Part shown: positions 1 through 64,000 of the stretch, one piece after another
Layout of the letters: each line of letters starts with the position of its first letter
Numbering within the stretch: position 1 is the stretch's first letter
Source: Nocardia fluminea
GTDB taxonomy: Bacteria; Actinomycetota; Actinomycetes; Mycobacteriales; Mycobacteriaceae
DNA: 64,000 nt
Direction of reading: 5' to 3'
Assembly: GCF_002846365.1 (NCBI RefSeq)
Contig: NZ_PJMW01000002.1
Span: forward strand, 4,464,001-4,528,000
Position numbers and translations under genes: made by a program
Notes under the pieces: model-generated
Database searches by the model: none
Told to the model about the DNA's origin: nothing
What the model saw: the letters and a program-made list of their open reading frames with translations, nothing else

Positions 1-254
1 ATTTTTGTAACCGCCGATAAGGCGTTCGCGGCTATTGTTCAACGGGTAGTCGACGAGGGTGTGATTGACATAGCCACGCCAGTATTGGTTTCGGCCGACA
101 CGTGCGTGTCAAGCCTTGAGAGGCTTCTTTCGTCGTAGATTCCTTCAGCACCTGTCGGTCCGGATAGCGACAAATGATCGGGCCCCAGTCCTCAATCGGG
201 TCAATGGCCCGCCATGTCAACGGCCTCACATTGGGCTCATGATTACGAGGATGA
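1..254. other. Left edge, no supportable gene
   Basis: No reading frame here has convincing coding character. On the minus strand a short open stretch covers about positions 1-107 and continues off the left edge. It has no start codon and a stop at about 108-110, so it could be the tail of a broken gene, but I do not recognise it. Base composition is lower in GC than the rest of the window, as in the neighbouring gene. Confidence 0.3.
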
Positions 255-1376
255 TTACGAAGGAGAATCATGAAAATATTGAGCTGACTTCAAACGTGAA
301 ATGATCGTTTGCGACGCTTTGTCCGATGGAATTCTTCTCAAATAGCGTTGGAGCACAGCGATTTCGGAATCGATGTTGTTCAGCTTTCGGTAAACAATGG
401 CGGCTTGTTCGGTTATCCATGCGGTCGGCGGAGTTTCGATAATTGCTGAGGAGGCATCCTCGGCGTCCAACATGCGTTCGAGTAGTTGTATGGCGGCCCT
501 GTTCTTCCCCGCACGCTTGAGCGCCCGTACCTTTTCGAACCATTGCCGGACGTCTTTGCCATCGACGAGCCCAGCGGACCAAGCTCGTTGGGCTTGTTCG
601 CGTTCGGCACGCTCAACAGCATCGCGCTCGTCTGGCCAGAGAAATGTTTCGCGCCCGCGTTGCACGGCATCTTCGCCATGTGGATCGGCGACGGTGATAT
701 TCACGAGGATGTGGCCGCTACTTATCCGGCGGATCTTGCCGTACCCATGGAGCTGGCCGTCGGCGACGCGTCGGACCGCACGCTCGCAATAGTCCGAGTA
801 GCCCGCGTATGCTGTCGCAACGTGGAGTCCGGACATATAGACATCAATCGCATGCCCGCCTTCGCATAATTGGACTCGGCATTCGGTGATTAGCTGACCA
901 GCGTTCTGTAGCACAAATTTTCGCTGGGACTGGAACTCTTCACCCCATGAGGTCCGAGACCAGTCAATTTCGAAAAACTTCGAACCACGAAGGTGTGTCG
1001 GCAGCGCCAGCCAATTCCATAGGTTGCTCGGCCATGTACCTCTTATTTCAAGGCGTCGTTCCCGCGCTGTGTCCCAATGCACTCTCGCCCTCATTTTGAC
1101 GTTAAGTCCAATCGAATTGGCCTGAACGATCACGGAATGTATCTCGTCGGCCATTTCGTCGGCGAGGTATCCGACGCGGTGACCATACAGGATCAGAGCT
1201 ACCGGCGTCGTTTCATGCTCGTTGTCGGGTTCAGGAACGGCTTCTACGCCGAAAATGACGTCTCGAGGCACCTTGTCGAGCACGCCCTGCTCGACAAGGT
1301 CGAGATGGGTGTGCGCCTCGGGCGAGATTGAGCCGTCCAGCCACAAATCTTGCACATAACTAGTATGCGCCTCCAC
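255..1376 (-). CDS. HIRAN-like domain protein with C-terminal TPR-like helices
   Basis: The 373-aa product starts at a GTG. Residues about 40-110 resemble a HIRAN domain: a hydrophobic strand followed by GHRVGYLADEMADEI (65-79). A second, weaker segment of similar type lies around residues 180-250. The C-terminal third (about 285-370) is helical with a TPR-like spacing of Ala and Leu, including ALKRAGKNRAAIQLLERML. HIRAN domains bind DNA ends or stalled-fork structures in helicases and also occur alone in bacterial proteins of unknown role. There are no catalytic motifs and no membrane segments. The gene is clearly poorer in GC than the typical genes further right and lies next to a transposase remnant and a SIR2-STAND gene, which suggests acquisition by transfer. 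The family call is moderate and the role unknown. Confidence 0.55.
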   Translation of the reverse strand: MEAHTSYVQDLWLDGSISPEAHTHLDLVEQGVLDKVPRDVIFGVEAVPEPDNEHETTPVALILYGHRVGYLADEMADEIHSVIVQANSIGLNVKMRARVHWDTARERRLEIRGTWPSNLWNWLALPTHLRGSKFFEIDWSRTSWGEEFQSQRKFVLQNAGQLITECRVQLCEGGHAIDVYMSGLHVATAYAGYSDYCERAVRRVADGQLHGYGKIRRISSGHILVNITVADPHGEDAVQRGRETFLWPDERDAVERAEREQAQRAWSAGLVDGKDVRQWFEKVRALKRAGKNRAAIQLLERMLDAEDASSAIIETPPTAWITEQAAIVYRKLNNIDSEIAVLQRYLRRIPSDKASQTIISRLKSAQYFHDSPS

Positions 1377-1399
1377 CTGCGAATGACGCTGCCACCTCG

Positions 1400-1738
1400 T
1401 CGATTGCCCGCCTGCTGTCGGTCTACATCAGGGTCTGCAGGCCGCCGCGACAGCCGAAGCCCTCGGCCCGTTACGGCTGTCGTTCATCCGTTCCCTGCGC
1501 GTCGTCCGGCGATCGATCACCGGACAGGCGGGTTTTTCCCCCTGACCAGCTGACCACCGCACGGTCCGCAGCGGTCGCCGAGATCGCCGAACGCCCGAAC
1601 CCGACTCGGCGGCAACGTAGTTACCCTCGGGTCACCAAACGCGCCGGCCGGCACATGTCCCCTCGAAAAACCGTGCAGCACCGCAACATCAACCACGACA
1701 GCCCGCCACGCATCCAGCTACACCAGGCCGTCAGTTAA
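1400..1738 (+). pseudogene. Degenerate IS4-type transposase, C-terminal remnant
   Basis: Conceptual translation gives ALGPLRLSFIRSLRVVRRSI followed by a stop near 1542. A shifted frame then reads AEIAERPNPTRRQRSYPRVT followed by KRAGRH and later DSPPRIQLHQ, ending at TAA 1736-1738. This matches the characteristic end of actinobacterial IS4-family transposases (SFTRALRxVRR, then PRVVKRARH and a GPPTIRL-like ending). No DDE residues remain, the N-terminal two thirds are missing, and at least one frameshift or stop breaks the rest. It is an old insertion scar between the HIRAN-like gene and the SIR2 gene. Confidence 0.65.
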
Positions 1739-1916
1739 CGGCGTTGGCATCGAACCCGGGACGGCTCAGTCCAGGTCGGGGCGGGCGTAGTAGGCCTTGG
1801 GACCAAGTCCGCTGAGCAGATCCTGACCAAGGCCGACCACCGAAGAACTTCAAATACAGCCCACTAGCGCAAGCGAATCCCTCACGCTTTAGTGTCCGCG
1901 GGACTACCATCGCCTC

Positions 1917-4103
1917 ATGGTGGATCAACGCACAAGCATGCGGATTCGTTCAGCTCTGCTAAGTGGGCGAGCAGTTCTTGTAACAGGCGCTGGATTTTCA
2001 AAAGGTGCGATGGACATAAATGGCGACGAACTTCCTTTAGGTCGCGAACTTGCTGAGCAAATTTGGCCGATTGCGTTTGGCACCGACCCATTCGAAGACT
2101 CATCTAGCCTCGGTGAAGTATTTCGCCTTGCCAACAGAAAAGCAGGCGGATTGCTAAAGCAGCACTTGGACTTGGTTTTCACCGTGGACCGAAACAAATT
2201 GCCGGACAGATACACTGAATGGTTGCAATTACCATGGCATCGCATCTACACCCTAAATATTGATGATCTAGACGTCGCGATATCTGAGACAAGGCCGACT
2301 TTTCGCCCGCTCAAAATATTCTCAGCGGCGACCTCAACGCCAGGCCAAGTAAATCAAGGCCAGCTGGCCGTAGTTCACCTGAACGGTCGTCTCCCAGACT
2401 TTCCGGAACTCACATTTGACCCTCCCGCTTACGGCGAACGAACCAGCCGACAGGATGCCTGGTACCAAGAATTCGTTTCGGATATCGTGACTCGACCGAC
2501 AGTTTTTGTGGGCACAGTTCTGGAGGAGCCTCCATTCTGGCATTACCTCACCCAAAGGGGAGTGAAAGGTTCAGTTAGCGAAACTCGACCTAAGTCATGG
2601 CTTGTCTCCAAAAGACTTCCAGCGGCAAGAAAAGCGCTTTTGGCCGAATACAATATCGACCTCGTTGAAGCATATGAATCGGACTTCTATGACGATATAA
2701 TTGCGCCTCACTTGCCAGAGCTAAACGCAGCGGCCAAAGGCCTCGCCGAAGTATCAATTTCAGAATCTGAAGATTACATCCTTGACGTCGCTGGTGAAGT
2801 GAGCAACGCATCTGGTGGAGACGCAGACTTCCTATTAGGACGCGAGCCGATCTGGGGTGATGTCACGCGCGGTTATGCAGCGGAATTCGATTGGGATCGG
2901 GAGCTTATCGAGAACCTTCGTAACGCGAGCGAAGGGTCATGGATCGTCCATGGCGATCCCGGCTCTGGAAAAACTACCTCGTTGATGAGGATCGCCGCTG
3001 TACTCGCCGCAGATGGAAATCGCGTCTGCTGGGTTACCCGAAATACGGCGAAGCCCCCTATCCAAATGGCGAACGATGTTGCCAAGAAGAATCCGGACTA
3101 TGTTTTTATCGACAATATTGAGCGATTTAGCGATTCCGCAGTCGCTATCATTAATCATCTCACACGGTTACTCGACAGCTCAGTTATTGTCGCTGGCATA
3201 AGAACTCGCCGTATGCACGGACTCAGCCTATCAACTGCATTGCCGAGTGCCGCGTACGTAAGAACTCCAGATCTTTCAGACCCTGATGCGATAGCTCTAG
3301 TCAAGCAACTTGATGCCGGCAACCGGCTCGGAGCTTTGCAAACGATGAATGCCGTGGATCGCGTGAAAGCTATAACGCACCGCGCGGGGCGACAACTGCT
3401 GGTGGCGCTGATTGAAGCCACTTCCGGTCGGGAATTCCATAATAAAATCGCTGATGAGTGCTCTAGCCTCGATGGACTAGAACTTGCCGCTTATGGGGTT
3501 GTCTGCTGCGCGCAGGCTGCCGACAACCAGTATCTAACGCGGGATGACATTTTACTCGCTATCAATGAGGCGAACAACCCCGGCATTGCAGCGATCTCTC
3601 GGTTAGTTAGCGGCCGTACGATCGTGGATGTCAATGGCCAACTGCGCGCCCGCCACTATGTGATTGCTGAATCGTCAGTCAAGTACTTTCGAGATGAGGG
3701 CTCTCTTCGCTTGTGGATGGAGCATCTCATCTTCCTCTTCGCCCTTCGTTATGATCCTAATCATATGACTCGTGGTCGCTATGGGCGACTCCTGATTCGC
3801 TTCCTCAACCATGACTTCCTACGCGAGAATCTGGGAGATAGCTCATCAGTGCAGACCCTTTACGGATCTTTGGAAAACGTCCTAAAGCACGAGTTTCATT
3901 ACTGGCTCCAACGTGGCAGCTTTGAGATTAATGTCGGCGATTTGGCTAAGGCAGAGACCTTTTTGCGACAAGCTGAGGCAATGCAAGACGATGACTTTAA
4001 ATTTGAAACCGCATGGGGCTATCTTCGTCTCAAGCAAGCGCTATGCGACCCCCACCAAGGCTGGTTCAGTTCCACTCGCCGAGGAGGGAATAGGTCTCCT
4101 TGA
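1917..4103 (+). CDS. SIR2-STAND NTPase, probable anti-phage effector (C-terminus frameshifted)
   Basis: As read, the product is 728 aa. An N-terminal SIR2 domain (about 10-265) shows the NAD-binding GAGFSKG (24-30), TLNIDDLD (112-119) and HLNG (154-157). A STAND-type P-loop NTPase follows, with GDPGSGKTT (346-354) and Walker B YVFIDNIE (395-402). The C-terminal part is helical and TPR-like (from about 640). SIR2-STAND proteins are known anti-phage sensors: the ATPase/TPR part recognises a phage component and the SIR2 part degrades NAD+. Here NADase activity is inferred from the motifs. The frame ends in a non-homologous tail after the TPR-like residues ALCDP; the natural continuation lies one frame away, to 4332 (see the tail entry). 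GC content is low and no clear ribosome-binding site precedes the ATG. Confidence 0.8.
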   Translation: MVDQRTSMRIRSALLSGRAVLVTGAGFSKGAMDINGDELPLGRELAEQIWPIAFGTDPFEDSSSLGEVFRLANRKAGGLLKQHLDLVFTVDRNKLPDRYTEWLQLPWHRIYTLNIDDLDVAISETRPTFRPLKIFSAATSTPGQVNQGQLAVVHLNGRLPDFPELTFDPPAYGERTSRQDAWYQEFVSDIVTRPTVFVGTVLEEPPFWHYLTQRGVKGSVSETRPKSWLVSKRLPAARKALLAEYNIDLVEAYESDFYDDIIAPHLPELNAAAKGLAEVSISESEDYILDVAGEVSNASGGDADFLLGREPIWGDVTRGYAAEFDWDRELIENLRNASEGSWIVHGDPGSGKTTSLMRIAAVLAADGNRVCWVTRNTAKPPIQMANDVAKKNPDYVFIDNIERFSDSAVAIINHLTRLLDSSVIVAGIRTRRMHGLSLSTALPSAAYVRTPDLSDPDAIALVKQLDAGNRLGALQTMNAVDRVKAITHRAGRQLLVALIEATSGREFHNKIADECSSLDGLELAAYGVVCCAQAADNQYLTRDDILLAINEANNPGIAAISRLVSGRTIVDVNGQLRARHYVIAESSVKYFRDEGSLRLWMEHLIFLFALRYDPNHMTRGRYGRLLIRFLNHDFLRENLGDSSSVQTLYGSLENVLKHEFHYWLQRGSFEINVGDLAKAETFLRQAEAMQDDDFKFETAWGYLRLKQALCDPHQGWFSSTRRGGNRSP

Positions 4104-4332
4104 GTCGGTAATATCTCGCGTTCCTGACCGCGCACCTCACACATTCCATATTTACTTGACCCATGGAATTCGCTGGCTCGAGCAGGCAAATCTCGGACCG
4201 CAGGAGCGTAGGCGGCTACGCGACAGTATTCAACGTTTCGCAACTCGCGCCGAGCTGACACATAAGACAAACTCCCGCATCCAGACAGCAGTGGCCGAAA
4301 CGCGACGAAAACTTCTCCTAATCCCTTCTTGA
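4047..4332 (+). pseudogene. Out-of-frame C-terminal tail of the SIR2-STAND gene
   Basis: At the five-C run near 4049-4053 the coding sense moves by one frame. Removing one C joins the upstream LKQALCD to PTKAGSVPLAEEGIGLLESV, which continues as helical TPR-like sequence to IPS and a TGA ending at 4332. The restored protein would be about 804 aa. Both halves have the same low-GC codon style, so this is one gene broken by a single-base expansion, or by a sequencing error in the homopolymer. Confidence 0.7.
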
Positions 4333-4500
4333 CGCCCCACACGAAGTTCATCCTGTTGCGGTGTGTGTCCATCTCCGCCTCTCCTTGGTAAGTCGCTGGT
4401 GGTGGCCGGCTTTGTCGGTGGTTGTCAGTCTGGTCTTCGGTCATGCTCCGTGGTTCGGTTCGTGAGTACGAGTTGTTCATCGTGCGGGCGTCATTCGGTG

Positions 4501-4719
4501 TCAATCATCATGACGATGTAGTGCGTCGGGTTTGTGCACCGCAACGCTGCCGTTCTTGTCGCTACGCACCTTGTACTGCGGATCGTCTGGGGATGCCCGG
4601 ACCGTGCGGCCGCCGGCTTCGGTATCGGAGGTGATCTTCTCTTCTACCGTGCCGGTGACTGTGCTGCCGTGGCTGTTCCATTCGACCTTGTCGCCCTTGC
4701 GGAAGCTCCGTTCGGTCAT
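4501..4719 (-). CDS. DUF2945 (hypervirulence-associated, Tudor-like) small protein
   Basis: The 72-aa product begins MTERSFRKGDKVEWNSHGS and contains the family pattern: SHGSTVTGTVEEKITSDTEA, then VRASPDDPQYKVRSDKNGS and a VHKPDAL ending. DUF2945 proteins are small single-domain beta-barrels common in soil actinobacteria and fungi; their function is not established. The ATG at 4719 is chosen because the family motif starts immediately after it. It overlaps the TGA of a truncated upstream reading frame (ATGA), so translation is probably coupled to that frame. Confidence 0.8.
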   Translation of the reverse strand: MTERSFRKGDKVEWNSHGSTVTGTVEEKITSDTEAGGRTVRASPDDPQYKVRSDKNGSVAVHKPDALHRHDD

Positions 4720-4844
4720 CGCCTCGGCCGCCGATCTGATCGTGTGTGCACGGCTAGGGCCGCGGACGTTTCGAACTGGGTCCATCGGTTGTAGGCGGTG
4801 CTCACCGGCACATCCACGTCGACGGCTTCGATGACGGTCGTCAT
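4716..4844 (-). pseudogene. Truncated SRPBCC/cyclase N-terminus acting as an upstream ORF
   Basis: A strong Shine-Dalgarno (GAGGAGG) precedes ATG 4844. The 42-codon frame reads MTTVIEAVDVDVPVSTAYNR followed by WTQFET, which is the typical start of actinobacterial SRPBCC (polyketide cyclase/dehydrase-like) proteins. It then loses similarity and stops at TGA 4716-4718, overlapping the start of the DUF2945 gene. An internal deletion has apparently removed the rest of the SRPBCC gene and placed its translation signals in front of DUF2945. Confidence 0.6.
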
Positions 4845-5394
4845 ACTGACCTCCTCGCGCGGCAGTTTGTTCACTCAGACAGCCGAGTGCCCCGCCGCCG
4901 CGAATTCAATCTTGAATGATGCAAATTCGCTTCAACTGTCGGATTCGCGCGCGGATCGTCGGATAGTGGGCGCACTGGCCCACGGTGGTGATCACCGACC
5001 GGCGCTCGCGGCAATGTCGGACAAGCTGCGCGGGATCCGGACGTGGAGCCTGTTGAGGCCCGCCGGCTGGAAGTACGTCCTCGGAGGAGTCCTCGGTGCG
5101 CTCGGTGGTCGAGGCAGTGCCCGCTCCGGCGGGCGAGGCGGCAAGGGCGATCCTCGCCGCTGTAATCAGCGCTTGCGGATTTATTGCGAGATCGAACGCA
5201 GGCGAGGTGAACGGTCGTCTATCGCGCCGAAGAGGCTGGACATAGTCCCAGTTTGGACACAGTGCGGTCGCGCCATGCCGGTGGAACGGAGGTGGGTTTG
5301 CTGAGTGTGTGCTGTATGTATCCTTTGCGCGTCCTGGTCGACGGAGACGAGCGGGTATCCGTTCGTCTCATGAGGGTCGGAGGTTTTCGCACAC
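4845..5394. other. Intergenic stretch of 550 bases
   Basis: No frame gives a recognisable protein. The segment includes a 10-bp palindrome GGTGATCACC near 4985-4998 and GC-rich low-complexity sequence around 5090-5160. It separates the minus-strand DUF2945 unit from the plus-strand ThiF gene and so must contain both promoters. A GGAGG-like element lies about ten bases before the ThiF ATG. Confidence 0.4.
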
Positions 5395-6573
5395 ATGGTT
5401 CGGCACAGCTCGATTTCGCGTCCGGTGGGTCTCACGCCCGACGCTGCAACATCGCATTTCCGTCCCGTGCTGCTCGACGCGTCGAGCCCGGAAGGACTGC
5501 GTGACCTCGAAACGCTGGCAGCGTCGAGTTCGGTCGGCGCCGTGCACGACATGATCGAAGAACAGCTCGACGAACTGATCCGCTGCGAGGACCCCGCGGT
5601 CGCGCATTCGACGGGCTCGCTGGCAGCGGCCCGGCGTCGGATCTGTGGCACGACGCCGCTGTGGCGGTGGGGAACGTGGGTGTTCTATCCGTGGAGCGGC
5701 CGGTTGGTGCATGTGCTGGCGCGCGAGGCTTTCCAGCGGGTGCGGACCGATCGGAATCGCAACAAGATCGACCGGGCGCAGCAGCGAGAACTGCGCGGGC
5801 GACGCATCGGGGTGGTCGGGCTGTCGGTGGGCAACAGTGCGGCTGTGACGCTGGCGATGGAAGGGGTGGGCGGCTCGTTCCGGTTGGCAGACTTCGACAC
5901 TCTCGGGCTGTCGAATTTGAACCGGCTGCGGGCAGGGACGGGTGATCTCGGGGTTTCCAAGGCGGTGCTGGCGGCGCGCCAGATGTTCGAGATCGATCCC
6001 TATCTCGATATCGAGGTGTTCACGGCCGGTTTGACCGAGGAATCGATCGGGCCGTTTTTCGACGGTGTGGGCGGCGACGAGCCGCTGGATCTGCTGGTGG
6101 AGGAATGTGACACAGTGTGGGCGAAAGTCGCTGCCCGTGAGTACGCGCGGCATCGGGGGATCCCGGTGCTGATGGACGCCAACGATCGCGGTCTGCTCGA
6201 CGTGGAGCGCTTCGATCTCGAACCCCGTCGCCCGCTGTTCCACGGCCGCACCGGCGATTCGACCTCGTCCGATGTCGCGAGGATGGACCGGAGCGAGCTG
6301 CTGTCCTTTCTGCTGGCAATGGTCGATGGTCCGCGGCTGAGTCCGGCGATGCGTGACGCTGTCGGTGAGATCGGTCGGACCCTGTCCAGCTGGCCGCAAC
6401 TGGCCTCCGGGGTGATGCTCGGCGGCGCTCTGGTGGCGGACACGGCGCGCCGGATCCTGCTCGGCGAGCTGATTCCGTCGGGGCGAAGCTACATCGACCT
6501 CGACGAACTCATACCCGCGACAGATTCACAGATCGTTCCGGAATTCGTGCGGGCGCTGGAGGAGGTGCGTTGA
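5395..6573 (+). CDS. ThiF-family adenylyltransferase (Rv1355c-like N-terminal half)
   Basis: The 392-aa product has a ThiF/E1-like Rossmann domain with the nucleotide-binding GVVGLSVGNS (139-148), the following ADFDTL acidic strand, and SNLNRLR (173-179). ThiF-like enzymes adenylate a C-terminal carboxylate of a carrier protein or an equivalent acid. The sequence resembles the mycobacterial Rv1355c type, in which the ThiF part is fused to a nitroreductase-like half; here the protein stops after the ThiF part. Zinc-binding CxxC pairs of classical ThiF/MoeB are absent. The gene overlaps the following acetyltransferase by four bases, suggesting one operon and a shared, unknown substrate pathway. 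Confidence 0.75.
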   Translation: MVRHSSISRPVGLTPDAATSHFRPVLLDASSPEGLRDLETLAASSSVGAVHDMIEEQLDELIRCEDPAVAHSTGSLAAARRRICGTTPLWRWGTWVFYPWSGRLVHVLAREAFQRVRTDRNRNKIDRAQQRELRGRRIGVVGLSVGNSAAVTLAMEGVGGSFRLADFDTLGLSNLNRLRAGTGDLGVSKAVLAARQMFEIDPYLDIEVFTAGLTEESIGPFFDGVGGDEPLDLLVEECDTVWAKVAAREYARHRGIPVLMDANDRGLLDVERFDLEPRRPLFHGRTGDSTSSDVARMDRSELLSFLLAMVDGPRLSPAMRDAVGEIGRTLSSWPQLASGVMLGGALVADTARRILLGELIPSGRSYIDLDELIPATDSQIVPEFVRALEEVR

Positions 6574-7202
6574 CGATCGACCTGCGCAACGTGGAACTGG
6601 TCGGCGCGCGGCTGCGGTTGCGGGACCTGCGTGCCGGTGATCTGGGCGTCTACCAGCGGATCTTCACCGACCCGAACCTGACCCGGTATATGGGCACCGA
6701 CAGTCTGGGGGTCCGGGCGGCCGCGGCGTCGTTCGACGCGGCCCTGCACGCTCGCGGCGACAGTCCGCGACGCAAGTACACCCTGGCGATCACCGCACCG
6801 GGTGCGGACACCATGGTCGGCACCATCAGCCTGCTGGTGGAGGATTACGGCAGCAACGCGATGATCGGCGGGCTGGTGGTGGTTCCGGAGGGGGCGCTGC
6901 GGGCGGGCGGTATCGAGGCGGGGCGGCTCTTGGCGGCATTCGCTTTCGGGCCGCTCGGGATCCACCGGGTCTGGGCGGGACACCGGCACGATCATCCGGT
7001 GATGGACACCGTGATGGCGGGAGTGGGCTTGACGCCGGAGGCGCGACTGCGGCAGCTGTACCGAACCCAGGGGCGCTGGCGTGATGTGTGCACCTATGCG
7101 GCTCTGCGACCGGAATGGGCTGCGGCGGCGACACCTGTCGAACGTCGGATCCTGGCGTTACGGCCTTCCACGGCAAGGGAACACGCCACCGCGAGTCGGT
7201 GA
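6570..7202 (+). CDS. GNAT-family N-acetyltransferase
   Basis: The 210-aa product starts at TTG 6570, with GGAGG about three bases upstream, and overlaps the ThiF stop. It follows the RimJ-like pattern: an N-terminal LVGARLRLRDLRAGDLGVYQ strand-helix, central strands TLAIT...MVGTISLLVEDYG, and an acetyl-CoA-binding segment around RAGGIEAGRLLAAFAFGPLG followed by HRVWAGH. It presumably transfers acetyl from acetyl-CoA to a protein or small-molecule amine; the substrate is unknown. Coupling to ThiF suggests a joint pathway. Confidence 0.75.
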   Translation: MTIDLRNVELVGARLRLRDLRAGDLGVYQRIFTDPNLTRYMGTDSLGVRAAAASFDAALHARGDSPRRKYTLAITAPGADTMVGTISLLVEDYGSNAMIGGLVVVPEGALRAGGIEAGRLLAAFAFGPLGIHRVWAGHRHDHPVMDTVMAGVGLTPEARLRQLYRTQGRWRDVCTYAALRPEWAAAATPVERRILALRPSTAREHATASR

Positions 7203-7320
7203 GATTCGATGAGCAACCCTGTCGAATCGGGCACCGGGTCCGCTACTGCGCGATAGCATCGCCGACTACAGGCCGTGCAATCACCTTCGCCTGAAGTGCC
7301 ACCACCCGAAACGCGCAGCG

Positions 7321-7350
7321 GCCGGCGGCGGACGAGACTCCGCCGCCGGC
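7321..7350. terminator. Perfect 12-bp inverted repeat between GNAT and AraC genes
   Basis: The arms GCCGGCGGCGGA (7321-7332) and TCCGCCGCCGGC (7339-7350) are exact complements around a 6-base loop. No T run follows, which is common for actinobacterial terminators. It sits 119 bases after the GNAT stop and 24 bases before the AraC-family ATG. It could therefore end the upstream operon or lie in the 5' leader of the regulator. Confidence 0.55.
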
Positions 7351-7374
7351 GAGAATCCGAAGTAGAGATCACAA

Positions 7375-8349
7375 ATGGCAGTGCTGATCGACTCCGACTA
7401 CTTCACGCCGGCGGACCGGCGGGAGGCCGTCACCGCAATTCTGCAGGAAGCCGATATCGGGGCGAACCTGCAGATGTGGGATTCGCCGGCCGAGGTGGTC
7501 AGCAGGCACCAGGCCTGGATGCTGGGCCCGATCGCGCTCACGCGCTCGGAGGTATCCGGTCACCAGGTCTGCCGAACCAGCCGGCACGAGCGCGCCACGC
7601 CGAGCGACACTTTGACGGTGACCGTGCAGAACGGTCAGGTCCGCAGGCACGAGCAGTTCGGTGCGCAAACGCTGATCGAACCCGGTGCCTGCGAAGTGAT
7701 CGACCTGGCCACCGCGTTCGCCTCCGGCTGGCACGGTCTCGGCGGAACGCTGTGCCTGCAGCTGTCCAGGGAGCGCCTCGGCATTTCCGCGGAGACGGTC
7801 GTCGCGGCGCACGGTCGGCTGGCGGCCTCGCCGCTGTATCCGATGGTCACGGCTCAGATCCAGCATCTGGTCCGGATCGCCGACCAGCTCGAAGCCGATC
7901 CGGCCGCCGCCTCGGTGGGTGAGTCGTGCCTGGAAATGGTTCGGGCGCTGCTCATCTCGGCAGCCGGCCGCGGGCCGGGTGACGGCGCCGCCATCCCGGA
8001 GCAACTGCTGATCGAGCAGATCCTCGGGTATGTGCGGACACACCTGGTTGATTCGGATCTGAAGATCCCCGATATCGCCGCCGCCAACAACGTCTCCGTG
8101 CGGCACCTGTACAAGGTGTGCGCGCAGTCGGGTATCAGCCTCGAGCAGTGGATCATCGAACAACGCCTGGTCCGGGCCCGCGACATGCTGATCGACAGAG
8201 GCTACGCGCATCGGTCCATCGCGTCGGTGGCCGGTGCCGTGGGTTTCCGCGACGCCGCCCATTTCGCCCGGCGATTCCGCGAGGCATTCGGCATGACGCC
8301 ACGTGACTGGCGCCGCGGCGCAGCCGATCCGGGCAACCCACCGAAGTAA
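7375..8349 (+). CDS. AraC-family transcriptional regulator
   Basis: The 324-aa protein has an N-terminal AraC-binding-like (cupin-type) region (about 30-190) and a C-terminal double helix-turn-helix (about 225-315). The first HTH includes DIAAANNVSVRHLYKVCAQS; the second includes SIASVAGAVGFRDAAHFARR and the family signature FREAFGMTPRDWRR. It resembles regulators of the AraC_binding_2/HTH_18 type that sense small organic molecules. The target and inducer cannot be read here. The gene stands alone, with a strong hairpin just upstream of its start. Confidence 0.85.
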   Translation: MAVLIDSDYFTPADRREAVTAILQEADIGANLQMWDSPAEVVSRHQAWMLGPIALTRSEVSGHQVCRTSRHERATPSDTLTVTVQNGQVRRHEQFGAQTLIEPGACEVIDLATAFASGWHGLGGTLCLQLSRERLGISAETVVAAHGRLAASPLYPMVTAQIQHLVRIADQLEADPAAASVGESCLEMVRALLISAAGRGPGDGAAIPEQLLIEQILGYVRTHLVDSDLKIPDIAAANNVSVRHLYKVCAQSGISLEQWIIEQRLVRARDMLIDRGYAHRSIASVAGAVGFRDAAHFARRFREAFGMTPRDWRRGAADPGNPPK

Positions 8350-8547
8350 CCGAGGTCCCGCGCGCGGATGCACGCACGTTTGTGCGTGCACAGTCAGTGG
8401 CCGTGCAGTCACAGCCTCCTTCGCGGGCCGATTCGCCGATATCTTTCGAATGTGGCTGCGCGAGACCGCTTCAGGAGTACGAGGGTCGCCGACGGGCACC
8501 CGCGTCGATGCGGTCCGCGCCGAGGGCATCGAGAGAAAGGGGAGACC

Positions 8548-8760
8548 ATGTCGACGATCGGCAAAGCGATTCGAGCGGCAAGGATGGCCTCCGGATTCAC
8601 CCAGGCGGAGTTGGCCGACTGGATCGGAATCGCGGACGGAAACCAGATCAGCCGGTGGGAACGAGATGTGGTGACACCCAGCGCCGACAATGTCGGCGAG
8701 TTGTCGAGAGTTCTGGGGGTGCGGCTCGACAACTCGGTCGGCAATGCTGTGTCGTGCTGA
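8548..8760 (+). CDS. Small XRE-family helix-turn-helix protein
   Basis: The 70-aa product starts at ATG 8548, seven bases after AAGGGGAG. It is a single lambda-repressor-like HTH: IGKAIRAARMASGFTQAELA, then GNQISRWERDVVTPSADNVG. There is no effector domain, so it is either a minimal repressor or a DNA-binding partner. It is followed by an exceptionally strong palindromic terminator. Confidence 0.8.
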   Translation: MSTIGKAIRAARMASGFTQAELADWIGIADGNQISRWERDVVTPSADNVGELSRVLGVRLDNSVGNAVSC

Positions 8761-8767
8761 TCTGACT

Positions 8768-8809
8768 GCCGTCGCGTCGGCTCGATCCGGATCGAGCCGA
8801 CGCGACGGC
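8768..8809. terminator. Perfect 42-bp palindrome, bidirectional terminator
   Basis: Positions 8768-8788 and 8789-8809 are exact reverse complements (21-bp arms, no spacer; centre at GATCC/GGATC). The site lies 8 bases after the XRE stop and 15 bases before the stop of the convergent cutinase gene, the expected place for a shared terminator. Confidence 0.85.
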
Positions 8810-8823
8810 GAGTGTTCTCACAG

Positions 8824-10197
8824 CTACGAAACCACCTCGGAACTCAGGTAGCTCAGGAGGATCTGGACGTCGTCGCCGTAGTCGGTATGGGCGGAGGTCG
8901 CGTAGAAGTTGGCCATGTCCACGCCTTGACGGGCCAGTTGGGTGAGCTCATCGACGGTGGCGGGGTCGGTGAGGCTGAGCAGGGTTCGGGTGGTCGCCCG
9001 GAGGTCGGCTCGGATACCGGCGGCAACGGGGCCGAGTACGGAGCCGGTGAGGTCCGCGCCGCTGGAGGCGAAGCTCGCAAGGTCGGTGGCGGCGGCGAGG
9101 GGGTCGTTGCGATCCAGCGATTCGACTGCACGCCACAGGATTTCCTGAATACTGCCGACCCGCTCGGCGATGCTCAGAAAGTCGATGCGCAGGAGAGCGT
9201 CGGCGATGACGCTGACACCGGCGCTCTTACCGGAGGGATCAGCCGCGGCCGCGGCGCGGATGACCTGGGCGACCAGCACTCGGTCCACACCCGCGGCGGC
9301 CTCGACCAACGGGGCCAGGTCGGCGTTCAGAGCACGCGCGGTCCGGTGCGCACCGCGGATGTCGCCCGCCGCAAGGAACTCGGGGAGCCGGGTGAGATTG
9401 TCGAGAATAGTGGGCAGGTTCGCCGCGGTGGCGGTCCAGCCGGCGCCCATGGTGACGGCTTGCGCGATCAGGATGCTGGGATCGACCGTGGCGGGGAGGA
9501 CGTCCGCGATCGGTTCGGGGTCTCCGCTCAGGACCCGGCCCAGCACGGCGAGGAACGGCGAGGTGGCGGCATCGAGGGAGCAGTACAGGTCGCCGTCGGC
9601 ACAGAGGGTGCGCACCCGCTCGGTCAGCACACCGAAATCGCGGCTGCGCGTGCCTGCGATGCCGTGACCGGGCTGCGGATTCCCCAGCGACAGTGTGGTA
9701 TCCGGATCGCGATGTGGATCGGCCAGTAGGCCGACGCCGACCACTCGATCGGCGTCGATGGGCCCGTCGCCGTGGCCGATCTCGGTGGCGAGATCGCCGA
9801 TGCCGTCCGCTCCCTGGCTGTAGCCGGCGAGGATGACCCGCGTCGAGCTGCACAGACCACGCAGCATGTGGTGCAAGCGGGACTCCAAGGTACTCAAGGA
9901 CTCCGCGTAGCTCAGCCCGAGATCGAAAGCGCTTGCGGCATAAGGGACGTAGAGAACGGTCAAGTCACGGCCGAATTGCCGTTGCAGGCCGTCGCCGACC
10001 GGCCGGAGTGTCCCGACGGGGACTCGGGGATCGGCGCCCGGCGTAGTCTCCCAGGTCCCGGGGGCGAAAATCGCCGTATACGGGGTGCAGGGCTGCGCGC
10101 CGGGGGTTTCCGCCCGCGCGACGCCGACCGCCGCGGTCCCGACCGCGACAACGGCGGCAACCAACGACGCCGCAGCGGATCTCGACAACCTGCTCAT
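8824..10197 (-). CDS. Secreted cutinase-family serine hydrolase with long internal insertion
   Basis: The 457-aa product has a Sec signal peptide (basic start, hydrophobic 8-28, likely cleavage after ARA). The cutinase fold follows, with the nucleophile elbow GYSQGA (Ser127), a paired-cysteine segment CADGDLYC (199-206) carrying the likely catalytic Asp203, and a candidate His437 in HTDYGDD near the C-terminus. Typical cutinases are about 220 aa with the His soon after the Asp. Here about 230 residues of Ala-rich helical sequence separate them. Cutinase-like proteins in mycolate actinomycetes hydrolyse lipid esters outside the cell. The insertion could be a lid or an anchoring domain (inference). 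Confidence 0.8.
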   Translation of the reverse strand: MSRLSRSAAASLVAAVVAVGTAAVGVARAETPGAQPCTPYTAIFAPGTWETTPGADPRVPVGTLRPVGDGLQRQFGRDLTVLYVPYAASAFDLGLSYAESLSTLESRLHHMLRGLCSSTRVILAGYSQGADGIGDLATEIGHGDGPIDADRVVGVGLLADPHRDPDTTLSLGNPQPGHGIAGTRSRDFGVLTERVRTLCADGDLYCSLDAATSPFLAVLGRVLSGDPEPIADVLPATVDPSILIAQAVTMGAGWTATAANLPTILDNLTRLPEFLAAGDIRGAHRTARALNADLAPLVEAAAGVDRVLVAQVIRAAAAADPSGKSAGVSVIADALLRIDFLSIAERVGSIQEILWRAVESLDRNDPLAAATDLASFASSGADLTGSVLGPVAAGIRADLRATTRTLLSLTDPATVDELTQLARQGVDMANFYATSAHTDYGDDVQILLSYLSSEVVS

Positions 10198-10345
10198 CGT
10201 CCAATTCCTCTGTCGTCGACGGGGATTCGCGACGGAGGGCAGGTGCTGAAACGTGCCGTACCGTCACGGCCAATTCTCGCCACTCGCCGCGTGTTTCGCC
10301 GACAATTTCAGACACAGTTTCATTTCAGATCAGTTGGGACGGCGC

Positions 10346-10792
10346 TCATATCCGGTCACGGCCGCGCGGCGGGTGCCAGGCGGTGACGGCCCAGATGACC
10401 ACGACGCTCATCGCGATGATCAGGATGGACCACGCGGGGTAGTAGGGCACGGACAGGAAGTTCGCGATGATCACCAGTGCCGCGATGCCCACCGCCGCGT
10501 ATCGCGCCCATGCGGTGCCCGACATCAAGCCGATCGAGCACACGAGGGCGATCACGCCGAGGACGACGTGGACCCAACCCCAGGTGGTCGCGTCGAATTC
10601 GTAGACATAGCTGATACCGGCGACATAGAACTCGTCTTCGGCGATCGCGGAGATTCCCTCGAGGATGGAGGCGGCCGCGGTGATGAACAGCATGATCGCC
10701 GCCAGGACCGAGATCCCGGCGGCAGCGGCTTGCCGCTCGAAAGGCTCTTCTTCGGGGACGCGACGATGTGCGGCAGGATTGCGCTCGGTCAT
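10346..10792 (-). CDS. Four-helix membrane protein (DUF7144-like)
   Basis: The 148-aa product starts at ATG 10792 after an AAGGGG-like ribosome site. A charged N-terminus (MTERNPAAHRRVPEEE) is followed by four hydrophobic segments, at about residues 25-45, 72-92, 96-113 and 118-136. The Gly/Ala-rich pattern with WGWVHVVLGV and GTAWARYAAV is typical of a small actinobacterial inner-membrane family of unknown function. No partner gene is evident. Confidence 0.7.
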   Translation of the reverse strand: MTERNPAAHRRVPEEEPFERQAAAAGISVLAAIMLFITAAASILEGISAIAEDEFYVAGISYVYEFDATTWGWVHVVLGVIALVCSIGLMSGTAWARYAAVGIAALVIIANFLSVPYYPAWSILIIAMSVVVIWAVTAWHPPRGRDRI

Positions 10793-11256
10793 GATCAGCC
10801 CCTTGCTGTGGCGAAAGCCCGGCACCGCAGATTTGCCGAAACTCCTGCTGGGCCGCGATGACAGGGCAAGCGCGTACTACCGGTTGGGGAAGGCGGACTG
10901 CGCGGCACGAATGCGCGCAGTGCCGATCAAGAGATGGTGCTCGCGATCGGAGTCGATCGCCCACGATCCGTCGATCTCGGTACGCAGCGAGTTTACGGGA
11001 CCTCCTTGCCCTCATATAGCGATGTGTCCGGTTCGTGAGCCTAGACCGTGGCCTACTGCGAACCCCACTGCAACGAAACGACACCCCGGCTCGACCGAGA
11101 CCGCCTGTGGAACGCGGCGATTGCCGTTGCTGGTGAGCGGGGACAGCTCGCGTGCGCGCCGGTCAGAGTGGCTGTCTGCGACGGGTGGTTGCCACGGAGA
11201 ATATTCGGGATCAGTTGCTGATCAGTTGCCAATTTTGTCGCACGGGCGGGGATACG
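10793..11256. promoter_or_regulatory. Divergent intergenic region with tandem 11-bp repeat
   Basis: This 464-base region separates two divergently transcribed membrane-protein genes and must contain both promoters. Two adjacent copies of GATCAGTTGC(T/C) occupy 11209-11219 and 11220-11230, 27 bases before the plus-strand ATG. This is a good place for a repressor site. No gene is seen in the rest. Confidence 0.4.
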
Positions 11257-12507
11257 ATGGTCGGACGCTACGTCAGCGAGAAAGCCGGGCAGATGGCAAC
11301 TGGTTCTGGTGGTCGGATGCGGCGGATAGCCGTCGCCTTGCTGGTGTGCGCCACGGGGTTGTTCACGCTGACCGGCGTCGTCGCCGGGTTTCTGCGGGCG
11401 GAGGTCCTCGATACCGACCACTATGTCGACACCGTGGCTCCGCTGGCGCAGGACCCGGTGATCCAGACGGGTGTCGTGGATGCGCTGACCAGGGCTGTCA
11501 TGGCGCGCGTCGACGTCGAGCAGGCTGTTTCCGACCTGCTCGAATCCGTCGGCGACGCCGGGGATCGCGGGCCGCTCGCCACCGCCGCCGTACGCAGTGT
11601 GCCCGCGCTGGTGGCGGCGCAGTCCGAGGACCTGGTCCGGGACGCGGCCACCGCCCTGGTGCACAGTGACGCCTTCCCCGAGCTCTGGAACGGCGCGAAC
11701 CGGCAGGCACACCGGGCGCTGGGCGCGGCGGTCACCGGAGTCGACGAGGGGGTGATCCAGGTGGACACCACCGGCGTGGTGTCGATCTCGCTCGATCGGA
11801 TGGTGGATCGGGTCGTCGACGCGCTGGACAGCCGCGGATTCGAGCTTGCCGGCAATGCCGCCGACGTGCGTACCGAATTCGTGCTCTTCGAGTCGGACGA
11901 ACTAGCGAAGGCGCAGCGGGCCGTACGCCTGCTCGACCGGTTGGCGATCGTGCTGGCGGTGGCCGCGCTCGCCTGCGCGGTGGGCGCGGTCCTGTTGACG
12001 GGCAACGGCTTCCGGCGACGGGCGATCCTCGCTGTGGCGGCGGGTGTCCTGGTCTCGATGGTGCTGCTGGCGGTGACACTGCTGATCGTGCGCGGCATCT
12101 ATCTCGACCATGTGGGAACGGCCTCGCCGGAGGTGGCCCGTGCGGTCTTCGACATCGTGGTGGGGCCGTTGCGAGTGAGTATGCGGGTGCTCGCGGTGCT
12201 GGCCGTGGTGGTGGGGCTGGGTGCTTTCCTTGTCGGTCCGTCGGCACCGGCGGTCTGGGTACGCGCGACGGCCGATCGGCTGGGGGACCGGTTGCGTCGC
12301 GGCGAGGCCGGGCCGGTATCGGGGTTCGTCGCGTCGAATATGAACGTGGTGCGCGGCGTGGTGCTGATCGTCGCCGCGGCGGTGCTGCTGTTCTGGGACT
12401 ACCCGACGGTGTGGGTGGCGGTGCTGATCGCGCTGGTCACCGGCGTGGTTCTGGTCGCGCTGGAGCTCGTCGCCCGGCCGCGACGGCGGGCGACGAACGA
12501 GCACTGA
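11257..12507 (+). CDS. Actinobacterial integral membrane protein with extracytoplasmic domain
   Basis: The 416-aa product starts at ATG 11257, shortly after GGGCGGGG. One N-terminal membrane helix (about 22-46) is followed by roughly 180 mostly soluble, presumably extracytoplasmic residues (LDTDHYVDTVAPLAQDP onwards). Five further membrane segments lie at about 232-252, 258-280, 310-330, 365-383 and 388-408. The DTDHYVDTVAPLA motif is found in a family of conserved membrane proteins of Mycobacterium, Nocardia and Streptomyces without assigned function. The stop is 9 bases from that of the convergent GlsB-like gene. Confidence 0.7.
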   Translation: MVGRYVSEKAGQMATGSGGRMRRIAVALLVCATGLFTLTGVVAGFLRAEVLDTDHYVDTVAPLAQDPVIQTGVVDALTRAVMARVDVEQAVSDLLESVGDAGDRGPLATAAVRSVPALVAAQSEDLVRDAATALVHSDAFPELWNGANRQAHRALGAAVTGVDEGVIQVDTTGVVSISLDRMVDRVVDALDSRGFELAGNAADVRTEFVLFESDELAKAQRAVRLLDRLAIVLAVAALACAVGAVLLTGNGFRRRAILAVAAGVLVSMVLLAVTLLIVRGIYLDHVGTASPEVARAVFDIVVGPLRVSMRVLAVLAVVVGLGAFLVGPSAPAVWVRATADRLGDRLRRGEAGPVSGFVASNMNVVRGVVLIVAAAVLLFWDYPTVWVAVLIALVTGVVLVALELVARPRRRATNEH

Positions 12508-12516
12508 GTGTTCGGC

Positions 12517-12801
12517 TCAGGCGACCGGCGGGTGTTTACGCGCGCCCATCGACTCGGCCGCGAACAGCAGCACCACCGCGGCCACTACCGCGAGCACGAA
12601 GCCCCAGAAGTTGAGTTCGGTGATGGAGCCGACCCCGATCAGGCTGGCGATCACGCCCGCGATCAGCGCCGCCGCCATGCCGAGCACGAGGGTCATGCCC
12701 ATGCTCATGTTCTCCTTACCCGGCTTGAGCATCCGGGCGAGCACGCCGATCACGGCGCCGATGATCAAGAATCCACAGATCTGAACAATCGCGTTCCACA
12801 T
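12517..12801 (-). CDS. GlsB/YeaQ/YmgE-family stress-response membrane protein
   Basis: The 94-aa product starts at ATG 12801, eight bases after GGAGG. It has three hydrophobic segments and the family features: GFLIIGAVIGVLARMLKPGK near the start, then GMAAALIAGVIASLIGVG and a C-terminal helix. These transglycosylase-associated-type small proteins are induced by general stress in several bacteria; the biochemical role is unknown. Confidence 0.85.
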   Translation of the reverse strand: MWNAIVQICGFLIIGAVIGVLARMLKPGKENMSMGMTLVLGMAAALIAGVIASLIGVGSITELNFWGFVLAVVAAVVLLFAAESMGARKHPPVA

Positions 12802-12957
12802 CGTTCGAACCTCCACGTCGTGCCGATGGCCGGAGAGTGCCGGTCATGTTCGATCATTTCTCCCCTCGGCGCGGAGAACCAGGGTCGTGTCCTCGGCGTT
12901 GTCGAAGCGTGTCCGCGCCGACGCCATCGATCCACCGCGTCGAGGCGGTCGCGGCCG

Positions 12958-13221
12958 TCACGAGGCCGGTGCAGATGCGGCGCAGGTGAACGTCCGCCCA
13001 CCGGCGACGACGGTGGCGCCCTGTGGGTACGGGGTGCCCGCCCACGCGCAGGTGCCCGCGCGGTCCGCGGACGCGGTTACCGTTGAGAGACCGAGCTGAC
13101 CCGCCACCGTGACGGCCGATAGCAGCGCGGCGATACCGAGACGCCGCCGCGCGGTTCCTGAAATGTCCTGATTGCCAACGGTTTCCCTCCCTCGATGGTC
13201 CCGTCGGGACGGGTCGGGCAC
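12958..13221 (-). CDS. Small secreted two-cysteine protein
   Basis: The 87-aa frame has a plausible signal peptide (arginines, then LGIAALLSAVTVAGQLGL and a TASA cleavage site). It leaves a short mature part containing CAWAGTPYPQGATVVAGGRT followed by a second cysteine. The GATVxxGGRxFxC pattern recurs in small exported actinobacterial proteins of unknown function; homologues usually continue a little further, so this copy may be shortened. The only in-frame start is GTG 13221, which lies in the loop of an inverted repeat, so the start is uncertain. Confidence 0.5.
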   Translation of the reverse strand: MPDPSRRDHRGRETVGNQDISGTARRRLGIAALLSAVTVAGQLGLSTVTASADRAGTCAWAGTPYPQGATVVAGGRTFTCAASAPAS

Positions 13222-13236
13222 ATCAGGTCCCGACCC
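13211..13236. terminator. 8-bp inverted repeat downstream of amidohydrolase gene
   Basis: GGGTCGGG (13211-13218) and CCCGACCC (13229-13236) are exact complements with a 10-base loop, just downstream of the amidohydrolase stop. It probably ends that transcript. The putative GTG start of the next gene lies in the loop, so the hairpin could also control its translation. Confidence 0.5.
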
Positions 13237-13282
13237 GGAGCATGTGCTCAGGAATTCCCCTCGGTAGGTGCCGGGCGCGGGC

Positions 13283-14989
13283 TCAGCAGCACGGTCCGAG
13301 CCGCGGGCCGGTGCTCGGGGTGGTGTCGCTGTTCGAAACTGCGGCCAGGAAGGCGTCGAGGTCGATCCGGCTCCCGCCCACCCATGTGCCGTTGACCCGG
13401 ACGGTCTCGCCCAAGGTCGCCGGGTCGACCGCGTAGGGGTCCTCGGACAACTCGACGAAGTCGGCCAGCTTGCCCACCTCGATGGACCCGATCAGGTGAT
13501 CGCGGCGCAGGGTGCGGGCGGCGTCGATCGTCTGCGCGCGGATCGCGGCATCGAGCGGAATCGCCTGATCGGCACCGTGCACAGTGCCGGCCCGGGTGCG
13601 CCGGGAGGTGACGGTCTGGATGTTGATCAGCGGTGACGGCGGCGAAACCGGCCCGTCGTTGTGCAGGGACACACACGCCCCCGAGGCGAGCGCGTCCGCG
13701 GTGGGCTGCCATCGGCTGCCGTGTTCGTGGTCGAAGATCGCGCCGTCGAGCAGCTCGCCCCAGAAGTAGTACTGGAACGGTGACAGCGACACGTGCACGC
13801 CCAAGCGGGCGGCGCGGTTCATCTGCGTGCGGGTCGCTCCGCCCAGGTGTTCGATCCGCCACCGGTGATCGGCGCCGGTCAGGCCGTGGCGGGCCAGCGC
13901 CGCCTCGTAGGCGTCGAGGGCCAACTCGACGGCGAGGTCGCCGTTGGCGTGGAACGACATCTGCCAGCCCGCGGGCGCGGCCTTGTCCAGGATCGCGTCC
14001 ACCTGCGATCGGGTGTAGTTCAGCGAACTGGTGCCGCCCGCGGTCGCCGGGTCGATCCCGGCGCGCCGCGTCGCCTCGGTGTCGAGGTAGGGAAAAGACG
14101 TCGCCGCACTACCCACCCACACCGCACCGTCGGTCCAGAGTTTGACGCCGGCCTTGCGCAACATCTCCTCCCCGGCGGTGAAGGTCACGGGTTCGGCGTA
14201 GGTGTCCGTCGTCGACATCTCCCAGAGGTTGACCCGCAGCGGGCACGAGGTGGTGGCGGCCAGCGTTTCGTAGTCGTGTTCGGTCTGCGGGTCGTAGGCC
14301 ATGTCCGAGGTGGTGGTGTACCCGGCGCGCGACATCGCCGCGAAGAATCCCGCGCCGCTGGTGAGCGGGCTGGGCATCCCGGCGATCAACGGCGTCATGA
14401 CCGCGGTGAGCAGGGGCACTTCGAAGCCCTGGCCGTTGAGTGACCCGTCCGGATTACGACCGTAGTGACCGCCTTCGGGATCCGGTGGCGGGTCGGACCA
14501 GCCGTACTGCTCGATGAGCGCGGTGTCGAAGTAGATGCCGTGCGCGGAATTGTCCAGGACCGCCGCCACCCGATCACCGAAGATCTCGTCGAGGTCCGCT
14601 GCTGTCGGTGCCGCGTGTCCTTGGAGAAGCGCGTCGAACCCGTTGAACACCAACGGTGTCGACGGATTGCTCGCGGCGAGGGCCGCGGTGAACACGGCCA
14701 CCACATCATCCCAGGTCGGTGCCACCCACGGGGTGATCTGGGCGATGGGTGGTTGGGTGAGAACCCCACCGAGGAACGGATGCCCGTGCGGCTCGACGAA
14801 TCCGGGCAGCAACGCCCGCGCGCCCGTATCGATGACGTCCGCGTCCGGGCCCACCGCCGCCACGCAGTCGGCCAGCGACCCGACAGCGACGATGCGTGAC
14901 CCCGAGACCGCGACCGCGTCCGCGCGGGGACGCTCACCGTCCATGGTGATCACGGTGCCTGCGGTGAGAACGAAATCCGGCAAGGCCAA
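13283..14989 (-). CDS. Amidohydrolase family protein (YtcJ-like metal-dependent hydrolase)
   Basis: The 568-aa product is an amidohydrolase_3-type TIM-barrel enzyme. An N-terminal composite beta domain (TAGTVITMDGERPRADAVAV) leads to the first metal site GFVEPHGH (63-70). Further metal or active-site histidines appear in MSFHANGD and RIEHLGG, and an aspartate in SLHNDGPVSPP. The C-terminus has the usual DHLIGSIEVGKLADFVELSE signature. The family hydrolyses amide or cyclic C-N bonds; the substrate is unknown. The start is TTG 14989 or, with better spacing from GAGAGGGAG, TTG 14983. The gene appears monocistronic between two hairpins. Confidence 0.85.
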   Translation of the reverse strand: MALPDFVLTAGTVITMDGERPRADAVAVSGSRIVAVGSLADCVAAVGPDADVIDTGARALLPGFVEPHGHPFLGGVLTQPPIAQITPWVAPTWDDVVAVFTAALAASNPSTPLVFNGFDALLQGHAAPTAADLDEIFGDRVAAVLDNSAHGIYFDTALIEQYGWSDPPPDPEGGHYGRNPDGSLNGQGFEVPLLTAVMTPLIAGMPSPLTSGAGFFAAMSRAGYTTTSDMAYDPQTEHDYETLAATTSCPLRVNLWEMSTTDTYAEPVTFTAGEEMLRKAGVKLWTDGAVWVGSAATSFPYLDTEATRRAGIDPATAGGTSSLNYTRSQVDAILDKAAPAGWQMSFHANGDLAVELALDAYEAALARHGLTGADHRWRIEHLGGATRTQMNRAARLGVHVSLSPFQYYFWGELLDGAIFDHEHGSRWQPTADALASGACVSLHNDGPVSPPSPLINIQTVTSRRTRAGTVHGADQAIPLDAAIRAQTIDAARTLRRDHLIGSIEVGKLADFVELSEDPYAVDPATLGETVRVNGTWVGGSRIDLDAFLAAVSNSDTTPSTGPRLGPCC

Positions 14990-15028
14990 CTCCCTCTCGA
15001 CGCATCCTGTTGTCGGCTTCCATGGTGG

Positions 15029-15046
15029 CCGCGGTGACCACCGCGG
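15029..15046. terminator. 7-bp stem-loop downstream of ynfA-like gene
   Basis: CCGCGGT (15029-15035) and ACCGCGG (15040-15046) pair around GACC. The hairpin lies 35 bases beyond the minus-strand stop of the YnfA gene and ahead of the amidohydrolase start, consistent with ending the marR-ynfA unit. Confidence 0.5.
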
Positions 15047-15080
15047 ACTTCACCCGCTACGGATGAAGTCTCGTGTGCGG

Positions 15081-15416
15081 TCAGGCGGGGCGCGGCGCGT
15101 ACATGATGATCGCGACGCCGACCAGGCAGATCGCCGCGCCGAGCACGTCCCAGCGGTCGGGGCGGAAACCGTCCAGCGCCATCCCCCACAGCAGCGATCC
15201 GGCGACGAAGACACCGCCGTAGGCGGCGAGGATGCGGCCGAAGTGGGCGTCGGGCTGCAACGTCGCGACGAACCCGTAGACGCCGAGTGCGATGACGCCG
15301 GCGCCGATCCAGGCCCAGCCGCGATGCTCGCGCACCCCCTGCCACACCAGCCAAGCGCCGCCGATCTCGGCGATCGCGGCGAGAACGAACAACACGATCG
15401 AGCGCACCACGGTCAT
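15081..15416 (-). CDS. YnfA family (UPF0060) small membrane protein
   Basis: The 111-aa product has four membrane helices and the family signature [20 protein letters not shown], followed by [20 protein letters not shown] and YGGVFV. YnfA/UPF0060 proteins resemble small multidrug-resistance transporters; efflux has been reported for some members. It lies 9 bases downstream of a MarR gene on the same strand, so the two are likely co-transcribed and co-regulated. Confidence 0.9.
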
Positions 15417-15425
15417 CGGGCGAGC

Positions 15426-15959
15426 CTAGATGCCCGGTTCCGGGTGCGTCTGTTCGGCGGCAGGCCCCGGTATCTCGGCGTAGAACTCGCGAAGCGCGGT
15501 CGTGACGCTGACGAGCACGCGGTGAGCGGCTGTCAGGTCGGCGTCGGGCAGGGCGGCCATCGCGGCGCGGGTGCGGGAACCGAGCGGTCCGAAGAATCCG
15601 GCGGCGACCGACATGCCCTGGTCGGTATAGGTCAGGTTGACCCGTCGCCGATCCGCCGGGTCGGGGACGCGTTCGAGGTGCCCGGATTCGATCATGCGCT
15701 CGACCAGGTAGGTGACGGCGGGCGCGGAGATGCCCATCACCTTGCTCAGCCGGCCCGCGCTGATCGGTGCCCCCTCGGCGTCGGCCGTGGCCACGTGCAT
15801 CAGGGCGCGGAAATCGTTCGGGCGCAGGTCGTTCGATCGCGCGAAGACGTGACCGATCTGTTCGGAGATCGCGGTCAGTGCCCGGATATCCCTGGCGATG
15901 CCGGTCTCCAGCTCTGCCCGGTCGGCGGCCGGGTTCGTGTCGGCGGTGTCATCGTCCAC
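15426..15959 (-). CDS. MarR-family transcriptional regulator
   Basis: The 177-aa product has a winged HTH with PISAGRLSKVMGISAPAVTY as the recognition region and the wing PDPADRRRVNLTYTDQG. It starts at GTG 15959. It diverges from the MMPL transporter across an 88-base region and precedes ynfA. MarR proteins typically repress their own gene and a divergent efflux gene until a ligand binds; that arrangement fits here. Confidence 0.9.
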   Translation of the reverse strand: MDDDTADTNPAADRAELETGIARDIRALTAISEQIGHVFARSNDLRPNDFRALMHVATADAEGAPISAGRLSKVMGISAPAVTYLVERMIESGHLERVPDPADRRRVNLTYTDQGMSVAAGFFGPLGSRTRAAMAALPDADLTAAHRVLVSVTTALREFYAEIPGPAAEQTHPEPGI

Positions 15960-16047
15960 GCGCGGCCTCCTCTCTGTCCGAGGGGGAGCTTAGCCGCCGG
16001 AACGACCGACATTGCCAATTAGTTAAGTTTCTGAAATAGTTTTCGCC
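15960..16047. promoter_or_regulatory. MarR/MMPL divergent promoter region
   Basis: The region has an AT-rich core (16010-16045) in otherwise GC-rich sequence. TAGTT occurs at 16020-16024 and again at 16037-16041, a 17-base repeat spacing, with TTAAGTTT between them. MarR sites are usually short AT-rich imperfect palindromes, so this core is the best operator candidate for autorepression and control of the transporter. Confidence 0.45.
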
Positions 16048-18156
16048 GTGATGCGAGGCAGCGACAGGAACGGTTGGGATCGGTTCGCCGGGCTGGTCAC
16101 CGGTCGGCGATCGTGGGCGGTACTGCTCGCTGTCGTCGCGGCGGCCATGGCGGTGATGGCGCTGGCGGGGAGCAACGACAGCGCGGGACAAGCCCCGGTG
16201 TCGTTGCCGTCATCGGCGGAATCCGCGATGGCCGCCGAGGCCGCGGCACGGTTTCCCGATGCCGGCACCGCCGCCGCGATCATGGTGGCGACCAGAGCCG
16301 ACGGCGAACCGCTGACACCGGCCGACCGCACGGCGGTGGACGCGGCGCTCACCCGCGCCGGTGGGACGCCGAACGGCGGCGCCCCGGTGGTGCTCGCTCC
16401 CGACGGGCGGGCCACGCTCGCCCAGATCCCGGTGTCCGCGCAGCTCAACGGCTTCGCGCTCACCGATCGGATCGACGAACTGCGCGCCGCCGTCGCCACC
16501 GATCTCCCCGATACGCTGCGCGTACAGATCACCGGAGGTCCGGCTTTCGGCGCCGATATCGCCGATTCGTTCTCCGGCGCCAACACGCTGCTGCTGATCG
16601 TCACCGCGATCGTGGTGATGGCCCTGCTCATCGTCACCTATCGCTCGCCGGTGCTGTGGTTGGTGCCGTTGACGGTGGTCGGTCTCGCCGACCGGGTCGC
16701 CACCAGTGTCGGCACGTTGCTGGCCGAGTTCACCGGACTCTCCTTCGACGGGTCGACGTCCGGCATCACCAGCGTTCTGGTTTTCGGCGCGGGCACGAAC
16801 TACGCGCTCCTGCTGGTGTCGCGGTATCGCGACGAACTGCATCGCCACACCGATCATCGAGTGGCGTTGCGCGCCGCGGTACGCCATGCCGCACCCGCCA
16901 TCGTCGCCAGCAATGTCACCGTCGTCCTGGCCCTGCTCACCCTGCTGCTCGCGCTGCTGCCCAATACCCGCAGCCTCGGCGCGTTCGCGGCGGCCGGACT
17001 GGTGGTGGCGCTGATCTTCGTGCTCGCCGCGTTGCCGCCGGCGCTGGCATTGTGCGGGCGACGGGTGTTCTGGCCGTTCGTGCCGGCGGCGGACGGTCGC
17101 GACGCGGCCGAGCAGGGCGTCTGGGCGGATGTCGCGAAGCGGGTGGTGCGACGCCCCGCGGTAGTCGCCGGGGCCGCTTCGGCGGTGCTGGTCGTCTTCG
17201 CGACCGGGCTCCTGACCACCGATATCGGGCTCTCGCAGACCGAGCAGTTCCGCGTCGAGGCCGAGTCGGTCGATGGGCTGGAGACGATGGCCCAGCACTT
17301 TCCGTCCGGCTCTTCGGACCCCGCCGTGGTGATCGCCCGGACTTCGGCCACCACGCAGATCCAGTCGGCACTCGATGGCGTGCAAGGTATTTCGCGCGCC
17401 ACGCCCACCGGCACCTCCGCCGAGGGTTCGACGCGGTGGTCGGTCGTTCTGGACGCCCCACCGGCCTCGGCGGAGGCGTTCACCACCATCGGGTCGATCA
17501 GGACGGCGGTCGGCGCGGTGCCCGGCGCCGAGGCACTCGTCGGCGGCGCGGACGCCGAGGCGCTCGATATCCGCGACGCCGCCCGCCGCGACCAGGCGCT
17601 GGTCATTCCGCTGATCCTCGCGGTCGTGCTGCTGGTGTTGCTGGCCCTGCTGCGCGCGGTGCCCGCCGCCGTGCTGCTCGTCGGCGTCACGGTGCTCAGC
17701 GCGCTCGCGGCGCTGGGCGCGGGAAGCTGGATCAGCGGCACTATCTTCGGCTTCCCCGCACTGGACACGAATGTGCCGCTGTTCGGCTTCCTGTTCCTGG
17801 TCGCCCTGGGGGTGGACTACACGATATTCCTGGTCACCAGGGCCCGGGAGGAAGCGGGCGCGCACGGCACCACCCAGGGAATGGTGCGCGCGGTCGCCTC
17901 GACCGGGGCCGTGATCACCAGCGCCGGTGTGGTCCTCGCCGCGGTGTTCTGTGTGCTCGGGGTGTTGCCGTTGATCACCCTGACCCAGCTGGGCATCGTG
18001 GTCGGGATCGGCATCCTGCTCGACACGTTCGTGGTGCGCACGCTGGTCGTCCCCGCGTTGTTCGCACTGCTGGGCGACAGAGTGTGGTGGCCGGGAAAAC
18101 CCACGAAAACCGTGGCCGCACAGTCCGATGCGACCGAAACGGTGGCCGCGGACTGA
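16048..18156 (+). CDS. MMPL-family (RND superfamily) transporter
   Basis: The 702-aa product has two homologous halves. Each has one membrane helix, a large extracytoplasmic loop (about 48-180 and 390-500), then five helices. MMPL signatures are visible: FGAGTNYALLLVSRYRDEL in the first half and ALGVDYTIFLVTRAREE in the second. The Tyr in each (NY, DY) belongs to the proton-relay region of this family. MMPL proteins use the proton gradient to export lipids or drugs. The divergent MarR gene suggests inducible drug or fatty-acid export. The start is GTG 16048 or the adjacent ATG 16051. Confidence 0.9.
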   Translation: MMRGSDRNGWDRFAGLVTGRRSWAVLLAVVAAAMAVMALAGSNDSAGQAPVSLPSSAESAMAAEAAARFPDAGTAAAIMVATRADGEPLTPADRTAVDAALTRAGGTPNGGAPVVLAPDGRATLAQIPVSAQLNGFALTDRIDELRAAVATDLPDTLRVQITGGPAFGADIADSFSGANTLLLIVTAIVVMALLIVTYRSPVLWLVPLTVVGLADRVATSVGTLLAEFTGLSFDGSTSGITSVLVFGAGTNYALLLVSRYRDELHRHTDHRVALRAAVRHAAPAIVASNVTVVLALLTLLLALLPNTRSLGAFAAAGLVVALIFVLAALPPALALCGRRVFWPFVPAADGRDAAEQGVWADVAKRVVRRPAVVAGAASAVLVVFATGLLTTDIGLSQTEQFRVEAESVDGLETMAQHFPSGSSDPAVVIARTSATTQIQSALDGVQGISRATPTGTSAEGSTRWSVVLDAPPASAEAFTTIGSIRTAVGAVPGAEALVGGADAEALDIRDAARRDQALVIPLILAVVLLVLLALLRAVPAAVLLVGVTVLSALAALGAGSWISGTIFGFPALDTNVPLFGFLFLVALGVDYTIFLVTRAREEAGAHGTTQGMVRAVASTGAVITSAGVVLAAVFCVLGVLPLITLTQLGIVVGIGILLDTFVVRTLVVPALFALLGDRVWWPGKPTKTVAAQSDATETVAAD

Positions 18157-18234
18157 TCCTCGACGGTGCGCTCGATCGAGCCGGACGCTCCGTCGGCGCG
18201 AGCCACCCGCCAGGAAGTGCGGGACAATCGTCAC

Positions 18235-18678
18235 GTGCGCATCCGAATCGTGGGAACAGACCTGCCCGGGTCGACCTGTCGGCCGCCGGGGATCGAGACG
18301 GCGTACTCGAACATTCATGTCGGCGTGCAGCGGAAGAACCGGCCGGGGGAGCTGCTCGACCTACAGCGTGGTGACGCGGAAACCGTCACGTGGACGGTGG
18401 AGTGCGCCGTCGACGAGTCCGGCATCCGCGGGCCGTATGTCCAGGGGCGACCGGGGGAGCGGTTCCTGTACCTCAGCTGGGTCACCGTCGATGACGCCGC
18501 AACGCGCACCATGTTCCGGCGCGCCAAGCTGATGCTCGCCGACATCCCCGCCGAGACCCTGTCCGCGGCGATCGAATCCGGGGTACTGGAGGCTCGTCTC
18601 GGTCTCACCGACGCGACCGGAAACCCGGTGTGCGCCAGAGTGCAGCCCGCGTCGATCCGCTGGACCGCCACCACCTGA
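18235..18678 (+). CDS. DUF5990 family protein
   Basis: The 147-aa product begins VRIRIVGTDLPGSTC, followed by NIHVGVQRKNRPGELLDLQR and PYVQGRPGERFLYLSW, the conserved pattern of DUF5990, a small soluble family of unknown function widespread in actinobacteria. GTG 18235 is chosen because similarity starts there; no strong ribosome site is seen. No membrane or signal sequence is present. Confidence 0.75.
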   Translation: MRIRIVGTDLPGSTCRPPGIETAYSNIHVGVQRKNRPGELLDLQRGDAETVTWTVECAVDESGIRGPYVQGRPGERFLYLSWVTVDDAATRTMFRRAKLMLADIPAETLSAAIESGVLEARLGLTDATGNPVCARVQPASIRWTATT

Positions 18679-18734
18679 CCTCAGAGTCGACCGGCGGTGC
18701 TGACGCGCGCCGTGTGTCGGACCTCGGTGGCAGG

Positions 18735-19337
18735 ATGCGAACGGTGGGTGACTACTTCGAACGGATTGTCGATCTCGATGTAACCGCGGCGGACGCCCAG
18801 GCGTCGGCCGAGCGGATGATCGACTGGATGGTGTCGCGGGGCTGGCTGCTTCGGGAGACTTCACGGGAGGCGATGTACAGCCTCCACGTCGACGAAGGGT
18901 ATGTGGCGGGACCCGCGTGGGCGGAGATCGCCCGGAACGGGGACGTCGATCGGATGCCCGCGCCGGTCGCGGTCACCGTCGGCCGCAACGCCCACTACGG
19001 CGGTCAGGGCGAGATCGCACCGGCCGACGCGAAGTGCCCGAGCTGCGGGGCGACCACGGTGATCATCGACTACCCGCAGGCTTGGGAAGCCGATCCCGCG
19101 GTGTGGCAACCCTTTTCGGCCGCGATCGACGCGTGGCGGGATTCGGGCGCGGGTGCGGTGGCGTGCACTTCCTGTGATACGACGAGCCCGATCACCGACT
19201 GGCGATGGCCATGGGGCTTCGCCCTCGGCGCCCTCGCCTTCGACTTCTGGGGCTGGCCACCGCTCACCGACGAGTTCGTCGCCGAGTTCACCGCCCGCCT
19301 CGGCCATCGCGTCGATCACCACACCGGCAAGTTCTGA
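18735..19337 (+). CDS. Hypothetical protein with CxxC zinc-ribbon-like pairs
   Basis: The 200-aa product (ATG 18735 chosen; GTG 18744 also possible) starts MRTVGDYFERIVDLD. It contains two cysteine pairs, CPSC (about residues 105-108) and CTSC (about 146-149), separated by some 37 residues, as in a zinc ribbon. The C-terminus is rich in Trp and Phe (WRWPWG, FDFWGWPPL). I do not recognise a function; a metal-binding scaffold is the only supportable inference. Confidence 0.6.
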   Translation: MRTVGDYFERIVDLDVTAADAQASAERMIDWMVSRGWLLRETSREAMYSLHVDEGYVAGPAWAEIARNGDVDRMPAPVAVTVGRNAHYGGQGEIAPADAKCPSCGATTVIIDYPQAWEADPAVWQPFSAAIDAWRDSGAGAVACTSCDTTSPITDWRWPWGFALGALAFDFWGWPPLTDEFVAEFTARLGHRVDHHTGKF

Positions 19338-19450
19338 ACCTGTTCGGTGTCGCGCGTCACAGCTGTGCGTTCCCGCGCGCTGCCCTGGCCGTAGTGCGCG
19401 CGATCTCACCGGTGGGGAGTGGTCCACGGTGAAAATTCTGCCCTCACTAG

Positions 19451-19475
19451 CATCGATGCAGCGGATATATCGATG
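19451..19475. promoter_or_regulatory. Inverted repeat upstream of the GAPDH gene
   Basis: CATCGAT (19451-19457) and ATCGATG (19469-19475) form an exact inverted repeat with an 11-base spacer, 14 bases before the GTG start. Its size and position suit a repressor or activator site; the factor is unknown. Confidence 0.4.
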
Positions 19476-19489
19476 AAACCAGAGGACGT

Positions 19490-20965
19490 GTGTTGACTAC
19501 CGAACAACTTGATCGCTGGAACGCTCAGGAAGCTGCTGCGGAGGCGATGATTCCCATCATCGGGACGTTGTACCGCGGCAAGGGTGTGACGATTCTGCTG
19601 CACAGCCGGTCGCTGGTGAACAAGTCGGTGATCAGCATCCTGCGCACGCATCGGTTCGCGCGCCAGATCGGCGGCGAAGAGCTGTCGGTAGACGAGACCC
19701 TGCCGTTTCTGCAGGTGATCAGCCGGCTCGATCTGGGGCCGTGCAAGATCGACCTGGGTCAGCTCGTGATGGCGTTTCACGCCGACGAGCGGGGTCTGTC
19801 GATCGAGGAGTTCACCACCTCGGTGCTGGCCGAGGTGAGCGACGGAAACAAGGCCGTGTCGCAGGGCCCGCGGGATGTGGTGCTCTACGGGTTCGGGCGG
19901 ATCGGGCGGCTGGTCACCCGCCTGCTGATCGAGAAGGCCGGGTCGGGCAACGGGCTGAGCCTGCGCGCGGTGGTGGTGCGCAAGGGCGGCGACGACGATC
20001 TGGCCAAGCGGGCGTCGCTGCTGCGCCGCGACTCGGTGCACGGGCACTTCAACGGCACGATCAAGGTCGACACCGACAACGACACGATCACCGCGAACGG
20101 CAACGTCATCAAGTTCATCTACAGCGATGACCCGACGACGATCGACTACACCGCCTACGGCATCGACAACGCGATCCTGATCGACAACACCGGCCGCTGG
20201 CGTGACCGCGACGGCCTGGAGCAGCACCTGCGCCCCGGCATCGCGAAGGTCGTGCTCACCGCGCCGGGCAAGGGTGACGTGCCCAACATCGTGCACGGCG
20301 TCAACCACCGCGACCTCGACCTGTCGCAGCAGATCTTCTCCTGTGCCTCCTGCACCACCAACGCGATCGTGCCGCCGCTCAAGGCCATGGACGACGAGTT
20401 CGGCATCGTGCGTGGACACGTGGAGACGGTGCACTCGTTCACCAACGACCAGAACCTCCTGGACAACTACCACAAGGCCGATCGTCGCGGCCGGTCCGCG
20501 CCGTTCAACCTGGTGCTCACCGAGACCGGCGCCGCCTCCGCGGTCGCCAAGGCGATGCCGGACTTCAAGGCCAAGATCACCGGCAACTCCATCCGCGTGC
20601 CCACCCCGGATGTGTCGGTCGCGATCCTGAACCTGCAGCTGAAGCAGGACACGACCAAGGAGGACGTGCTCGCGTACCTGCGCCAGGTCTCCCTCGCGGG
20701 CCCGTTGAGCCGCAACCTCGACTACACCGCCGCCACCGACGCGGTGTCGAGCGACTTCATCGGCTCGCGCGCGGCCTCGATCATCGACGCCAACGCCACC
20801 ATCGTCGAGGGCGACACCGCCATCCTCTACGTCTGGTACGACAACGAATTCGGCTACTCGTGCCAGGTCGTGCGGACCGTGCAGTACATCTCGGGCATCG
20901 AATACCCGACCTACCCGCAGCTGGGCGCGCAGTCCGAGGCGCGCGAGCTCACCGACGCGCGGTAG
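19490..20965 (+). CDS. gapB: Glyceraldehyde-3-phosphate dehydrogenase, long GapB type
   Basis: The 491-aa enzyme carries an extra N-terminal domain of about 125 residues before the GAPDH core. The core shows the dinucleotide fold YGFGRIGR (133-140) and the catalytic SCASCTTN, with Cys288 as nucleophile and a relay His in HSFTNDQN. The C-terminus has WYDNEFGYSCQVV. Length and extension match the roughly 480-aa GapB class of corynebacteria and relatives, which works mainly in the gluconeogenic direction; typical glycolytic GAPDH is about 335 aa. The start is GTG 19490 or TTG 19493 after AGAGGA. A strong hairpin follows the stop. Confidence 0.9.
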   Translation: MLTTEQLDRWNAQEAAAEAMIPIIGTLYRGKGVTILLHSRSLVNKSVISILRTHRFARQIGGEELSVDETLPFLQVISRLDLGPCKIDLGQLVMAFHADERGLSIEEFTTSVLAEVSDGNKAVSQGPRDVVLYGFGRIGRLVTRLLIEKAGSGNGLSLRAVVVRKGGDDDLAKRASLLRRDSVHGHFNGTIKVDTDNDTITANGNVIKFIYSDDPTTIDYTAYGIDNAILIDNTGRWRDRDGLEQHLRPGIAKVVLTAPGKGDVPNIVHGVNHRDLDLSQQIFSCASCTTNAIVPPLKAMDDEFGIVRGHVETVHSFTNDQNLLDNYHKADRRGRSAPFNLVLTETGAASAVAKAMPDFKAKITGNSIRVPTPDVSVAILNLQLKQDTTKEDVLAYLRQVSLAGPLSRNLDYTAATDAVSSDFIGSRAASIIDANATIVEGDTAILYVWYDNEFGYSCQVVRTVQYISGIEYPTYPQLGAQSEARELTDAR

Positions 20966-20975
20966 CGATCCGCCG

Positions 20976-21009
20976 AGGCGGGCCTCTGGTCTCCGGCCAG
21001 GGCCCGCCT
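20976..21009. terminator. Strong stem-loop terminator after gapB
   Basis: AGGCGGGCC (20976-20984) pairs exactly with GGCCCGCCT (21001-21009). An inner CTGG/CCAG pair extends the stem after one bulged base. It begins 11 bases after the gapB stop. Confidence 0.8.
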
Positions 21010-21126
21010 GCCCGGTCTACGCGGTGGCCGACCGCCCGAACCGACCTGCACCCTTGTCGGCTCGCGCGTTGTTGTGCATACTGGCGACATGACATCCAGT
21101 CGAAAGGGCGTCCTGCGCCCGGGCCG

Positions 21127-22701
21127 TTGAGCCCCACGCCGGTGATCGCACCGGCTTCTCTCCCGCTCGATCGCGGGGAATTCACGGAAAATCCGCACAG
21201 CTTCTCCGCGTCGTACGACGATGCGCGCCAAGCCTTCTGGTTACGCGTGCGCGAACTCGCCGTGCCGCCCGGCATGATCGAGGCCGCCACCGCGCGGCGC
21301 CTCGCCGGGGACTGGGCGGGGGCCTGTGCCGCGGCGAACGTCGATCTCGAGGTGGATCTGCGGGCGCTGGCGCGGACGCACGGGCGCGGACTCGCCGCCC
21401 GGATACGGGCCGACCTGCGGTATCTGGCGCCGGACCTGCTGCGCTGGCATCTGCCCAGAATCGCGCCGGACGGTCTGGTGCGTCCCGGGTTGACGATGGT
21501 GCTGGCTCGCTACGACACCGGTGCTGTCGGAGGCCTCGACAGTGCGGTCGATGACGAACTGAGTTGCGGTGGTGTCGATTCCGTCTATCTGGTGGTCCGC
21601 ACGCCACCGGCTTGGGCGGCTGCCGGACAGCGGATCAGCCTCGCGCTGTGGGACAGGACGAGTCCCGTGCCCAGCGCGCGCCTGCATCCACACCCCCGGC
21701 CCAACAGTCGCTACCGGCTCGATTTGCACCGTCACCTGTGGGATTCGCGCCGGGTGGGGGAGTTGCGAATCCGCTCCGGCGCAGCACGATTCGCCGTCCC
21801 GAAGCCGACGCGGGGAGACGAACCCGGCTTCGGGAGTCCTGGGCCGCAGGGTCGCGGACCGGACTTCGGGCGGCCCGATTCGGCCCACCGCACCGATCGG
21901 CCCGGCTTCGGACCGGCCGGATCGGTACCGCAGGGTTGTGATGTCGACCTGTGGGCGGACGAAGCGGCGATTCTGCTGCGGGCGCAGGGGCGCCGGTCCG
22001 GGTTGGTGCTGGTGCGGTGTGGTGCGCGGAAACGTGTGGTGTTGGATGTCCGTGCGGATCACCCACCCGTAGCGCGCATTTCGCACGAACACCCGTGCGG
22101 CGGGATCTCCGCTCTTCCGGTCCTGCCCGACGCGGCGACCTGGATGCTCCCCGATCTGGCTCTGCTGCGCGCGGGGGCCGTCACCGCCGATCGACTGCAT
22201 CCGCTGGTCGCCTCGGCGCTCGGCTGCGCCGGCCTGCCGGGCGAGACATCCGGGAGCGCCGTCGACGGTCATCGGATCGTGGAGTGCCGAGGCGTACGCC
22301 ACCGGATCGGGTTGGTGGACGGCGTGCTCACCGCGCTGGATCACGACCCCACCGAAATCCGGCGGGAGGAACTCCTGGTAGCCCTGACCGGAACCCCGAT
22401 GCCCTGCCTGCAAGCTATCGACCGATCGCTGCGCGAACCGGATTCGCTGGTCGCCGTCTGTGACCGGCTGGACCACGGCGACATCGACGGCGCCCTCACG
22501 ATCGTCGAAGCCGAGCTCGGCACCGACGCGGTGCTGCGCGACGGGCCGCTGCGCGACGCGCTCGAAGCCGCTGTACGACAACGGATTACCTATGGGTTTT
22601 TCCGAGCCGGTTTACCCGCACCTGGGCGCGGCCACACTCCTCCCGACCGCTACGACCGTAAGGGTCGTCGCGCACGTCCGAGACGACCTGCCTTGCGCTG
22701 A
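21127..22701 (+). CDS. Conserved hypothetical protein upstream of MoxR/VWA pair
   Basis: The 524-aa product (TTG 21127 chosen; the codon overlaps the stop of a 13-codon upstream frame starting at ATG 21089) shows no recognisable catalytic motif. Residues 1-170 are helical (YDDARQAFWLRVRELAVPPG). The middle has a Gly/Pro/Arg-rich linker (about 225-270), and the C-terminal half alternates strands and helices. A protein of this kind is expected to work with the MoxR ATPase and VWA protein that follow, since such trios are common; that link is inferred from order only. The C-terminal 25 residues are very basic. Confidence 0.6.
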   Translation: MSPTPVIAPASLPLDRGEFTENPHSFSASYDDARQAFWLRVRELAVPPGMIEAATARRLAGDWAGACAAANVDLEVDLRALARTHGRGLAARIRADLRYLAPDLLRWHLPRIAPDGLVRPGLTMVLARYDTGAVGGLDSAVDDELSCGGVDSVYLVVRTPPAWAAAGQRISLALWDRTSPVPSARLHPHPRPNSRYRLDLHRHLWDSRRVGELRIRSGAARFAVPKPTRGDEPGFGSPGPQGRGPDFGRPDSAHRTDRPGFGPAGSVPQGCDVDLWADEAAILLRAQGRRSGLVLVRCGARKRVVLDVRADHPPVARISHEHPCGGISALPVLPDAATWMLPDLALLRAGAVTADRLHPLVASALGCAGLPGETSGSAVDGHRIVECRGVRHRIGLVDGVLTALDHDPTEIRREELLVALTGTPMPCLQAIDRSLREPDSLVAVCDRLDHGDIDGALTIVEAELGTDAVLRDGPLRDALEAAVRQRITYGFFRAGLPAPGRGHTPPDRYDRKGRRARPRRPALR

Positions 22702-22933
22702 GGTGTCGTCCGGGCAAAGGGTCACGCCTTGTGGCGCTGACAGGCGCCGTCGTGTCGGCCTGCGATAACCAGCCGATCCGCGCGCCACGGGGACCTCGCC
22801 TCGACGGCGTATCTCCACCTTCGGCGTACGGCCTCTGCGCCGCCGACCTCGTCTTCAGCTGACCGGCCCCGCAGGCCGAGGCTCCGCTTGCTGTCCTTCA
22901 TCCAATTCTTCTGAACTCAAAGGTGATTCGCAC

Positions 22934-24181
22934 ATGACTGTTCACACTCTCCGCCCGTCGCTCCCGACTCGCCCCGCCGGCTCCCAGCTCGACGTCGCGG
23001 GCGAACTCCTCGCCATGCTGAGCGAAGTGCAGACCGAGCCGCGACGCAATACGCAACTGGAAGCTCTCACCTTGGCCGTGGCCGCCGACCTGCCGGTGCT
23101 GCTGTGGGGTGAGCCGGGTATCGGTAAGACCGCTGCGCTGACGCAGCTGGCGGAGTCGCTGGATCTCCCGCTGACCACGGTGATCGCGAGTGTGCACGAG
23201 CCCTCGGACTTCTCGGGCCTGCCGATCATCGGCGACGACCCCGCGACCCAGGGTGTTCCGATGGCACCGCCGGACTGGGCGGTGCGGCTCGTGCAGGCCG
23301 GGCGCGGGTTGCTGTTTCTCGACGAGCTGTCCACCGCACCACCCGCCGTGCAGGCCGCGCTGCTGCGCGTGGTCCTCGAAAGGCGGGTCGGCGCGCTGGA
23401 ACTGCCGCCGGGCGTGCGCATCGTCGCGGCCGCCAACCCGCGTTCGTCGGCCGCCGACGGCTGGGAGCTGAGTCCGCCGCTGGCGAACCGCTTCGTGCAC
23501 CTGCAGTGGACCCACGAGCACGACGTCGTCGTCCGCGGCCTCGGCGGAACATGGCCGCGCGCGACCTTGCCTCAGCTCGTTCCCGAAAGCCTGTCGGAGG
23601 CAGTCATTTTCGCCCGCCGAGCGGTGTGTACCTTGCTCGCGGCCCGGCCCAAGCTCGTGCATCAGATGCCCACCACCGAAACCCGGCGGGGTGGTGCCTG
23701 GGCGTCGCCGCGGAGCTGGGAGATGACCGTGCGGCTCATCGCCTTCGCCACCGCGGCCGACGCGAGTCGTGATGTGCTGTCGCAGTTGATCCGCGGCACG
23801 GTCGGCGACGGCCCCGGTTTCGAACTGCTGACCAGCATCGATCGGATGGATCTGCCCGACCCGGAAGCCCTGCTGGCCGATCCCGCCGCCGCCGAACTGC
23901 CGACCAGGGGCGATCTGCGCCAGGCCGTGCTGGACGGTGTCGTGGCCGCGGTCCGCAAACAACCGGAGCGGGCTCGGTGGAACGCGGCTTGGTCGCTGCT
24001 GGTGAAAGCCGTGGAGACCGGGGCGCCCGACCTGGTGGTCGTTCCCGCGACAACGCTGGCCACGCTGCGCCGCGACAACTGGGAGGTGCCCGCGGCGATC
24101 GAACGGCTCGCCGGAGTGGTGTCGGTGTCGCAGAGTGCCGATCGCGCCGCGGCCCGCGTCGCCGTCGAGGCGGGCCGATGA
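22934..24181 (+). CDS. MoxR-type AAA+ ATPase
   Basis: The 415-aa ATPase has Walker A GEPGIGKT (59-66), Walker B LLFLDEL (126-132) and the sensor region VAAANPRSSAADG. Its central architecture is that of MoxR/AAA_5 proteins. MoxR ATPases act as chaperones that remodel or insert cofactors into a target, usually with a VWA-domain partner. Its stop overlaps the start of such a partner (ATGA), supporting obligate co-expression. The real target here is unknown. Confidence 0.85.
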   Translation: MTVHTLRPSLPTRPAGSQLDVAGELLAMLSEVQTEPRRNTQLEALTLAVAADLPVLLWGEPGIGKTAALTQLAESLDLPLTTVIASVHEPSDFSGLPIIGDDPATQGVPMAPPDWAVRLVQAGRGLLFLDELSTAPPAVQAALLRVVLERRVGALELPPGVRIVAAANPRSSAADGWELSPPLANRFVHLQWTHEHDVVVRGLGGTWPRATLPQLVPESLSEAVIFARRAVCTLLAARPKLVHQMPTTETRRGGAWASPRSWEMTVRLIAFATAADASRDVLSQLIRGTVGDGPGFELLTSIDRMDLPDPEALLADPAAAELPTRGDLRQAVLDGVVAAVRKQPERARWNAAWSLLVKAVETGAPDLVVVPATTLATLRRDNWEVPAAIERLAGVVSVSQSADRAAARVAVEAGR

Positions 24182-25401
24182 CAGCGGACACCACCGGGCT
24201 CGATGTCGAAAAGCTTTATGCCGCAAGGCTGCACGCGGTTTCGGCCCGCCCCTACCTGGCGACCGCTCTGTACGCGCTGCACATCGTCGAGTCGCCGCGG
24301 GTGCCGACGATGAGCGTGGACAGACACTGGCGGTGCTACGTGTCGCCACGGTTCGTCGACCGCACACCGGTGGAAGAACTCGCTTCGGTACTGGTGCACG
24401 AGGTTTCGCATCTGCTGCGAGACCATCACGCGCGCAGCGACCGCTACGCGCACGCCCACGACCTGACCGGTCCGGGGGAGCGGCTGCGCATGAACATCGC
24501 CGCGGACGCCGAGATCAACGACGACGCGTTCGGCGACGGGTTGCTCTGGCCCGAGGGCGCGGTGCTGCCCAGCACCTTGGGGCTGGAACCGGGACAGCTC
24601 ATGGAGGACTACCTGGGACAGTTCCGCCTCGGGCACCGCACCGAAGGTATGGCGTGGCTCGACTGCGGGAGCGGCGCGGACGGCTCGGACCGCGAGTGGG
24701 ATCTGGGGCCCGACGGTGCGGACGGTCTCAGCGAACAGCAGCGCGACGGCGTCCGATTCCTCGTGGCACAGGGCATTGCCGGGCGTCCGGGAGACGCGCC
24801 GCAGGGTTGGCGACGCTGGGCGAAGGAAGCCCTGCACCCCACGCAGCCGTGGCGGGATCTGCTCGGTGCGGCCCTGCGCGCGGCCGCCTCGGCTCCCGGC
24901 GCCGGTGAGGACTACACCTACCGGCGCCCCGCCCGCCGCTCCACCGCGCTCCCCGGGATCGTGTTGCCGAGCCTGCGTCGCACCCCGCCCAAGGTCAGCG
25001 TGGTCATCGATACCTCGGGGTCGGTCAGCGACGACGAACTGGGCAGCGCCCTGCTCGAGGTCGCCGCCATCATCCGCGCCGTCGGCGGCCGCCGCGACCT
25101 GGTCACCGTGTTCTCCTGCGACGCGGCAGCCAGAATCGCGCACCCGCTGTGCCAGGCCGAGGGCTTGACGCTGATCGGCGGTGGCGGCACCGACCTGCGC
25201 ACCGGTTTCACCGCGGCCCTGCGTACCCGCCCGGACGTCGTCGTAGCCCTGACCGACGGCCAAACTCCCTGGCCCACCCACCAACCGGCCTGCCGAACCG
25301 TCGTCGGCCTCTTCCGCCGAGAACGCGCATGGCGTCACGACGACCCGGACTACGTCCCGGACACCCCACCCGCCTGGGCCCGGGTGGTCGAGATCGGCTG
25401 A
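24178..25401 (+). CDS. Metallopeptidase-like/VWA-like protein (DUF2201 type), MoxR partner
   Basis: The 407-aa product combines an N-terminal putative zinc metallopeptidase-like region, with HEVSH (74-78) in a helix as in HExxH zincins, and a C-terminal VWA-like domain whose MIDAS motif is DTSGS (278-282). A glycine-rich TLIGGGGTDLRTGF follows, with VVALTDGQTPWP as the third metal site. Such proteins pair with MoxR ATPases. Whether the zincin half is catalytic is open, but the His and Glu residues are intact. Confidence 0.8.
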   Translation: MTADTTGLDVEKLYAARLHAVSARPYLATALYALHIVESPRVPTMSVDRHWRCYVSPRFVDRTPVEELASVLVHEVSHLLRDHHARSDRYAHAHDLTGPGERLRMNIAADAEINDDAFGDGLLWPEGAVLPSTLGLEPGQLMEDYLGQFRLGHRTEGMAWLDCGSGADGSDREWDLGPDGADGLSEQQRDGVRFLVAQGIAGRPGDAPQGWRRWAKEALHPTQPWRDLLGAALRAAASAPGAGEDYTYRRPARRSTALPGIVLPSLRRTPPKVSVVIDTSGSVSDDELGSALLEVAAIIRAVGGRRDLVTVFSCDAAARIAHPLCQAEGLTLIGGGGTDLRTGFTAALRTRPDVVVALTDGQTPWPTHQPACRTVVGLFRRERAWRHDDPDYVPDTPPAWARVVEIG

Positions 25402-25414
25402 CAGTAGTTGCCAT

Positions 25415-25825
25415 CTACTGGGCGCGCCGCGAACCTACCGATGGCGACACGAACATGAACGAGCCGGAGAGGAAGAGCGTCGCGAGTGGGATCAGTGGGA
25501 GGTAGGAGACCCACACGATGGGTTCCGGTTGGGACAGCGCGATCACGGTGGCGACAACGGCGACGACGAATATGACCGCGGACCAGCGATGCACTTGGCG
25601 GACGCGCCCGCCGCTGCTGCCGAACACCGGTGACGATCGGGGGACGCGTACGAGCAGTACGAACATCAGCGCGCCGGACAGGAACAGTCCGGCGAGCGGA
25701 ATCAGTGGCAGGTAGACCACCCATTCCGGGCCGCTGAGCGACAACCCGAGCACCGTGATGATCACGGCTGCGAGGAAGGCGACGGCGAGCCCGCGATGAG
25801 TTCGCCGAATCCAGGTGATGTTCAT
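25415..25825 (-). CDS. Small membrane protein with internal duplication
   Basis: The 136-aa protein consists of two related halves of about 60 residues. Each begins with an (R/V)HR element, continues through a hydrophobic helix (LAAVIITVLGLSL versus FVVAVVATVIALS), and ends with the shared core YLPLIPLAGLFLSGALMFV versus YLPLIPLATLFLSGSFMFV. Four membrane helices are predicted. Family and function are not recognised. Its stop lies 13 bases from that of the convergent VWA gene. Confidence 0.7.
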   Translation of the reverse strand: MNITWIRRTHRGLAVAFLAAVIITVLGLSLSGPEWVVYLPLIPLAGLFLSGALMFVLLVRVPRSSPVFGSSGGRVRQVHRWSAVIFVVAVVATVIALSQPEPIVWVSYLPLIPLATLFLSGSFMFVSPSVGSRRAQ

Positions 25826-26005
25826 CGAAAAACCTTTCGTCGATCCGTGGAAAACAATGCTGACACGGCGCCTACCTGGAAACTTCTCGATTCCTGATCG
25901 TTTCTCGTCGCCGGGGACCGATAGCCGATCGACCCCATTTCAATCCGGCAATTCGTTGAAAGTATCAATCCGCGCGGGCCGCCGAACCCCTGCGAGACTC
26001 GTCGT

Positions 26006-26938
26006 GTGATCAGCGCGATTGTGCGAATTCGGTCCATCACCTACGAATCAGAGGGCGTGCTGTCCTTTGTGCTCACCGACCCCGGCGGCGCGCCACTGCC
26101 GCCGTGGTCACCGGGTGCGCACGTGGATGTCGTCCTGCCCGGCGGCATCGTCCGCCAGTACTCACTGTGTGGCGATCCCGCGCATCGGGACAGTTATCGC
26201 ATCGCGGTGCTGCGCGAGGAACAGGGCCGCGGCGGGTCGGCGTGGATGCACGAGAACGTGCGGCCGGGCATGCTGTTGGAGATCCGGGAGCCACGCAACA
26301 ACTTCCCGCTCACACAGGCGGCGAGCTACCTCCTGATCGCCGGCGGTATCGGAATCACCCCGCTGTTGCCGATGATCCGCGAACTCGAAGAGCGCGGCGC
26401 CGACTGGCAACTGCACTACGGCGGCCGCACCGGCGCGCGAATGGCCTTCGCCGACGAGCTGTCCGGCTACGGCGCACGGGTTCGTCGCTACGCGCAGGAC
26501 GAAGTCGGGCTGATGCCACTGGCCGAGATTCTCGAGCCGGTGACCTCGGGCACGCTCGTGTACTGCTGTGGTCCCGAGCCGCTGCTGGCCGCGGTCGAGC
26601 AGCGCTGTGTCGCGGATGCCTTGCGGGTCGAGCGTTTTCATCCCAAGGAAATCGCGGCCACCGGACCCGACCGGCCGACCACCGTCGTGCTCAACCGTTC
26701 CGGCCGGACCATCGAGGTACCGGCCGGGTCGTCGATCCTGGACGCACTCGAACGGGCCGGCTCCGACGTGCTGTGGTCGTGCCGCGAAGGAACGTGCGCG
26801 ACCTGCGAGACCACCGTGCTCGAAGGCGAAGTGGAGCACCGTGATTCGGTGCTCACCCCGGCTGAACAAGAGTCGGGCAAAACCATGATGATCTGCGTTT
26901 CCCGAGCACGCACGGACCGTCTCGTGCTCGATGCCTGA
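26006..26938 (+). CDS. Phthalate-dioxygenase-reductase-type FMN/2Fe-2S oxidoreductase
   Basis: The 310-aa enzyme has the three-part layout of PDR/VanB reductases. The flavin domain contains RQYSLCGDP (50-58), the NAD(P)H domain contains GGIGITP (113-119), and the C-terminal plant-type ferredoxin domain has Cys259, Cys264 and Cys267 in CREGTCATC plus Cys297. It passes electrons from NAD(P)H through FMN to the iron-sulfur centre and on to an oxygenase. No Rieske oxygenase gene is nearby, so a P450 or the desaturase of this locus is a plausible recipient (inference). It starts at GTG 26006 and overlaps the next gene by 8 bases. Confidence 0.85.
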   Translation: MISAIVRIRSITYESEGVLSFVLTDPGGAPLPPWSPGAHVDVVLPGGIVRQYSLCGDPAHRDSYRIAVLREEQGRGGSAWMHENVRPGMLLEIREPRNNFPLTQAASYLLIAGGIGITPLLPMIRELEERGADWQLHYGGRTGARMAFADELSGYGARVRRYAQDEVGLMPLAEILEPVTSGTLVYCCGPEPLLAAVEQRCVADALRVERFHPKEIAATGPDRPTTVVLNRSGRTIEVPAGSSILDALERAGSDVLWSCREGTCATCETTVLEGEVEHRDSVLTPAEQESGKTMMICVSRARTDRLVLDA

Positions 26939-28154
26939 AAGGTCGAAGACTGTGCACGATGTCATTGTTGTCGGCGCGCGCTGCGCCGGTGCCACGGTGG
27001 CGATGCTGCTCGCGCGGCGCGGCTACCGGGTGCTCTGCGTCGACCAGGCGCTGTTTCCCAAGGACGCGGTGTCGACCCACATGCTGCGGCAGAGTGGCCT
27101 CGCGCGCCTGCGGGATTGGGGTCTGCTCGATCGGTTGAAAGCTACCGGTTGCACGCCGATCCATTCGATCACCATGTCGTACGCCGACGCCCACTTCTCC
27201 GGCTTCTCCGACCCGATCGACGGTATCGCGCAGACCTACGCGCCGCGGCGCATCGTGCTCGACGGACTGTTGCAGGACGCCGCCCGCGAGGCCGGGGTCG
27301 ATCTGCGCGAGGGCGTCACCGTGACGGAACTGGTGCGCGACGGTGAGGTAGTCACCGGCATCGTGGGCCGCGACCGCGACGGCGAACCGGTCACCGAATA
27401 CGCCCGCCTCGTCATCGGCGCCGACGGGTACGCCTCCACTGTCGCCCAGCTCACCGGGGCCGAGAAATACGACGTGATTCCGGGGGAGACCTTCACCGCC
27501 TATTCGTACTGGTCCGGCCTGAACATGCAGAGCCAGTTGCGGATCGGCGACAAGCAGGCGGTCGGCGGCTGGCCCACCAACGACGGCAAGACGCTGATCT
27601 GGTGCGTGCAATACCTCGACCGGTTCGCGCCGTTCCGCACCGATGTCGAACGCAACTTCTCGTTGGCGTTCAAGGAAACCGCACCCGACCTCGCCGAACT
27701 GCTCGACACCGGCGAACGCGTCGAACGGTTCTTCATCGCCCGCTACCCGGAGAACTTCTACCGCACCTCGCACGGCCCCGGTTGGGCGCTGGTCGGTGAC
27801 GCCGGATATCACAAGGACCCCTTCACCGGCCTCGGCATCAGTGACGCGTTCACTTACGCCGACCTGCTCGCCGAGCGGGTGCACGAGGGATTGTCGGCGG
27901 CGCGGCCACTCGACGAAGCGCTGGCCGACTATCAGGCGCAGCGTGATCGGTCGAGCAAGCCGATGTACCGGTTCACCTGCGAGTCCTCGCGACTGGTGTT
28001 GCCGGACAAGCACGTCGAGGTGATGCGGGCGCTGCCGCGCAGCCCGAAGCACACGCAGCAGTGGTTCCGCATGATGGCGGGCGGGCTCAGTGGCCGCGAG
28101 TTCTTCGCCGAGGACAACCTCGCGGCGTTGCTGAACCCACAGGGTGCGCGATGA
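26931..28154 (+). CDS. FAD-dependent oxidoreductase, geranylgeranyl-reductase/PHBH-like
   Basis: The 407-aa flavoprotein has an N-terminal dinucleotide fold VIVVGARCAGA and the second FAD motif GDAGYHKDPFTGLGISDAF (about 285-303). These mark the p-hydroxybenzoate-hydroxylase/geranylgeranyl-reductase superfamily. Members hydroxylate, halogenate or reduce isolated double bonds of lipids. It is clearly paralogous to the 400-aa enzyme at 43995-45197, sharing THxxxxxGLARLxxWGLLD and YAPRR. It may start at ATG 26931 or at GTG 26952, which has a better-spaced AAAGG. It overlaps both neighbours, forming an operon with the reductase and an acyl-CoA ligase. Confidence 0.8.
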   Translation: MPERSKTVHDVIVVGARCAGATVAMLLARRGYRVLCVDQALFPKDAVSTHMLRQSGLARLRDWGLLDRLKATGCTPIHSITMSYADAHFSGFSDPIDGIAQTYAPRRIVLDGLLQDAAREAGVDLREGVTVTELVRDGEVVTGIVGRDRDGEPVTEYARLVIGADGYASTVAQLTGAEKYDVIPGETFTAYSYWSGLNMQSQLRIGDKQAVGGWPTNDGKTLIWCVQYLDRFAPFRTDVERNFSLAFKETAPDLAELLDTGERVERFFIARYPENFYRTSHGPGWALVGDAGYHKDPFTGLGISDAFTYADLLAERVHEGLSAARPLDEALADYQAQRDRSSKPMYRFTCESSRLVLPDKHVEVMRALPRSPKHTQQWFRMMAGGLSGREFFAEDNLAALLNPQGAR

Positions 28155-29662
28155 CCGTGCAGCCGTTCGACACCGCCGGGATCTTTCGCGACGAGCACGG
28201 TGTGGCGCACTATGCCGACCTGCCCGATTCCCTGGTGGACATGCTGCGCCACACCGTGCGGACCTGGCCCGAACAGGAAGCCGTCGTCGAGATCGGTGGC
28301 GAGCGGCTCTCGTACCGGCAACTGTGGGACCGTGCGGCCAGGGTCTCGGGTGGGTTGCGGGACAAGGGAATCGAGCCGGGCGACCGCGTCGCCATCCTGC
28401 TGAACGCGGGCACCGAGTGGGTGGTGGGCTTTCTCGGAATCGTGCTCGCGGGTGCGGTGGCCGTGCCGGTCAACACCCGGTTCGCCGACCCCGAGATCGA
28501 CTATGTGCTGGCCGATTCCGCTGTCGCGTTCAGCCTGCGGCCGAACGAAGCACTGCCGCAGGGTGAGCCCTACGTCCACGAGGGCTCGGCCCCCACGGAT
28601 CTGGCCGCGATCTTCTACACCAGTGGTACGACCGGACGGCCGAAGGGCGCGATGACCACACATCGCAACCTGCTCTCGACCGTCGAGAACGTGCGCAGGC
28701 TCGCCCACATCGACCCCGACGAGGGCCCGACCTTGCGCAACCTGGTCTCGGTGCCGTTGTTCCACGTCACCGCCTGCAACAGCCAGCTGATTCCCCAGCT
28801 GGCCATCGGCGGCAGCACGATCATCCTGCCGCAGTTCAAGATTCAGGATTTCCTGCGGGCCATCGTCGACGAGCGGGTCACCTCGCTCACCAACACGCCC
28901 GCCATCTACTACCTCGCGTTCCGGCAACCCGACTTCGCCGACTTCGATCTGAGCGCGGTGAACCGGGTCGCCTACGGTGGCGCGCCGGTCGCGCCCGCGC
29001 TGGTCGCCGAGATCGAGCGGCACTTCCCGAACGCACGGCTGGCCAACGGGTTCGGTCTCACCGAGACCTCGTCCATCGCGACCTACCTGCCCCACGAATG
29101 GGCCACCGAACACGCGGAATCGGTGGGGTTCGCCGCGCCGATCATCGACCTGGCCATCGACGCGCCCGACCCGGTCAGCGGCGTCGGCGAACTGCTCGTC
29201 CGCGGTGCCACCGTCGTCGCCGGGTACTGGAACAACCCCGCCGCCACCGCCGCGACCTTCGTCGACGGCTGGTTGCGCACCGGCGACCTCGCCCGCATCG
29301 ACGAGCGAGGACTGGTGTCGATCGCCGATCGGGCCAAGGACATGATCAACCGCGGTGGCGAGAACGTGTACTGCGTCGAAGTGGAGAACGCGCTCGCCGG
29401 CGCCCCCGGCATCGGTGAATCCGCGGTGGTCGGCGTGCCCGACGACATGATGGGCGAGAAGGTCGGCGCGGTGGTGGTGCCGGTCGCGGGCACCGAGTTC
29501 GACGAGGCCGCCGTGCTCGGCTACCTGCGCGAGCGGCTCGCCGATTTCAAAGTCCCCCAGTACTTCTCGGTGCGCGCGGCGCCGTTGCCGCGCAATCCCG
29601 GCGGGAAGGTCGTCAAGACCGCGTTGCGGTCCGAACCGTTCACGCCCGCCGGACGAGGGTGA
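28151..29662 (+). CDS. Acyl-CoA synthetase (AMP-dependent ligase)
   Basis: The 503-aa enzyme of the ANL superfamily has the AMP-binding P-loop YTSGTTGRPKG (156-166), NGFGLTETSS, the hinge-region RAKDMINRGGENVY and a C-terminal lysine in NPGGKVVK (Lys486) that catalyses adenylation. It activates a carboxylic acid to acyl-AMP and then acyl-CoA; acid chain length cannot be told. Its ATG overlaps the stop of the flavoprotein gene (ATGA), and its 3' end overlaps the convergent SurE gene by 23 bases. Confidence 0.85.
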   Translation: MTVQPFDTAGIFRDEHGVAHYADLPDSLVDMLRHTVRTWPEQEAVVEIGGERLSYRQLWDRAARVSGGLRDKGIEPGDRVAILLNAGTEWVVGFLGIVLAGAVAVPVNTRFADPEIDYVLADSAVAFSLRPNEALPQGEPYVHEGSAPTDLAAIFYTSGTTGRPKGAMTTHRNLLSTVENVRRLAHIDPDEGPTLRNLVSVPLFHVTACNSQLIPQLAIGGSTIILPQFKIQDFLRAIVDERVTSLTNTPAIYYLAFRQPDFADFDLSAVNRVAYGGAPVAPALVAEIERHFPNARLANGFGLTETSSIATYLPHEWATEHAESVGFAAPIIDLAIDAPDPVSGVGELLVRGATVVAGYWNNPAATAATFVDGWLRTGDLARIDERGLVSIADRAKDMINRGGENVYCVEVENALAGAPGIGESAVVGVPDDMMGEKVGAVVVPVAGTEFDEAAVLGYLRERLADFKVPQYFSVRAAPLPRNPGGKVVKTALRSEPFTPAGRG

Positions 29663-30350
29663 TGCTGGTCCGCCGCTGTTCGGCGAAGGCGTGGATGTCG
29701 TCGTCGGGCGACAGATCCTCGGCGCGGTAACCGATCGTGCTGAGGATGGCGCCCTGGGCGAGGTCGAAGACGTCGGTGTAATACAGCGCGCGGCTGACCG
29801 TGGTGTAGGCCGGATCGGTGCCGCGGTCGGTACCGGACAGATTGACGTTGGCGGTGAACCAGCCCGCCCGCGCTGCCAGCAGCGCGGTGAGGGTCGCGGC
29901 GGTCGCCTCGGGCACCCAGCCCCAGTCCCAGGTGTGCGGCTCGTTCCACTGTCCGCCGAACTCGCGCGAGAGCGCGATGCCGGGCACACCGCGCGCGCCC
30001 GCCTCCTGGACCGCACCGTAGGTGCCGCTGACATTCAGGGTGGCGCCGATGTTCTCGCCCGCGTTCACCCCGCTCAGGCACAGATCCACCGGCGCGAGGA
30101 CCCCGGAGGTCAGCGCGAACACCACGCACGCCGCCGGAGTGGACCCCACGTGAATCGTGGGAATCCCGGCGGTCGGGGCGGCCCACTCCCAACCCACCGC
30201 GACGCCGCTGCGCCGCGACTGTCCCGCGCCCGACATCGGCCCGCTCGGTGCCACCACCGTCGCGTCGATGCCGAGCGCGCGCACGGCCCGCGCCAGTGCC
30301 AGGAGGCCCGGCGCGCGGTAGCCGTCATCGTTGGTGATCAGCAGGTGCAT
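29640..30350 (-). CDS. SurE-like 5'/3'-nucleotidase (survival protein family)
   Basis: The 236-aa product begins MHLLITNDDGYRAPGL, the SurE metal-site motif (two adjacent Asp). It carries the other family elements: APSGPMSGAGQSRR, GSTPAACVVFAL and LCLSGVNAGENIG. SurE enzymes are metal-dependent phosphatases of nucleoside monophosphates and related phosphate esters. The gene overlaps the upstream ABC ATPase by 26 bases, so it is translationally coupled to an importer operon. Dephosphorylation of an imported phospho-compound is a reasonable inference. Confidence 0.8.
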   Translation of the reverse strand: MHLLITNDDGYRAPGLLALARAVRALGIDATVVAPSGPMSGAGQSRRSGVAVGWEWAAPTAGIPTIHVGSTPAACVVFALTSGVLAPVDLCLSGVNAGENIGATLNVSGTYGAVQEAGARGVPGIALSREFGGQWNEPHTWDWGWVPEATAATLTALLAARAGWFTANVNLSGTDRGTDPAYTTVSRALYYTDVFDLAQGAILSTIGYRAEDLSPDDDIHAFAEQRRTSITLVRRA

Positions 30351-31506
30351 CGAAAGCCGTGATCCGGGAGCCGGTTTCGGGGTCGAACAGGTGCAGCCGG
30401 TCCGCCGGGACGAACACCTGGATCCGCGCGCCGATGGCCGGCGCCGGATCGTTGGCGGGCAGCGTCACGGCCCATCGGCCCGATTCGCCGGTGCACTGCG
30501 CGATCTTGGAGTCGCCGGTGAACTCGACCAGCTCCACCACGCCGTGGACGAGCAAGCCGGGGCCGTCGTGGTCGCGCAGCGTTCCGTCGCCGGGTCGCCA
30601 GCCCAGTTTCAAGTCGGCGGGAACACCGGGGACAGCTCGGGGCAGAAGCACTTCCAGTCCCCGCCCGGTCATCTCGTCCCCGGCCGGGTTCATGGTCACC
30701 GTCGCCAGGTTCATCGGCGGGCTACCCAGGAAGGTCGCGACGAACAGGTCGACCGGCCGCCGGTACACCTGCGCCGGACTGCCGACCTGCAACACCCGCG
30801 AATCGTTCATCACCACCAGGTGGGTGGCCATCGACAACGCCTCGAGCTGGTCATGGGTGACGAGCACGACGGTGTTGCCGAGCTCGCGATGCAGTCGCAC
30901 CAGTTCCACCCGCGCCTGCTGACGCAACTGCGCGTCCAGCGCGGACAGCGGCTCGTCGAGCAGCAGCACCTTCGGCTGCCGAACGATCGCCCTGGCCAGC
31001 CCGACCCGCTGACGCTGACCGCCCGAGAGCTGCGCGGGCTTGCGGTGGCGCAATTCGCTCAGCCCGAGGCTGTCGCACGCACCGGCCACCCGTCGTTCGA
31101 TCTCGGTGCGGTCCAGCCCGGACTTGCGGTTGTGCTTGCCCTCGAGCCGCAAGCCGAAGGAGATATTGCGCTCGACGGTCATGTGCGGGTACAGCGCGAA
31201 GTCCTGGAACACCATCGCGACTCCGCGTCGTCCCGGCGCCACCTCGGTGACATCGGCCCCGTCGATGAGCACTCGACCCGCGGTGGGGGTGATCAGGCCG
31301 GACACCACACCGAGCGCGGTCGATTTGCCGCAGCCGGAGGGACCGACCAGCACGGTCAGCGATTGCCCCGGCACGTGCAGCAGGTCCACGTCGAGAGCCG
31401 GGCGGTCCTCGCCGTATTGCTTGGTGATGCCGTCGAGCACCACGCCGGCCGAGAGATCGAGCTCGGTGGTCAGCACCGGGGGCTCGCTCACACTGAGACT
31501 GGTCAT
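30325..31506 (-). CDS. ABC transporter ATP-binding protein (UgpC/MalK type)
   Basis: The 393-aa ATPase has Walker A GPSGCGKST (55-63), signature LSGGQRQ (160-166), Walker B LLLDEP (181-186) and the H-loop VLVTHDQ. A C-terminal regulatory/TOBE extension of about 150 residues is typical of carbohydrate and glycerol-3-phosphate importers. The start ATG 31506 lies five bases after the stop of the permease gene. It energises the importer encoded by the next genes. Confidence 0.9.
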   Translation of the reverse strand: MTSLSVSEPPVLTTELDLSAGVVLDGITKQYGEDRPALDVDLLHVPGQSLTVLVGPSGCGKSTALGVVSGLITPTAGRVLIDGADVTEVAPGRRGVAMVFQDFALYPHMTVERNISFGLRLEGKHNRKSGLDRTEIERRVAGACDSLGLSELRHRKPAQLSGGQRQRVGLARAIVRQPKVLLLDEPLSALDAQLRQQARVELVRLHRELGNTVVLVTHDQLEALSMATHLVVMNDSRVLQVGSPAQVYRRPVDLFVATFLGSPPMNLATVTMNPAGDEMTGRGLEVLLPRAVPGVPADLKLGWRPGDGTLRDHDGPGLLVHGVVELVEFTGDSKIAQCTGESGRWAVTLPANDPAPAIGARIQVFVPADRLHLFDPETGSRITAFDAPADHQR

Positions 31507-31511
31507 GTCGA

Positions 31512-32327
31512 TCACCGAACCCCTGAATGAAGGAAGGCGTCCGCGATCCGTCGCGACGCCAGGACATAGATCACGACGACCGGCAGCGAAGCCAGCATCG
31601 CCGCGGCGAGCATGGGCCCGTACTGCGCGCTCTCGGGACCGACGAACAGGGCCAGACCCGGCTGGATGGTGGTGTCCTCCGGGTCGGGCATCACCAGCAG
31701 CGGCCACAGGAACTCGTTCCACGTACTGATGAACAGCAGGATCGCCACCGCGCCCAGTGCCGGGCGCAGCACGCCGAGCACCACGTGCCGCAGGATCTCC
31801 CACGAGGTGGCGCCTTCGAGCACCGCCGCGCCGATCAGCGACTGCGGCACCGAGCGGATGTGGTCGCGCAGCAGCAGCACCGCCAGCGCGCTGACCCCCA
31901 GCTGCGGAATGATCACCCCGATCGTGTGGCCCTGCCACCCCAGCTTCGCGGTCATCAGGAACTGCGGGATGATCAGCGCCTGCGGCGGGATCAGCAGCGA
32001 GATGCCCACGGCCGCCAGGACGAAACCGCGGCCACGCGCTGTGTCGAAGCGCACCAGCGCGTACGCGGCGGGCAGGGCGACGAGCATCGTCGCGACCGTG
32101 ACGCCCGCGGCCATCACGAACGTGTTCCACAGCAGCCTGCCGATCGGGAACTTGCCCACGGCCAGGTCGTAGTTCTCCATGCTCGCCGGAAACGGCAGGG
32201 GATTCAGGTCGAAGATGGTCGATACCGGTTTGAACGAAGTGGCCAAAGCCAGCGCCACCGGGAACAACATCAGCACAATGGCTGTGATCAGTAGCAGGTG
32301 TCTGCCGATCGCGTCACCGCGTCGCAC
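31512..32327 (-). CDS. ABC transporter permease (MalG/UgpE type)
   Basis: The 271-aa inner-membrane protein has six predicted helices and the cytoplasmic EAA loop AAVLEGATSWEILRHVVLGV that docks to the ATPase. It is the second permease of a CUT1-type importer. It overlaps the upstream permease by 14 bases. Confidence 0.9.
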   Translation of the reverse strand: MRRGDAIGRHLLLITAIVLMLFPVALALATSFKPVSTIFDLNPLPFPASMENYDLAVGKFPIGRLLWNTFVMAAGVTVATMLVALPAAYALVRFDTARGRGFVLAAVGISLLIPPQALIIPQFLMTAKLGWQGHTIGVIIPQLGVSALAVLLLRDHIRSVPQSLIGAAVLEGATSWEILRHVVLGVLRPALGAVAILLFISTWNEFLWPLLVMPDPEDTTIQPGLALFVGPESAQYGPMLAAAMLASLPVVVIYVLASRRIADAFLHSGVR

Positions 32328-33240
32328 GGAATCTCCTCGAGAGCAAAGTGTGAACGGTCAGCAGCAGCCCGAAGGCGAGCGCGATGACGATGGCCGCCGC
32401 CGAGGCGGTGCCCGCGTCGAAAAAGGTGAAACCGTAGGTGTAGAGCCGGTAGTAGACGTTGTCGGTGGCGTTGCTCGGCCCACCTCGGGTGAGCACGCCG
32501 ATATTGGTGAACAGCCACGGCCACACCACCACCATCGACAGCAGTCCCAGCAGCACGATCGGGCGTCGCAGCTGGGGCAGGATGATCGCGCGGGTGATCT
32601 CACCCTCGGTGGCGTCGTCCAGGCGTGCCGCGTCGACGGTCCGGCGATCCAGGCTCGCCAGGGCCGCACCGAAGAGCAAGGTGTTGAGCGCCACCACCTT
32701 CGGGGCCGTCACCACCACGACCGTGGGCAGCGCGGTGGCCGGGTCACCGAGCCAGTTGATCGGTTCCACCCCGGCGAACCCCAGTACCTGATTGAGGGTT
32801 CCGTACAGCGGGTCCAGGATGAACTGCCACGACAGCGCGTTGGCCACCGGCGCGAGCACCACCGGCAGGAACAGCAGCATCCGGTAGAACTCGCTGACCC
32901 GGCCCGGCCGCTTCCACAGTGCGATGGCCAGCGCGCACGGGACGACCGTCGCGAACGGCAGCACGAACAGCGCGTACTTCAGCGTGTTCCAGGCCGCGTT
33001 GCCGAATTCCGGTTCGGTGAGGAGGGTTTCGTAGTTCTTCAGGCCGTTGAACTCGATGTCGGGCGACACCAGGTTCCAGTCCAGGAAACTGAGCACCGCG
33101 GTGAACACCAGCGGACCGTAGACCCACACGGTGATCGAGAGCATGGTCGGCGAGAAGTACAGCCAGGCGAGCCCGGTCGCTGCGGGGCGCTCGACCACGC
33201 GCGCCTTCGGCGTCACCTCGGGGGTCTTGGTGAGCGTCAT
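32314..33240 (-). CDS. ABC transporter permease (MalF/UgpA type)
   Basis: The 308-aa protein has six helices and the EAA loop DAARLDDATEGEITRAIILP. It is the first permease of the importer. Its ATG overlaps the stop of the TIM-barrel gene (33237-33240), so transport and the TIM-barrel enzyme are tightly co-expressed. Confidence 0.9.
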   Translation of the reverse strand: MTLTKTPEVTPKARVVERPAATGLAWLYFSPTMLSITVWVYGPLVFTAVLSFLDWNLVSPDIEFNGLKNYETLLTEPEFGNAAWNTLKYALFVLPFATVVPCALAIALWKRPGRVSEFYRMLLFLPVVLAPVANALSWQFILDPLYGTLNQVLGFAGVEPINWLGDPATALPTVVVVTAPKVVALNTLLFGAALASLDRRTVDAARLDDATEGEITRAIILPQLRRPIVLLGLLSMVVVWPWLFTNIGVLTRGGPSNATDNVYYRLYTYGFTFFDAGTASAAAIVIALAFGLLLTVHTLLSRRFRATR

Positions 33241-34223
33241 GAACGAGCTCGCACGTCGAGCATCCGCAGGGTGGTGTCGAGGGCCTCCGCGTAATGGCGG
33301 GCATGGCGCATCTCGATGATGATCGCCGGATCGCGGGGGAACGAGTTCGCCAGGACTTCCGCCAGCGGGATCGTGCCCCAGCCGGGTGGCAGGTGCAGGT
33401 CGCCCTCACCGAGGAGTTCGAGTTCGTACGGGCTGGCATCGGGCTGGCGAGCCATCCGACCGAAATTGTCGTGCAGGTGAATGTGGCCGACGACCGGGGC
33501 GACTTCGCGAATCGCGGCCAGGTAGTCGTAATCGAGGTATCCGGCCGACAAGTACGCGTGGCCGACATCCAGGCACATCGTCACCGCGGGGTGATCGATC
33601 TGCTGCACCTGCTCGGCGACCATGTCCAGGCGCATCCCGTAGGAACGGCGGGTGAGTACCGCGGGACCCGGCGCCCGGTTCTCGATCGCGATCGTGACCC
33701 CACGCGCGCCGGATTCGTCGGCGAGGTCGCGCAGCATCGTGCGCTCGGTCGCCATGCCCGCGGTCAATGCCGCACCATCGCTGTACAGGCTCGGCAGCAC
33801 CCCGGCGTGGTAGACCAGCACCTCGGCGCCGATCGCCGCGGCCACCTCCAGATCCGCCAGCAGACCGAGTTGCTGCGCGGACGCGGTACCGGTGTCGAGC
33901 AGATTGCCGGTCCGTCCGGAGGAATGCCATGAACTGTGCAGGGTCAGCCGCAGCCGGCAATCGGCCAGCGCGTCGCGTAGCGCCGCCAGCCGGGAGCGTT
34001 GCACCCGTCCGCCGATCACCACCCCGAGGCCGCAGCCACCGAGCTCGGCATAGCCGAATCCGGCGGTCGCGGCCTCATCGAGGAATTCGCGCATCTCCTC
34101 GAAATCGGAGCGCAGGAGCTGCTTTCCCGACCACGGATTGACCGTCAGGCCGATCTTGTTCGGGATCGCGCCGCCGTCGGTCGAACCGTTCGGCGGCGTG
34201 TGTGCGAATACCTGGTGTGACAA
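33237..34223 (-). CDS. Sugar-phosphate isomerase/epimerase-like TIM barrel
   Basis: The 328-aa product resembles the xylose-isomerase-like AP endonuclease 2 barrel. Likely metal ligands are in VTIAIENRAPG (Glu), MCLDVGHAYLS (Asp, His), VVGHIHLHDNFG (His, Asp) and IIIEMRH (Glu). Family members isomerise or epimerise sugars or act on inositols; some cleave DNA. Being inside an importer operon, it most likely acts on the imported substrate. Translation starts at TTG 34223; an internal start near residue 20 is possible. Confidence 0.75.
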   Translation of the reverse strand: MSHQVFAHTPPNGSTDGGAIPNKIGLTVNPWSGKQLLRSDFEEMREFLDEAATAGFGYAELGGCGLGVVIGGRVQRSRLAALRDALADCRLRLTLHSSWHSSGRTGNLLDTGTASAQQLGLLADLEVAAAIGAEVLVYHAGVLPSLYSDGAALTAGMATERTMLRDLADESGARGVTIAIENRAPGPAVLTRRSYGMRLDMVAEQVQQIDHPAVTMCLDVGHAYLSAGYLDYDYLAAIREVAPVVGHIHLHDNFGRMARQPDASPYELELLGEGDLHLPPGWGTIPLAEVLANSFPRDPAIIIEMRHARHYAEALDTTLRMLDVRARS

Positions 34224-34270
34224 CGGTGTCTCTCTTCGAGGGGGTGGTGGTCAGCGGAGGGTGCCTGAAC

Positions 34271-35563
34271 TCAGTTGAGTCCGCGGATCTTCGTGGCGGC
34301 GGCGCGCAGAGTTGCCGCCGGGTCGGCGCCGCGCAGGACGATCGGTTCGATGGCCTCGTCCTGGAGGATGACGACGCCCTGGTTGGACTGCTTGCCGGGG
34401 AAGGCGGTGTAGGGAGCCAGATCGGCCATCTGCTTCACGGCCGAGCCGAGCCTCGGGTCGGCCGAGGCTTCCGCCGCGGTCCGCAATGGCAGATAGCCCA
34501 TCTGCGAGGCGATGAGCTTGAAGCTCTCGTCATTGGTCATGAACTGCACGAACTTCCACGCCGCCTTCGCCTTGGCGGCGTCCTTGGCCACGATCGTCAG
34601 GCCGGAGCCGGAGAAGGTGGGGCGAGCGGGCAGATTGTCGAAGGCGGGCAGTGGCGCCACCTGCAGGGCGAACTTGCCCTTGGCCGCCGCGTCGAGGGTC
34701 AGCAGACCGCCGCCGGTGGTCACCAGCATGCCGAGCTTGCCCGAGTTGAAAGCGCTTTGCGCGGAAGCGAAGTCGACCGCGGGCTGCACGCCGGACTTGG
34801 TCAGGTCCTGGATCGTCGACAGCGCCGTGATCACCGGGGCCGAGTCGACGGTGACCTCGCCGCTGCTCGACACCAGCGCGCCACCGGCGCTGTTGACCAG
34901 AGACTGGGTCAGGTAGTCGGACTTGCCCGGGTCGGCCGCCGAGACGTATACGCCCTGCGCCTCGGTCTTGTCCTTGATCGCCTGCGCGGCCTGCTTGAGC
35001 TGAGCCATCGTCTTGGGCGGCTGGGCCGGATCGAGCCCGGCGGCGGTGAACAGGTCGGCGTTGTAGAAGACCACCGGAGTGGCCATCATGAACGGCATCG
35101 CGACCGGCTTCTTCGCCCCGGCGACCGGGGTCGCCTTCAGTACCGACGGCACGAAGCCGGCCATGTGCTTGTTCCACTCGTCGGTCCCGGCGACCTCTTC
35201 GAGTGACCGCAGCGGCAACGTCTGCGAGGCCTGCGCGACCTTGCTCCAGCCGATCTGCGCGACATCGGGCGGATTGCCCGCGACCACTTCGCTCTGGAGT
35301 TTGGTGAGCGCGTCGGCCGTCGGGACCGATTGCGGCTTGACCGTGATCTTCGGGTTGGCGGTCTGGAAGTCGTTGATCAACTTCTCGATGCCCTTGCCCA
35401 GCGGGTTGGCCTGTCCGTAGGTGTAGGACAGGAAGGTGATGGTCACCGGGTCGTCGGCCGCGGCCGGGGCCGAGGTGTTCTGGCCGCAGGCTGCGAGCAG
35501 CGTGGTGACCGCGACGAGCACGATCCCCCATCCGGCCTTACGGCCGTGGTGGTGCGAGTTCAT
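34271..35563 (-). CDS. Extracellular solute-binding lipoprotein of ABC importer
   Basis: The 430-aa protein has a lipoprotein signal peptide with lipobox LAAC (lipid-modified Cys26). A bacterial solute-binding-protein-1 fold of the UgpB/MalE class follows: VTITFLSYTYGQANPLGKGI, then DVAQIGWSKVAQ. It captures the substrate outside the membrane for the two permeases. The gene order (binding protein, TIM barrel, permeases, ATPase, SurE) points to import of a sugar or polyol derivative, perhaps a phosphate ester. The exact ligand is unknown. Confidence 0.9.
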   Translation of the reverse strand: MNSHHHGRKAGWGIVLVAVTTLLAACGQNTSAPAAADDPVTITFLSYTYGQANPLGKGIEKLINDFQTANPKITVKPQSVPTADALTKLQSEVVAGNPPDVAQIGWSKVAQASQTLPLRSLEEVAGTDEWNKHMAGFVPSVLKATPVAGAKKPVAMPFMMATPVVFYNADLFTAAGLDPAQPPKTMAQLKQAAQAIKDKTEAQGVYVSAADPGKSDYLTQSLVNSAGGALVSSSGEVTVDSAPVITALSTIQDLTKSGVQPAVDFASAQSAFNSGKLGMLVTTGGGLLTLDAAAKGKFALQVAPLPAFDNLPARPTFSGSGLTIVAKDAAKAKAAWKFVQFMTNDESFKLIASQMGYLPLRTAAEASADPRLGSAVKQMADLAPYTAFPGKQSNQGVVILQDEAIEPIVLRGADPAATLRAAATKIRGLN

Positions 35564-35600
35564 AACAGGCTTTCTGTGGAGGGGGTAGTCGAATCGGACG

Positions 35601-36824
35601 TCAACGGAGTCGGACTCCGCCGTGCGTGACGGTCATGGCGTCGATGCCACGCAGGTTCACATTGGGCCGGTAGCGCAGCGATCCCGGGACGAGCACCGGG
35701 TCGATGACCCGCCCGGCGAAGGCGGACAGCGCCGCGGCGCCCTCGGCCCGGCCCAGCGCCGCGGCGAGGCAGAAGTGCGCCCCGGCCGAGAAGGCGAGGT
35801 GGTCGGCCGCGCCGCGGGCCACATCGAAGCGGTCGGCGTCGGGGTAGTGCCCGGGATCGCGGTTGGCCGCGGCGAGCAGCACCAGCATCGCGGTGCCGGG
35901 GCTGATCGCGGTGCCGCTCACCTCCATGTCGCGCGTGGCGATCCGCATCACGAACTGGATCGGGGCGTCGTAGCGCAGCACCTCGTCGGCGGCACTGATC
36001 CCCAATTCCGGGTCGGCGGCCAGGATCTCGCGCTGCTGCGGGTGCTGGAGCAGCGCGAGCACACCGTTGGCGATGAGGTTGGCCGTGGTCTCGTGACCGG
36101 CGACCATCAGCAGTACACAGGTGGCCAGCAGCTCGCCCTCACTGAGCACTTCGCCCTCCTCCTCGACCTCGATGAGCCGCGAGAGCAGGTCGTCGCCGAG
36201 GTTGCCGCGCCTGCGGGCGATCAGGTTGACCAGGTAGTTCATCAGCTCGTTGCGCGCGCCTTCGGCGTCGTCGAGATCGTCGTTGTGCACGACGAGGTTG
36301 AAGTCGAGGACGCGGCCCAGCCTGCGGGCGGCGGGTTCGAAGTCGCCGAACTCCTCGACGGGGATTCCGAGCAGGGCGCACATGATCCGCACCGGCAGGG
36401 GCAGCGCGAATTCGGAGATCACGTCGAATTCGCTCTTGCTCGCGATCTGCTCGACGAGTTCGTCCACGATGGAGTGGATCTGCGGCTGTGAGGCCCGGAT
36501 GACTCTGGGGGTGAAGGCTTTCGAGACGAGCCGGCGAATGCGGGTGTGCGCGGGCGGATCGAGGAACAGCAGAGACTCCGGCCGTTGCGGGTGATCCTTG
36601 CCGAGGCGGGAAAGCTTCGGGTCGTTACGCACCGACGGGTCACGCAGCACCTGCTGGCAATCGGCGTAGTTGGCGATGATCACGAGATCGCCGCCTTTGG
36701 TGACCAACGGGGACTCGGTGCGCAGGGCGCGGTGGACGGGGTACGGATCGGGTCGGGTATCGGGAGCGAACAGTTCGGCCAGAGTCGACTCGGCGTCGTG
36801 CTGGCTGGCAACCGTGGTCGTCAT
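35601..36824 (-). CDS. Cytochrome P450
   Basis: The 407-aa P450 shows the I-helix oxygen-activation motif AGHETT, the K-helix DEVLRYDAP and the heme loop FSAGAHFCLA with ligand Cys352. The heme loop departs from the usual FGxGxHxCxG: Ser replaces the first Gly and Ala the last. Length and sequence style (MRIATRDMEV, AAANRDP) match soluble bacterial class I P450s. It is related to the P450 at 62068-63276, for example in TRIRRLVSKAFTPR. It probably oxidises the product of this lipid locus. It diverges from the LysR gene. Confidence 0.9.
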   Translation of the reverse strand: MTTTVASQHDAESTLAELFAPDTRPDPYPVHRALRTESPLVTKGGDLVIIANYADCQQVLRDPSVRNDPKLSRLGKDHPQRPESLLFLDPPAHTRIRRLVSKAFTPRVIRASQPQIHSIVDELVEQIASKSEFDVISEFALPLPVRIMCALLGIPVEEFGDFEPAARRLGRVLDFNLVVHNDDLDDAEGARNELMNYLVNLIARRRGNLGDDLLSRLIEVEEEGEVLSEGELLATCVLLMVAGHETTANLIANGVLALLQHPQQREILAADPELGISAADEVLRYDAPIQFVMRIATRDMEVSGTAISPGTAMLVLLAAANRDPGHYPDADRFDVARGAADHLAFSAGAHFCLAAALGRAEGAAALSAFAGRVIDPVLVPGSLRYRPNVNLRGIDAMTVTHGGVRLR

Positions 36825-37196
36825 TTTCTGGGCTCCTTCGAAAAGCGGCGTCGAAATTACTTCGCCTGCACCGGATAAAAGTGTTCCACCCCGGTGTCAT
36901 GGGCGACAACGTGGAACGCATTATGGATCAATTGCGGTACGAAATGGATCGCCCTGTCAAGACGGCGATCATCGGGTTTTACCGGGTCAGCGATTCGAGT
37001 ACTGAATCGACCGTGTTCACGGCGCTGTTCCCGGCGCGTGTCCCCGCGAGGCGGGGCGGACACGCCGTGGGGTCGGCAGGAATTCGGTCTCTGCTCATCT
37101 GAGATTCACGGTCGCGTTCCCCGATGACGTGCGGTGCCGCTATACAAGGTGCATATCTCGGACGAGTCACGTACCTGATCACGCGAGGCGCGCACT
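36825..37196. promoter_or_regulatory. P450/LysR divergent region with three inverted repeats
   Basis: No gene is seen here. Three dyads stand out: GTTCCAC (36883-36889) with GTGGAAC (36911-36917); CGATTC (36991-36996) with GAATCG (37004-37009) around an AGTACT core; and CCCCGC (37042-37047) with GCGGGG (37051-37056), flanked by GTGT/ACAC. ATGGATC is also repeated 22 bases apart (about 36923 and 36945). LysR proteins bind dyads between their own gene and a divergent target, so the second dyad is the best operator candidate. Confidence 0.5.
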
Positions 37197-38135
37197 ATGG
37201 AGACACGGCATATCGAGGCATTTCTTGCCATCGCTGACGAACTGCACTTCGGAAGGGCGGCCGCCAGGCTCCACCTCACGCAACCGTCACTCAGCCAGCA
37301 GCTCAAGCGCCTGGAACGCCATCTCGGCGTCGAACTGGTGTCGCGGACGTCGCGGGTGGTGCAGCTGACCCCCGCGGGTGAGGCGTTCCGCGCCGACGCG
37401 CGACGGATTCTCGGGGAGGTGCACTCGGCGACCAACACCGTCCGCGACATCGCGGCCGGCCGGATGGGCAAGATCAACATCGGCTTCAACGGCCGGGCCG
37501 GGCAGCTCATCATGCCCAGGTCACTGGCCCAATTGCACGCGCACTATCCCAATATCACCACCAAACTCAGCTCGGGTCGCTCCGGGCCGCAGCTCACCGC
37601 TCTCACCCGCGGGGAGCTCGATGTCGGACTGCTCTACGGCGGCGCGTCCAACGGCGGGTCGGTGCTGTCGCGGTGTCTGCTGCAGATGCGCATCGGCGCG
37701 CTGGTCGGGCAGGGGCACCGGTGGGCGGACCGGTCCTCGATCTCGATCCGGGAACTGGCCGAGACGCCGTGCGTGCTGTTCAACCGTGAGGTGAGCCCGG
37801 CGATGTACGACGCCATCATGACCGCGGGCGAGCGGGCGGGCGCGTTCCCGAAGGTCGCCGAGTACATGAACGATTCGGTGGCCACCGAGATCACGGTGGC
37901 GGCTCGCCGGTATGTGGGGTTCGCGTCGTTCATCAGCATGGACGAGCCGCGGCCGATGGGTTTGAAGGTGGTTCCCCTCGTCGATCCGGAACCGGTGGTG
38001 GAATTACAGGTGGCTTGGCGCGTCGACAGTCCCAACGAAGTGGTTCAGGTATTCCTGGACAGCCTCGATTCGACCAGGAATTTCCTGCAATCCACTATCC
38101 GTGGCAAGGTGTACGGGGAGCCACTGGCGAGTTGA
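37197..38135 (+). CDS. LysR-family transcriptional regulator
   Basis: The 312-aa protein has the N-terminal winged HTH (1-60; LHFGRAAARLHLTQPSLSQQ) and a C-terminal periplasmic-binding-protein-like effector domain (90-300; GKINIGFNGRAG, ELDVGLLYGG). It is the only transcription factor seen between 26 kb and the right edge, and it is divergent to a P450 gene of the locus. It is the prime candidate for pathway control. Confidence 0.9.
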   Translation: METRHIEAFLAIADELHFGRAAARLHLTQPSLSQQLKRLERHLGVELVSRTSRVVQLTPAGEAFRADARRILGEVHSATNTVRDIAAGRMGKINIGFNGRAGQLIMPRSLAQLHAHYPNITTKLSSGRSGPQLTALTRGELDVGLLYGGASNGGSVLSRCLLQMRIGALVGQGHRWADRSSISIRELAETPCVLFNREVSPAMYDAIMTAGERAGAFPKVAEYMNDSVATEITVAARRYVGFASFISMDEPRPMGLKVVPLVDPEPVVELQVAWRVDSPNEVVQVFLDSLDSTRNFLQSTIRGKVYGEPLAS

Positions 38136-38204
38136 TTGCCATTCGGTCGATTGAGATCGGCAATGGAAATCCGAATCGGCAGGCGCAGATGGTGCAATTA
38201 ATTC

Positions 38205-38726
38205 ATGGCACCTGAACTGAAAACATCGGCCACCCTCGGTTCGGTATTCGAGGCGATCGATCCGGATAATCCCGACTTCTTGCACCTGCAGCGAATCGTG
38301 AGCAAGTTGGTCCCTTTCGGCACCCACGCCGGGACCGAGATCACCGAAATCGGTCCGCACCGCGCGATCGTGGAAATTCCCGACGAGCCCTACGTCCTCA
38401 ACCATCTGCGTACCGTGCACGCGGGCGCGCAGTTCCTGGCCGCCGATATCGCCGGCGCGTGCGCCTTCGTCGGCGCGCTGGCGTCGCGGTTGTCGGCCAT
38501 CGACACCTTGGTGCTGCGTGACGCTCGGCTGTCGTTCCGCAAGCCCGCCCTCGGCCGGATCCGGGCGATCGGGGTCATCGACCCGAGCGATGTCGCGACG
38601 GTGCTGGCGGCCGAGGGTGGCCGGCGACTGGATGTGGACGCGCGGGCGCTGATGTACGACACCGCGGGTGTGCTGGTCGGCAAGGTCGCGCTCGACTACG
38701 TGTGCACGCTGGCTCCGGAGGCGTGA
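38205..38726 (+). CDS. Hotdog-fold thioesterase, DUF4442/PaaI-like
   Basis: The 173-aa hotdog protein has VEIPDEPYVLNHLRTVHAGA (the NHxGTVHAG-type active-site helix) and KVALDYVCTLAPEA at the end. The family includes acyl-CoA and acyl-ACP thioesterases. It is paralogous to the 176-aa protein at 43250-43780. Its stop shares one base with the next ATG, linking it to the alpha/beta hydrolase. Hydrolytic release or editing of acyl chains is likely. Confidence 0.75.
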   Translation: MAPELKTSATLGSVFEAIDPDNPDFLHLQRIVSKLVPFGTHAGTEITEIGPHRAIVEIPDEPYVLNHLRTVHAGAQFLAADIAGACAFVGALASRLSAIDTLVLRDARLSFRKPALGRIRAIGVIDPSDVATVLAAEGGRRLDVDARALMYDTAGVLVGKVALDYVCTLAPEA

Positions 38727-39604
38727 TGAGCGAGCAACGCACCGAGATCGCGGGGCTGGAATCGACCACCGTCGCCACCCCCGACGGCGCCACCCTGGCG
38801 GTACGTCTGCTGCCGCAGGCCGATCCGGCCGCGCCGGTGGTGCTGGTCCTGCCTGCCATGGCCATCAAGGCCAAGTACTACCTGCCGCTGGTCAAGGCCC
38901 TGCACGCGGCCGGACTCACGGCCGCCGTCCTCGATCTGCGCGCGCAGGGCGACAGCTTGCCCGCGCTGGGGGAAGGTCCCGGGTTCGGTTATCGCGAGCT
39001 GATCGAGGTCGACCTGCCCGCCGTGGCGGACGCGCTGCGCGAGCGGTTCCCACAGGCGCCGCTGCACCTGTTCGGGCACAGCCTCGGCGGACAGCTCGCG
39101 TTGCTGTTCGCGGCGGCCGAACCGGATCGGGTCGCGAGCGTCACGACGATCGGCACCGGTTCGGTGTACTGGTGGTCGTTCGAACCGCGCCGGCGCCTCG
39201 AGGTGCTGGCGCGCGGACTGTCGGTCGGCGCGGTCACCCGGCTGCGCGGCCGATGGACCGGCGGTGGCGGCATCGGGCCGATGACGGCCGGCGTGATGAT
39301 CGACTGGGCTCGCCACCTGCGGACCGGCGGTTACCGGCCCACCGGCAGCACCCGCGACTACGACCGGATGCTGCGCGAATTCACGCTGCCGGTGCTGCTC
39401 ATCTCGCTCGACGGCGACCCGCTCGGCCCCGAGTCCACGGTGCGATTCCTGAGCAAGCGGATGGGCGCTGCGCAGCAGCACCGCTGGCACATCGACCGGA
39501 CCTCGGGCTTCACTCACATCGGCCACGCGTCCTGGGTGAAGGACAGCGAACTCGTCGCGCCCGCGGTCGCGGCGTGGGTTGTCGAAGGCCGACCGCCCCG
39601 GTAG
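38726..39604 (+). CDS. Alpha/beta hydrolase
   Basis: The 292-aa product has the nucleophile elbow GHSLGG (Ser119), an oxyanion region VLPAMAIKAKYY, and a likely catalytic His in FTHIGHASW near the C-terminus. It resembles serine-aminopeptidase-like/monoacylglycerol-lipase-like cytosolic hydrolases. It lies in an operon with the DUF4442 thioesterase, upstream of pfaD, suggesting ester or thioester cleavage in lipid processing. The precise substrate is unknown. Confidence 0.8.
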   Translation: MSEQRTEIAGLESTTVATPDGATLAVRLLPQADPAAPVVLVLPAMAIKAKYYLPLVKALHAAGLTAAVLDLRAQGDSLPALGEGPGFGYRELIEVDLPAVADALRERFPQAPLHLFGHSLGGQLALLFAAAEPDRVASVTTIGTGSVYWWSFEPRRRLEVLARGLSVGAVTRLRGRWTGGGGIGPMTAGVMIDWARHLRTGGYRPTGSTRDYDRMLREFTLPVLLISLDGDPLGPESTVRFLSKRMGAAQQHRWHIDRTSGFTHIGHASWVKDSELVAPAVAAWVVEGRPPR

Positions 39605-39785
39605 CGATGGCTGATCCGCGCGACACCGAAGAACGACGTCCTCGATAGCGAAGTCCGATCGCTCAGCGATGGTCGGCCGACTCGATAGCGATGGCTGACC
39701 GCCTCGCCTCTGGACGGCCGGCCACTCCGAGCGCCGACACGCGTCCTTCGCGGCGCCGACCGTTCGTGGCACCTCTCGATAGCGA
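39602..39785. repeat. Interspersed short repeats between hydrolase and pfaD-like gene
   Basis: CTCGATAGCGA occurs three times (39641-39651, 39681-39691, 39775-39785). TAGCGATGGCTGA occurs twice (39602-39614, 39686-39698), with a further partial copy CAGCGATGG near 39664. All lie within 215 bases of the pfaD-like start, which suggests multiple binding sites for one factor or an expanded repeat. Confidence 0.6.
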
Positions 39786-39819
39786 CCTCTGCCCCCGGGC
39801 TTTCAGAAGGATTGGCACA

Positions 39820-41400
39820 GTGACGATTTCCCTTGCACCCCCGGCGCTCGCCAGGGACGACAACTCCATCTACCGTGCGCTGTCGGAATTGGACAAGCCG
39901 GTGTTCGTGGTCCGTGACGATCGCGGTGTCGCGGTGACCACCGACGCAGGCGCCGCTCGCGGTGCGCGAGTGCTGGCAGCGGCTCCCGCGCTGCGGCCGG
40001 AAACGCTGGGCAACAACGAGTTCCGGCAGACCCACGGCGTGAACTTCGCCTACCACGCCGGTGCGATGGCCAACGGGATCGCCTCGGCCGCGATGGTGGT
40101 CGCGATGGCGCGCACCGGTTTGCTCGCCTCGTTCGGCGCCGCCGGTGTGCTGCCGGCCCGGATCGACGAGGCGCTGGCCACGATCGCGCGTGAGGCGCCG
40201 GGAAAGCCCTTCGCCTGCAACCTGATCCACAGCCCGAGTGAGAACGCGCTGGAGCGGGCGATCGTCGATGCCTGCCTGCGCCACGAGGTGCGCTGTGTGG
40301 AGGCGTCGGCCTTCCTGGACCTGACCCCGCAGGTGGTGCGCTACCGGCTGGCGGGCCTGCATCGTGACCCGAACGGTCAGGTGATCGCCCGGAACCGGGT
40401 GATCGCCAAGGTATCTCGCGCCGAGGTCGCCGAACTGTTCCTGCGCCCGGCGCCGGAGCACCTGGTGCGCGGGCTGCTCGACGCGGGGGAGATCACCGCC
40501 GAGCAGGCGCAGCTGGCGGCATCGGTCCCGATGGCCGACGACATCACCGGGGAAGCGGACTCCGGTGGTCACACCGACCGCCGTCCGCTCGTGGTGCTGT
40601 TGCCGTCGCTGCTGGCGGTGCGCGAGCGGATCCAGCGCGAATACGGTTTCGCGCAGCGGGTCCGGGTGGGGGCGGCCGGTGGTATCGGCACCCCGGCGGC
40701 CGCCGCGGCCGCCTTCGCGATGGGTGCCTCCTACGTGGTCACCGGGTCGGTCAATCAGGCCACTGTCGAGGCGGCGCAGTCCGAGACGGCGAAGCGGCTG
40801 CTCGCCGCGGCGGGCGTCGCCGACACCACCATGGCGCCCTCCTCGGACATGTTCGAACTCGGCGTCGACGTGCAGGTGCTCCAACGCGGCACGATGTTCG
40901 CGAGCCGGGCGCGGCGGCTCTACGACACCTATCGGCGCTACGACGGTATCGCGGCGATCCCCGCCGCCGAACGCGCCGAGATCGAGCAGCGGATCCTGGC
41001 TCGCTCCTTCGACGAGGTGTGGAACGACTGCCTCGGCTACTTCCGTGAGCGTGACCCCGAGCAGATCGAGCGCGCCGAGGGGAACCCGAAACGCCGGATG
41101 GCACTGATCTTCCGGTGGTATCTGGGCCGGTCCTCCGGCTGGAGCACGGCCGCGACACCCGACCGGACCCTCGACTATCAGATCTGGTGCGGGCCCGCGA
41201 TGGGCGCGTTCAACGACTGGGTCGCCGGCACCTATCTGGCCGCCCCGGCGAACCGCCACGTCGCCGAGGTCGGGTTGCAGATCATGCACGGTGCGGCGTT
41301 CGCCACCCGCGTGAGCCAGTTGCGCGCGGCGGGCGTGCGGCTGCCGGGCCGCTGCTCGACCTATGTTCCTGCCCCGCTCACCAGCATCGAGTCACGATGA
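39820..41400 (+). CDS. pfaD: PfaD-family FMN-dependent enoyl reductase
   Basis: The 526-aa enzyme matches PfaD, the trans-acting enoyl reductase of polyunsaturated-fatty-acid synthases. Features include GVNFAYHAGAMANGIASAAM, LLASFGAAGVLP, NLIHSPSENALERAIVDACL, the FMN phosphate-binding RVGAAGGIGTPAAAAAAFAM and the typical C-terminal QIWCGPAMGAFNDWVAGTYL. It reduces enoyl-ACP intermediates held on the PfaA-like synthase. GTG 39820 is preferred because AGAAGG precedes it by nine bases. Its stop overlaps the first possible ATG of the ligase gene. The small repeats just upstream may control it. Confidence 0.9.
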   Translation: MTISLAPPALARDDNSIYRALSELDKPVFVVRDDRGVAVTTDAGAARGARVLAAAPALRPETLGNNEFRQTHGVNFAYHAGAMANGIASAAMVVAMARTGLLASFGAAGVLPARIDEALATIAREAPGKPFACNLIHSPSENALERAIVDACLRHEVRCVEASAFLDLTPQVVRYRLAGLHRDPNGQVIARNRVIAKVSRAEVAELFLRPAPEHLVRGLLDAGEITAEQAQLAASVPMADDITGEADSGGHTDRRPLVVLLPSLLAVRERIQREYGFAQRVRVGAAGGIGTPAAAAAAFAMGASYVVTGSVNQATVEAAQSETAKRLLAAAGVADTTMAPSSDMFELGVDVQVLQRGTMFASRARRLYDTYRRYDGIAAIPAAERAEIEQRILARSFDEVWNDCLGYFRERDPEQIERAEGNPKRRMALIFRWYLGRSSGWSTAATPDRTLDYQIWCGPAMGAFNDWVAGTYLAAPANRHVAEVGLQIMHGAAFATRVSQLRAAGVRLPGRCSTYVPAPLTSIESR

Positions 41401-43253
41401 GTAGCGCGGTGCAGGGAGGTAGCGCCGTGCAAAATGACAGCGCCGTGCAAAATGACAGCGCCGTGCAAGATGGCAGCGCCGTGCGGGGACCGCGGGTCGC
41501 GCAGGAATACAGTGTCGCGCCACTGGTCACGATGGCCGATGACGACAACTTGGCCAATGTGGTGTTCCGCAAGGCAGCGGCTGATCCGTCGGCCGTGGTG
41601 TTCAGCCGTAAGACGGTCGAGGGCTGGCTCGACGTCGACTACGACGAGTTCGCGCGACTCGTTCTCGGACTCGCGAAAGGCTTGTTGGCCAACGAGATAA
41701 GCGTAGGCGATCGGGTGCTGATCCTCGGCGGAACCAGTTTCGAGTGGTCGGCGGCGGATTTCGCCGTGCTGAGCGTCGGCGCGGTCGCGGTGCCGGTGTA
41801 TCCGACGTCGTCGGCCGAGCAGATCCAGCACATCGTGGCCGATGCAGGCCCCAGCGCGTGTTTCGTGGAGACGGCCGAACAGTGCGACCTGATCGGTGCG
41901 GCCGCGGGGGAGGATCTGCGCGGCCGGGCTTGGCTGCTCGGTTCGTCGTCGCCGGCGCTGATCGAGCAGGGCGAAGCGATCGCCGACGCCGAGGCCACCG
42001 AGCGTCGGCTGGCGGTACGCGCCGACGATGTGGCGACGATCGTCTACACCAGCGGCACGACGGGCGTCCCCAAGGGCTGCCTGCTCACGCACCGCAACAT
42101 CTACTCGGCGGCGGCGAACGTGGTCGAACTTCTCGACACCGTATTCCGGCGCACCCCCGCCGATCCCGCGTCGACGCTGCTGTTCCTCCCGCTCGCGCAC
42201 GTGTACGGGCGGGTCGTGCAGTTCGGCTGCGTGCTGGCGGGGGTCCGCACCGGTCTGGTCGCGACGCCCGCGCAACTGCCCGCCGAACTGCCGATCTTCC
42301 GGCCGACGTTCCTGATCGGCGTGCCGTACGTCCTGGAAAAGATCCGTAAGGCAGCACGTCAGGCGCTCGGCAGGGATCGGTACGACGCCGCGGAGACCGC
42401 GGCGATCGCCCTCGGCCACGCGCGCAGGCGCGGGCAGCAGCCTCCGGCGAGCGCGGTGATCGACGGGGAGATCGGCGAGCAGTGGCGGGGGATGCTGGGC
42501 GGGCGGCTCGAGCACATGGTCGCGGGTGGGGCGTCGCTGGAACCGTCGACGGCGGACTTCTTCACCGGAATCGGTGTGGAGATCATCGGCGCGTACGGCC
42601 TGACCGAGGCGTCGTCGACGGTCAGTATGAGTGCGCCGCACGCCAATCGGGCGGGTGCGGTCGGGCGGCCCGTGCCCGGCACGACCGTCGCGATCGCCGA
42701 CGACGGCGAGATCCTGGTCCGCGGCCCGCAGGTCTTCCCCGGGTACTGGCCCGACGGTGGCCATGCGGCCGAGAACTGGCTGGCCACCGGCGATCTCGGC
42801 CGGCTCGACGAGGACGGATTCCTGTTCATCACCGGCCGGGCCAAGGAGATCATCGTCACCAGCGGCGGCAAGAACGTGGCGCCCGCGCCGCTCGAGGACC
42901 GGGTTCGCCTGCACGCCTTGGTGAGCAATTGCATGCTCGTCGGCGAAGGGCGACCGTATGTGACCGCCTTGATCACCGTCGATCCGGTGGTGCTGGCTCG
43001 CTGGGCCGCGCAGCGGGGAGTGGACGTATCCACCGGGGTCCCGACCGAGGACGCCCGGTTGCTCGCGGAGATCTCCGCCGGGGTCGAGGCGGCGAACCGG
43101 CTCGTCTCCCGCGCGGAGTCGATTCGCCGGTTCGCCGTTCTCGCGGAGGACTTCTCGATGGAGAAGGGTCACCTGACGGCGTCGTTGCGGCTGCGTCGCG
43201 CGGCGATCGAAGCCGACTTCGGCCCCGTCATCGCCACGCTGTATCCGGACTAG
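41397..43253 (+). CDS. Long-chain acyl-CoA synthetase (AMP-forming)
   Basis: From ATG 41397 the product is 618 aa. It belongs to the long-chain FadD/FAA1-like class of ANL ligases: YTSGTTGVPKGCLLTHRN, the linker motif FLPLAHVYGR, IGAYGLTEASS, and a C-terminal RAKEIIVTSGGKNVAP. It activates long-chain fatty acids. The first 30 codons are five 18-base tandem repeats encoding SAVQxx. A consensus ribosome site (GGGAGGT) lies inside the first repeat, seven bases before GTG 41427, which may be the real start; the catalytic part begins near VAPLVTMADDDN. Its 3' end overlaps the convergent thioesterase gene by four bases. Confidence 0.85.
   Translation: MSSAVQGGSAVQNDSAVQNDSAVQDGSAVRGPRVAQEYSVAPLVTMADDDNLANVVFRKAAADPSAVVFSRKTVEGWLDVDYDEFARLVLGLAKGLLANEISVGDRVLILGGTSFEWSAADFAVLSVGAVAVPVYPTSSAEQIQHIVADAGPSACFVETAEQCDLIGAAAGEDLRGRAWLLGSSSPALIEQGEAIADAEATERRLAVRADDVATIVYTSGTTGVPKGCLLTHRNIYSAAANVVELLDTVFRRTPADPASTLLFLPLAHVYGRVVQFGCVLAGVRTGLVATPAQLPAELPIFRPTFLIGVPYVLEKIRKAARQALGRDRYDAAETAAIALGHARRRGQQPPASAVIDGEIGEQWRGMLGGRLEHMVAGGASLEPSTADFFTGIGVEIIGAYGLTEASSTVSMSAPHANRAGAVGRPVPGTTVAIADDGEILVRGPQVFPGYWPDGGHAAENWLATGDLGRLDEDGFLFITGRAKEIIVTSGGKNVAPAPLEDRVRLHALVSNCMLVGEGRPYVTALITVDPVVLARWAAQRGVDVSTGVPTEDARLLAEISAGVEAANRLVSRAESIRRFAVLAEDFSMEKGHLTASLRLRRAAIEADFGPVIATLYPD
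41403..41492 (+). repeat. Five 18-bp tandem repeats at the start of the ligase gene
   Basis: The units are 41403-41420, 41421-41438, 41439-41456, 41457-41474 and 41475-41492. The second and third are identical (AGCGCCGTGCAAAATGAC) and the others differ in a few bases. All are in frame and each contains a GTG that could initiate translation. Copy number change would keep the frame. Confidence 0.85.
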
Positions 43254-43780
43254 GCCGCGCCGAGCCAGCAGAAGTACTCGAGGTCGACCTTCGCGAGCAA
43301 GGCGCCGCTGTCATCGTGCAGCAGCGCCTTTCCGGTGAGATCGAACTGCTCCTCGGTCCCGCGCCCGACCACGTCGGCCAGGATCGGGGAGCTCACCGTG
43401 CCGCTGGCGCGGACACGGCCGCGCGCGGGCCGGAAGAAGGTGGCCCTGGTGCCGCGCAGCACGAAGGTCCGCACGTGCAGGATGCGCGGGGCGATGACAC
43501 CGGAGAACGCTCCGGCACAGGCGACTTCGGCGGCGAGGAACAGCGCGCCCGCGTGCACCGTACCCAGGTGATTGCTCATCGCCGGTGTCTCGGGGATCTC
43601 GGCTACCGCCGAGCCGGGTCCCAGCTCGGTCATGCGCACGCCCACCAGATTCACGAACGGGACGAGCGTGTCGACGGTCTTGCGGATCTGTTCGTAGTCC
43701 GGGGTCGCGGCACCGGTCATATTCGTCAGCCGAGCCTGCGCTGCGGCGATTCTGGGTGCCGGTTCATTTCCAGTTGGCAT
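43250..43780 (-). CDS. Hotdog-fold thioesterase, DUF4442/PaaI-like (second copy)
   Basis: The 176-aa paralogue of the protein at 38205-38726 shares AEIPETPAMSNHLGTVHAGA, the following LFLAAEVACAGAFSG and KVDLEYFCWL. The Asn-His and Thr-Val-His residues of the hotdog active-site helix are retained. It is transcribed toward the ligase gene and away from the flavoprotein gene, sharing an intergenic region with a strong palindrome. The likely role is cleaving acyl thioesters of the pathway. Confidence 0.75.
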   Translation of the reverse strand: MPTGNEPAPRIAAAQARLTNMTGAATPDYEQIRKTVDTLVPFVNLVGVRMTELGPGSAVAEIPETPAMSNHLGTVHAGALFLAAEVACAGAFSGVIAPRILHVRTFVLRGTRATFFRPARGRVRASGTVSSPILADVVGRGTEEQFDLTGKALLHDDSGALLAKVDLEYFCWLGAA

Positions 43781-43813
43781 GCCCCAATTAGCCCATATCG
43801 AACCGTTTTTCGT

Positions 43814-43844
43814 GATGAACGGAAGTTGAATTCAACTATTCATC
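43814..43844. promoter_or_regulatory. Nested palindrome in the thioesterase/flavoprotein divergent promoter
   Basis: AGTTGAATTCAACT (43824-43837) is a perfect 14-bp palindrome flanked by GATGAA (43814-43819) and TTCATC (43839-43844), also complementary but offset by three bases. It sits in an AT-rich gap between the divergent genes at 43780 and 43995, upstream of the PfaA-like operon. A second dyad, CCGATT/AATCGG, is near 43904-43917. This is the best operator candidate for the biosynthetic core. Confidence 0.6.
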
Positions 43845-43994
43845 CGCGCTGCCGTAGCGCTAATACTCGACACCATTGTTCTGGAACCTCTATTCATGTA
43901 ATCCGATTGGAAATCGGTCTGCGGATCGGATGGTTCGACTCCGTAAAATTGCAACCGGGGCCATAAGCGTTTCATTTACTGAGGAGTCACCCTG

Positions 43995-45197
43995 ATGTAT
44001 GACGCGATTGTTGTCGGCGCGCGGTGCGCGGGTTCACCGGTCGGCATGTTGCTGGCGAGGCAGGGGCATCGAGTCCTGGTGGTGGACCGGGCCACCTTTC
44101 CCAGCGACACCGTCTCGACGCACTACATTCAGCAGCGTGGGCTGGCGAGGCTGGCCCAGTGGGGCCTGCTCGACAAGCTGATCGCCACCGGTGTGCCGGC
44201 GATCAAGCGCATGACGGTGTCCTACCTCGACATCGTCATCGCGGGGTTCGCCGATCCCATCCAGGGCATCGACGCCACCTACGCGCCGCGGCGCACCGAA
44301 CTCGACACGATCCTGGTCGAGGGCGCGAAGGAAGCAGGCGCCGAAGTTCGCACCGGCTACACCGTCAGCGAGCTGATCATCGAAGACGGCGTGGTCGTCG
44401 GTATTCGCGGTTCGGTCGCCGGCGGTGAGATCGCCGAGGAGCGAGCCCGCATCGTGATCGGCGCGGACGGCACCAACTCGTTCGTCGCCAACGCTGTCGG
44501 CGCCGAGACCTACACGAAGGTCGCGGCCGAGTGCTTCATCTACTACAGCTACTTCAGCGGCCTGTCGCAGACCGAGTTCCACAGCCGCATCGGCGACAAG
44601 CAGCAGATCGGCATCTGGCCGACCCACAACGACCAGACCCTCGTCGCGGTCATGCGCAAGATCGACACCTACTCCGATTTCCGCGCCGACGTCGAGGCCA
44701 ACTTCGTGAAGGTCGCGCGCGAGATCCTGCCCGAGTTCGCCGAGGAACTGGTCACCAAGGGCAAGCGTGAGGACCGTTTCTACCCGATGCGGTATCCCGA
44801 CAACTACCGCCGCCAGTCGCACGGCGCGGGCTGGGCCCTGGTCGGGGACGCGGGCTACCACAAGGACCCTTTCACCGGACTCGGGATCTCCGACGCGTTC
44901 GACTACGCGGCACTGCTCGCCGAGAGGGTGCACGAGGGGCTGACCGAACAGCGGCCGATGGCCGAGGCGCTCGCCGATTACCAGCGCGAGCGCGACGAGA
45001 AATCTCAGTCGGGATTCGAATTCACCTGCACGATCTCCACGCTCGAACTGACTCCGCAATTGCTGGCTGTTTTCCGTGCGCTGGAGAACAACGAAGAATA
45101 TGCCAAGGACTTCTTCGCGATGGTCGGCGGCGGAATGACCGGCGAGGAATTCTTCGCGCCGGAACGTATCGCGAAATTGCTCGGTGCCAACGTATGA
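43995..45197 (+). CDS. FAD-dependent oxidoreductase, geranylgeranyl-reductase/PHBH-like (second copy)
   Basis: The 400-aa flavoprotein is paralogous to that at 26931-28154: VVGARCAGSPVGMLLARQGH, TYAPRRTELDTILVEG and GDAGYHKDPFTGLGISDAF. The ATG follows GAGGAG by seven bases. The family includes lipid double-bond reductases, flavin hydroxylases and halogenases; the lysine-based halogenase signature is not evident. It opens the operon that continues with the SGNH hydrolase and the PfaA-like synthase, so it probably acts on the growing or finished chain. Confidence 0.8.
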   Translation: MYDAIVVGARCAGSPVGMLLARQGHRVLVVDRATFPSDTVSTHYIQQRGLARLAQWGLLDKLIATGVPAIKRMTVSYLDIVIAGFADPIQGIDATYAPRRTELDTILVEGAKEAGAEVRTGYTVSELIIEDGVVVGIRGSVAGGEIAEERARIVIGADGTNSFVANAVGAETYTKVAAECFIYYSYFSGLSQTEFHSRIGDKQQIGIWPTHNDQTLVAVMRKIDTYSDFRADVEANFVKVAREILPEFAEELVTKGKREDRFYPMRYPDNYRRQSHGAGWALVGDAGYHKDPFTGLGISDAFDYAALLAERVHEGLTEQRPMAEALADYQRERDEKSQSGFEFTCTISTLELTPQLLAVFRALENNEEYAKDFFAMVGGGMTGEEFFAPERIAKLLGANV

Positions 45198-45795
45198 GCT
45201 GATGGTGCTCGGCGACAGTTTCGCGGAGGGGCGCGGCGGTTCGGTCAACGCCGACGGCTCCTTCGCGGGATTTGTCGCGCGCGTCGAGCACCTGCTCGGA
45301 ATCTCCGGCGCGACACTGAACCTCGGTTCCTACGGGGCCACCACGCAGGATGTCATCGACCGGCAGCTGCCGGTCGCCCTCGCCGCCGATGCTCCGCTGG
45401 TCGGCGTGATCGTCGGCGGAAACGACCTGGTCACCGACTACGACCCGGATCGCTTCCGCCGCAACCTCCGTCAGATCTATGCCGGGCTGGCGCGTCCCGA
45501 TCGGCTGGTGTTCACCACGAACTGGCCGAATATCCCGGACCGCCTGCCCGGTCTGCCCGAATCCGTGCGCACGGTGTTGCGCTCGCGATTCGTGCGCGCC
45601 AACGACTATCTCGACGACCTCGTCCACGAGTTCGATCTCGTGCGACTCGATTTGGTGAACGCACCCATCACCGCGGACCCGGTCATGTGGTCCCCGGACG
45701 GCATGCATCCGAGTCCGGCGGGCCATCAGCTCATCGGCACGGCGATGGCCGACCTCATCGACGAGGTCCGGACTGTGCGAGTTTCGCAACTCTGA
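45184..45795 (+). CDS. SGNH/GDSL-type esterase or thioesterase
   Basis: The 203-aa product has block I GDSFAEG (Ser12), block III GGND (78-81) and block V DGMHP with Asp172 and His175, the complete SGNH catalytic set. It starts at GTG 45184, 14 bases inside the flavoprotein gene, and ends 23 bases before the PfaA-like ATG. There is no signal peptide, so it works in the cytoplasm. Because the synthase has no terminal thioesterase, this protein is a candidate for chain release (inference). Confidence 0.8.
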   Translation: MPTYELMVLGDSFAEGRGGSVNADGSFAGFVARVEHLLGISGATLNLGSYGATTQDVIDRQLPVALAADAPLVGVIVGGNDLVTDYDPDRFRRNLRQIYAGLARPDRLVFTTNWPNIPDRLPGLPESVRTVLRSRFVRANDYLDDLVHEFDLVRLDLVNAPITADPVMWSPDGMHPSPAGHQLIGTAMADLIDEVRTVRVSQL

Positions 45796-45818
45796 GCAGA
45801 AGACAAGGGATAGCAACC

Positions 45819-48800
45819 ATGAACGACCACCTTCGGCACTCCGAAGACCCGGCCATGACGCGGCGACTGGCCGACAATCCGATCGCGATCGTCGGCCTGA
45901 GCGGACTGTTCCCGATGGCCGCCAACTTCCGTGACTTCTGGCAGAACGTGGTCGACGCCGCGGACTGCATGTCCGACGTGCCCGCCACCCACTGGAACCT
46001 CGACGACTACTACGATGCCGACCCCACGGCGCCCGACAAGACCTATTGCCGCCGTGGCGGTTTCGTGCCCGAGATGCCGTTCAGCGTCACCGAGTTCGGG
46101 CTGCCGCCCAACCAGCTCGAGGTCACCACGGTCGTGCAGCTGCTGAGCCTGCTCGTCGCCCGTGACGTGCTCGCCGACGCGGGAGCTGTCGGGTCCGACT
46201 GGTACCGGCCCGAGCGCACCGGTGTGGTCCTCGGCGTCGCCGGGCCGACCACGTTGTCGCATCCGCTGGCCGCCCGCTTGTCGACGCCGGTCCTCAAAGA
46301 GGTCATCCGCAGCTGCGGGCTGACGCAGGCCGACGCCGAGCAGATCGCGCAGAAGTACGCGGACGCCTTCCCGTCGTGGGAGGAGAACTCGTTTCCCGGT
46401 CTGCTGGGCAATGTGATCGCGGGCCGGGTCGCCAACCGGCTCGACCTCGGCGGTATGAACTGCACCGTCGACGCGGCGTGCGCGAGTTCGCTGTCGGCGG
46501 TGCACGTCGCGATCAGCGAGCTGGTGTCGGGTCGCGCCGACATGATGATCACCGGTGGCTGTGACACCGAGAACTCGATCTTCGGTTACCTGTGCTTCAG
46601 CAAGGTGGGGGCCCTGTCGCGCTCGGGTGTCATCAAGCCGCTCGACGACAGTGCCGACGGCACCCTGGTCGGCGAGGGCATCGGCATGATCGCCCTCAAA
46701 CGCCTCGCCGACGCCGAGCGCGACGGTGACCGGGTGTACGCGGTGATCAAGGGCATCGGCTCGTCGAGCGACGGGCGCTTCAAGAGCATCTACGCCCCGC
46801 GTGCCGAGGGCCAGCAGGCCGCCCTGCACCGCGCCTACGAGGACGCGGACTGCTCGCCCGCCACGATCGGGCTGTTCGAGGCGCACGCCACCGGCACCCG
46901 CGTCGGCGATCAGACCGAGCTCGCCGCGCTGAACGCGGTGCTGCGCGCGGCCACCGACGAGACCGGGTACGCCGCGATCGGCAGCGTGAAATCCCAGATC
47001 GGGCACACCAAGGGCGCCGCCGGCGCGGCCAGCCTGATCAAGCTGGCGCTGGCGTTGCACCACAAGGTGCTGCCGCCGACGATCAATGTCACCGCGCCGA
47101 ACAAGGCGCTCGACGACTCCTCGCCGCTCTACATCAACACCAGGACCCGGCCGTGGATTCGTGATCCGCACCGGCCGCAGCGCCGCGCGGCGGCATCGGC
47201 GATGGGCTTCGGCGGCACCAACTTTCACGCGATCCTCGAGGAAGCAGGCGACGATCGCGGACATGCGCTCACGATGCACCGCACCGCTCGGGTCCACCTG
47301 TGGCACGCCGCTTCGAGGGCCGAACTGGCGAGGTTGCTGAGCTCGGACGCCGCCCCGAACGGTGACGCCGGGATTCCGGCCGAGCATGCGCGCGTCGGGT
47401 TCGTGGCGCGCGACGACGAGGAAGCGTCGGCACTGCGCGCACTGGCGGTGACCGAACTCGCCGGTGACGCCGACGAGTGGACTCATCCGCGCGGCATCGT
47501 CTTCCGCCGGCGTGCCATGCCCGATCTGAAGATCGGCGCGCTGTTCGCCGGTCAGGGCAGCCAGTACGTGGACATGGGCCTGGCCGCGGTGCTGAACAAC
47601 CCCACCGTCGCGACCGCCTTCGACGAGGCCAACGCGGTGTTCGCCGACGCGGCCCGGCCGCCGGCCTCGGTGGTGTTCCCGGCGCCGGTGTTCGACCCCG
47701 AGTTGCGCAACGCCCAGGAGGCGACGTTGCGGCGCACCGAGTTCGCGCAGCCCGCGATCGCGGCGCTGTCGGTGGGCCAGTACCGGTTCCTGTCCGAGCG
47801 CGGCCTGTCCTGCGAAGGGTTCATGGGCCACAGCTTCGGCGAGCTGACCGCACTGTGGGCGGTGGGCTCGCTCGACGCCGTCGACTACTTCACCCTCGCC
47901 AGGGCACGCGGCGCGGCGATGGCGATCGGCACCGACGCCGACGCGGGCACGATGGCGGCGGTACAGGCCGACCGTGAGCAGGTCAACGCGATCCTCGCCG
48001 GCCATCCCGACGTGAGCGTGTGCAACCACAACGCACCCGACCAGGTGGTGGTCGGTGGTGGCACCGCGGCTGTCGCGGAATTCGTCGCGGCGGGCCGGGC
48101 ACAGGGGCTGACCGTGCGTGAGTTGCCGGTGGCGGGTGCATTCCATACCCGCTACGTCGCCCACGCGGTCGAGCCGTTCAAGGCCGCGGTGAAGAACGTC
48201 GCCGTTCGCGCCCCCAAGGCCAAGATCTACGCGAATTCCCGGGACGCCGAATACGGTGCGCGGGTCGCGACCAACCGTCGCGTGCTCACCGAGCAGCTGC
48301 TCGAAACCGTCGAGTTCGTGGCGGGTCTGCGGGCCATGCGGGCCGACGGCTGCAACGTCTTCGTCGAGTTCGGCCCGAAGGGCACGCTCACCTCGCTCGT
48401 GCGCCGGACTCTCGGCGCCGACGTGATCGCCTTGTCCACCGATCAGGGCCCGACCGGCGACAGCGATGTGGCGCTCAAGAAGGCGGCGCTGCACCTGGCG
48501 GTGCTCGGTGCGCCGATCGTCGACATCCACCGCCACGACGCCGCACCGTTCGCGGTGCCGGAGGCGCCCGGCATGGTGGTGCGGCTCAACGGCCGCGATT
48601 TCGTGCCGGAATCCCGTAAGGAGCTCTACCGCAAGGGAATCGAGGAACAGGTCGTGTTGGAAGCTGTCACGCAGGCGCGAGAGGCCGCCGAAGCCGATGC
48701 CGCGGCACAGGCGCAGGTGGTCGCCCGGGAGCATGCCGCCGAGCAGGAGCGAGTCGCCGCCGAGGCACACACCGCCGCACAGGCCGAGGTCGCGCGAACG

Positions 48801-51800
48801 CACGCCGCCGCACAGACCGAAGTCGCGCAGACGCACGCCGCCACGCGGGAACTGGTGAGCGCCGAAGCTCCGGCGGGAGCGCAGGTCCGGGCGGCGTCGG
48901 GCGCCGGAACTCGGACTGCGACGGGATACGACACGGCTGCCCAGCAGCACCTCGACATCCACAGCCGATACACGCAGGGGCAGCTCGAGGTCGCCGAAGG
49001 ACTGGTCTCGGTCTTACGCGACGCGCAGCGGACGGGCGGCGCCGACGACCGCCTCCACGCGACCGTGCACGCCATCAAGGAACAGAGCCTGGCGATCGGC
49101 CGAACCCATGTCCGGGTCAACGAGATCCTCGCCTCGCTGTCGGGCCTCGAACTGGAATCCCCGGCGCCGGCCGTCGACGCCGCGACCACGAACGGGACGC
49201 ACGGCTTCCACGCCGAACTGCCCACCGGCAACGGAAACGGCAACCACACCCACGCTGCGGCGCTGCTCGACCACCGCACAGCCACGGCACCGACCACTCA
49301 GCCGGAAGCGGCAGCTACACAAGGAAATTCGGTCACTACGTCGACTCCCGATCCGCAGCCGGCGCACGCTACCTCGGCTCCCCGGCCGATCGACACCGAG
49401 ACCGCGCCCCTGGCCACGACGCCCGGCGCTCACGCGGTGACCGATGCCCCGGTGCTCGATGCCGAAGCGGTGTGGTCGGTGCTGTCACAGGTGGTTTCGG
49501 ACAAGACCGGTTATCCGCCGGAGATGCTGGCGTCGTCGCTGGATCTGGAAGCCGATCTGGGTGTGGATTCGATCAAGCGGGTGCAGATCATGGGTGCGGT
49601 CGGTGAGCGCATCGAGGGTGTACCGGCGGTGGGTCCCGAGCAGGTCGCGGAACTACGGACGCTCAGCGACATCGTAAATTTCGTTGCCGCATCCGTTGTT
49701 TCGGCTCCGAGCACCGTGCCGGCGACGACCAGCCCTGCCCTCGATGCCGACGCGGTGTGGTCGGTGCTGTCGCAGGTGGTTTCGGAGAAGACGGGCTATC
49801 CGCCGGAGATGCTGGCGTTGTCGCTGGATCTGGAGGCGGATCTGGGTGTGGATTCGATCAAGCGGGTGCAGATCATGGGTGCGGTCGGTGAGCGCATCGA
49901 GGGTGTGCCCGCCGTGGGTCCCGAGCAGGTCTCGGAGTTGCGGACACTGAGCGACATCGTGGATTTCGTCGCGGCGTCGACGGTTTCGGTACCCGGTACA
50001 GCGGCAGCGACCGAATCGGTGGTCGATGCCGACATGGTGTGGTCGGTGCTGTCACAGGTCGTCTCCGAGAAGACCGGTTATCCGCCGGAGATGCTGGCAT
50101 TGTCGCTGGATCTGGAAGCCGATCTGGGTGTGGATTCGATCAAGCGGGTGCAGATCATGGGTGCGGTCGGTGAGCGCATCGAGGGTGTGCCCGCGGTAGG
50201 TCCCGAGCAGGTCGCGGAACTACGGACCCTCAGTGACATCGTCGATTTCGTCGCAGGCTCCGCCGCGACCGCCGCTGCACCCACGGTGGGTAGTGGTTCG
50301 GAAACGGCGCCGGCCGGTGACCGGGTTCAGCCGGGGTCCGGCCGGGACGGGATCGAGGACGATCCGGTGCTGCTGCGGATCGTGCCGGTCGCGCTTCCCG
50401 ACATCGATCGCCTCGCCCAGCCCTACGCCGCGGAGCGGACGGCCCTGATCGTCGATCACGGTGACAATACCGCGGCGACGCTCGCGACCGGCCTCGAGCA
50501 GCAGGGATGGACCGTGCGCACGGCCGCCGTCGCGGCCCGCGACGGTGCCGGCGTAGCCGCATGGGACGGCGCCACCGTGCAGGCGGCGATCGAGTCCGCG
50601 CTGAAAGATGTCGTGCGGCTGGACCTGTGCCTGACCGTGCTGCCCGCGGACAGCCGGTGGCTGGTGGGCGGTCATCGGCTCGCCGATACGATCCACACCG
50701 CCACGCTGGTGCACGACCGCCTGGTGGCGACCGCCGAAGCCGGTACGCGGGCGGCGTTCGTCACGCTCACCCGCATCGACGGTGTGCTCGGTCACCGCGG
50801 TGACCGAGCCGCTGCCGCCGCCGTTGTCGGCGGGGTCAGCGGTCTGGTGAAGACCCTCGCGCAGGAGGCGCCCGGACTGTTCTGCCGCGCAGTGGATCTC
50901 TCGCCGCAACTGAGCGACGAGGCACTGATCGTGTCCTTGCTCGCCGAACTCGACGACGCCGCGCTCGACGCTCGTGAAGTCGGGGTCGACGCCGACCGCA
51001 CCCGCTGGACACTGCGTCCGCAGTCGGTCGAAAGTCCCGCCCCGGCCACCGAACTCGCCCTCACCACCGACGATGTTCTCGTCGTCACCGGTGGCGCCAG
51101 GGGAGTGACCGCGCGGTGCGTTCGCGAACTGGCTGCCCGCAAGCCCTGTGAGTTCCTCTTGCTCGGCCGCACCGAACTCGCGGACGAGCCGGAATGGGCG
51201 GCAGGCGTCGCCGACGACGCGCTCAAAGCCGCCGCCATCGCCGCCGTGCGTGCCGCGGGGGAGCAGCCGACACCGAAACAGGTAGACCGTCTCAGCCGAA
51301 ACCTGCTGGCACAGCGCGAGATCCGCGCCACTCTCGACGGGGTGGCCGAAACCGGTGCACGGGTGCGCTACCTCGCGGTCGACATCACCGACGCCGAAGC
51401 CACCGAGCGGGCACTCGCGCCGGACGCGGGCCGGATCACCGGCATCGTGCACGGAGCAGGCGCCCTCGCGGATTCCCTGCTCCCCGCCAAAACGGCCGAC
51501 GATATCCGCCTCGTGCTCGCGACCAAGCTGGACGGGCTGTACAACGTGGTCACCGCCTTGCGTGACGCCACGCTCGGCCACATCGTCCTGTTCGGGTCGG
51601 TGGCCGGGGTGTACGGCAATCCGGGCCAGGCCGATTACGCAGTCGCCAACGAGGCCCTCAACCGAGCCGCGGTGAGCTGGCGACGGCAGGGACTGGCCGG
51701 ACACGTCACCACCGTCAACTGGGGCGCCTGGGACGGCGGCATGGTGACTCCGCAGTTGCGCGAAGTCTTCCTCGCCCGCGGTGTCGCCCTGCTCGGGATG

Positions 51801-52790
51801 GACGCCGGAGCGCGGATGTTCGCCGAACAGTTCGCCCCCGGCCGCGCAGGCGACGTGTCGGTGCTGGTCGGTCCCGCGGCACCGCTGGCCACGGCCGTGA
51901 CCCTCACCCCCACAGCCCCTTTCACCACGCACCGTGATCTCGCGCCGCTGGCCGGGGACCCGGTGATCGGTGATCATCGAGTCGGTAAGTTCCCGGTGTT
52001 CCCGGCCGCCGCCGGACTCGGCTGGGCGATCAACGTGCTCGAGCGCGCCAACCCGGGTCTGCGCGTGGTGGAGTGCACCGGCTTCGAGGTACTGCGGGGA
52101 ATCGTCTACGACGGCAAGGACGAGCGCGCCTACCGGCTCGAGGCGCAGGCGGGGACCGTCGTCGACGACCGCCTGAGTGTCACGGTCTGGATCCGCAGCG
52201 ACGAACCGGGCAAGACGCTCGCACCGTCGCACTTCACCGGCACCTTCGTGCTCGCCGCTGAAACATCGCCCGCCCCAGTACTTTCCGGCTGGCAGGGCTA
52301 CGCGATCGGCGCCGGGCCGGAGAACGGGCTCGACGTCTACCGCGCCGCGGATCTGTTCCACGGGCCGCTGCTGCAGGGCGTACGCCGCATCCTGGAGCGC
52401 GGCGAGCGCCGCCTCGTCGTCGAAGGCAAGCTCCCCGACGCGCGCATCGGCGCAGGCAATTACGCGGGGGCCCTGCACAGTCCGGTGCTGGCCGACGTCG
52501 CGATCCAGGCAGGCGCGTTGCTCGGTGTGTGGTTCATGAACTCGGCGTGCCTGCCGCTGTCGATCGGGCGCATCGAGTACTTCGCCGCACTGCCCGACGA
52601 CAGTCCGTTCGTACTGGTGGTCGACGACCTGCGCGCCAACGCGACCGGCACCGAGGTGACCGTCAGCGTCACCGCGTGCGACCCGAACGGCACTGTGCTG
52701 CAGCGCTATCGCGACCTCGCGGTGATCGCCACGCCGGAGATGACCGCGAAGTTCGCCGAGGCCGTGCGGTTGCGCGAGCAGCGCGCGTGA
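45819..52790 (+). CDS. pfaA: PfaA-like iterative polyunsaturated-fatty-acid/polyketide synthase (KS-MAT-ACP3-KR-DH-like)
   Basis: The 2323-aa multienzyme reads: ketosynthase (about 16-475; Cys221 in DAACASS, His356 in HATGT, His396 in GHTKGAAG); malonyl-CoA acyltransferase (about 570-880; Ser672 in GHSFGE, His776); an Ala/Glu-rich probable coiled coil (about 945-1010); three tandem carrier domains with Ser1251, Ser1346 and Ser1440 in LGVDSIKR, the PUFA-synthase carrier motif; ketoreductase (about 1490-2015; TGGARGVT 1757-1764, Ser1927, Tyr1940); and a dehydratase-like hotdog region (about 2035-2310; DHRVGKFPVFPAAAG with His2053). This order is that of PfaA. No thioesterase or internal enoyl reductase is present; PfaD and the separate dehydratase protein would act in trans. 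ATG 45819 follows AAGGGA. Confidence 0.95.
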   Translation: MNDHLRHSEDPAMTRRLADNPIAIVGLSGLFPMAANFRDFWQNVVDAADCMSDVPATHWNLDDYYDADPTAPDKTYCRRGGFVPEMPFSVTEFGLPPNQLEVTTVVQLLSLLVARDVLADAGAVGSDWYRPERTGVVLGVAGPTTLSHPLAARLSTPVLKEVIRSCGLTQADAEQIAQKYADAFPSWEENSFPGLLGNVIAGRVANRLDLGGMNCTVDAACASSLSAVHVAISELVSGRADMMITGGCDTENSIFGYLCFSKVGALSRSGVIKPLDDSADGTLVGEGIGMIALKRLADAERDGDRVYAVIKGIGSSSDGRFKSIYAPRAEGQQAALHRAYEDADCSPATIGLFEAHATGTRVGDQTELAALNAVLRAATDETGYAAIGSVKSQIGHTKGAAGAASLIKLALALHHKVLPPTINVTAPNKALDDSSPLYINTRTRPWIRDPHRPQRRAAASAMGFGGTNFHAILEEAGDDRGHALTMHRTARVHLWHAASRAELARLLSSDAAPNGDAGIPAEHARVGFVARDDEEASALRALAVTELAGDADEWTHPRGIVFRRRAMPDLKIGALFAGQGSQYVDMGLAAVLNNPTVATAFDEANAVFADAARPPASVVFPAPVFDPELRNAQEATLRRTEFAQPAIAALSVGQYRFLSERGLSCEGFMGHSFGELTALWAVGSLDAVDYFTLARARGAAMAIGTDADAGTMAAVQADREQVNAILAGHPDVSVCNHNAPDQVVVGGGTAAVAEFVAAGRAQGLTVRELPVAGAFHTRYVAHAVEPFKAAVKNVAVRAPKAKIYANSRDAEYGARVATNRRVLTEQLLETVEFVAGLRAMRADGCNVFVEFGPKGTLTSLVRRTLGADVIALSTDQGPTGDSDVALKKAALHLAVLGAPIVDIHRHDAAPFAVPEAPGMVVRLNGRDFVPESRKELYRKGIEEQVVLEAVTQAREAAEADAAAQAQVVAREHAAEQERVAAEAHTAAQAEVARTHAAAQTEVAQTHAATRELVSAEAPAGAQVRAASGAGTRTATGYDTAAQQHLDIHSRYTQGQLEVAEGLVSVLRDAQRTGGADDRLHATVHAIKEQSLAIGRTHVRVNEILASLSGLELESPAPAVDAATTNGTHGFHAELPTGNGNGNHTHAAALLDHRTATAPTTQPEAAATQGNSVTTSTPDPQPAHATSAPRPIDTETAPLATTPGAHAVTDAPVLDAEAVWSVLSQVVSDKTGYPPEMLASSLDLEADLGVDSIKRVQIMGAVGERIEGVPAVGPEQVAELRTLSDIVNFVAASVVSAPSTVPATTSPALDADAVWSVLSQVVSEKTGYPPEMLALSLDLEADLGVDSIKRVQIMGAVGERIEGVPAVGPEQVSELRTLSDIVDFVAASTVSVPGTAAATESVVDADMVWSVLSQVVSEKTGYPPEMLALSLDLEADLGVDSIKRVQIMGAVGERIEGVPAVGPEQVAELRTLSDIVDFVAGSAATAAAPTVGSGSETAPAGDRVQPGSGRDGIEDDPVLLRIVPVALPDIDRLAQPYAAERTALIVDHGDNTAATLATGLEQQGWTVRTAAVAARDGAGVAAWDGATVQAAIESALKDVVRLDLCLTVLPADSRWLVGGHRLADTIHTATLVHDRLVATAEAGTRAAFVTLTRIDGVLGHRGDRAAAAAVVGGVSGLVKTLAQEAPGLFCRAVDLSPQLSDEALIVSLLAELDDAALDAREVGVDADRTRWTLRPQSVESPAPATELALTTDDVLVVTGGARGVTARCVRELAARKPCEFLLLGRTELADEPEWAAGVADDALKAAAIAAVRAAGEQPTPKQVDRLSRNLLAQREIRATLDGVAETGARVRYLAVDITDAEATERALAPDAGRITGIVHGAGALADSLLPAKTADDIRLVLATKLDGLYNVVTALRDATLGHIVLFGSVAGVYGNPGQADYAVANEALNRAAVSWRRQGLAGHVTTVNWGAWDGGMVTPQLREVFLARGVALLGMDAGARMFAEQFAPGRAGDVSVLVGPAAPLATAVTLTPTAPFTTHRDLAPLAGDPVIGDHRVGKFPVFPAAAGLGWAINVLERANPGLRVVECTGFEVLRGIVYDGKDERAYRLEAQAGTVVDDRLSVTVWIRSDEPGKTLAPSHFTGTFVLAAETSPAPVLSGWQGYAIGAGPENGLDVYRAADLFHGPLLQGVRRILERGERRLVVEGKLPDARIGAGNYAGALHSPVLADVAIQAGALLGVWFMNSACLPLSIGRIEYFAALPDDSPFVLVVDDLRANATGTEVTVSVTACDPNGTVLQRYRDLAVIATPEMTAKFAEAVRLREQRA
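49458..50254 (+). repeat. Three near-identical ACP-coding direct repeats
   Basis: Units of about 225-230 bases start at 49458, 49743 and 50025 (period 285 and 282). Sequence around each carrier serine is identical over long stretches, including silent positions, whereas the linkers between units differ. This is a sign of recent duplication or ongoing gene conversion. Confidence 0.85.
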
Positions 52791-52819
52791 GCATCGCCGA
52801 TGTGAGGAATGGAGATCCG

Positions 52820-55039
52820 ATGACCATCACACCACTGGACACCCTCGAGTTCGACGGTGAGCCCTTCGATGTCCTCGCCTGGTCGCTGGCACTGGAGCCG
52901 GCCACCAGCCCCGCACCCCGATCGTCCACGGCCCCGGCGGTACCCGCGGTACGACCCACCACCGCACCGGCGTCGTCGGTCACCGCACCGGTGCCGTCGA
53001 CCACCGCGCAGGTGTCGGCGGGCAGCCCATCCCCCGACCCCATCGCAGCCCTCCTGCACGAGGTCCGGTCAGAACTGGTGACGGCGCATCTGTCGGCGAT
53101 GGATGTGCAGACCGCGTTGCAGCAGCGCGCGCTGGCCGGTCTCGGTGGCGAACACATCGCCCGGGTCAGTACGGACCTTGCTCCCGCGTCGCCCACCTGG
53201 GCCGAGCAGTCCTTCGCGGTCATGGTGGACTACACCCCGGCAACCGGTCTCGCGGTCTCCGCGGCGCCCGGGCACCCGGTGGTCTTCGAGCTGCCCGCGC
53301 CCGCCACCACCATGAACGCCTTCAAGTTCCTCGCCCGCACACCGATCACCACATTGCGCGGCGCTGACCTCGCCGCGTTGGGCAGGGGCGAGGTAGCCGC
53401 TGTTTTCGGTCCGGCCTACGACCAGGAAGGCGTCAACCCCGCTATCCGGCTGACCGACGGTGCGCACGGCACCCTCACCGAGGTGCTCGAGATCGCCGGA
53501 CGTGAAGGGCCTTGGGCGAGAGGACGATTGCGGGCCGCCGGCCGGATCGAGGGGCACGATCCGGTCACCGCCGCGACCGAGCTCACCTGGCAGGCCGCTC
53601 AGGTCTTCGCGATGCGCGCGGGCCTGCAACTGTGCCTGGCCGGGGCCCGATTCCAGGCGGGCGAGCCCTTCGAGGTGACCGTGTCCGCGCCGATGACAGG
53701 CCCCGTGGAGCTGACCGCCGACGTGGTCCAGATCGACCTGCTCCCGCGTCCCTGGCTCCGGATCAACACCGAGATCCGGTGCGCGGGACAGGTGGTGGCG
53801 CGTGTGCACGGCCTCACCCTCGAGGTCGCCGAAGAACCGGGTCTGCCGATCGGTCCCGAGGCCGGCGGCGAGATCCCCCGATTCCTCGGCCGCCGCAACG
53901 CCTTCGGTCAGCGCGCGCTGCTGGGCGAGTTCCACATGACCCACAGCGCCCGTGGCGATCTCGGTATCGCGCTCGGCCCGGAGTTCTCGGCCTACGCCGG
54001 TCGCCGGGCCACCCGCATGCCCAACCACGGACTCCAGCTCTGCGACCGGGTGATGGCCGTCGACGGCCGACGTGGACAGCTCGACGCGGGCAGCTCGCAC
54101 ACCGAGTACGACTCACCCGCCGACTCCTGGTACTACCTCGAATCGGCCAACGCGTCCATGCCCAACGTCGTCTACATGGAGACCTCGCTGCAATCGGCGT
54201 TGCTACTCGGCTACTTCCTCGGCGCGACCCTCACCTCGCCCGGGGAGGACTTCAGCCTGCGCAATCTCGACGGTTCCGCGACCGTACTGCGCGAGGTGGA
54301 CTTGCGCGACAAGACGATTCAGCAGACCAGCAGGCTGATCGACACCACCGTCCTGGTCGGCGTCGTGCTGCAGACGTTCTCCTACGAACTCGCGGTGGAC
54401 GGCGAACCGTTCTACGCGGGGGAGTCGCTGTTCGGGTTCTTCAATGCCCCGGCGCTGGCGAACCAGAACGGGCTCGACAACGGCGAGTTCGTGCCGACGT
54501 GGCTCGACAGCCAGGAGCACCGGCCCGCTGTCCGCGTGATCGACGTGGCGGCCAGGCGGGCCGCGGGCACCGGCTTGCCGTGCGCGGTCGGGCATCTGGC
54601 GATGCTCGACCGCATCGAGACCGTCGACAGCGCGGGCGCCTTCGGACTCGGCTACCTGCGCGCCACCCGCGCGGTCGCCGCCGACGACTGGTTCTTCGGC
54701 TACCACTTCCACCTCGACCCGGTGATGCCGGGATCGCTCGGGGTCGAGGCGGTGATCCAGGCGATGCAGGAGTGGACGATCGACTCCGGCCTCGCCGCTG
54801 AGCTCCTCGCGCCGGAATTCGTGCTCCCGGTCGGCGTATCGCTGTCGTGGCGGTATCGCGGGCAGATTCTGGCGACCGACGAGCGGATGACGCTCGAGGT
54901 GCACATCAAGAGCGTCGAACGGCGCCGTGGCCGGATCCGGGTGATCGCCGACGCGAGCGTCTGGAAACCGAGCATGCGGATCTACGAACTCACCGATGTC
55001 GCCGTGGAGTTGCGCGATGCCGACGCCCAACCCTGGTGA
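52820..55039 (+). CDS. PfaC-like tandem FabA-type dehydratase without KS/chain-length factor
   Basis: The 739-aa product matches only the C-terminal, dehydratase part of PfaC. After a Pro/Ala/Ser/Thr-rich N-terminus (about 25-70) come hotdog units. One has EVAAVFGPAYDQ; one has SWYYLESANASMPNVVYMET and FSLRNLDGSATVLREVDLRD but no catalytic His at the usual place; the last has WFFGYHFHLDPVMPGSLGVE with His629 and Glu643 as the FabA-like active site. It dehydrates hydroxyacyl-ACP and may place cis double bonds. The KS and chain-length-factor domains of canonical PfaC are missing. ATG 52820 has GGAG five bases upstream; GTG 52787, overlapping the synthase stop, is an alternative. Confidence 0.85.
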   Translation: MTITPLDTLEFDGEPFDVLAWSLALEPATSPAPRSSTAPAVPAVRPTTAPASSVTAPVPSTTAQVSAGSPSPDPIAALLHEVRSELVTAHLSAMDVQTALQQRALAGLGGEHIARVSTDLAPASPTWAEQSFAVMVDYTPATGLAVSAAPGHPVVFELPAPATTMNAFKFLARTPITTLRGADLAALGRGEVAAVFGPAYDQEGVNPAIRLTDGAHGTLTEVLEIAGREGPWARGRLRAAGRIEGHDPVTAATELTWQAAQVFAMRAGLQLCLAGARFQAGEPFEVTVSAPMTGPVELTADVVQIDLLPRPWLRINTEIRCAGQVVARVHGLTLEVAEEPGLPIGPEAGGEIPRFLGRRNAFGQRALLGEFHMTHSARGDLGIALGPEFSAYAGRRATRMPNHGLQLCDRVMAVDGRRGQLDAGSSHTEYDSPADSWYYLESANASMPNVVYMETSLQSALLLGYFLGATLTSPGEDFSLRNLDGSATVLREVDLRDKTIQQTSRLIDTTVLVGVVLQTFSYELAVDGEPFYAGESLFGFFNAPALANQNGLDNGEFVPTWLDSQEHRPAVRVIDVAARRAAGTGLPCAVGHLAMLDRIETVDSAGAFGLGYLRATRAVAADDWFFGYHFHLDPVMPGSLGVEAVIQAMQEWTIDSGLAAELLAPEFVLPVGVSLSWRYRGQILATDERMTLEVHIKSVERRRGRIRVIADASVWKPSMRIYELTDVAVELRDADAQPW

Positions 55040-56270
55040 GACGCAAGTGCATCCGGTGACGGACGCCGACACCGGGCCGTCGTCCATCCGGTGGCTGCCG
55101 ATCCTGGTGCTCGCCCTCGGCGCGTTCTGCGCGGGAACCGACAACTATCTCGTCGCCGGCGTACTGGCACCGATGGCGGCGGATCTGCGGGTGTCCGTCG
55201 CCGGTGCCGGACTGTTCGTCACCGGCTACTCGCTGGCCTACGCCCTCGCCGCACCGGTGGTGGTCACCGTGCTGCGGGTGCGCTCGCCACGGCGACTGCT
55301 GCTGGCCGCGATCGCGCTGTTCGCCGTCGTCAATCTGCTCGCCGCGGTGGCCTGGTCACCGTGGGTGATGGCAGCCGCTCGCATCGCGGCCGGGTGCGTC
55401 GCCGGAATCTACGTACCGCTGGCCGGCGCGGCGGCGGCCGGGATGGCCACGGCGGATCGTCGAGGACGGGCGCTGGCGGTCATCCTGGGCGGCATCTCGA
55501 TCGCCACGGTGGCCGGTGTGCCGCTGGGGGTGTGGGTCGCCGGATTGTCGTCGTGGCGGATGGCGTTCGTCGTCGTCGCCGTGGTGGCGCTGCTCACCAC
55601 CGCCGGTGTGGCGCTGACGGTTCCGTCGGGCGACACCACGCCCGTGGTGTCGCCGCGGCAGCGACTCGCACCCTTGCGGCACCCACCGGTGTGGCTGGGG
55701 CTCGCGGTGACGATCTCGGGCATGACCGCGGGATTGATGATCTTCACCTATGTGGGCCCGATCTACGCCGAGGTCCCGGCGGTGGGAGCGGGTTACGTCG
55801 GCGCGCTGATCATGGCGCACGGCGTCGGGGCGATGTTCGGCCTGTGGGGCGGCAGTGTGCTGGTCGACCGGTTCGGCGCCAGGCCGGTCCTGCTCGGAGC
55901 GCTGACGATCTTCACCGCGAACCTGGCCTGGCAGCCGATCGCCGCGCACACCCTGGCGACCACCCTCGCGTTCGTCACGGTGTGGGGCGTGGTCGGCTGG
56001 GCCTTCCTGCCCGCGCAGCAGCACAGCATGATCGCCGGCGCCGCCCCAGAGCAGGCACCGATGTTGTTGTCGCTCAACGGTTCGGCGATGTATCTCGGGG
56101 CCGCACTCGGCTCGGCGATCGGTGGAGCCGTCATCGCGGTCTTCGGAGCCGATCACCTCTGGATGTTCGCCACCGGTTTCGGCGCGATCAGTGTCGCGCT
56201 GTCGCTGGTCCGTCATAAACAATTCCGATCCGGCGATCGGCGATTGTCACACGCCGTCGCCGACCGCTGA
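55017..56270 (+). CDS. MFS transporter (AraJ/DHA1-like)
   Basis: The 417-aa protein has twelve predicted helices, NYLVAGVLAPMAADLRVSVA in the first helix region (typical of the drug:H+ antiporter-1 group) and ADRRGRALAVILGG in the loop-2/3 position. ATG 55017 has GGAG eight bases upstream and lies 23 bases inside the dehydratase gene, so it is translationally coupled to the synthase. It probably exports the pathway product or protects against it. Confidence 0.85.
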   Translation: MPTPNPGETQVHPVTDADTGPSSIRWLPILVLALGAFCAGTDNYLVAGVLAPMAADLRVSVAGAGLFVTGYSLAYALAAPVVVTVLRVRSPRRLLLAAIALFAVVNLLAAVAWSPWVMAAARIAAGCVAGIYVPLAGAAAAGMATADRRGRALAVILGGISIATVAGVPLGVWVAGLSSWRMAFVVVAVVALLTTAGVALTVPSGDTTPVVSPRQRLAPLRHPPVWLGLAVTISGMTAGLMIFTYVGPIYAEVPAVGAGYVGALIMAHGVGAMFGLWGGSVLVDRFGARPVLLGALTIFTANLAWQPIAAHTLATTLAFVTVWGVVGWAFLPAQQHSMIAGAAPEQAPMLLSLNGSAMYLGAALGSAIGGAVIAVFGADHLWMFATGFGAISVALSLVRHKQFRSGDRRLSHAVADR

Positions 56271-56330
56271 AACATGGTTACGGTAATACTGTCGCGCCCG
56301 GTTTCGCTACCGCTGAGGTGAATTGGACAA

Positions 56331-57248
56331 ATGAATCCCGATCCGCGCAGAAAAACGATCAGTAGTCCCTATATTCATCGACTGCAACGACGTCACTTCC
56401 TCCTGTTCGACATTCTCCCGATCATCGGTACCGTCGTAGCTTTCGCCTTCTTGCTGGTCCGGCCCTTCGGTGTGCTGGAATTAGCTCTGCTGTTCGGGAT
56501 GTGGCTGCTCACCGGACTCGGTGTCACCGTCGGTTATCACCGGCTGTTCACCCACCGCACGTTCAAGGCGGCGCCGTGGGTGACGTGGGTGCTCGCGATC
56601 CTCGGTTCGATGGCGGGCCAGGGCCCGGTCATCTCCTGGGTGGCGCTGCACCGGCGCCACCACGAGTACAGCGACCGCGAAGGCGATCCGCACTCACCCA
56701 ACCTCGCCGGTGACGGCCTGCGCGGCGCCCTGCGCGGCCTGGCCCACTCGCATTTCCTGTGGATGCGCCGTCACGAGTATCCGAACGTGGTGCACTACGC
56801 ACCCGATCTGATCAAGGACCGCAACCTCGTCCGCATCGCCCGCCTCTACTACTACTGGGTGGCGCTCGGGCTGCTGATCCCGGCCGTGATCGGCGGCCTG
56901 GTCTCGATGAGCTGGACCGGCGCGGTCGCCGGCCTGTTCTGGGGCGGGCTGGTGCGCATCTTCGTGCTCGAGCACATCGTGTGGGCGATCAATTCGTTCC
57001 TGCACATGTTCGGCACCCGTCGCTACGAATCCCGCGAGAACAGCCATAACGGTGGCGTCTTCGCCCTGGCGACGCTGGGGGAGTCGTGGCACAACAATCA
57101 CCACGCGTTTCCCGAGTCGCCCTCTTTCGGGTTGGACTGGTATCGGCTCGACCCCGGTTTCTGGCTCATCCGGACACTGGCTTTCTGTGGTCTCGCCTGG
57201 GACCTGAAAATGCCCTCCGCCGAACGCATGGCAGCCAAGCGAATCTAA
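56331..57248 (+). CDS. Membrane-bound fatty-acyl desaturase
   Basis: The 305-aa di-iron desaturase has the three histidine boxes: HRLFTH (70-75), HRRHH (107-111) and HNNHH (254-258). Four to five hydrophobic segments are placed as in Delta9 acyl-CoA/acyl-lipid desaturases. It introduces a cis double bond using oxygen and electrons from a reductase; the PDR-type reductase at 26006 or a host ferredoxin could supply them. It is separated from the MFS gene by 60 bases and followed after 12 bases by an ACP, so an ACP-bound substrate is plausible. Confidence 0.9.
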   Translation: MNPDPRRKTISSPYIHRLQRRHFLLFDILPIIGTVVAFAFLLVRPFGVLELALLFGMWLLTGLGVTVGYHRLFTHRTFKAAPWVTWVLAILGSMAGQGPVISWVALHRRHHEYSDREGDPHSPNLAGDGLRGALRGLAHSHFLWMRRHEYPNVVHYAPDLIKDRNLVRIARLYYYWVALGLLIPAVIGGLVSMSWTGAVAGLFWGGLVRIFVLEHIVWAINSFLHMFGTRRYESRENSHNGGVFALATLGESWHNNHHAFPESPSFGLDWYRLDPGFWLIRTLAFCGLAWDLKMPSAERMAAKRI

Positions 57249-57260
57249 GGAATTCTCACC

Positions 57261-57518
57261 GTGGATACGAGTAAAGAAGCCATTGTCACCTGGTGCCAGG
57301 AATACCTCGCGGGTCTGCTCGAGGTACCGGCCGCCACCATTGATCCGGCCACCGATTTCGACCACCTCGGCATCGACTCGGCCCTCGCCGTGGCGCTGCT
57401 GATCGAGGTCGAGGACCGCTACGGCGTCGATCTGGCGCCCGAGGACCTGTTCGACAACCCGAACCTCGATGCCGTCGCCGCCTACCTGCACGAGCAGAGC
57501 CGGCGGAGCGTGGGGTAG
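57261..57518 (+). CDS. Stand-alone acyl carrier protein
   Basis: The 85-aa ACP has the phosphopantetheine site DHLGIDSAL (Ser40), differing from the LGVDSIKR carriers of the synthase. It sits between the desaturase and the methyltransferase, two bases before the latter. It is the natural acceptor of the acyl-AMP made by the downstream FAAL and would present that chain to the tailoring enzymes. Confidence 0.9.
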   Translation: MDTSKEAIVTWCQEYLAGLLEVPAATIDPATDFDHLGIDSALAVALLIEVEDRYGVDLAPEDLFDNPNLDAVAAYLHEQSRRSVG

Positions 57519-57520
57519 CG

Positions 57521-58414
57521 ATGTCGGTGCATATCGAGCGGTCCGTCGCGGCCGCAGCAGCGATCCGTCATCATTACGACGCGGGCAACGACTTCTATCG
57601 CCTCTGGCTCGACGAGTCGCTGTCCTACTCCTGCGCCCTGCGCGAGAACCCCGACGACACAATGGAACTCGCCCAGGACCGCAAACTGCGTTACCACCTG
57701 GACGCGATCGACGCCGAGCACGCCGCCGCCGTCCTCGATATCGGTTGCGGGTGGGGCGCGATCCTCGAACGCGCGGCCGGCGCCGGGGTGGCCAGGTCCG
57801 TCGGACTGACACTGAGTCCCCAACAGGCCGAGTTCGTCCGCTCGCGCGCCTGCCCCGGCGTCGAGGTGCGGACCGAGAACTGGCTGCACTACGAGCCGGA
57901 CACCCGATTCGACGGCATCATCTCGATCGGCGCTTTCGAACACTTCGCGACCCCCGACGATTCGCCGGCCGAGAAGATCGGTGTGTACCGGGACTTCTTC
58001 ACCCGGTGCCGCGACTGGCTCGAGCCGGACGGCGCGCTGTCGCTGCAGACCATCGCCTACGCGAACATGTCTCGCGACCAGGCCAGCGCGTTCATGCAGC
58101 AGGAGATCTTCCCCGACGCCGACCTGCCGACCCTGGCCGAGATCACGGCCGCGGCCGAGGGCCTGTTCGAGGTGCGCTCGATCAGCAACGGGCGCCTCGA
58201 CTACGCCTGGACGTGTGAACAGTGGGCGCGCAGGCTGCGCGCGAACCGCGCCGAAGCCGTCGAGCTCGTCGGCGCCGATGTGGTCGCCCGCTACGAGCGC
58301 TATCTGAAGCTGTCGGCGCTCGGCTTCCGGATGGGCAAGATCGGCCTGCTGCGGCTGGTGCTGGTGCCCTACCGCACCGGATTCTTCACTCCGCGTCGCG
58401 GGCGGCCGGCATGA
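57521..58414 (+). CDS. Cyclopropane-fatty-acid-synthase-type SAM methyltransferase
   Basis: The 297-aa enzyme resembles mycolic-acid cyclopropane synthases (about 290 aa). Features are HHYDAGNDFYRLWLDESLSY followed by SCAL, the SAM-binding VLDIGCGWG (71-79), GIISIGAFEHF and a C-terminal PYRTGFFTP. The family adds a methylene or methyl to a cis double bond of a lipid chain using S-adenosylmethionine. Placement directly after desaturase and ACP suggests that the double bond made by the desaturase is its target. The sequence overlaps the next ATG. Confidence 0.9.
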   Translation: MSVHIERSVAAAAAIRHHYDAGNDFYRLWLDESLSYSCALRENPDDTMELAQDRKLRYHLDAIDAEHAAAVLDIGCGWGAILERAAGAGVARSVGLTLSPQQAEFVRSRACPGVEVRTENWLHYEPDTRFDGIISIGAFEHFATPDDSPAEKIGVYRDFFTRCRDWLEPDGALSLQTIAYANMSRDQASAFMQQEIFPDADLPTLAEITAAAEGLFEVRSISNGRLDYAWTCEQWARRLRANRAEAVELVGADVVARYERYLKLSALGFRMGKIGLLRLVLVPYRTGFFTPRRGRPA

Positions 58415-59670
58415 CCACGCACCCGCCCGAACCCGTCGCGCCGGCCAGGACCCGGGTTCGCTTCAACCCGTTCAGCGCCGAATTCCGGGACGACCCGTAC
58501 CCGCTCTACCAGCAGCTGCGTGAGGCCGAACCGGTCCACCGGACGCTCGGCATGTGGGTGCTCACCCGGCACGCCGACGTGCGTGGCGTGTTGCACGATC
58601 GCTCGTTCAGCGCCGGACTGATTCCCAGTCTGGTGAGCAGGCAGGCCGAGCGGCTCGGACACTGCAGCGTCGCGCAGATCGAACGTCTCGGCCGTAAGTC
58701 GCTGGTGTTCACCGACAATCCCGATCACGCGCGGTTGCGCGGACTGGTGAACCGGGTGTTCACCGCCCGATCGGTGGAATCGCTGCGACCGCTGGTGACC
58801 CGGGTCGCCGGGGAGCTGATGGAGCGAGCCTGGCGCGACGGTGGCCTCGACGTCATCGCCGACCTCGCCGCGCCACTGCCGGTGGCCGTGCTGTGCGTGT
58901 GGATGGATCTGCCCGAGGAGCTGCGCGACCGGGTCGGGCCGTGGACCCACGACATCCGATTCCTGCTCGAACCCGGGATGATGAAGGCCGGGGACTTCGA
59001 GCGGGTCTGCGCGGTGGTCGAGGAGTTCGCCGCCGCCATCGACGCCGTGTTGCCCGAGCGGCGAGCCCGGCCGGGCACCGATCTGATCAGTCAGTTGCTC
59101 GCCGCGCGGACGGCGGGCGGGGACGTGCTGTCCGACGAGGAGCTGGTGTTCGTCTGCATCATGTGTTTCGTCGCGGGCAACGAGACCACCAAATCGCTGA
59201 TCGGTAACGGAACGTTGGCCCTGTTGCGGCACCCCGAGCAGGCCGCGCTGTTGCGCCGGGGACCGGAGTCGGTCGAGGCGGCGGTCACCGAGGCGCTGCG
59301 CTACGACCCTCCGCTGCAGTTGACCAAGCGCCTGGCCACCCGTGACATCCAGCTCGGCGGTGCCCGGATCTCGGCGGGCGAGCAGATCCTGGTGTGTCTG
59401 GGCGCGGCCAACCGCGACCCCGCCGTGTTCGCCGCGCCCGACGAGTTCGACCTGTCCCGCACCGGCGGTGGACATCTGGGCTTCGGCCACGGTATGCACG
59501 GGTGCCTCGGCGGGCTGCTCGCCGAACTACAGGCACAGGTCGCCTTCGAGTACCTGTTCGTCCGTTCGCGAGACCTGGCACCACGGCCGGTGGAACTCGA
59601 GTGGCAGGACCACAGTTTCATCGTGCGCGGCCTGAAGAGCCTTCCCGTCGTCGTGCGGCGGGCACGATGA
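58411..59670 (+). CDS. Cytochrome P450
   Basis: The 419-aa P450 has the I-helix AGNETT (Asn where His or Asp is usual), the K-helix EALRYDPP and heme loop [10 protein letters not shown] with Cys365. ATG 58411 overlaps the methyltransferase stop. It is more distant from the other two P450s of the locus than they are from each other. A role in hydroxylating or epoxidising the carrier-bound or free acyl chain is inferred from position. Confidence 0.9.
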
Positions 59671-60404
59671 CGGGCACCGGTGTGGTCAAATCGTGGTTGC
59701 GCGGTGACACCGCGCCCGCGGCGGTGCGACTGGTGTGTATCCCGCACGCAGGCGCCGGGGCATCGTCGTTCAATCGGTGGCCGGACCTGTTCGGTCCGGG
59801 GATCGGGGTGGTGCGCGTCCAGCTCCCCGGCCGTGAGGACGTCGCGCAGCAGCCGCCGCTACACCGCGTGGGCGAGGCGGTCGATGAATTAGCCTGTCAG
59901 ATAACACAATCGGACGAGCCGTCGATGGCGATCTACGGTCACAGCATGGGGGCGCTGATCGCCTATGAACTCGCTCGCGCGCTGACTCTCGCGGGTCGGC
60001 CACCGGTCCACCTGTTCGTCTCCGGGCGCCGCGCACCGCACCTGGCGGCGAGTCGCGCGGTTCTGCATCGCCTGCCCGACAACGACTTCGCCGAGGCGCT
60101 GGCCGCGATGGGAGCGTGGGGCGCGGCGGGCCGCAGCGCGAGCTTCCTGCGCTACGCGCTGCCGCTGACGCGGGCGGATCTGGAGTTGTCGGAGGAGTAC
60201 AGTCACCGCCCGCGACCCAGGCTCACCTGCCCGATCACGACGTTCTACGGCACCGAGGACCCGATCGCCGACCCGGAGGAAGTGTGGGCGTGGGGCGCAC
60301 TGACCGACGGCCCGTTCGCCACGCACGAGTTCACCGGTGATCACCTGTTCCACCATCGACATCGCGCGGCTGTGGCGGCGATCATGACCGCCGCCCTGAC
60401 CTGA
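59667..60404 (+). CDS. Type II thioesterase
   Basis: The 245-aa protein of the GrsT/RifR class has [20 protein letters not shown] (nucleophile Ser93), [11 protein letters not shown] (Asp) and GDHLFHH (His). Type II thioesterases clear wrongly loaded carrier domains in polyketide and peptide assembly, and occasionally release products. Its ATG overlaps the P450 stop. Confidence 0.9.
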
Positions 60405-60412
60405 GGACCGAC

Positions 60413-62071
60413 GTGCAGCTCTTTCCCGACATTCTCGCGCGTCGCGCTCTCGACGAGCCGGACCGCATCGCCTACATCTTCCTCGACGACAACGGTGCCG
60501 AACACACCACCACGACCTATCGCGAGCTCCACGACGCAGCGATGGCGGTGGCGGGACTGCTGCGCTCACGGTGTGAACCGGGCGACCGTGCCCTACTGGT
60601 CTTCCCGCAGTGCGTCGAGTTCATCACTGCCTATTTCGGTTGTCTCTACGCGAATATCGTTGCCGTGCCCGTGAATCCGCCGCGGCGCGGCAAGGTCCAG
60701 GACGCGACCCGCGCCATCGTCGCCGATTGCGCCCCCACCGCCGTGCTGACGATCGGCGCGGTGCTCGAGCCCCTGCGGTCGGTGCTCGAGCCGCTCTGTA
60801 CCGCACAGCAGTGGCTGGCCGTCGACGAGTTGCCCACGACGGAGACCGATTTCGCGCCGGCGGCCGCCGATCCGGATTCCGTGGCGTTCCTGCAGTACAC
60901 CTCCGGGTCGACCTCCGCGCCCAAAGGGGTGATGGTGACGCATCGAAACCTCGTGGCCAACGAGGAGATGATCCGGCACAGTTTCGGCCACGACCGCGAG
61001 TCGACCGTCGTCGGCTGGGCGCCGTTCTTCCACGATCAGGGCCTGATCGGGAATGTGCTGCAACCGGTGTACGTCGGCGCGAGCTGTATCCAGATGTCGC
61101 CGACCACCTTCATCCGGCGACCCCTGCGATGGCTCGAGGCCATCTCGCGCTATCGCGCGCACACCAGCGGCGGCCCGAACTTCGCCTTCGACGCCTGTGT
61201 CGCCCGTGCGGCGGCCGGCGAACTGCCCGATCTGGACCTGAGTTCCTGGAAGGTCGCGTTCAACGGTGCCGAGCCGATCCGGGCCGAAACTCTCGACAGA
61301 TTCGCGAAAACTTTTGCCCCGCTGGGGTTCAGCGCCCAGGCGGTGTTCCCGTGCTACGGGCTCGCGGAAGCCACCTTGCTGGTGTCGGCGAGCGGGAAGG
61401 GACGTGGCCCTCGATTGCTGGACGCCGACATCGACGCACTCGCCGATCGACGCTACGTCGCCGCCGCGGTGAACCGGGGTCGCACGCTGGTCGGTTCGGG
61501 AGCGGTACTGCCGGGTGAGGCGCTGCGCATCGTCGACCCGGAGACCGGCGGGCTCTGCCCGCCGGATCGGGCAGGCGAGATCTGGGTGGCGGGTGACCAT
61601 GTCGCCCAGGGCTATCGGGGCCTGCCCGAGGCCACCACCGCGACCTTCCACGCCCGCATCGGCGACGACACCGAGCACACCTACCTGCGCACGGGCGACC
61701 TCGGCCTGGTCGTCGACGACGAACTGTATGTGGTGGGCCGGCTCAAGGACATGATCATCATCCGCGGCCGCAACTACTACCCGCACGACATCGAGCACAC
61801 CGTGGCGCGCGCGCACCCGGCGCTGCGAGCAGGCAGTGGCGCCGCGTTCGCGGTGCCGGGACGCGACGGCGACAAGCTGGTCGTCGTCCAGGAACTCCAG
61901 CGCGACGCCGACGTCGACTCCGACGACATCGTGGGTGCCATCCGGGCGGCGGTGACACAGGAGCACGAACTCGCCTTGGCGGACGTGGTGCTCGCGGCGC
62001 CGGGCACGGTGCAGAAGACCAGCAGCGGAAAGATCATGCGAGCAGCGGCGAGAAAGCGATACCTGCAATGA
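60413..62071 (+). CDS. Fatty-acyl-AMP ligase (FAAL, FadD32-like)
   Basis: The 552-aa ligase has the ATP motif YTSGSTSAPKG (162-172), the FAAL-type context WAPFFHDQGLIGNVLQPVYV, FPCYGLAEATLLVS and the C-terminal RLKDMIIIRGRNYYPHDIEH. FAALs make acyl-adenylates and load them onto an ACP, not CoA. The ACP at 57261 or the PfaA carriers are likely acceptors. GTG 60413 is 8 bases after the thioesterase stop; the gene overlaps the last P450. Confidence 0.9.
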   Translation: MQLFPDILARRALDEPDRIAYIFLDDNGAEHTTTTYRELHDAAMAVAGLLRSRCEPGDRALLVFPQCVEFITAYFGCLYANIVAVPVNPPRRGKVQDATRAIVADCAPTAVLTIGAVLEPLRSVLEPLCTAQQWLAVDELPTTETDFAPAAADPDSVAFLQYTSGSTSAPKGVMVTHRNLVANEEMIRHSFGHDRESTVVGWAPFFHDQGLIGNVLQPVYVGASCIQMSPTTFIRRPLRWLEAISRYRAHTSGGPNFAFDACVARAAAGELPDLDLSSWKVAFNGAEPIRAETLDRFAKTFAPLGFSAQAVFPCYGLAEATLLVSASGKGRGPRLLDADIDALADRRYVAAAVNRGRTLVGSGAVLPGEALRIVDPETGGLCPPDRAGEIWVAGDHVAQGYRGLPEATTATFHARIGDDTEHTYLRTGDLGLVVDDELYVVGRLKDMIIIRGRNYYPHDIEHTVARAHPALRAGSGAAFAVPGRDGDKLVVVQELQRDADVDSDDIVGAIRAAVTQEHELALADVVLAAPGTVQKTSSGKIMRAAARKRYLQ

Positions 62072-63276
62072 GCACCGAGACCTTCGTCTTCGATCCCACC
62101 ACACCGGGATTCGCCGAGGACCCCTATCCGCACTACGCCCAACTGCGCGCCGCGGGACCCGCGCAGCGACATCCGCTCGGATTCTGGATCATCTCCCGGC
62201 ACGCCGATGTGGCCGCGCTGCAGCGCTCGCCGCACTCCGTCGACGAGCAGCACCTGCGTCATCTGCCTGCGTGGAAGAGCGGCAGCACCGAGGTCCGCAA
62301 GGAGAGCCGGGTGATGGGCGGGCTGTCGATGCTGGACCAGGACCCGCCCGACCACACCCGGCTGCGACGGCTGGTGTCGAAGGCTTTCACGCCTCGGTCG
62401 ATCGAGTCGTTGCAACCGCGCGTCGAGGAACTCGTCGAGGAGGCACTGGCCCGCATCGCGGCGGCCGGCACCGCGGATGTCATTGCCGAACTGGCCTTTC
62501 CGCTGCCGTTCACCATCATCTCGGAGATGCTCGGCATCCCGGTCGGCGAGCACACCCGGCTGCGGGAACTGACCGAGACCGTCGTGCTGGTGTTCGAGCC
62601 GTTCGCGAGCGCCGAGACCCAGGACCGGATCAGGGCCGCCAACCAGGAACTGTTCGGCATGGTCCGTGAACTGATCCGCTGGAAGCGCGCCAACCCGGGC
62701 GACGATCTGCTCACCGCGTTGATCAGCGCCGAGGACAACGGTGACATGCTCAGCGAGGACGAACTGATCTCGCAGGTGATGTTCCTCTACATCGCCGGCC
62801 ACGAGACCACGGTGACCCACCTCGGCAGCGGAATCCTGTCGCTGCTGCGGCATCCGGACCAGGCGCGGCGGCTGCGGGCCGAGCCCGGCCTGGCCGCGGG
62901 CGCGGTCGACGAACTGATGCGCTTCGACACCCCGGTGCACCTCATGCGCCGGATCACCCTCGCACCGCTGCGGGTCGGCGAGCACGAGATCCCGGCGGGC
63001 AGCTGGGTGATCGGCGCACTGGCCGCCGCCAACCGGGACCCGGAATTCTGGGGCGCCGACGCCGGCGAACTGCGCCTGGACCGGCCGAACGCGCACCAGA
63101 ACGTCTCGCTCGGCGCCGGCATCCACCACTGCCTCGGTGCCGCCCTGGTCCGGATGGAGGCACGGATCGTGTTCCCGCGCTTCGTGACCCGCTTCCCCGA
63201 GGCCGCGGTGGTCGGCCAGACCTGGAACGGCCGGATCAACCTGCGCGGCCTCGCGACATTGACGGTCGCGGTGTAG
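62068..63276 (+). CDS. Cytochrome P450
   Basis: The 402-aa P450 has I-helix AGHETT, DELMRFDTPVHL in the K-helix region and heme loop LGAGIHHCLG with Cys355 (Leu in place of the first Phe). DHTRLRRLVSKAFTPRSIES shows kinship with the P450 at 35601. ATG 62068 overlaps the FAAL stop. It is the last plus-strand gene of the locus in view. Confidence 0.9.
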   Translation: MSTETFVFDPTTPGFAEDPYPHYAQLRAAGPAQRHPLGFWIISRHADVAALQRSPHSVDEQHLRHLPAWKSGSTEVRKESRVMGGLSMLDQDPPDHTRLRRLVSKAFTPRSIESLQPRVEELVEEALARIAAAGTADVIAELAFPLPFTIISEMLGIPVGEHTRLRELTETVVLVFEPFASAETQDRIRAANQELFGMVRELIRWKRANPGDDLLTALISAEDNGDMLSEDELISQVMFLYIAGHETTVTHLGSGILSLLRHPDQARRLRAEPGLAAGAVDELMRFDTPVHLMRRITLAPLRVGEHEIPAGSWVIGALAAANRDPEFWGADAGELRLDRPNAHQNVSLGAGIHHCLGAALVRMEARIVFPRFVTRFPEAAVVGQTWNGRINLRGLATLTVAV

Positions 63277-63279
63277 CGC

Positions 63280-64000
63280 TCAGCTCGGCTGTTCGGCGGG
63301 CACCGAGAACCGCATGCCGGGACGGCTCAGGTGCACGGGCCCGCCGAACTCGGCGGCCACCTCGTCGCACCGGGCCTGCTGCCATTGCTGGTGTGCCGAA
63401 CCGAGATGGGTCAGCACCACCGAGCGCGCGCCGGCGGCGGCCGCCGCGCGCCCGACTTCGGTGGCGCACAGATGGCCGTGTGCTGTGTGATCCGGCTCGG
63501 CGAGGGTGGACTCGGCGAGGAAGATGTCGACATCGGCGGCGAGCGCGACCAGGCTGTCGTTCCAGCCGGTGTCGCCGGTGAACGCGATACTGCCCGTAGG
63601 GCTTTCGATCCGCACCCCGCAGGCGGGTTCGGTGTGCACCATGGGCACCAGCTCGATGCTGCAGTCGGTGAGCGGGTAGGTCGCGCCGCGCTCGTATTCG
63701 ATGACCTCGTAGGCCAGATCGAATGCCCGGTTCAGGTCGGGGAAGGTCTTCACCGGAAACAGTGCGGCGAGCTGATCCAGCCGCGCGCGAGCGCCTTTCG
63801 GCACGAACAGCTTGATCCGGCTGTCCGGCGCGCCGGGCGCTCTGCGCATCGCCTGCTTGCCGATGGGCAGCACGTCGTAGCAGTGATCCAGGTGCAGGTG
63901 GCTGATGACGACCGCGTCGAGCATGCTCGCGTGCAGGTAGTTGCCGAGCAGCAGCGCGATGCCGGGACCACAGTCGAGCAGAATTCTCGACTGGCCGGTT
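63280..64000 (-). CDS. Metallo-beta-lactamase-fold hydrolase (5' end outside window)
   Basis: The frame stays open to the right edge, adding TGQSRILLDCGPGIALLLGN before the first internal Met, so the start lies beyond 64000. Metal ligands are HLHLDH, the His in VPMVHTEP, the Asp in FTGDTGWND and the His in VVLTHLGS. Its style resembles the RNase Z/arylsulfatase-like group of MBL proteins that hydrolyse small esters. It converges on the last P450 with a 3-base gap. Whether it belongs to the locus is unclear. Confidence 0.8.
   Translation of the reverse strand, partial: TGQSRILLDCGPGIALLLGNYLHASMLDAVVISHLHLDHCYDVLPIGKQAMRRAPGAPDSRIKLFVPKGARARLDQLAALFPVKTFPDLNRAFDLAYEVIEYERGATYPLTDCSIELVPMVHTEPACGVRIESPTGSIAFTGDTGWNDSLVALAADVDIFLAESTLAEPDHTAHGHLCATEVGRAAAAAGARSVVLTHLGSAHQQWQQARCDEVAAEFGGPVHLSRPGMRFSVPAEQPS

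Follow-up and report, generated by a model that had tools for sequence, protein, structure and literature searches.

A Pfa-type lipid synthase locus of Nocardia and the FAAL-ACP-desaturase-methyltransferase cassette associated with it

Actinobacterial Pfa-type synthases were known from genomes by 2011; the accessible parts of Shulse & Allen 2011 (PMC3098273) leave many product types uncharacterised and include a type J secondary-lipid synthase composed of PfaD and PfaA only, so a PfaC with KS-CLF-DH-DH domains is not universal. A Nocardia PKS of the pfaA type (cluster #11) was known by 2014, and its predicted PUFA was not found, according to the main text of PMC4035055. PfaA and PfaD are common to the actinobacterial secondary-lipid synthases and to the locus described here, which lies in a 64,000-nucleotide stretch of DNA (the window) from a Nocardia near N. 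fluminea and also encodes a PfaC. Its partner set of fatty acyl-AMP ligase (FAAL), acyl carrier protein (ACP), desaturase (DES), methyltransferase and P450, in contrast, is not described for those systems in the accessible parts of PMC3098273 and PMC4035055, and the main text of the latter uses neither "desaturase" nor "AMP ligase".

The zeamine, fabclavine, megapolipeptin and dioxanopeptin/chitinimine clusters resemble the window in joining a Pfa synthase to further assembly or tailoring genes, and loss of CLF or KS-CLF is reported for such Pfa-NRPS/PKS hybrids too; these surveys, as far as their accessible parts go, required an NRPS (in one case also a PKS) near pfa, whereas no NRPS was seen in the window, and their main texts do not name Nocardia (PMC13291983, PMC12964715). 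The JamABC alkyne cassette and the polyyne clusters bring together a FAAL, a membrane desaturase and a stand-alone ACP, as the window does, with a TE or P450 in some of them (accessible parts of PMC8406139 and PMC11837247). What sets the window apart from them is its Pfa partner, together with a single desaturase and a CMAS-family methyltransferase as a constant member. No description of the cassette gene combination was found in the literature covered, which takes in few subscription papers or curated BGC libraries, so that absence from print is not implied.

Gene content of the locus

Genes of at least 60 aa were called. The gene order in the window was PfaD, PfaA and PfaC-like, followed by MFS-DES-ACP-CMAS-P450-TE-FAAL-P450. 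A preliminary description of the window had named these genes, and Pfam, NCBIfam and PDB matches confirmed every one of them in the same order, on the same strand and at the same coordinates; it had overlooked the acyl-CoA ligase, the minus-strand DUF4442 gene, the FAD oxidoreductase and the GDSL hydrolase, which are included below.

39820-41400, plus strand, PfaD (enoyl reductase; TIGR02814 650 bits, cut-off 449)
41397-43253, plus strand, acyl-CoA ligase of the Pfa core (ACSb; Pfam AMP-binding; best NCBIfam match FadD11, below cut-off)
43250-43720, minus strand, DUF4442/4HBT thioesterase-like protein (Pfam)
43995-45197, plus strand, FAD oxidoreductase (FADox) of the geranylgeranyl-reductase/halogenase-like superfamily (Pfam FAD_binding_3; PDB relatives)
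45202-45795, plus strand, GDSL/SGNH hydrolase, candidate chain-releasing enzyme (Pfam Lipase_GDSL_2; same position in relatives)
45819-52790, plus strand, PfaA, KS-MAT-ACP3-KR-DH (TIGR02813 1707 bits, cut-off 1010; Pfam domains; translation)
52787-55039, plus strand, PfaC-like dehydratase, no KS-CLF (one Pfam FabA domain; PDB sequence search; AlphaFold and Foldseek)
55056-56270, plus strand, predicted MFS exporter (Pfam MFS_1)
56331-57248, plus strand, membrane fatty acyl desaturase (DES; Pfam FA_desaturase; PDB acyl-CoA desaturases 4ymk, 4zyo)
57261-57518, plus strand, stand-alone ACP (Pfam PP-binding)
57521-58414, plus strand, CMAS-family SAM methyltransferase, C38/E140/Q176/Y228 (Pfam CMAS)
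58411-59670, plus strand, cytochrome P450 a (Pfam p450)
59667-60404, plus strand, type II thioesterase (TE; Pfam Thioesterase)
60413-62071, plus strand, FAAL (PDB and NCBIfam matches)
62068-63276, plus strand, cytochrome P450 b (Pfam p450)

Besides the PfaD-family enoyl reductase, the locus has a PfaA with KS, MAT, tandem ACPs and KR, as expected of a Pfa-type synthase; in PfaA, Pfam found KS, AT, three ACP and KR, plus a weak DH that stayed under its cut-off, and no extra loading domain. Pfam matched no KS in the PfaC-like region (52529-55039), only the dehydratase, and an AlphaFold model of the PfaC-like protein (mean pLDDT 73) matched dehydratase/hot-dog folds in Foldseek. Since the PfaC carries a dehydratase without a KS, and not the KS-CLF-DH-DH arrangement of canonical EPA/DHA systems, the locus is a Pfa-type synthase and not a canonical EPA/DHA synthase. 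The preliminary description had singled out this "reduced" form as special, which did not hold, as a DH-only PfaC without KS-CLF is the usual form in the compared loci of Nocardia, Frankia, Amycolatopsis and Rhodococcus; in untruncated Streptomyces-type loci the protein has about 2,270-2,600 aa. In other actinobacterial Pfa loci an ACSb-type ligase adjoins FADox, and FADox adjoins PfaA in loci of several genera. Judged by its domains, the Pfa core is of the actinobacterial type, consisting of acyl-CoA ligase, FAD oxidoreductase, GDSL hydrolase, PfaA, DH-only PfaC and PfaD. The four PDB matches of FADox are named halogenases, yet the WxWxIP motif, which we take to be diagnostic of halogenases, is absent from its translation, and the protein was kept as an FAD oxidoreductase.

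In the cassette, two HxxHH boxes were present in 56 of 57 DES homologues. The FAAL is nearer to FAALs than to acyl-CoA ligases: 18 PDB matches ranked ahead of the first 4-coumarate-CoA ligase, and these include 3pbk as well as FadD23, FadD28 and FadD32, which bear the name fatty-acid-AMP ligase. NCBIfam FAAL models were among its best matches, all below their curated cut-offs. With the MFS start as called, the intergenic gaps from FADox to P450 b range from -4 to +60 bp; between this run and the PfaD-ligase pair lies the minus-strand DUF4442 gene. Scans for promoters and terminators over 52000-63600 gave no signal above shuffled sequence.

The preliminary description had placed the locus at 39820-63276. 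The genes of this interval stood and its start did not, as common neighbourhood genes begin at about 26.1 kb. For this comparison we used the three nearest relatives and 36 more distant cassette-bearing Nocardia, with matches of at least 40% identity in the fetched neighbourhoods; counts out of 36 below refer to the latter.

26123-26938, plus strand, 2Fe-2S ferredoxin/NAD reductase (Pfam Fer2 and NAD_binding_1; homologue in 10/36)
26997-28154, plus strand, second FAD oxidoreductase, of the same Pfam family as 43995-45197 (FAD_binding_3; match in 14/36)
28151-29662, plus strand, acyl-CoA ligase (Pfam AMP-binding; match in 2/3 nearest relatives, 0/36 others)
30325-35563, minus strand, ABC importer: ATPase, permeases, solute-binding protein (Pfam for ATPase and binding protein; permease genes unscanned)
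35601-36824, minus strand, third cytochrome P450 (Pfam p450; match in 5/36)
37197-38135, plus strand, LysR regulator (Pfam HTH_1 and LysR_substrate; 12/36)
38205-38726, plus strand, DUF4442/YiiD_C thioesterase-like protein (Pfam; 15/36)
38723-39604, plus strand, alpha/beta hydrolase (Pfam Abhydrolase_1; 15/36)

The ferredoxin/NAD reductase may serve the P450s or the desaturase as a redox partner. The 14 matches to the second FAD oxidoreductase may actually represent the Pfa-core FADox. The ABC importer, with matches to its ATPase in 16/36, to one permease in 19/36 and to its binding protein in 0/36 distant neighbourhoods, is a possible pathway member. An NRPS lipopeptide cluster, which would have NRPS genes within 20-25 kb, was also considered and rejected: the scanned genes of 26-64 kb (all but three permease genes) hold no condensation domain, and no called gene at 63.3-83 kb, where most genes were unscanned, exceeds 706 aa.

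Distribution of the cassette and of the Pfa genes

The cassette was found on one strand, as DES-ACP-CMAS-P450-(TE)-FAAL, in 53 loci of a set of 58 that includes the window and two near relatives, indicating that the grouping is more than chance; four of the exceptions are truncated where the contig or locus ends, and the fifth (L150) has no FAAL. In one genome (G084, a single contig), DES-ACP-CMAS-P450 adjoins Pfa and no FAAL lies within the fetched 20 kb. TE was present in only 9/36 of the more distant Nocardia neighbourhoods.

Among 150 Nocardia genomes, 40 contained DES orthologues, and exactly the same 40 contained CMAS orthologues. PfaD was present in 39 of these 40 versus 38 of the 110 without the cassette (Fisher p 2.4e-13, phylogeny ignored), and a class-wide sample of 394 genomes gave a similar picture, with PfaD in 15/18 cassette genomes versus 31/376 others. 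The three PfaD-less cassette genomes of the class sample all have a PfaA-type sequence, two above the family cut-off and one, a contig-end fragment, below it, so PfaD may be missing only through incomplete assemblies. The single Nocardia with a cassette and without PfaD (G003) gave no PfaA match above 273 bits. Nocardia thus hold PfaD without the cassette in 38 genomes and the cassette without PfaD in one, an asymmetry that fits a cassette in need of Pfa.

In the same 150 genomes, no association with PfaD was detected for three controls: LanC (13/24, p 0.83), a CMAS paralogue (16/29, p 0.68; 8/21 among genomes without the orthologue) and a DES paralogue (9/14, p 0.40; 4/9 among genomes without the orthologue). 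LanC and DES showed a weak negative association (p 0.025, 150 genomes, phylogeny ignored), so lineage effects do exist.

Pfa and the cassette lie on one contig in 23 of the 39 Nocardia genomes; 20 of these pairs are 4-53.1 kb apart, in genomes of about 6-10 Mb, and the other three 0.45-2.8 Mb apart, so that one mRNA across both parts is unlikely as a general rule. Beyond Nocardia, the parts are adjacent in an Actinomycetospora locus and, in inverted order, in a Saccharopolyspora locus; two genomes of another family with both parts on one contig have them more than 250 kb apart. Because the MFS exporter (3/3 near relatives, 0/36 other neighbourhoods) and the tight junction occur only in the window's clade, contiguity was dropped as sole proof of a single pathway. 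The N. alba type strain is among the carriers of the contiguous cluster.

In the trees, the window-type PfaD formed one clade (SH-aLRT 100), and the cassettes of its genomes fell in two separate places of the cassette tree. The PfaD tree took in 13 of the 38 PfaD-positive, DES-negative Nocardia, and G016 only via a named locus taken as the same genome, its second PfaD being left out. Judging from these topologies, the Pfa lineage appears to have been replaced without the cassette losing its association with Pfa. Since the association tracks PfaD and the trees suggest partner exchange, Pfa and the cassette are probably functionally linked yet modular, with tight contiguity a local trait. The preliminary description had read both as one pathway; a shared function is supported by the co-occurrence, and we hold this functional link, taken alone, to be very likely, whereas tight contiguity is confined to the window's clade.

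Active site of the methyltransferase and the paralogous cassettes

The window methyltransferase has the CMAS fold (PF02353, 210 bits, cut-off 27), and C38, E140, Q176 and Y228 were invariant in all 55 CMAS sequences compared, the window's included. The mycolic-acid cyclopropane synthases and CFA synthase of the same fold family (1kpi, 1kp9, 7qos) have Cys, Glu and Tyr aligned with C38, E140 and Y228; in these three aligned structures, of 10 matches listed, there is a His where all 55 sequences have Gln. This His is presumably the bicarbonate-site active-site residue of cyclopropane synthases. Gln was also found in all seven CMAS paralogues readable at that position (of eight matches). For the methylated or cyclopropanated chain proposed earlier, a CMAS-family enzyme is present, and cyclopropanation appears doubtful, given the Gln in place of the His seen in those three solved structures. 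A literature search for this His-to-Gln change in CMAS found nothing, subscription papers being largely outside its coverage.

A paralogous ACP-DES-FAAL-SDR-CMAS set adjoins modular type I PKS genes in six fetched Nocardia genomes, and all six of its full-length CMAS copies carry the same C/E/Q/Y residues. This set (L244-L246, L248-L250, L252, L255) thus shares its enzyme kinds and the four CMAS residues with the window; it differs in partner, a modular PKS, with DES and CMAS about 39-50% identical to the window's, and its DES and CMAS do not track PfaD.

Proposed pathway and alternative explanations

Co-occurrence and partner exchange support the view that the two modules serve one product. 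In our preferred scheme, whose complete chain of release, reloading and tailoring we give slightly less than an even chance, the Pfa product would be finished on the cassette ACP. Working iteratively, the Pfa core would turn malonyl-CoA into an unsaturated acyl chain, the GDSL hydrolase would free it, and the FAAL would reload it onto the ACP at 57261-57518; DES would introduce a double bond into the ACP-bound chain, the CMAS-family enzyme would add a methyl group from SAM, and the P450s would oxidise the chain before TE releases it, with export by the MFS protein predicted for the window's clade only. A GDSL candidate, a FAAL that uses free acids and a TE are what such release and reloading needs. 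No sequence feature indicates that the FAAL accepts a Pfa product, which counts against the scheme. More tentatively, and as a rather unlikely whole, the FAAL-ACP-DES-Gln-type methyltransferase-P450 cassette would be portable, having joined three or more Pfa lineages without losing its dependence on Pfa; it would give the first Pfa pathway with release, reloading on a separate ACP and then desaturation and C-methylation, and a methyl-branched or exo-methylene product, not a cyclopropane.

By tracking Pfa, the cassette offers a concrete handle on the product, namely an acyl chain predicted to bear a double bond, a methyl group and a hydroxyl. Since 40 of the 150 Nocardia carry the cassette and 38 other PfaD carriers lack it, the lipids of both groups are directly comparable as a test.

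The strongest alternative draws on the paralogous cassettes found at modular PKSs: the desaturated, methylated acyl-ACP of the cassette would prime PfaA or be elongated by it, the tailored part becoming the tail end of the chain. We consider this unlikely for the window. A starter role is likelier for the paralogous sets of the six Nocardia, and an ACP-like stretch precedes the KS in the PKS protein of L246. Orthologous cassettes also lie near PKS genes: that of L189 follows a same-strand PKS gene that encodes two KS, DH, KR and ACP domains but gave no match to AT, and those of L192 and L193 are one gene away from a PKS-like gene. PfaA, however, has no extra loading domain, the paralogue context is not uniform (L155, L253 and L254 have DES paralogues without CMAS or PKS), and the window cassette owns a TE, as many copies own a TE or a hot-dog thioesterase (read by eye), which points to release rather than transfer. 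That a Pfa chain and a separate cassette chain are both built into a single complex lipid, such as an ester, through enzymes partly outside the locus, would agree with modules that look self-contained, lie tens of kb apart in many genomes and are surrounded by additional hydrolases and acyl-CoA ligases; it is improbable, and neither a dedicated acyltransferase nor a WS/DGAT or NRPS condensation domain turned up among the scanned genes of the region (the three permease genes aside).

Modules acting separately, as neighbours by chance or in a shared variable chromosome region, are quite improbable given the three controls that show no association with PfaD across these genomes, the 20 pairs within 53.1 kb and a partner exchange without loss of association, even though the cassette is its own syntenic unit that can lie far from Pfa and the Fisher p-values ignore phylogeny. 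Very improbable is a terminal alkyne or polyyne-like acyl chain made in the fashion of JamABC: polyyne clusters have two further desaturases, whereas the scanned genes of 26-63 kb hold one, and the CMAS methyltransferase is a constant cassette member. The window does contain the JamABC set of FAAL, membrane desaturase and ACP, and the polyyne loci of 10 actinobacterial genomes have a P450 gene in place of TE and rubredoxin (accessible part of PMC8406139).

Gene content and conserved neighbourhood of the locus

The host genome comprises 8.06 Mb in 4 contigs. Through Pfam and NCBIfam searches, we found every gene named in the preliminary description where it had been placed; four genes between PfaD and PfaA had been overlooked and are included below.

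Features of the Pfa part in the window
39820-41400: PfaD (Pfam/NCBIfam)
41397-43253: acyl-CoA ligase, between PfaD and PfaA (Pfam/NCBIfam)
between PfaD and PfaA, opposite strand: small DUF4442 gene
between PfaD and PfaA: FAD oxidoreductase and GDSL hydrolase
45819-52790: PfaA, with KS, AT, 3 ACP, KR and a weak DH (Pfam/NCBIfam)
52787-55039: PfaC-like protein, FabA-type domain (Pfam/NCBIfam)

By the same searches, the PfaC-like gene is followed by genes for an MFS exporter and a membrane fatty acid desaturase (DES), then for a stand-alone ACP, a CMAS-family methyltransferase and a P450, and finally for a type II thioesterase (TE), a FAAL and a second P450. Intergenic gaps from the FAD oxidoreductase through the last P450 range from -4 to +60 bp. 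In PDB comparison, solved relatives of the FAAL named fatty-acid-AMP ligase ranked before CoA ligases.

Gene-by-gene comparison showed that genes common to related neighbourhoods span about 26.1 kb to 64.0 kb, with almost none beyond; the 40% threshold lets paralogues count, and the counts are skewed to genes near DES and PfaD, where stretches were fetched. The common upstream genes encode a ferredoxin reductase, a second FAD enzyme, ABC importer parts, a third P450, a LysR regulator, a DUF4442 protein and a hydrolase, and the downstream one a metallo-beta-lactamase-fold protein. An AAA ATPase and DUF2201 VWA-like pair (22934-25401) lies immediately 5' of this neighbourhood. Positions 1-4103, of low GC (51-58%) and with a STAND NTPase gene (PF25199) at 1917-4103, are possibly a mobile or defence island.

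The Pfa part belongs to a known kind. Ligase, FAD enzyme and GDSL hydrolase adjoin PfaA in several genera (Nocardia, Rhodococcus, Frankia, Amycolatopsis, Saccharopolyspora, Actinomycetospora) and in a single Streptomyces; three Streptomyces/Kitasatospora/Kutzneria loci, which are of a different type, do not have them beside PfaA. PfaD stands first in the window type and after PfaC in most other loci. The synthase had been described as reduced; a PfaC with DH only is usual in this branch: in the loci compared, PfaC measures about 470-930 aa in Nocardia, Frankia, Amycolatopsis and Rhodococcus, and about 2,270-2,600 aa in the untruncated Streptomyces type. The window PfaC is 94% identical to a Nocardia fluminea protein, and its AlphaFold model (mean pLDDT 73, 141 residues under 50) matches dehydratases. 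The PfaC profile search returned at least 568 relatives; among the best 80 loci, which were retained and many of which are interrupted by contig ends, DES lay inside the fetched flanks of three (L006, L007, L028), and a fourth (L030) had a FAAL-P450-CMAS end. Putative complete acetyl-CoA carboxylase genes (carboxyltransferase, biotin carrier, biotin carboxylase), assigned by eye, lie 3' of PfaD in L028 (13488-17100), L030 and L121.

Co-occurrence of the cassette and Pfa genes

The cassette and Pfa occur together. DES orthologues (at least 71% identity) were found in 40 of 150 Nocardia genomes, and CMAS orthologues (at least 67%) in the identical 40. PfaD was present in 77 of the 150 (74 above the family cut-off) and accompanied DES in 39 (Fisher p 2.4e-13, kinship not corrected for). 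One genome, G003, had the cassette without PfaD, and PfaA matches there did not exceed 273 bits, against a cut-off of 1010. No association with PfaD was seen in the 150 genomes for the controls LanC (13/24, p 0.83), CMAS paralogue (16/29, p 0.68; 8/21 in genomes without the orthologue) and DES paralogue (9/14, p 0.40; 4/9 likewise). LanC was weakly negatively associated with DES in this set (2/24, p 0.025), a reminder that phylogeny is uncorrected in these statistics.

In a class-wide sample of 394 genomes, which shares at least G000 and G119 with the Nocardia set, PfaD occurred in 15/18 DES genomes versus 31/376 others. All three DES genomes lacking PfaD have a PfaA-type sequence, two above the family cut-off and the third a sub-threshold fragment at the end of a contig; incomplete assembly may account for the missing PfaD.

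Cassette and Pfa share a contig in 23 of the 39 Nocardia genomes (20 at 4-53 kb, 3 at 0.45-2.8 Mb); in the other 16 they lie on separate contigs, where distance is not assessable. In another family, two genomes (G186, G236) carry both on one contig, separated by more than 250 kb. G016, taken as N. arizonensis (L009, L073, L121), has two PfaD genes on separate contigs, with its cassette 10 kb from one of them.

The cassette as a unit and its Pfa partners

The cassette is a unit in its own right. The series DES-ACP-CMAS-P450-(TE)-FAAL lies on a single strand in 53 of 58 loci examined (37/39 Nocardia, 14/16 of another family, the window and L028); the exceptions are four end-cut loci (L123, L196, L199, L030) and L150, without FAAL. 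Putative hot-dog thioesterases were found in 32 of the 58, alpha/beta hydrolases in 28 and TE in 20. In the stretches fetched from 36 cassette-bearing Nocardia beyond the nearest clade, ACP was present in 34, CMAS in 35, P450 in 35, FAAL in 34, TE in 9 and a second P450 in 18; the MFS gene occurred in 3/3 near relatives and 0/36 of these. The 16 genomes of the other family, presumably Pseudonocardiaceae, judging by L028 and L030, which are members of it, had ACP in 14, CMAS in 15, P450 in 15, FAAL in 14 and TE in 6.

Parts of a second FAAL cassette adjoin the first in L134, L136 and L145-L147. In L136 and L145-L147 it includes ACP, a soluble fatty acid desaturase (FA_desaturase_2, from a scan covering L145) and a CMAS-like methyltransferase that lacks the Cys/Glu/Gln residues in the five cluster members read.

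In a PfaD tree of 67 rows (quick method), window-type PfaD formed a single clade of 7 Nocardia (SH-aLRT 100), nearest Amycolatopsis and Streptomyces himastatinicus, with those deeper forks supported at 81-88. A second type, from 4 cassette-bearing Nocardia, was nearest Saccharopolyspora (support 88), and most other PfaD were nearest Rhodococcus (99). The 13 DES-negative Nocardia included in the PfaD tree comprised 7 with other Pfa types and 6 with the main type. A second tree, built from concatenated cassette proteins and comprising 56 rows, placed the window and second PfaD types each at two positions within the main type. The plain reading of these trees is that the cassette was retained and its Pfa partner exchanged; possibly the reverse happened, the cassette moving between Pfa carriers. 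The Mantel correlation between the trees was 0.32, reached in 0/2000 permutations, and they are therefore not wholly independent.

Possible function and chemistry

The enzymes of the cassette, together with the GDSL hydrolase, are compatible with release, reloading, tailoring and renewed release of a Pfa chain. The GDSL hydrolase would free the chain, FAAL would reload it on ACP, DES, methyltransferase and P450 would tailor it, and TE would carry out the final release. Alternatively, the cassette product may prime Pfa synthesis as a starter unit, which is favoured by paralogous sets at modular PKSs: six genomes carry such a set next to modular PKS genes (G031, G103, G092, G128, G063, G029). 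Its order at the modular type I PKS genes of Nocardia is ACP-DES-FAAL-SDR-CMAS (L244-L246, L248-L250, L252, L255); L155, L253 and L254 have DES paralogues without it. The combination of Pfa and cassette is not described in the available portions of PMC3098273, PMC4035055, PMC8406139, PMC11837247, PMC7413640, PMC5550956, PMC12964715 and PMC13291983.

Cys38, Glu140, Gln176 and Tyr228 of the methyltransferase are invariant among the 55 compared sequences, and the Gln is shared by 7/7 readable copies of the paralogous set. In the three solved cyclopropane synthases aligned, among 10 matches listed, the Gln position is occupied by His, a residue that helps bind bicarbonate. A methylated or cyclopropanated chain had been proposed; the CMAS-family assignment stands, and cyclopropanation is not to be assumed since all copies compared have Gln for His.

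In L196 and L197, from related genomes, RPE65-family (carotenoid-oxygenase-like) and Pfa-type FAD oxidoreductase genes precede the cassette, with a P450 between.

RPE65-family and FAD oxidoreductase genes
L197, 11831-14795 (-): RPE65 by Pfam in the L197 copy

This context hints that the substrate is unsaturated.
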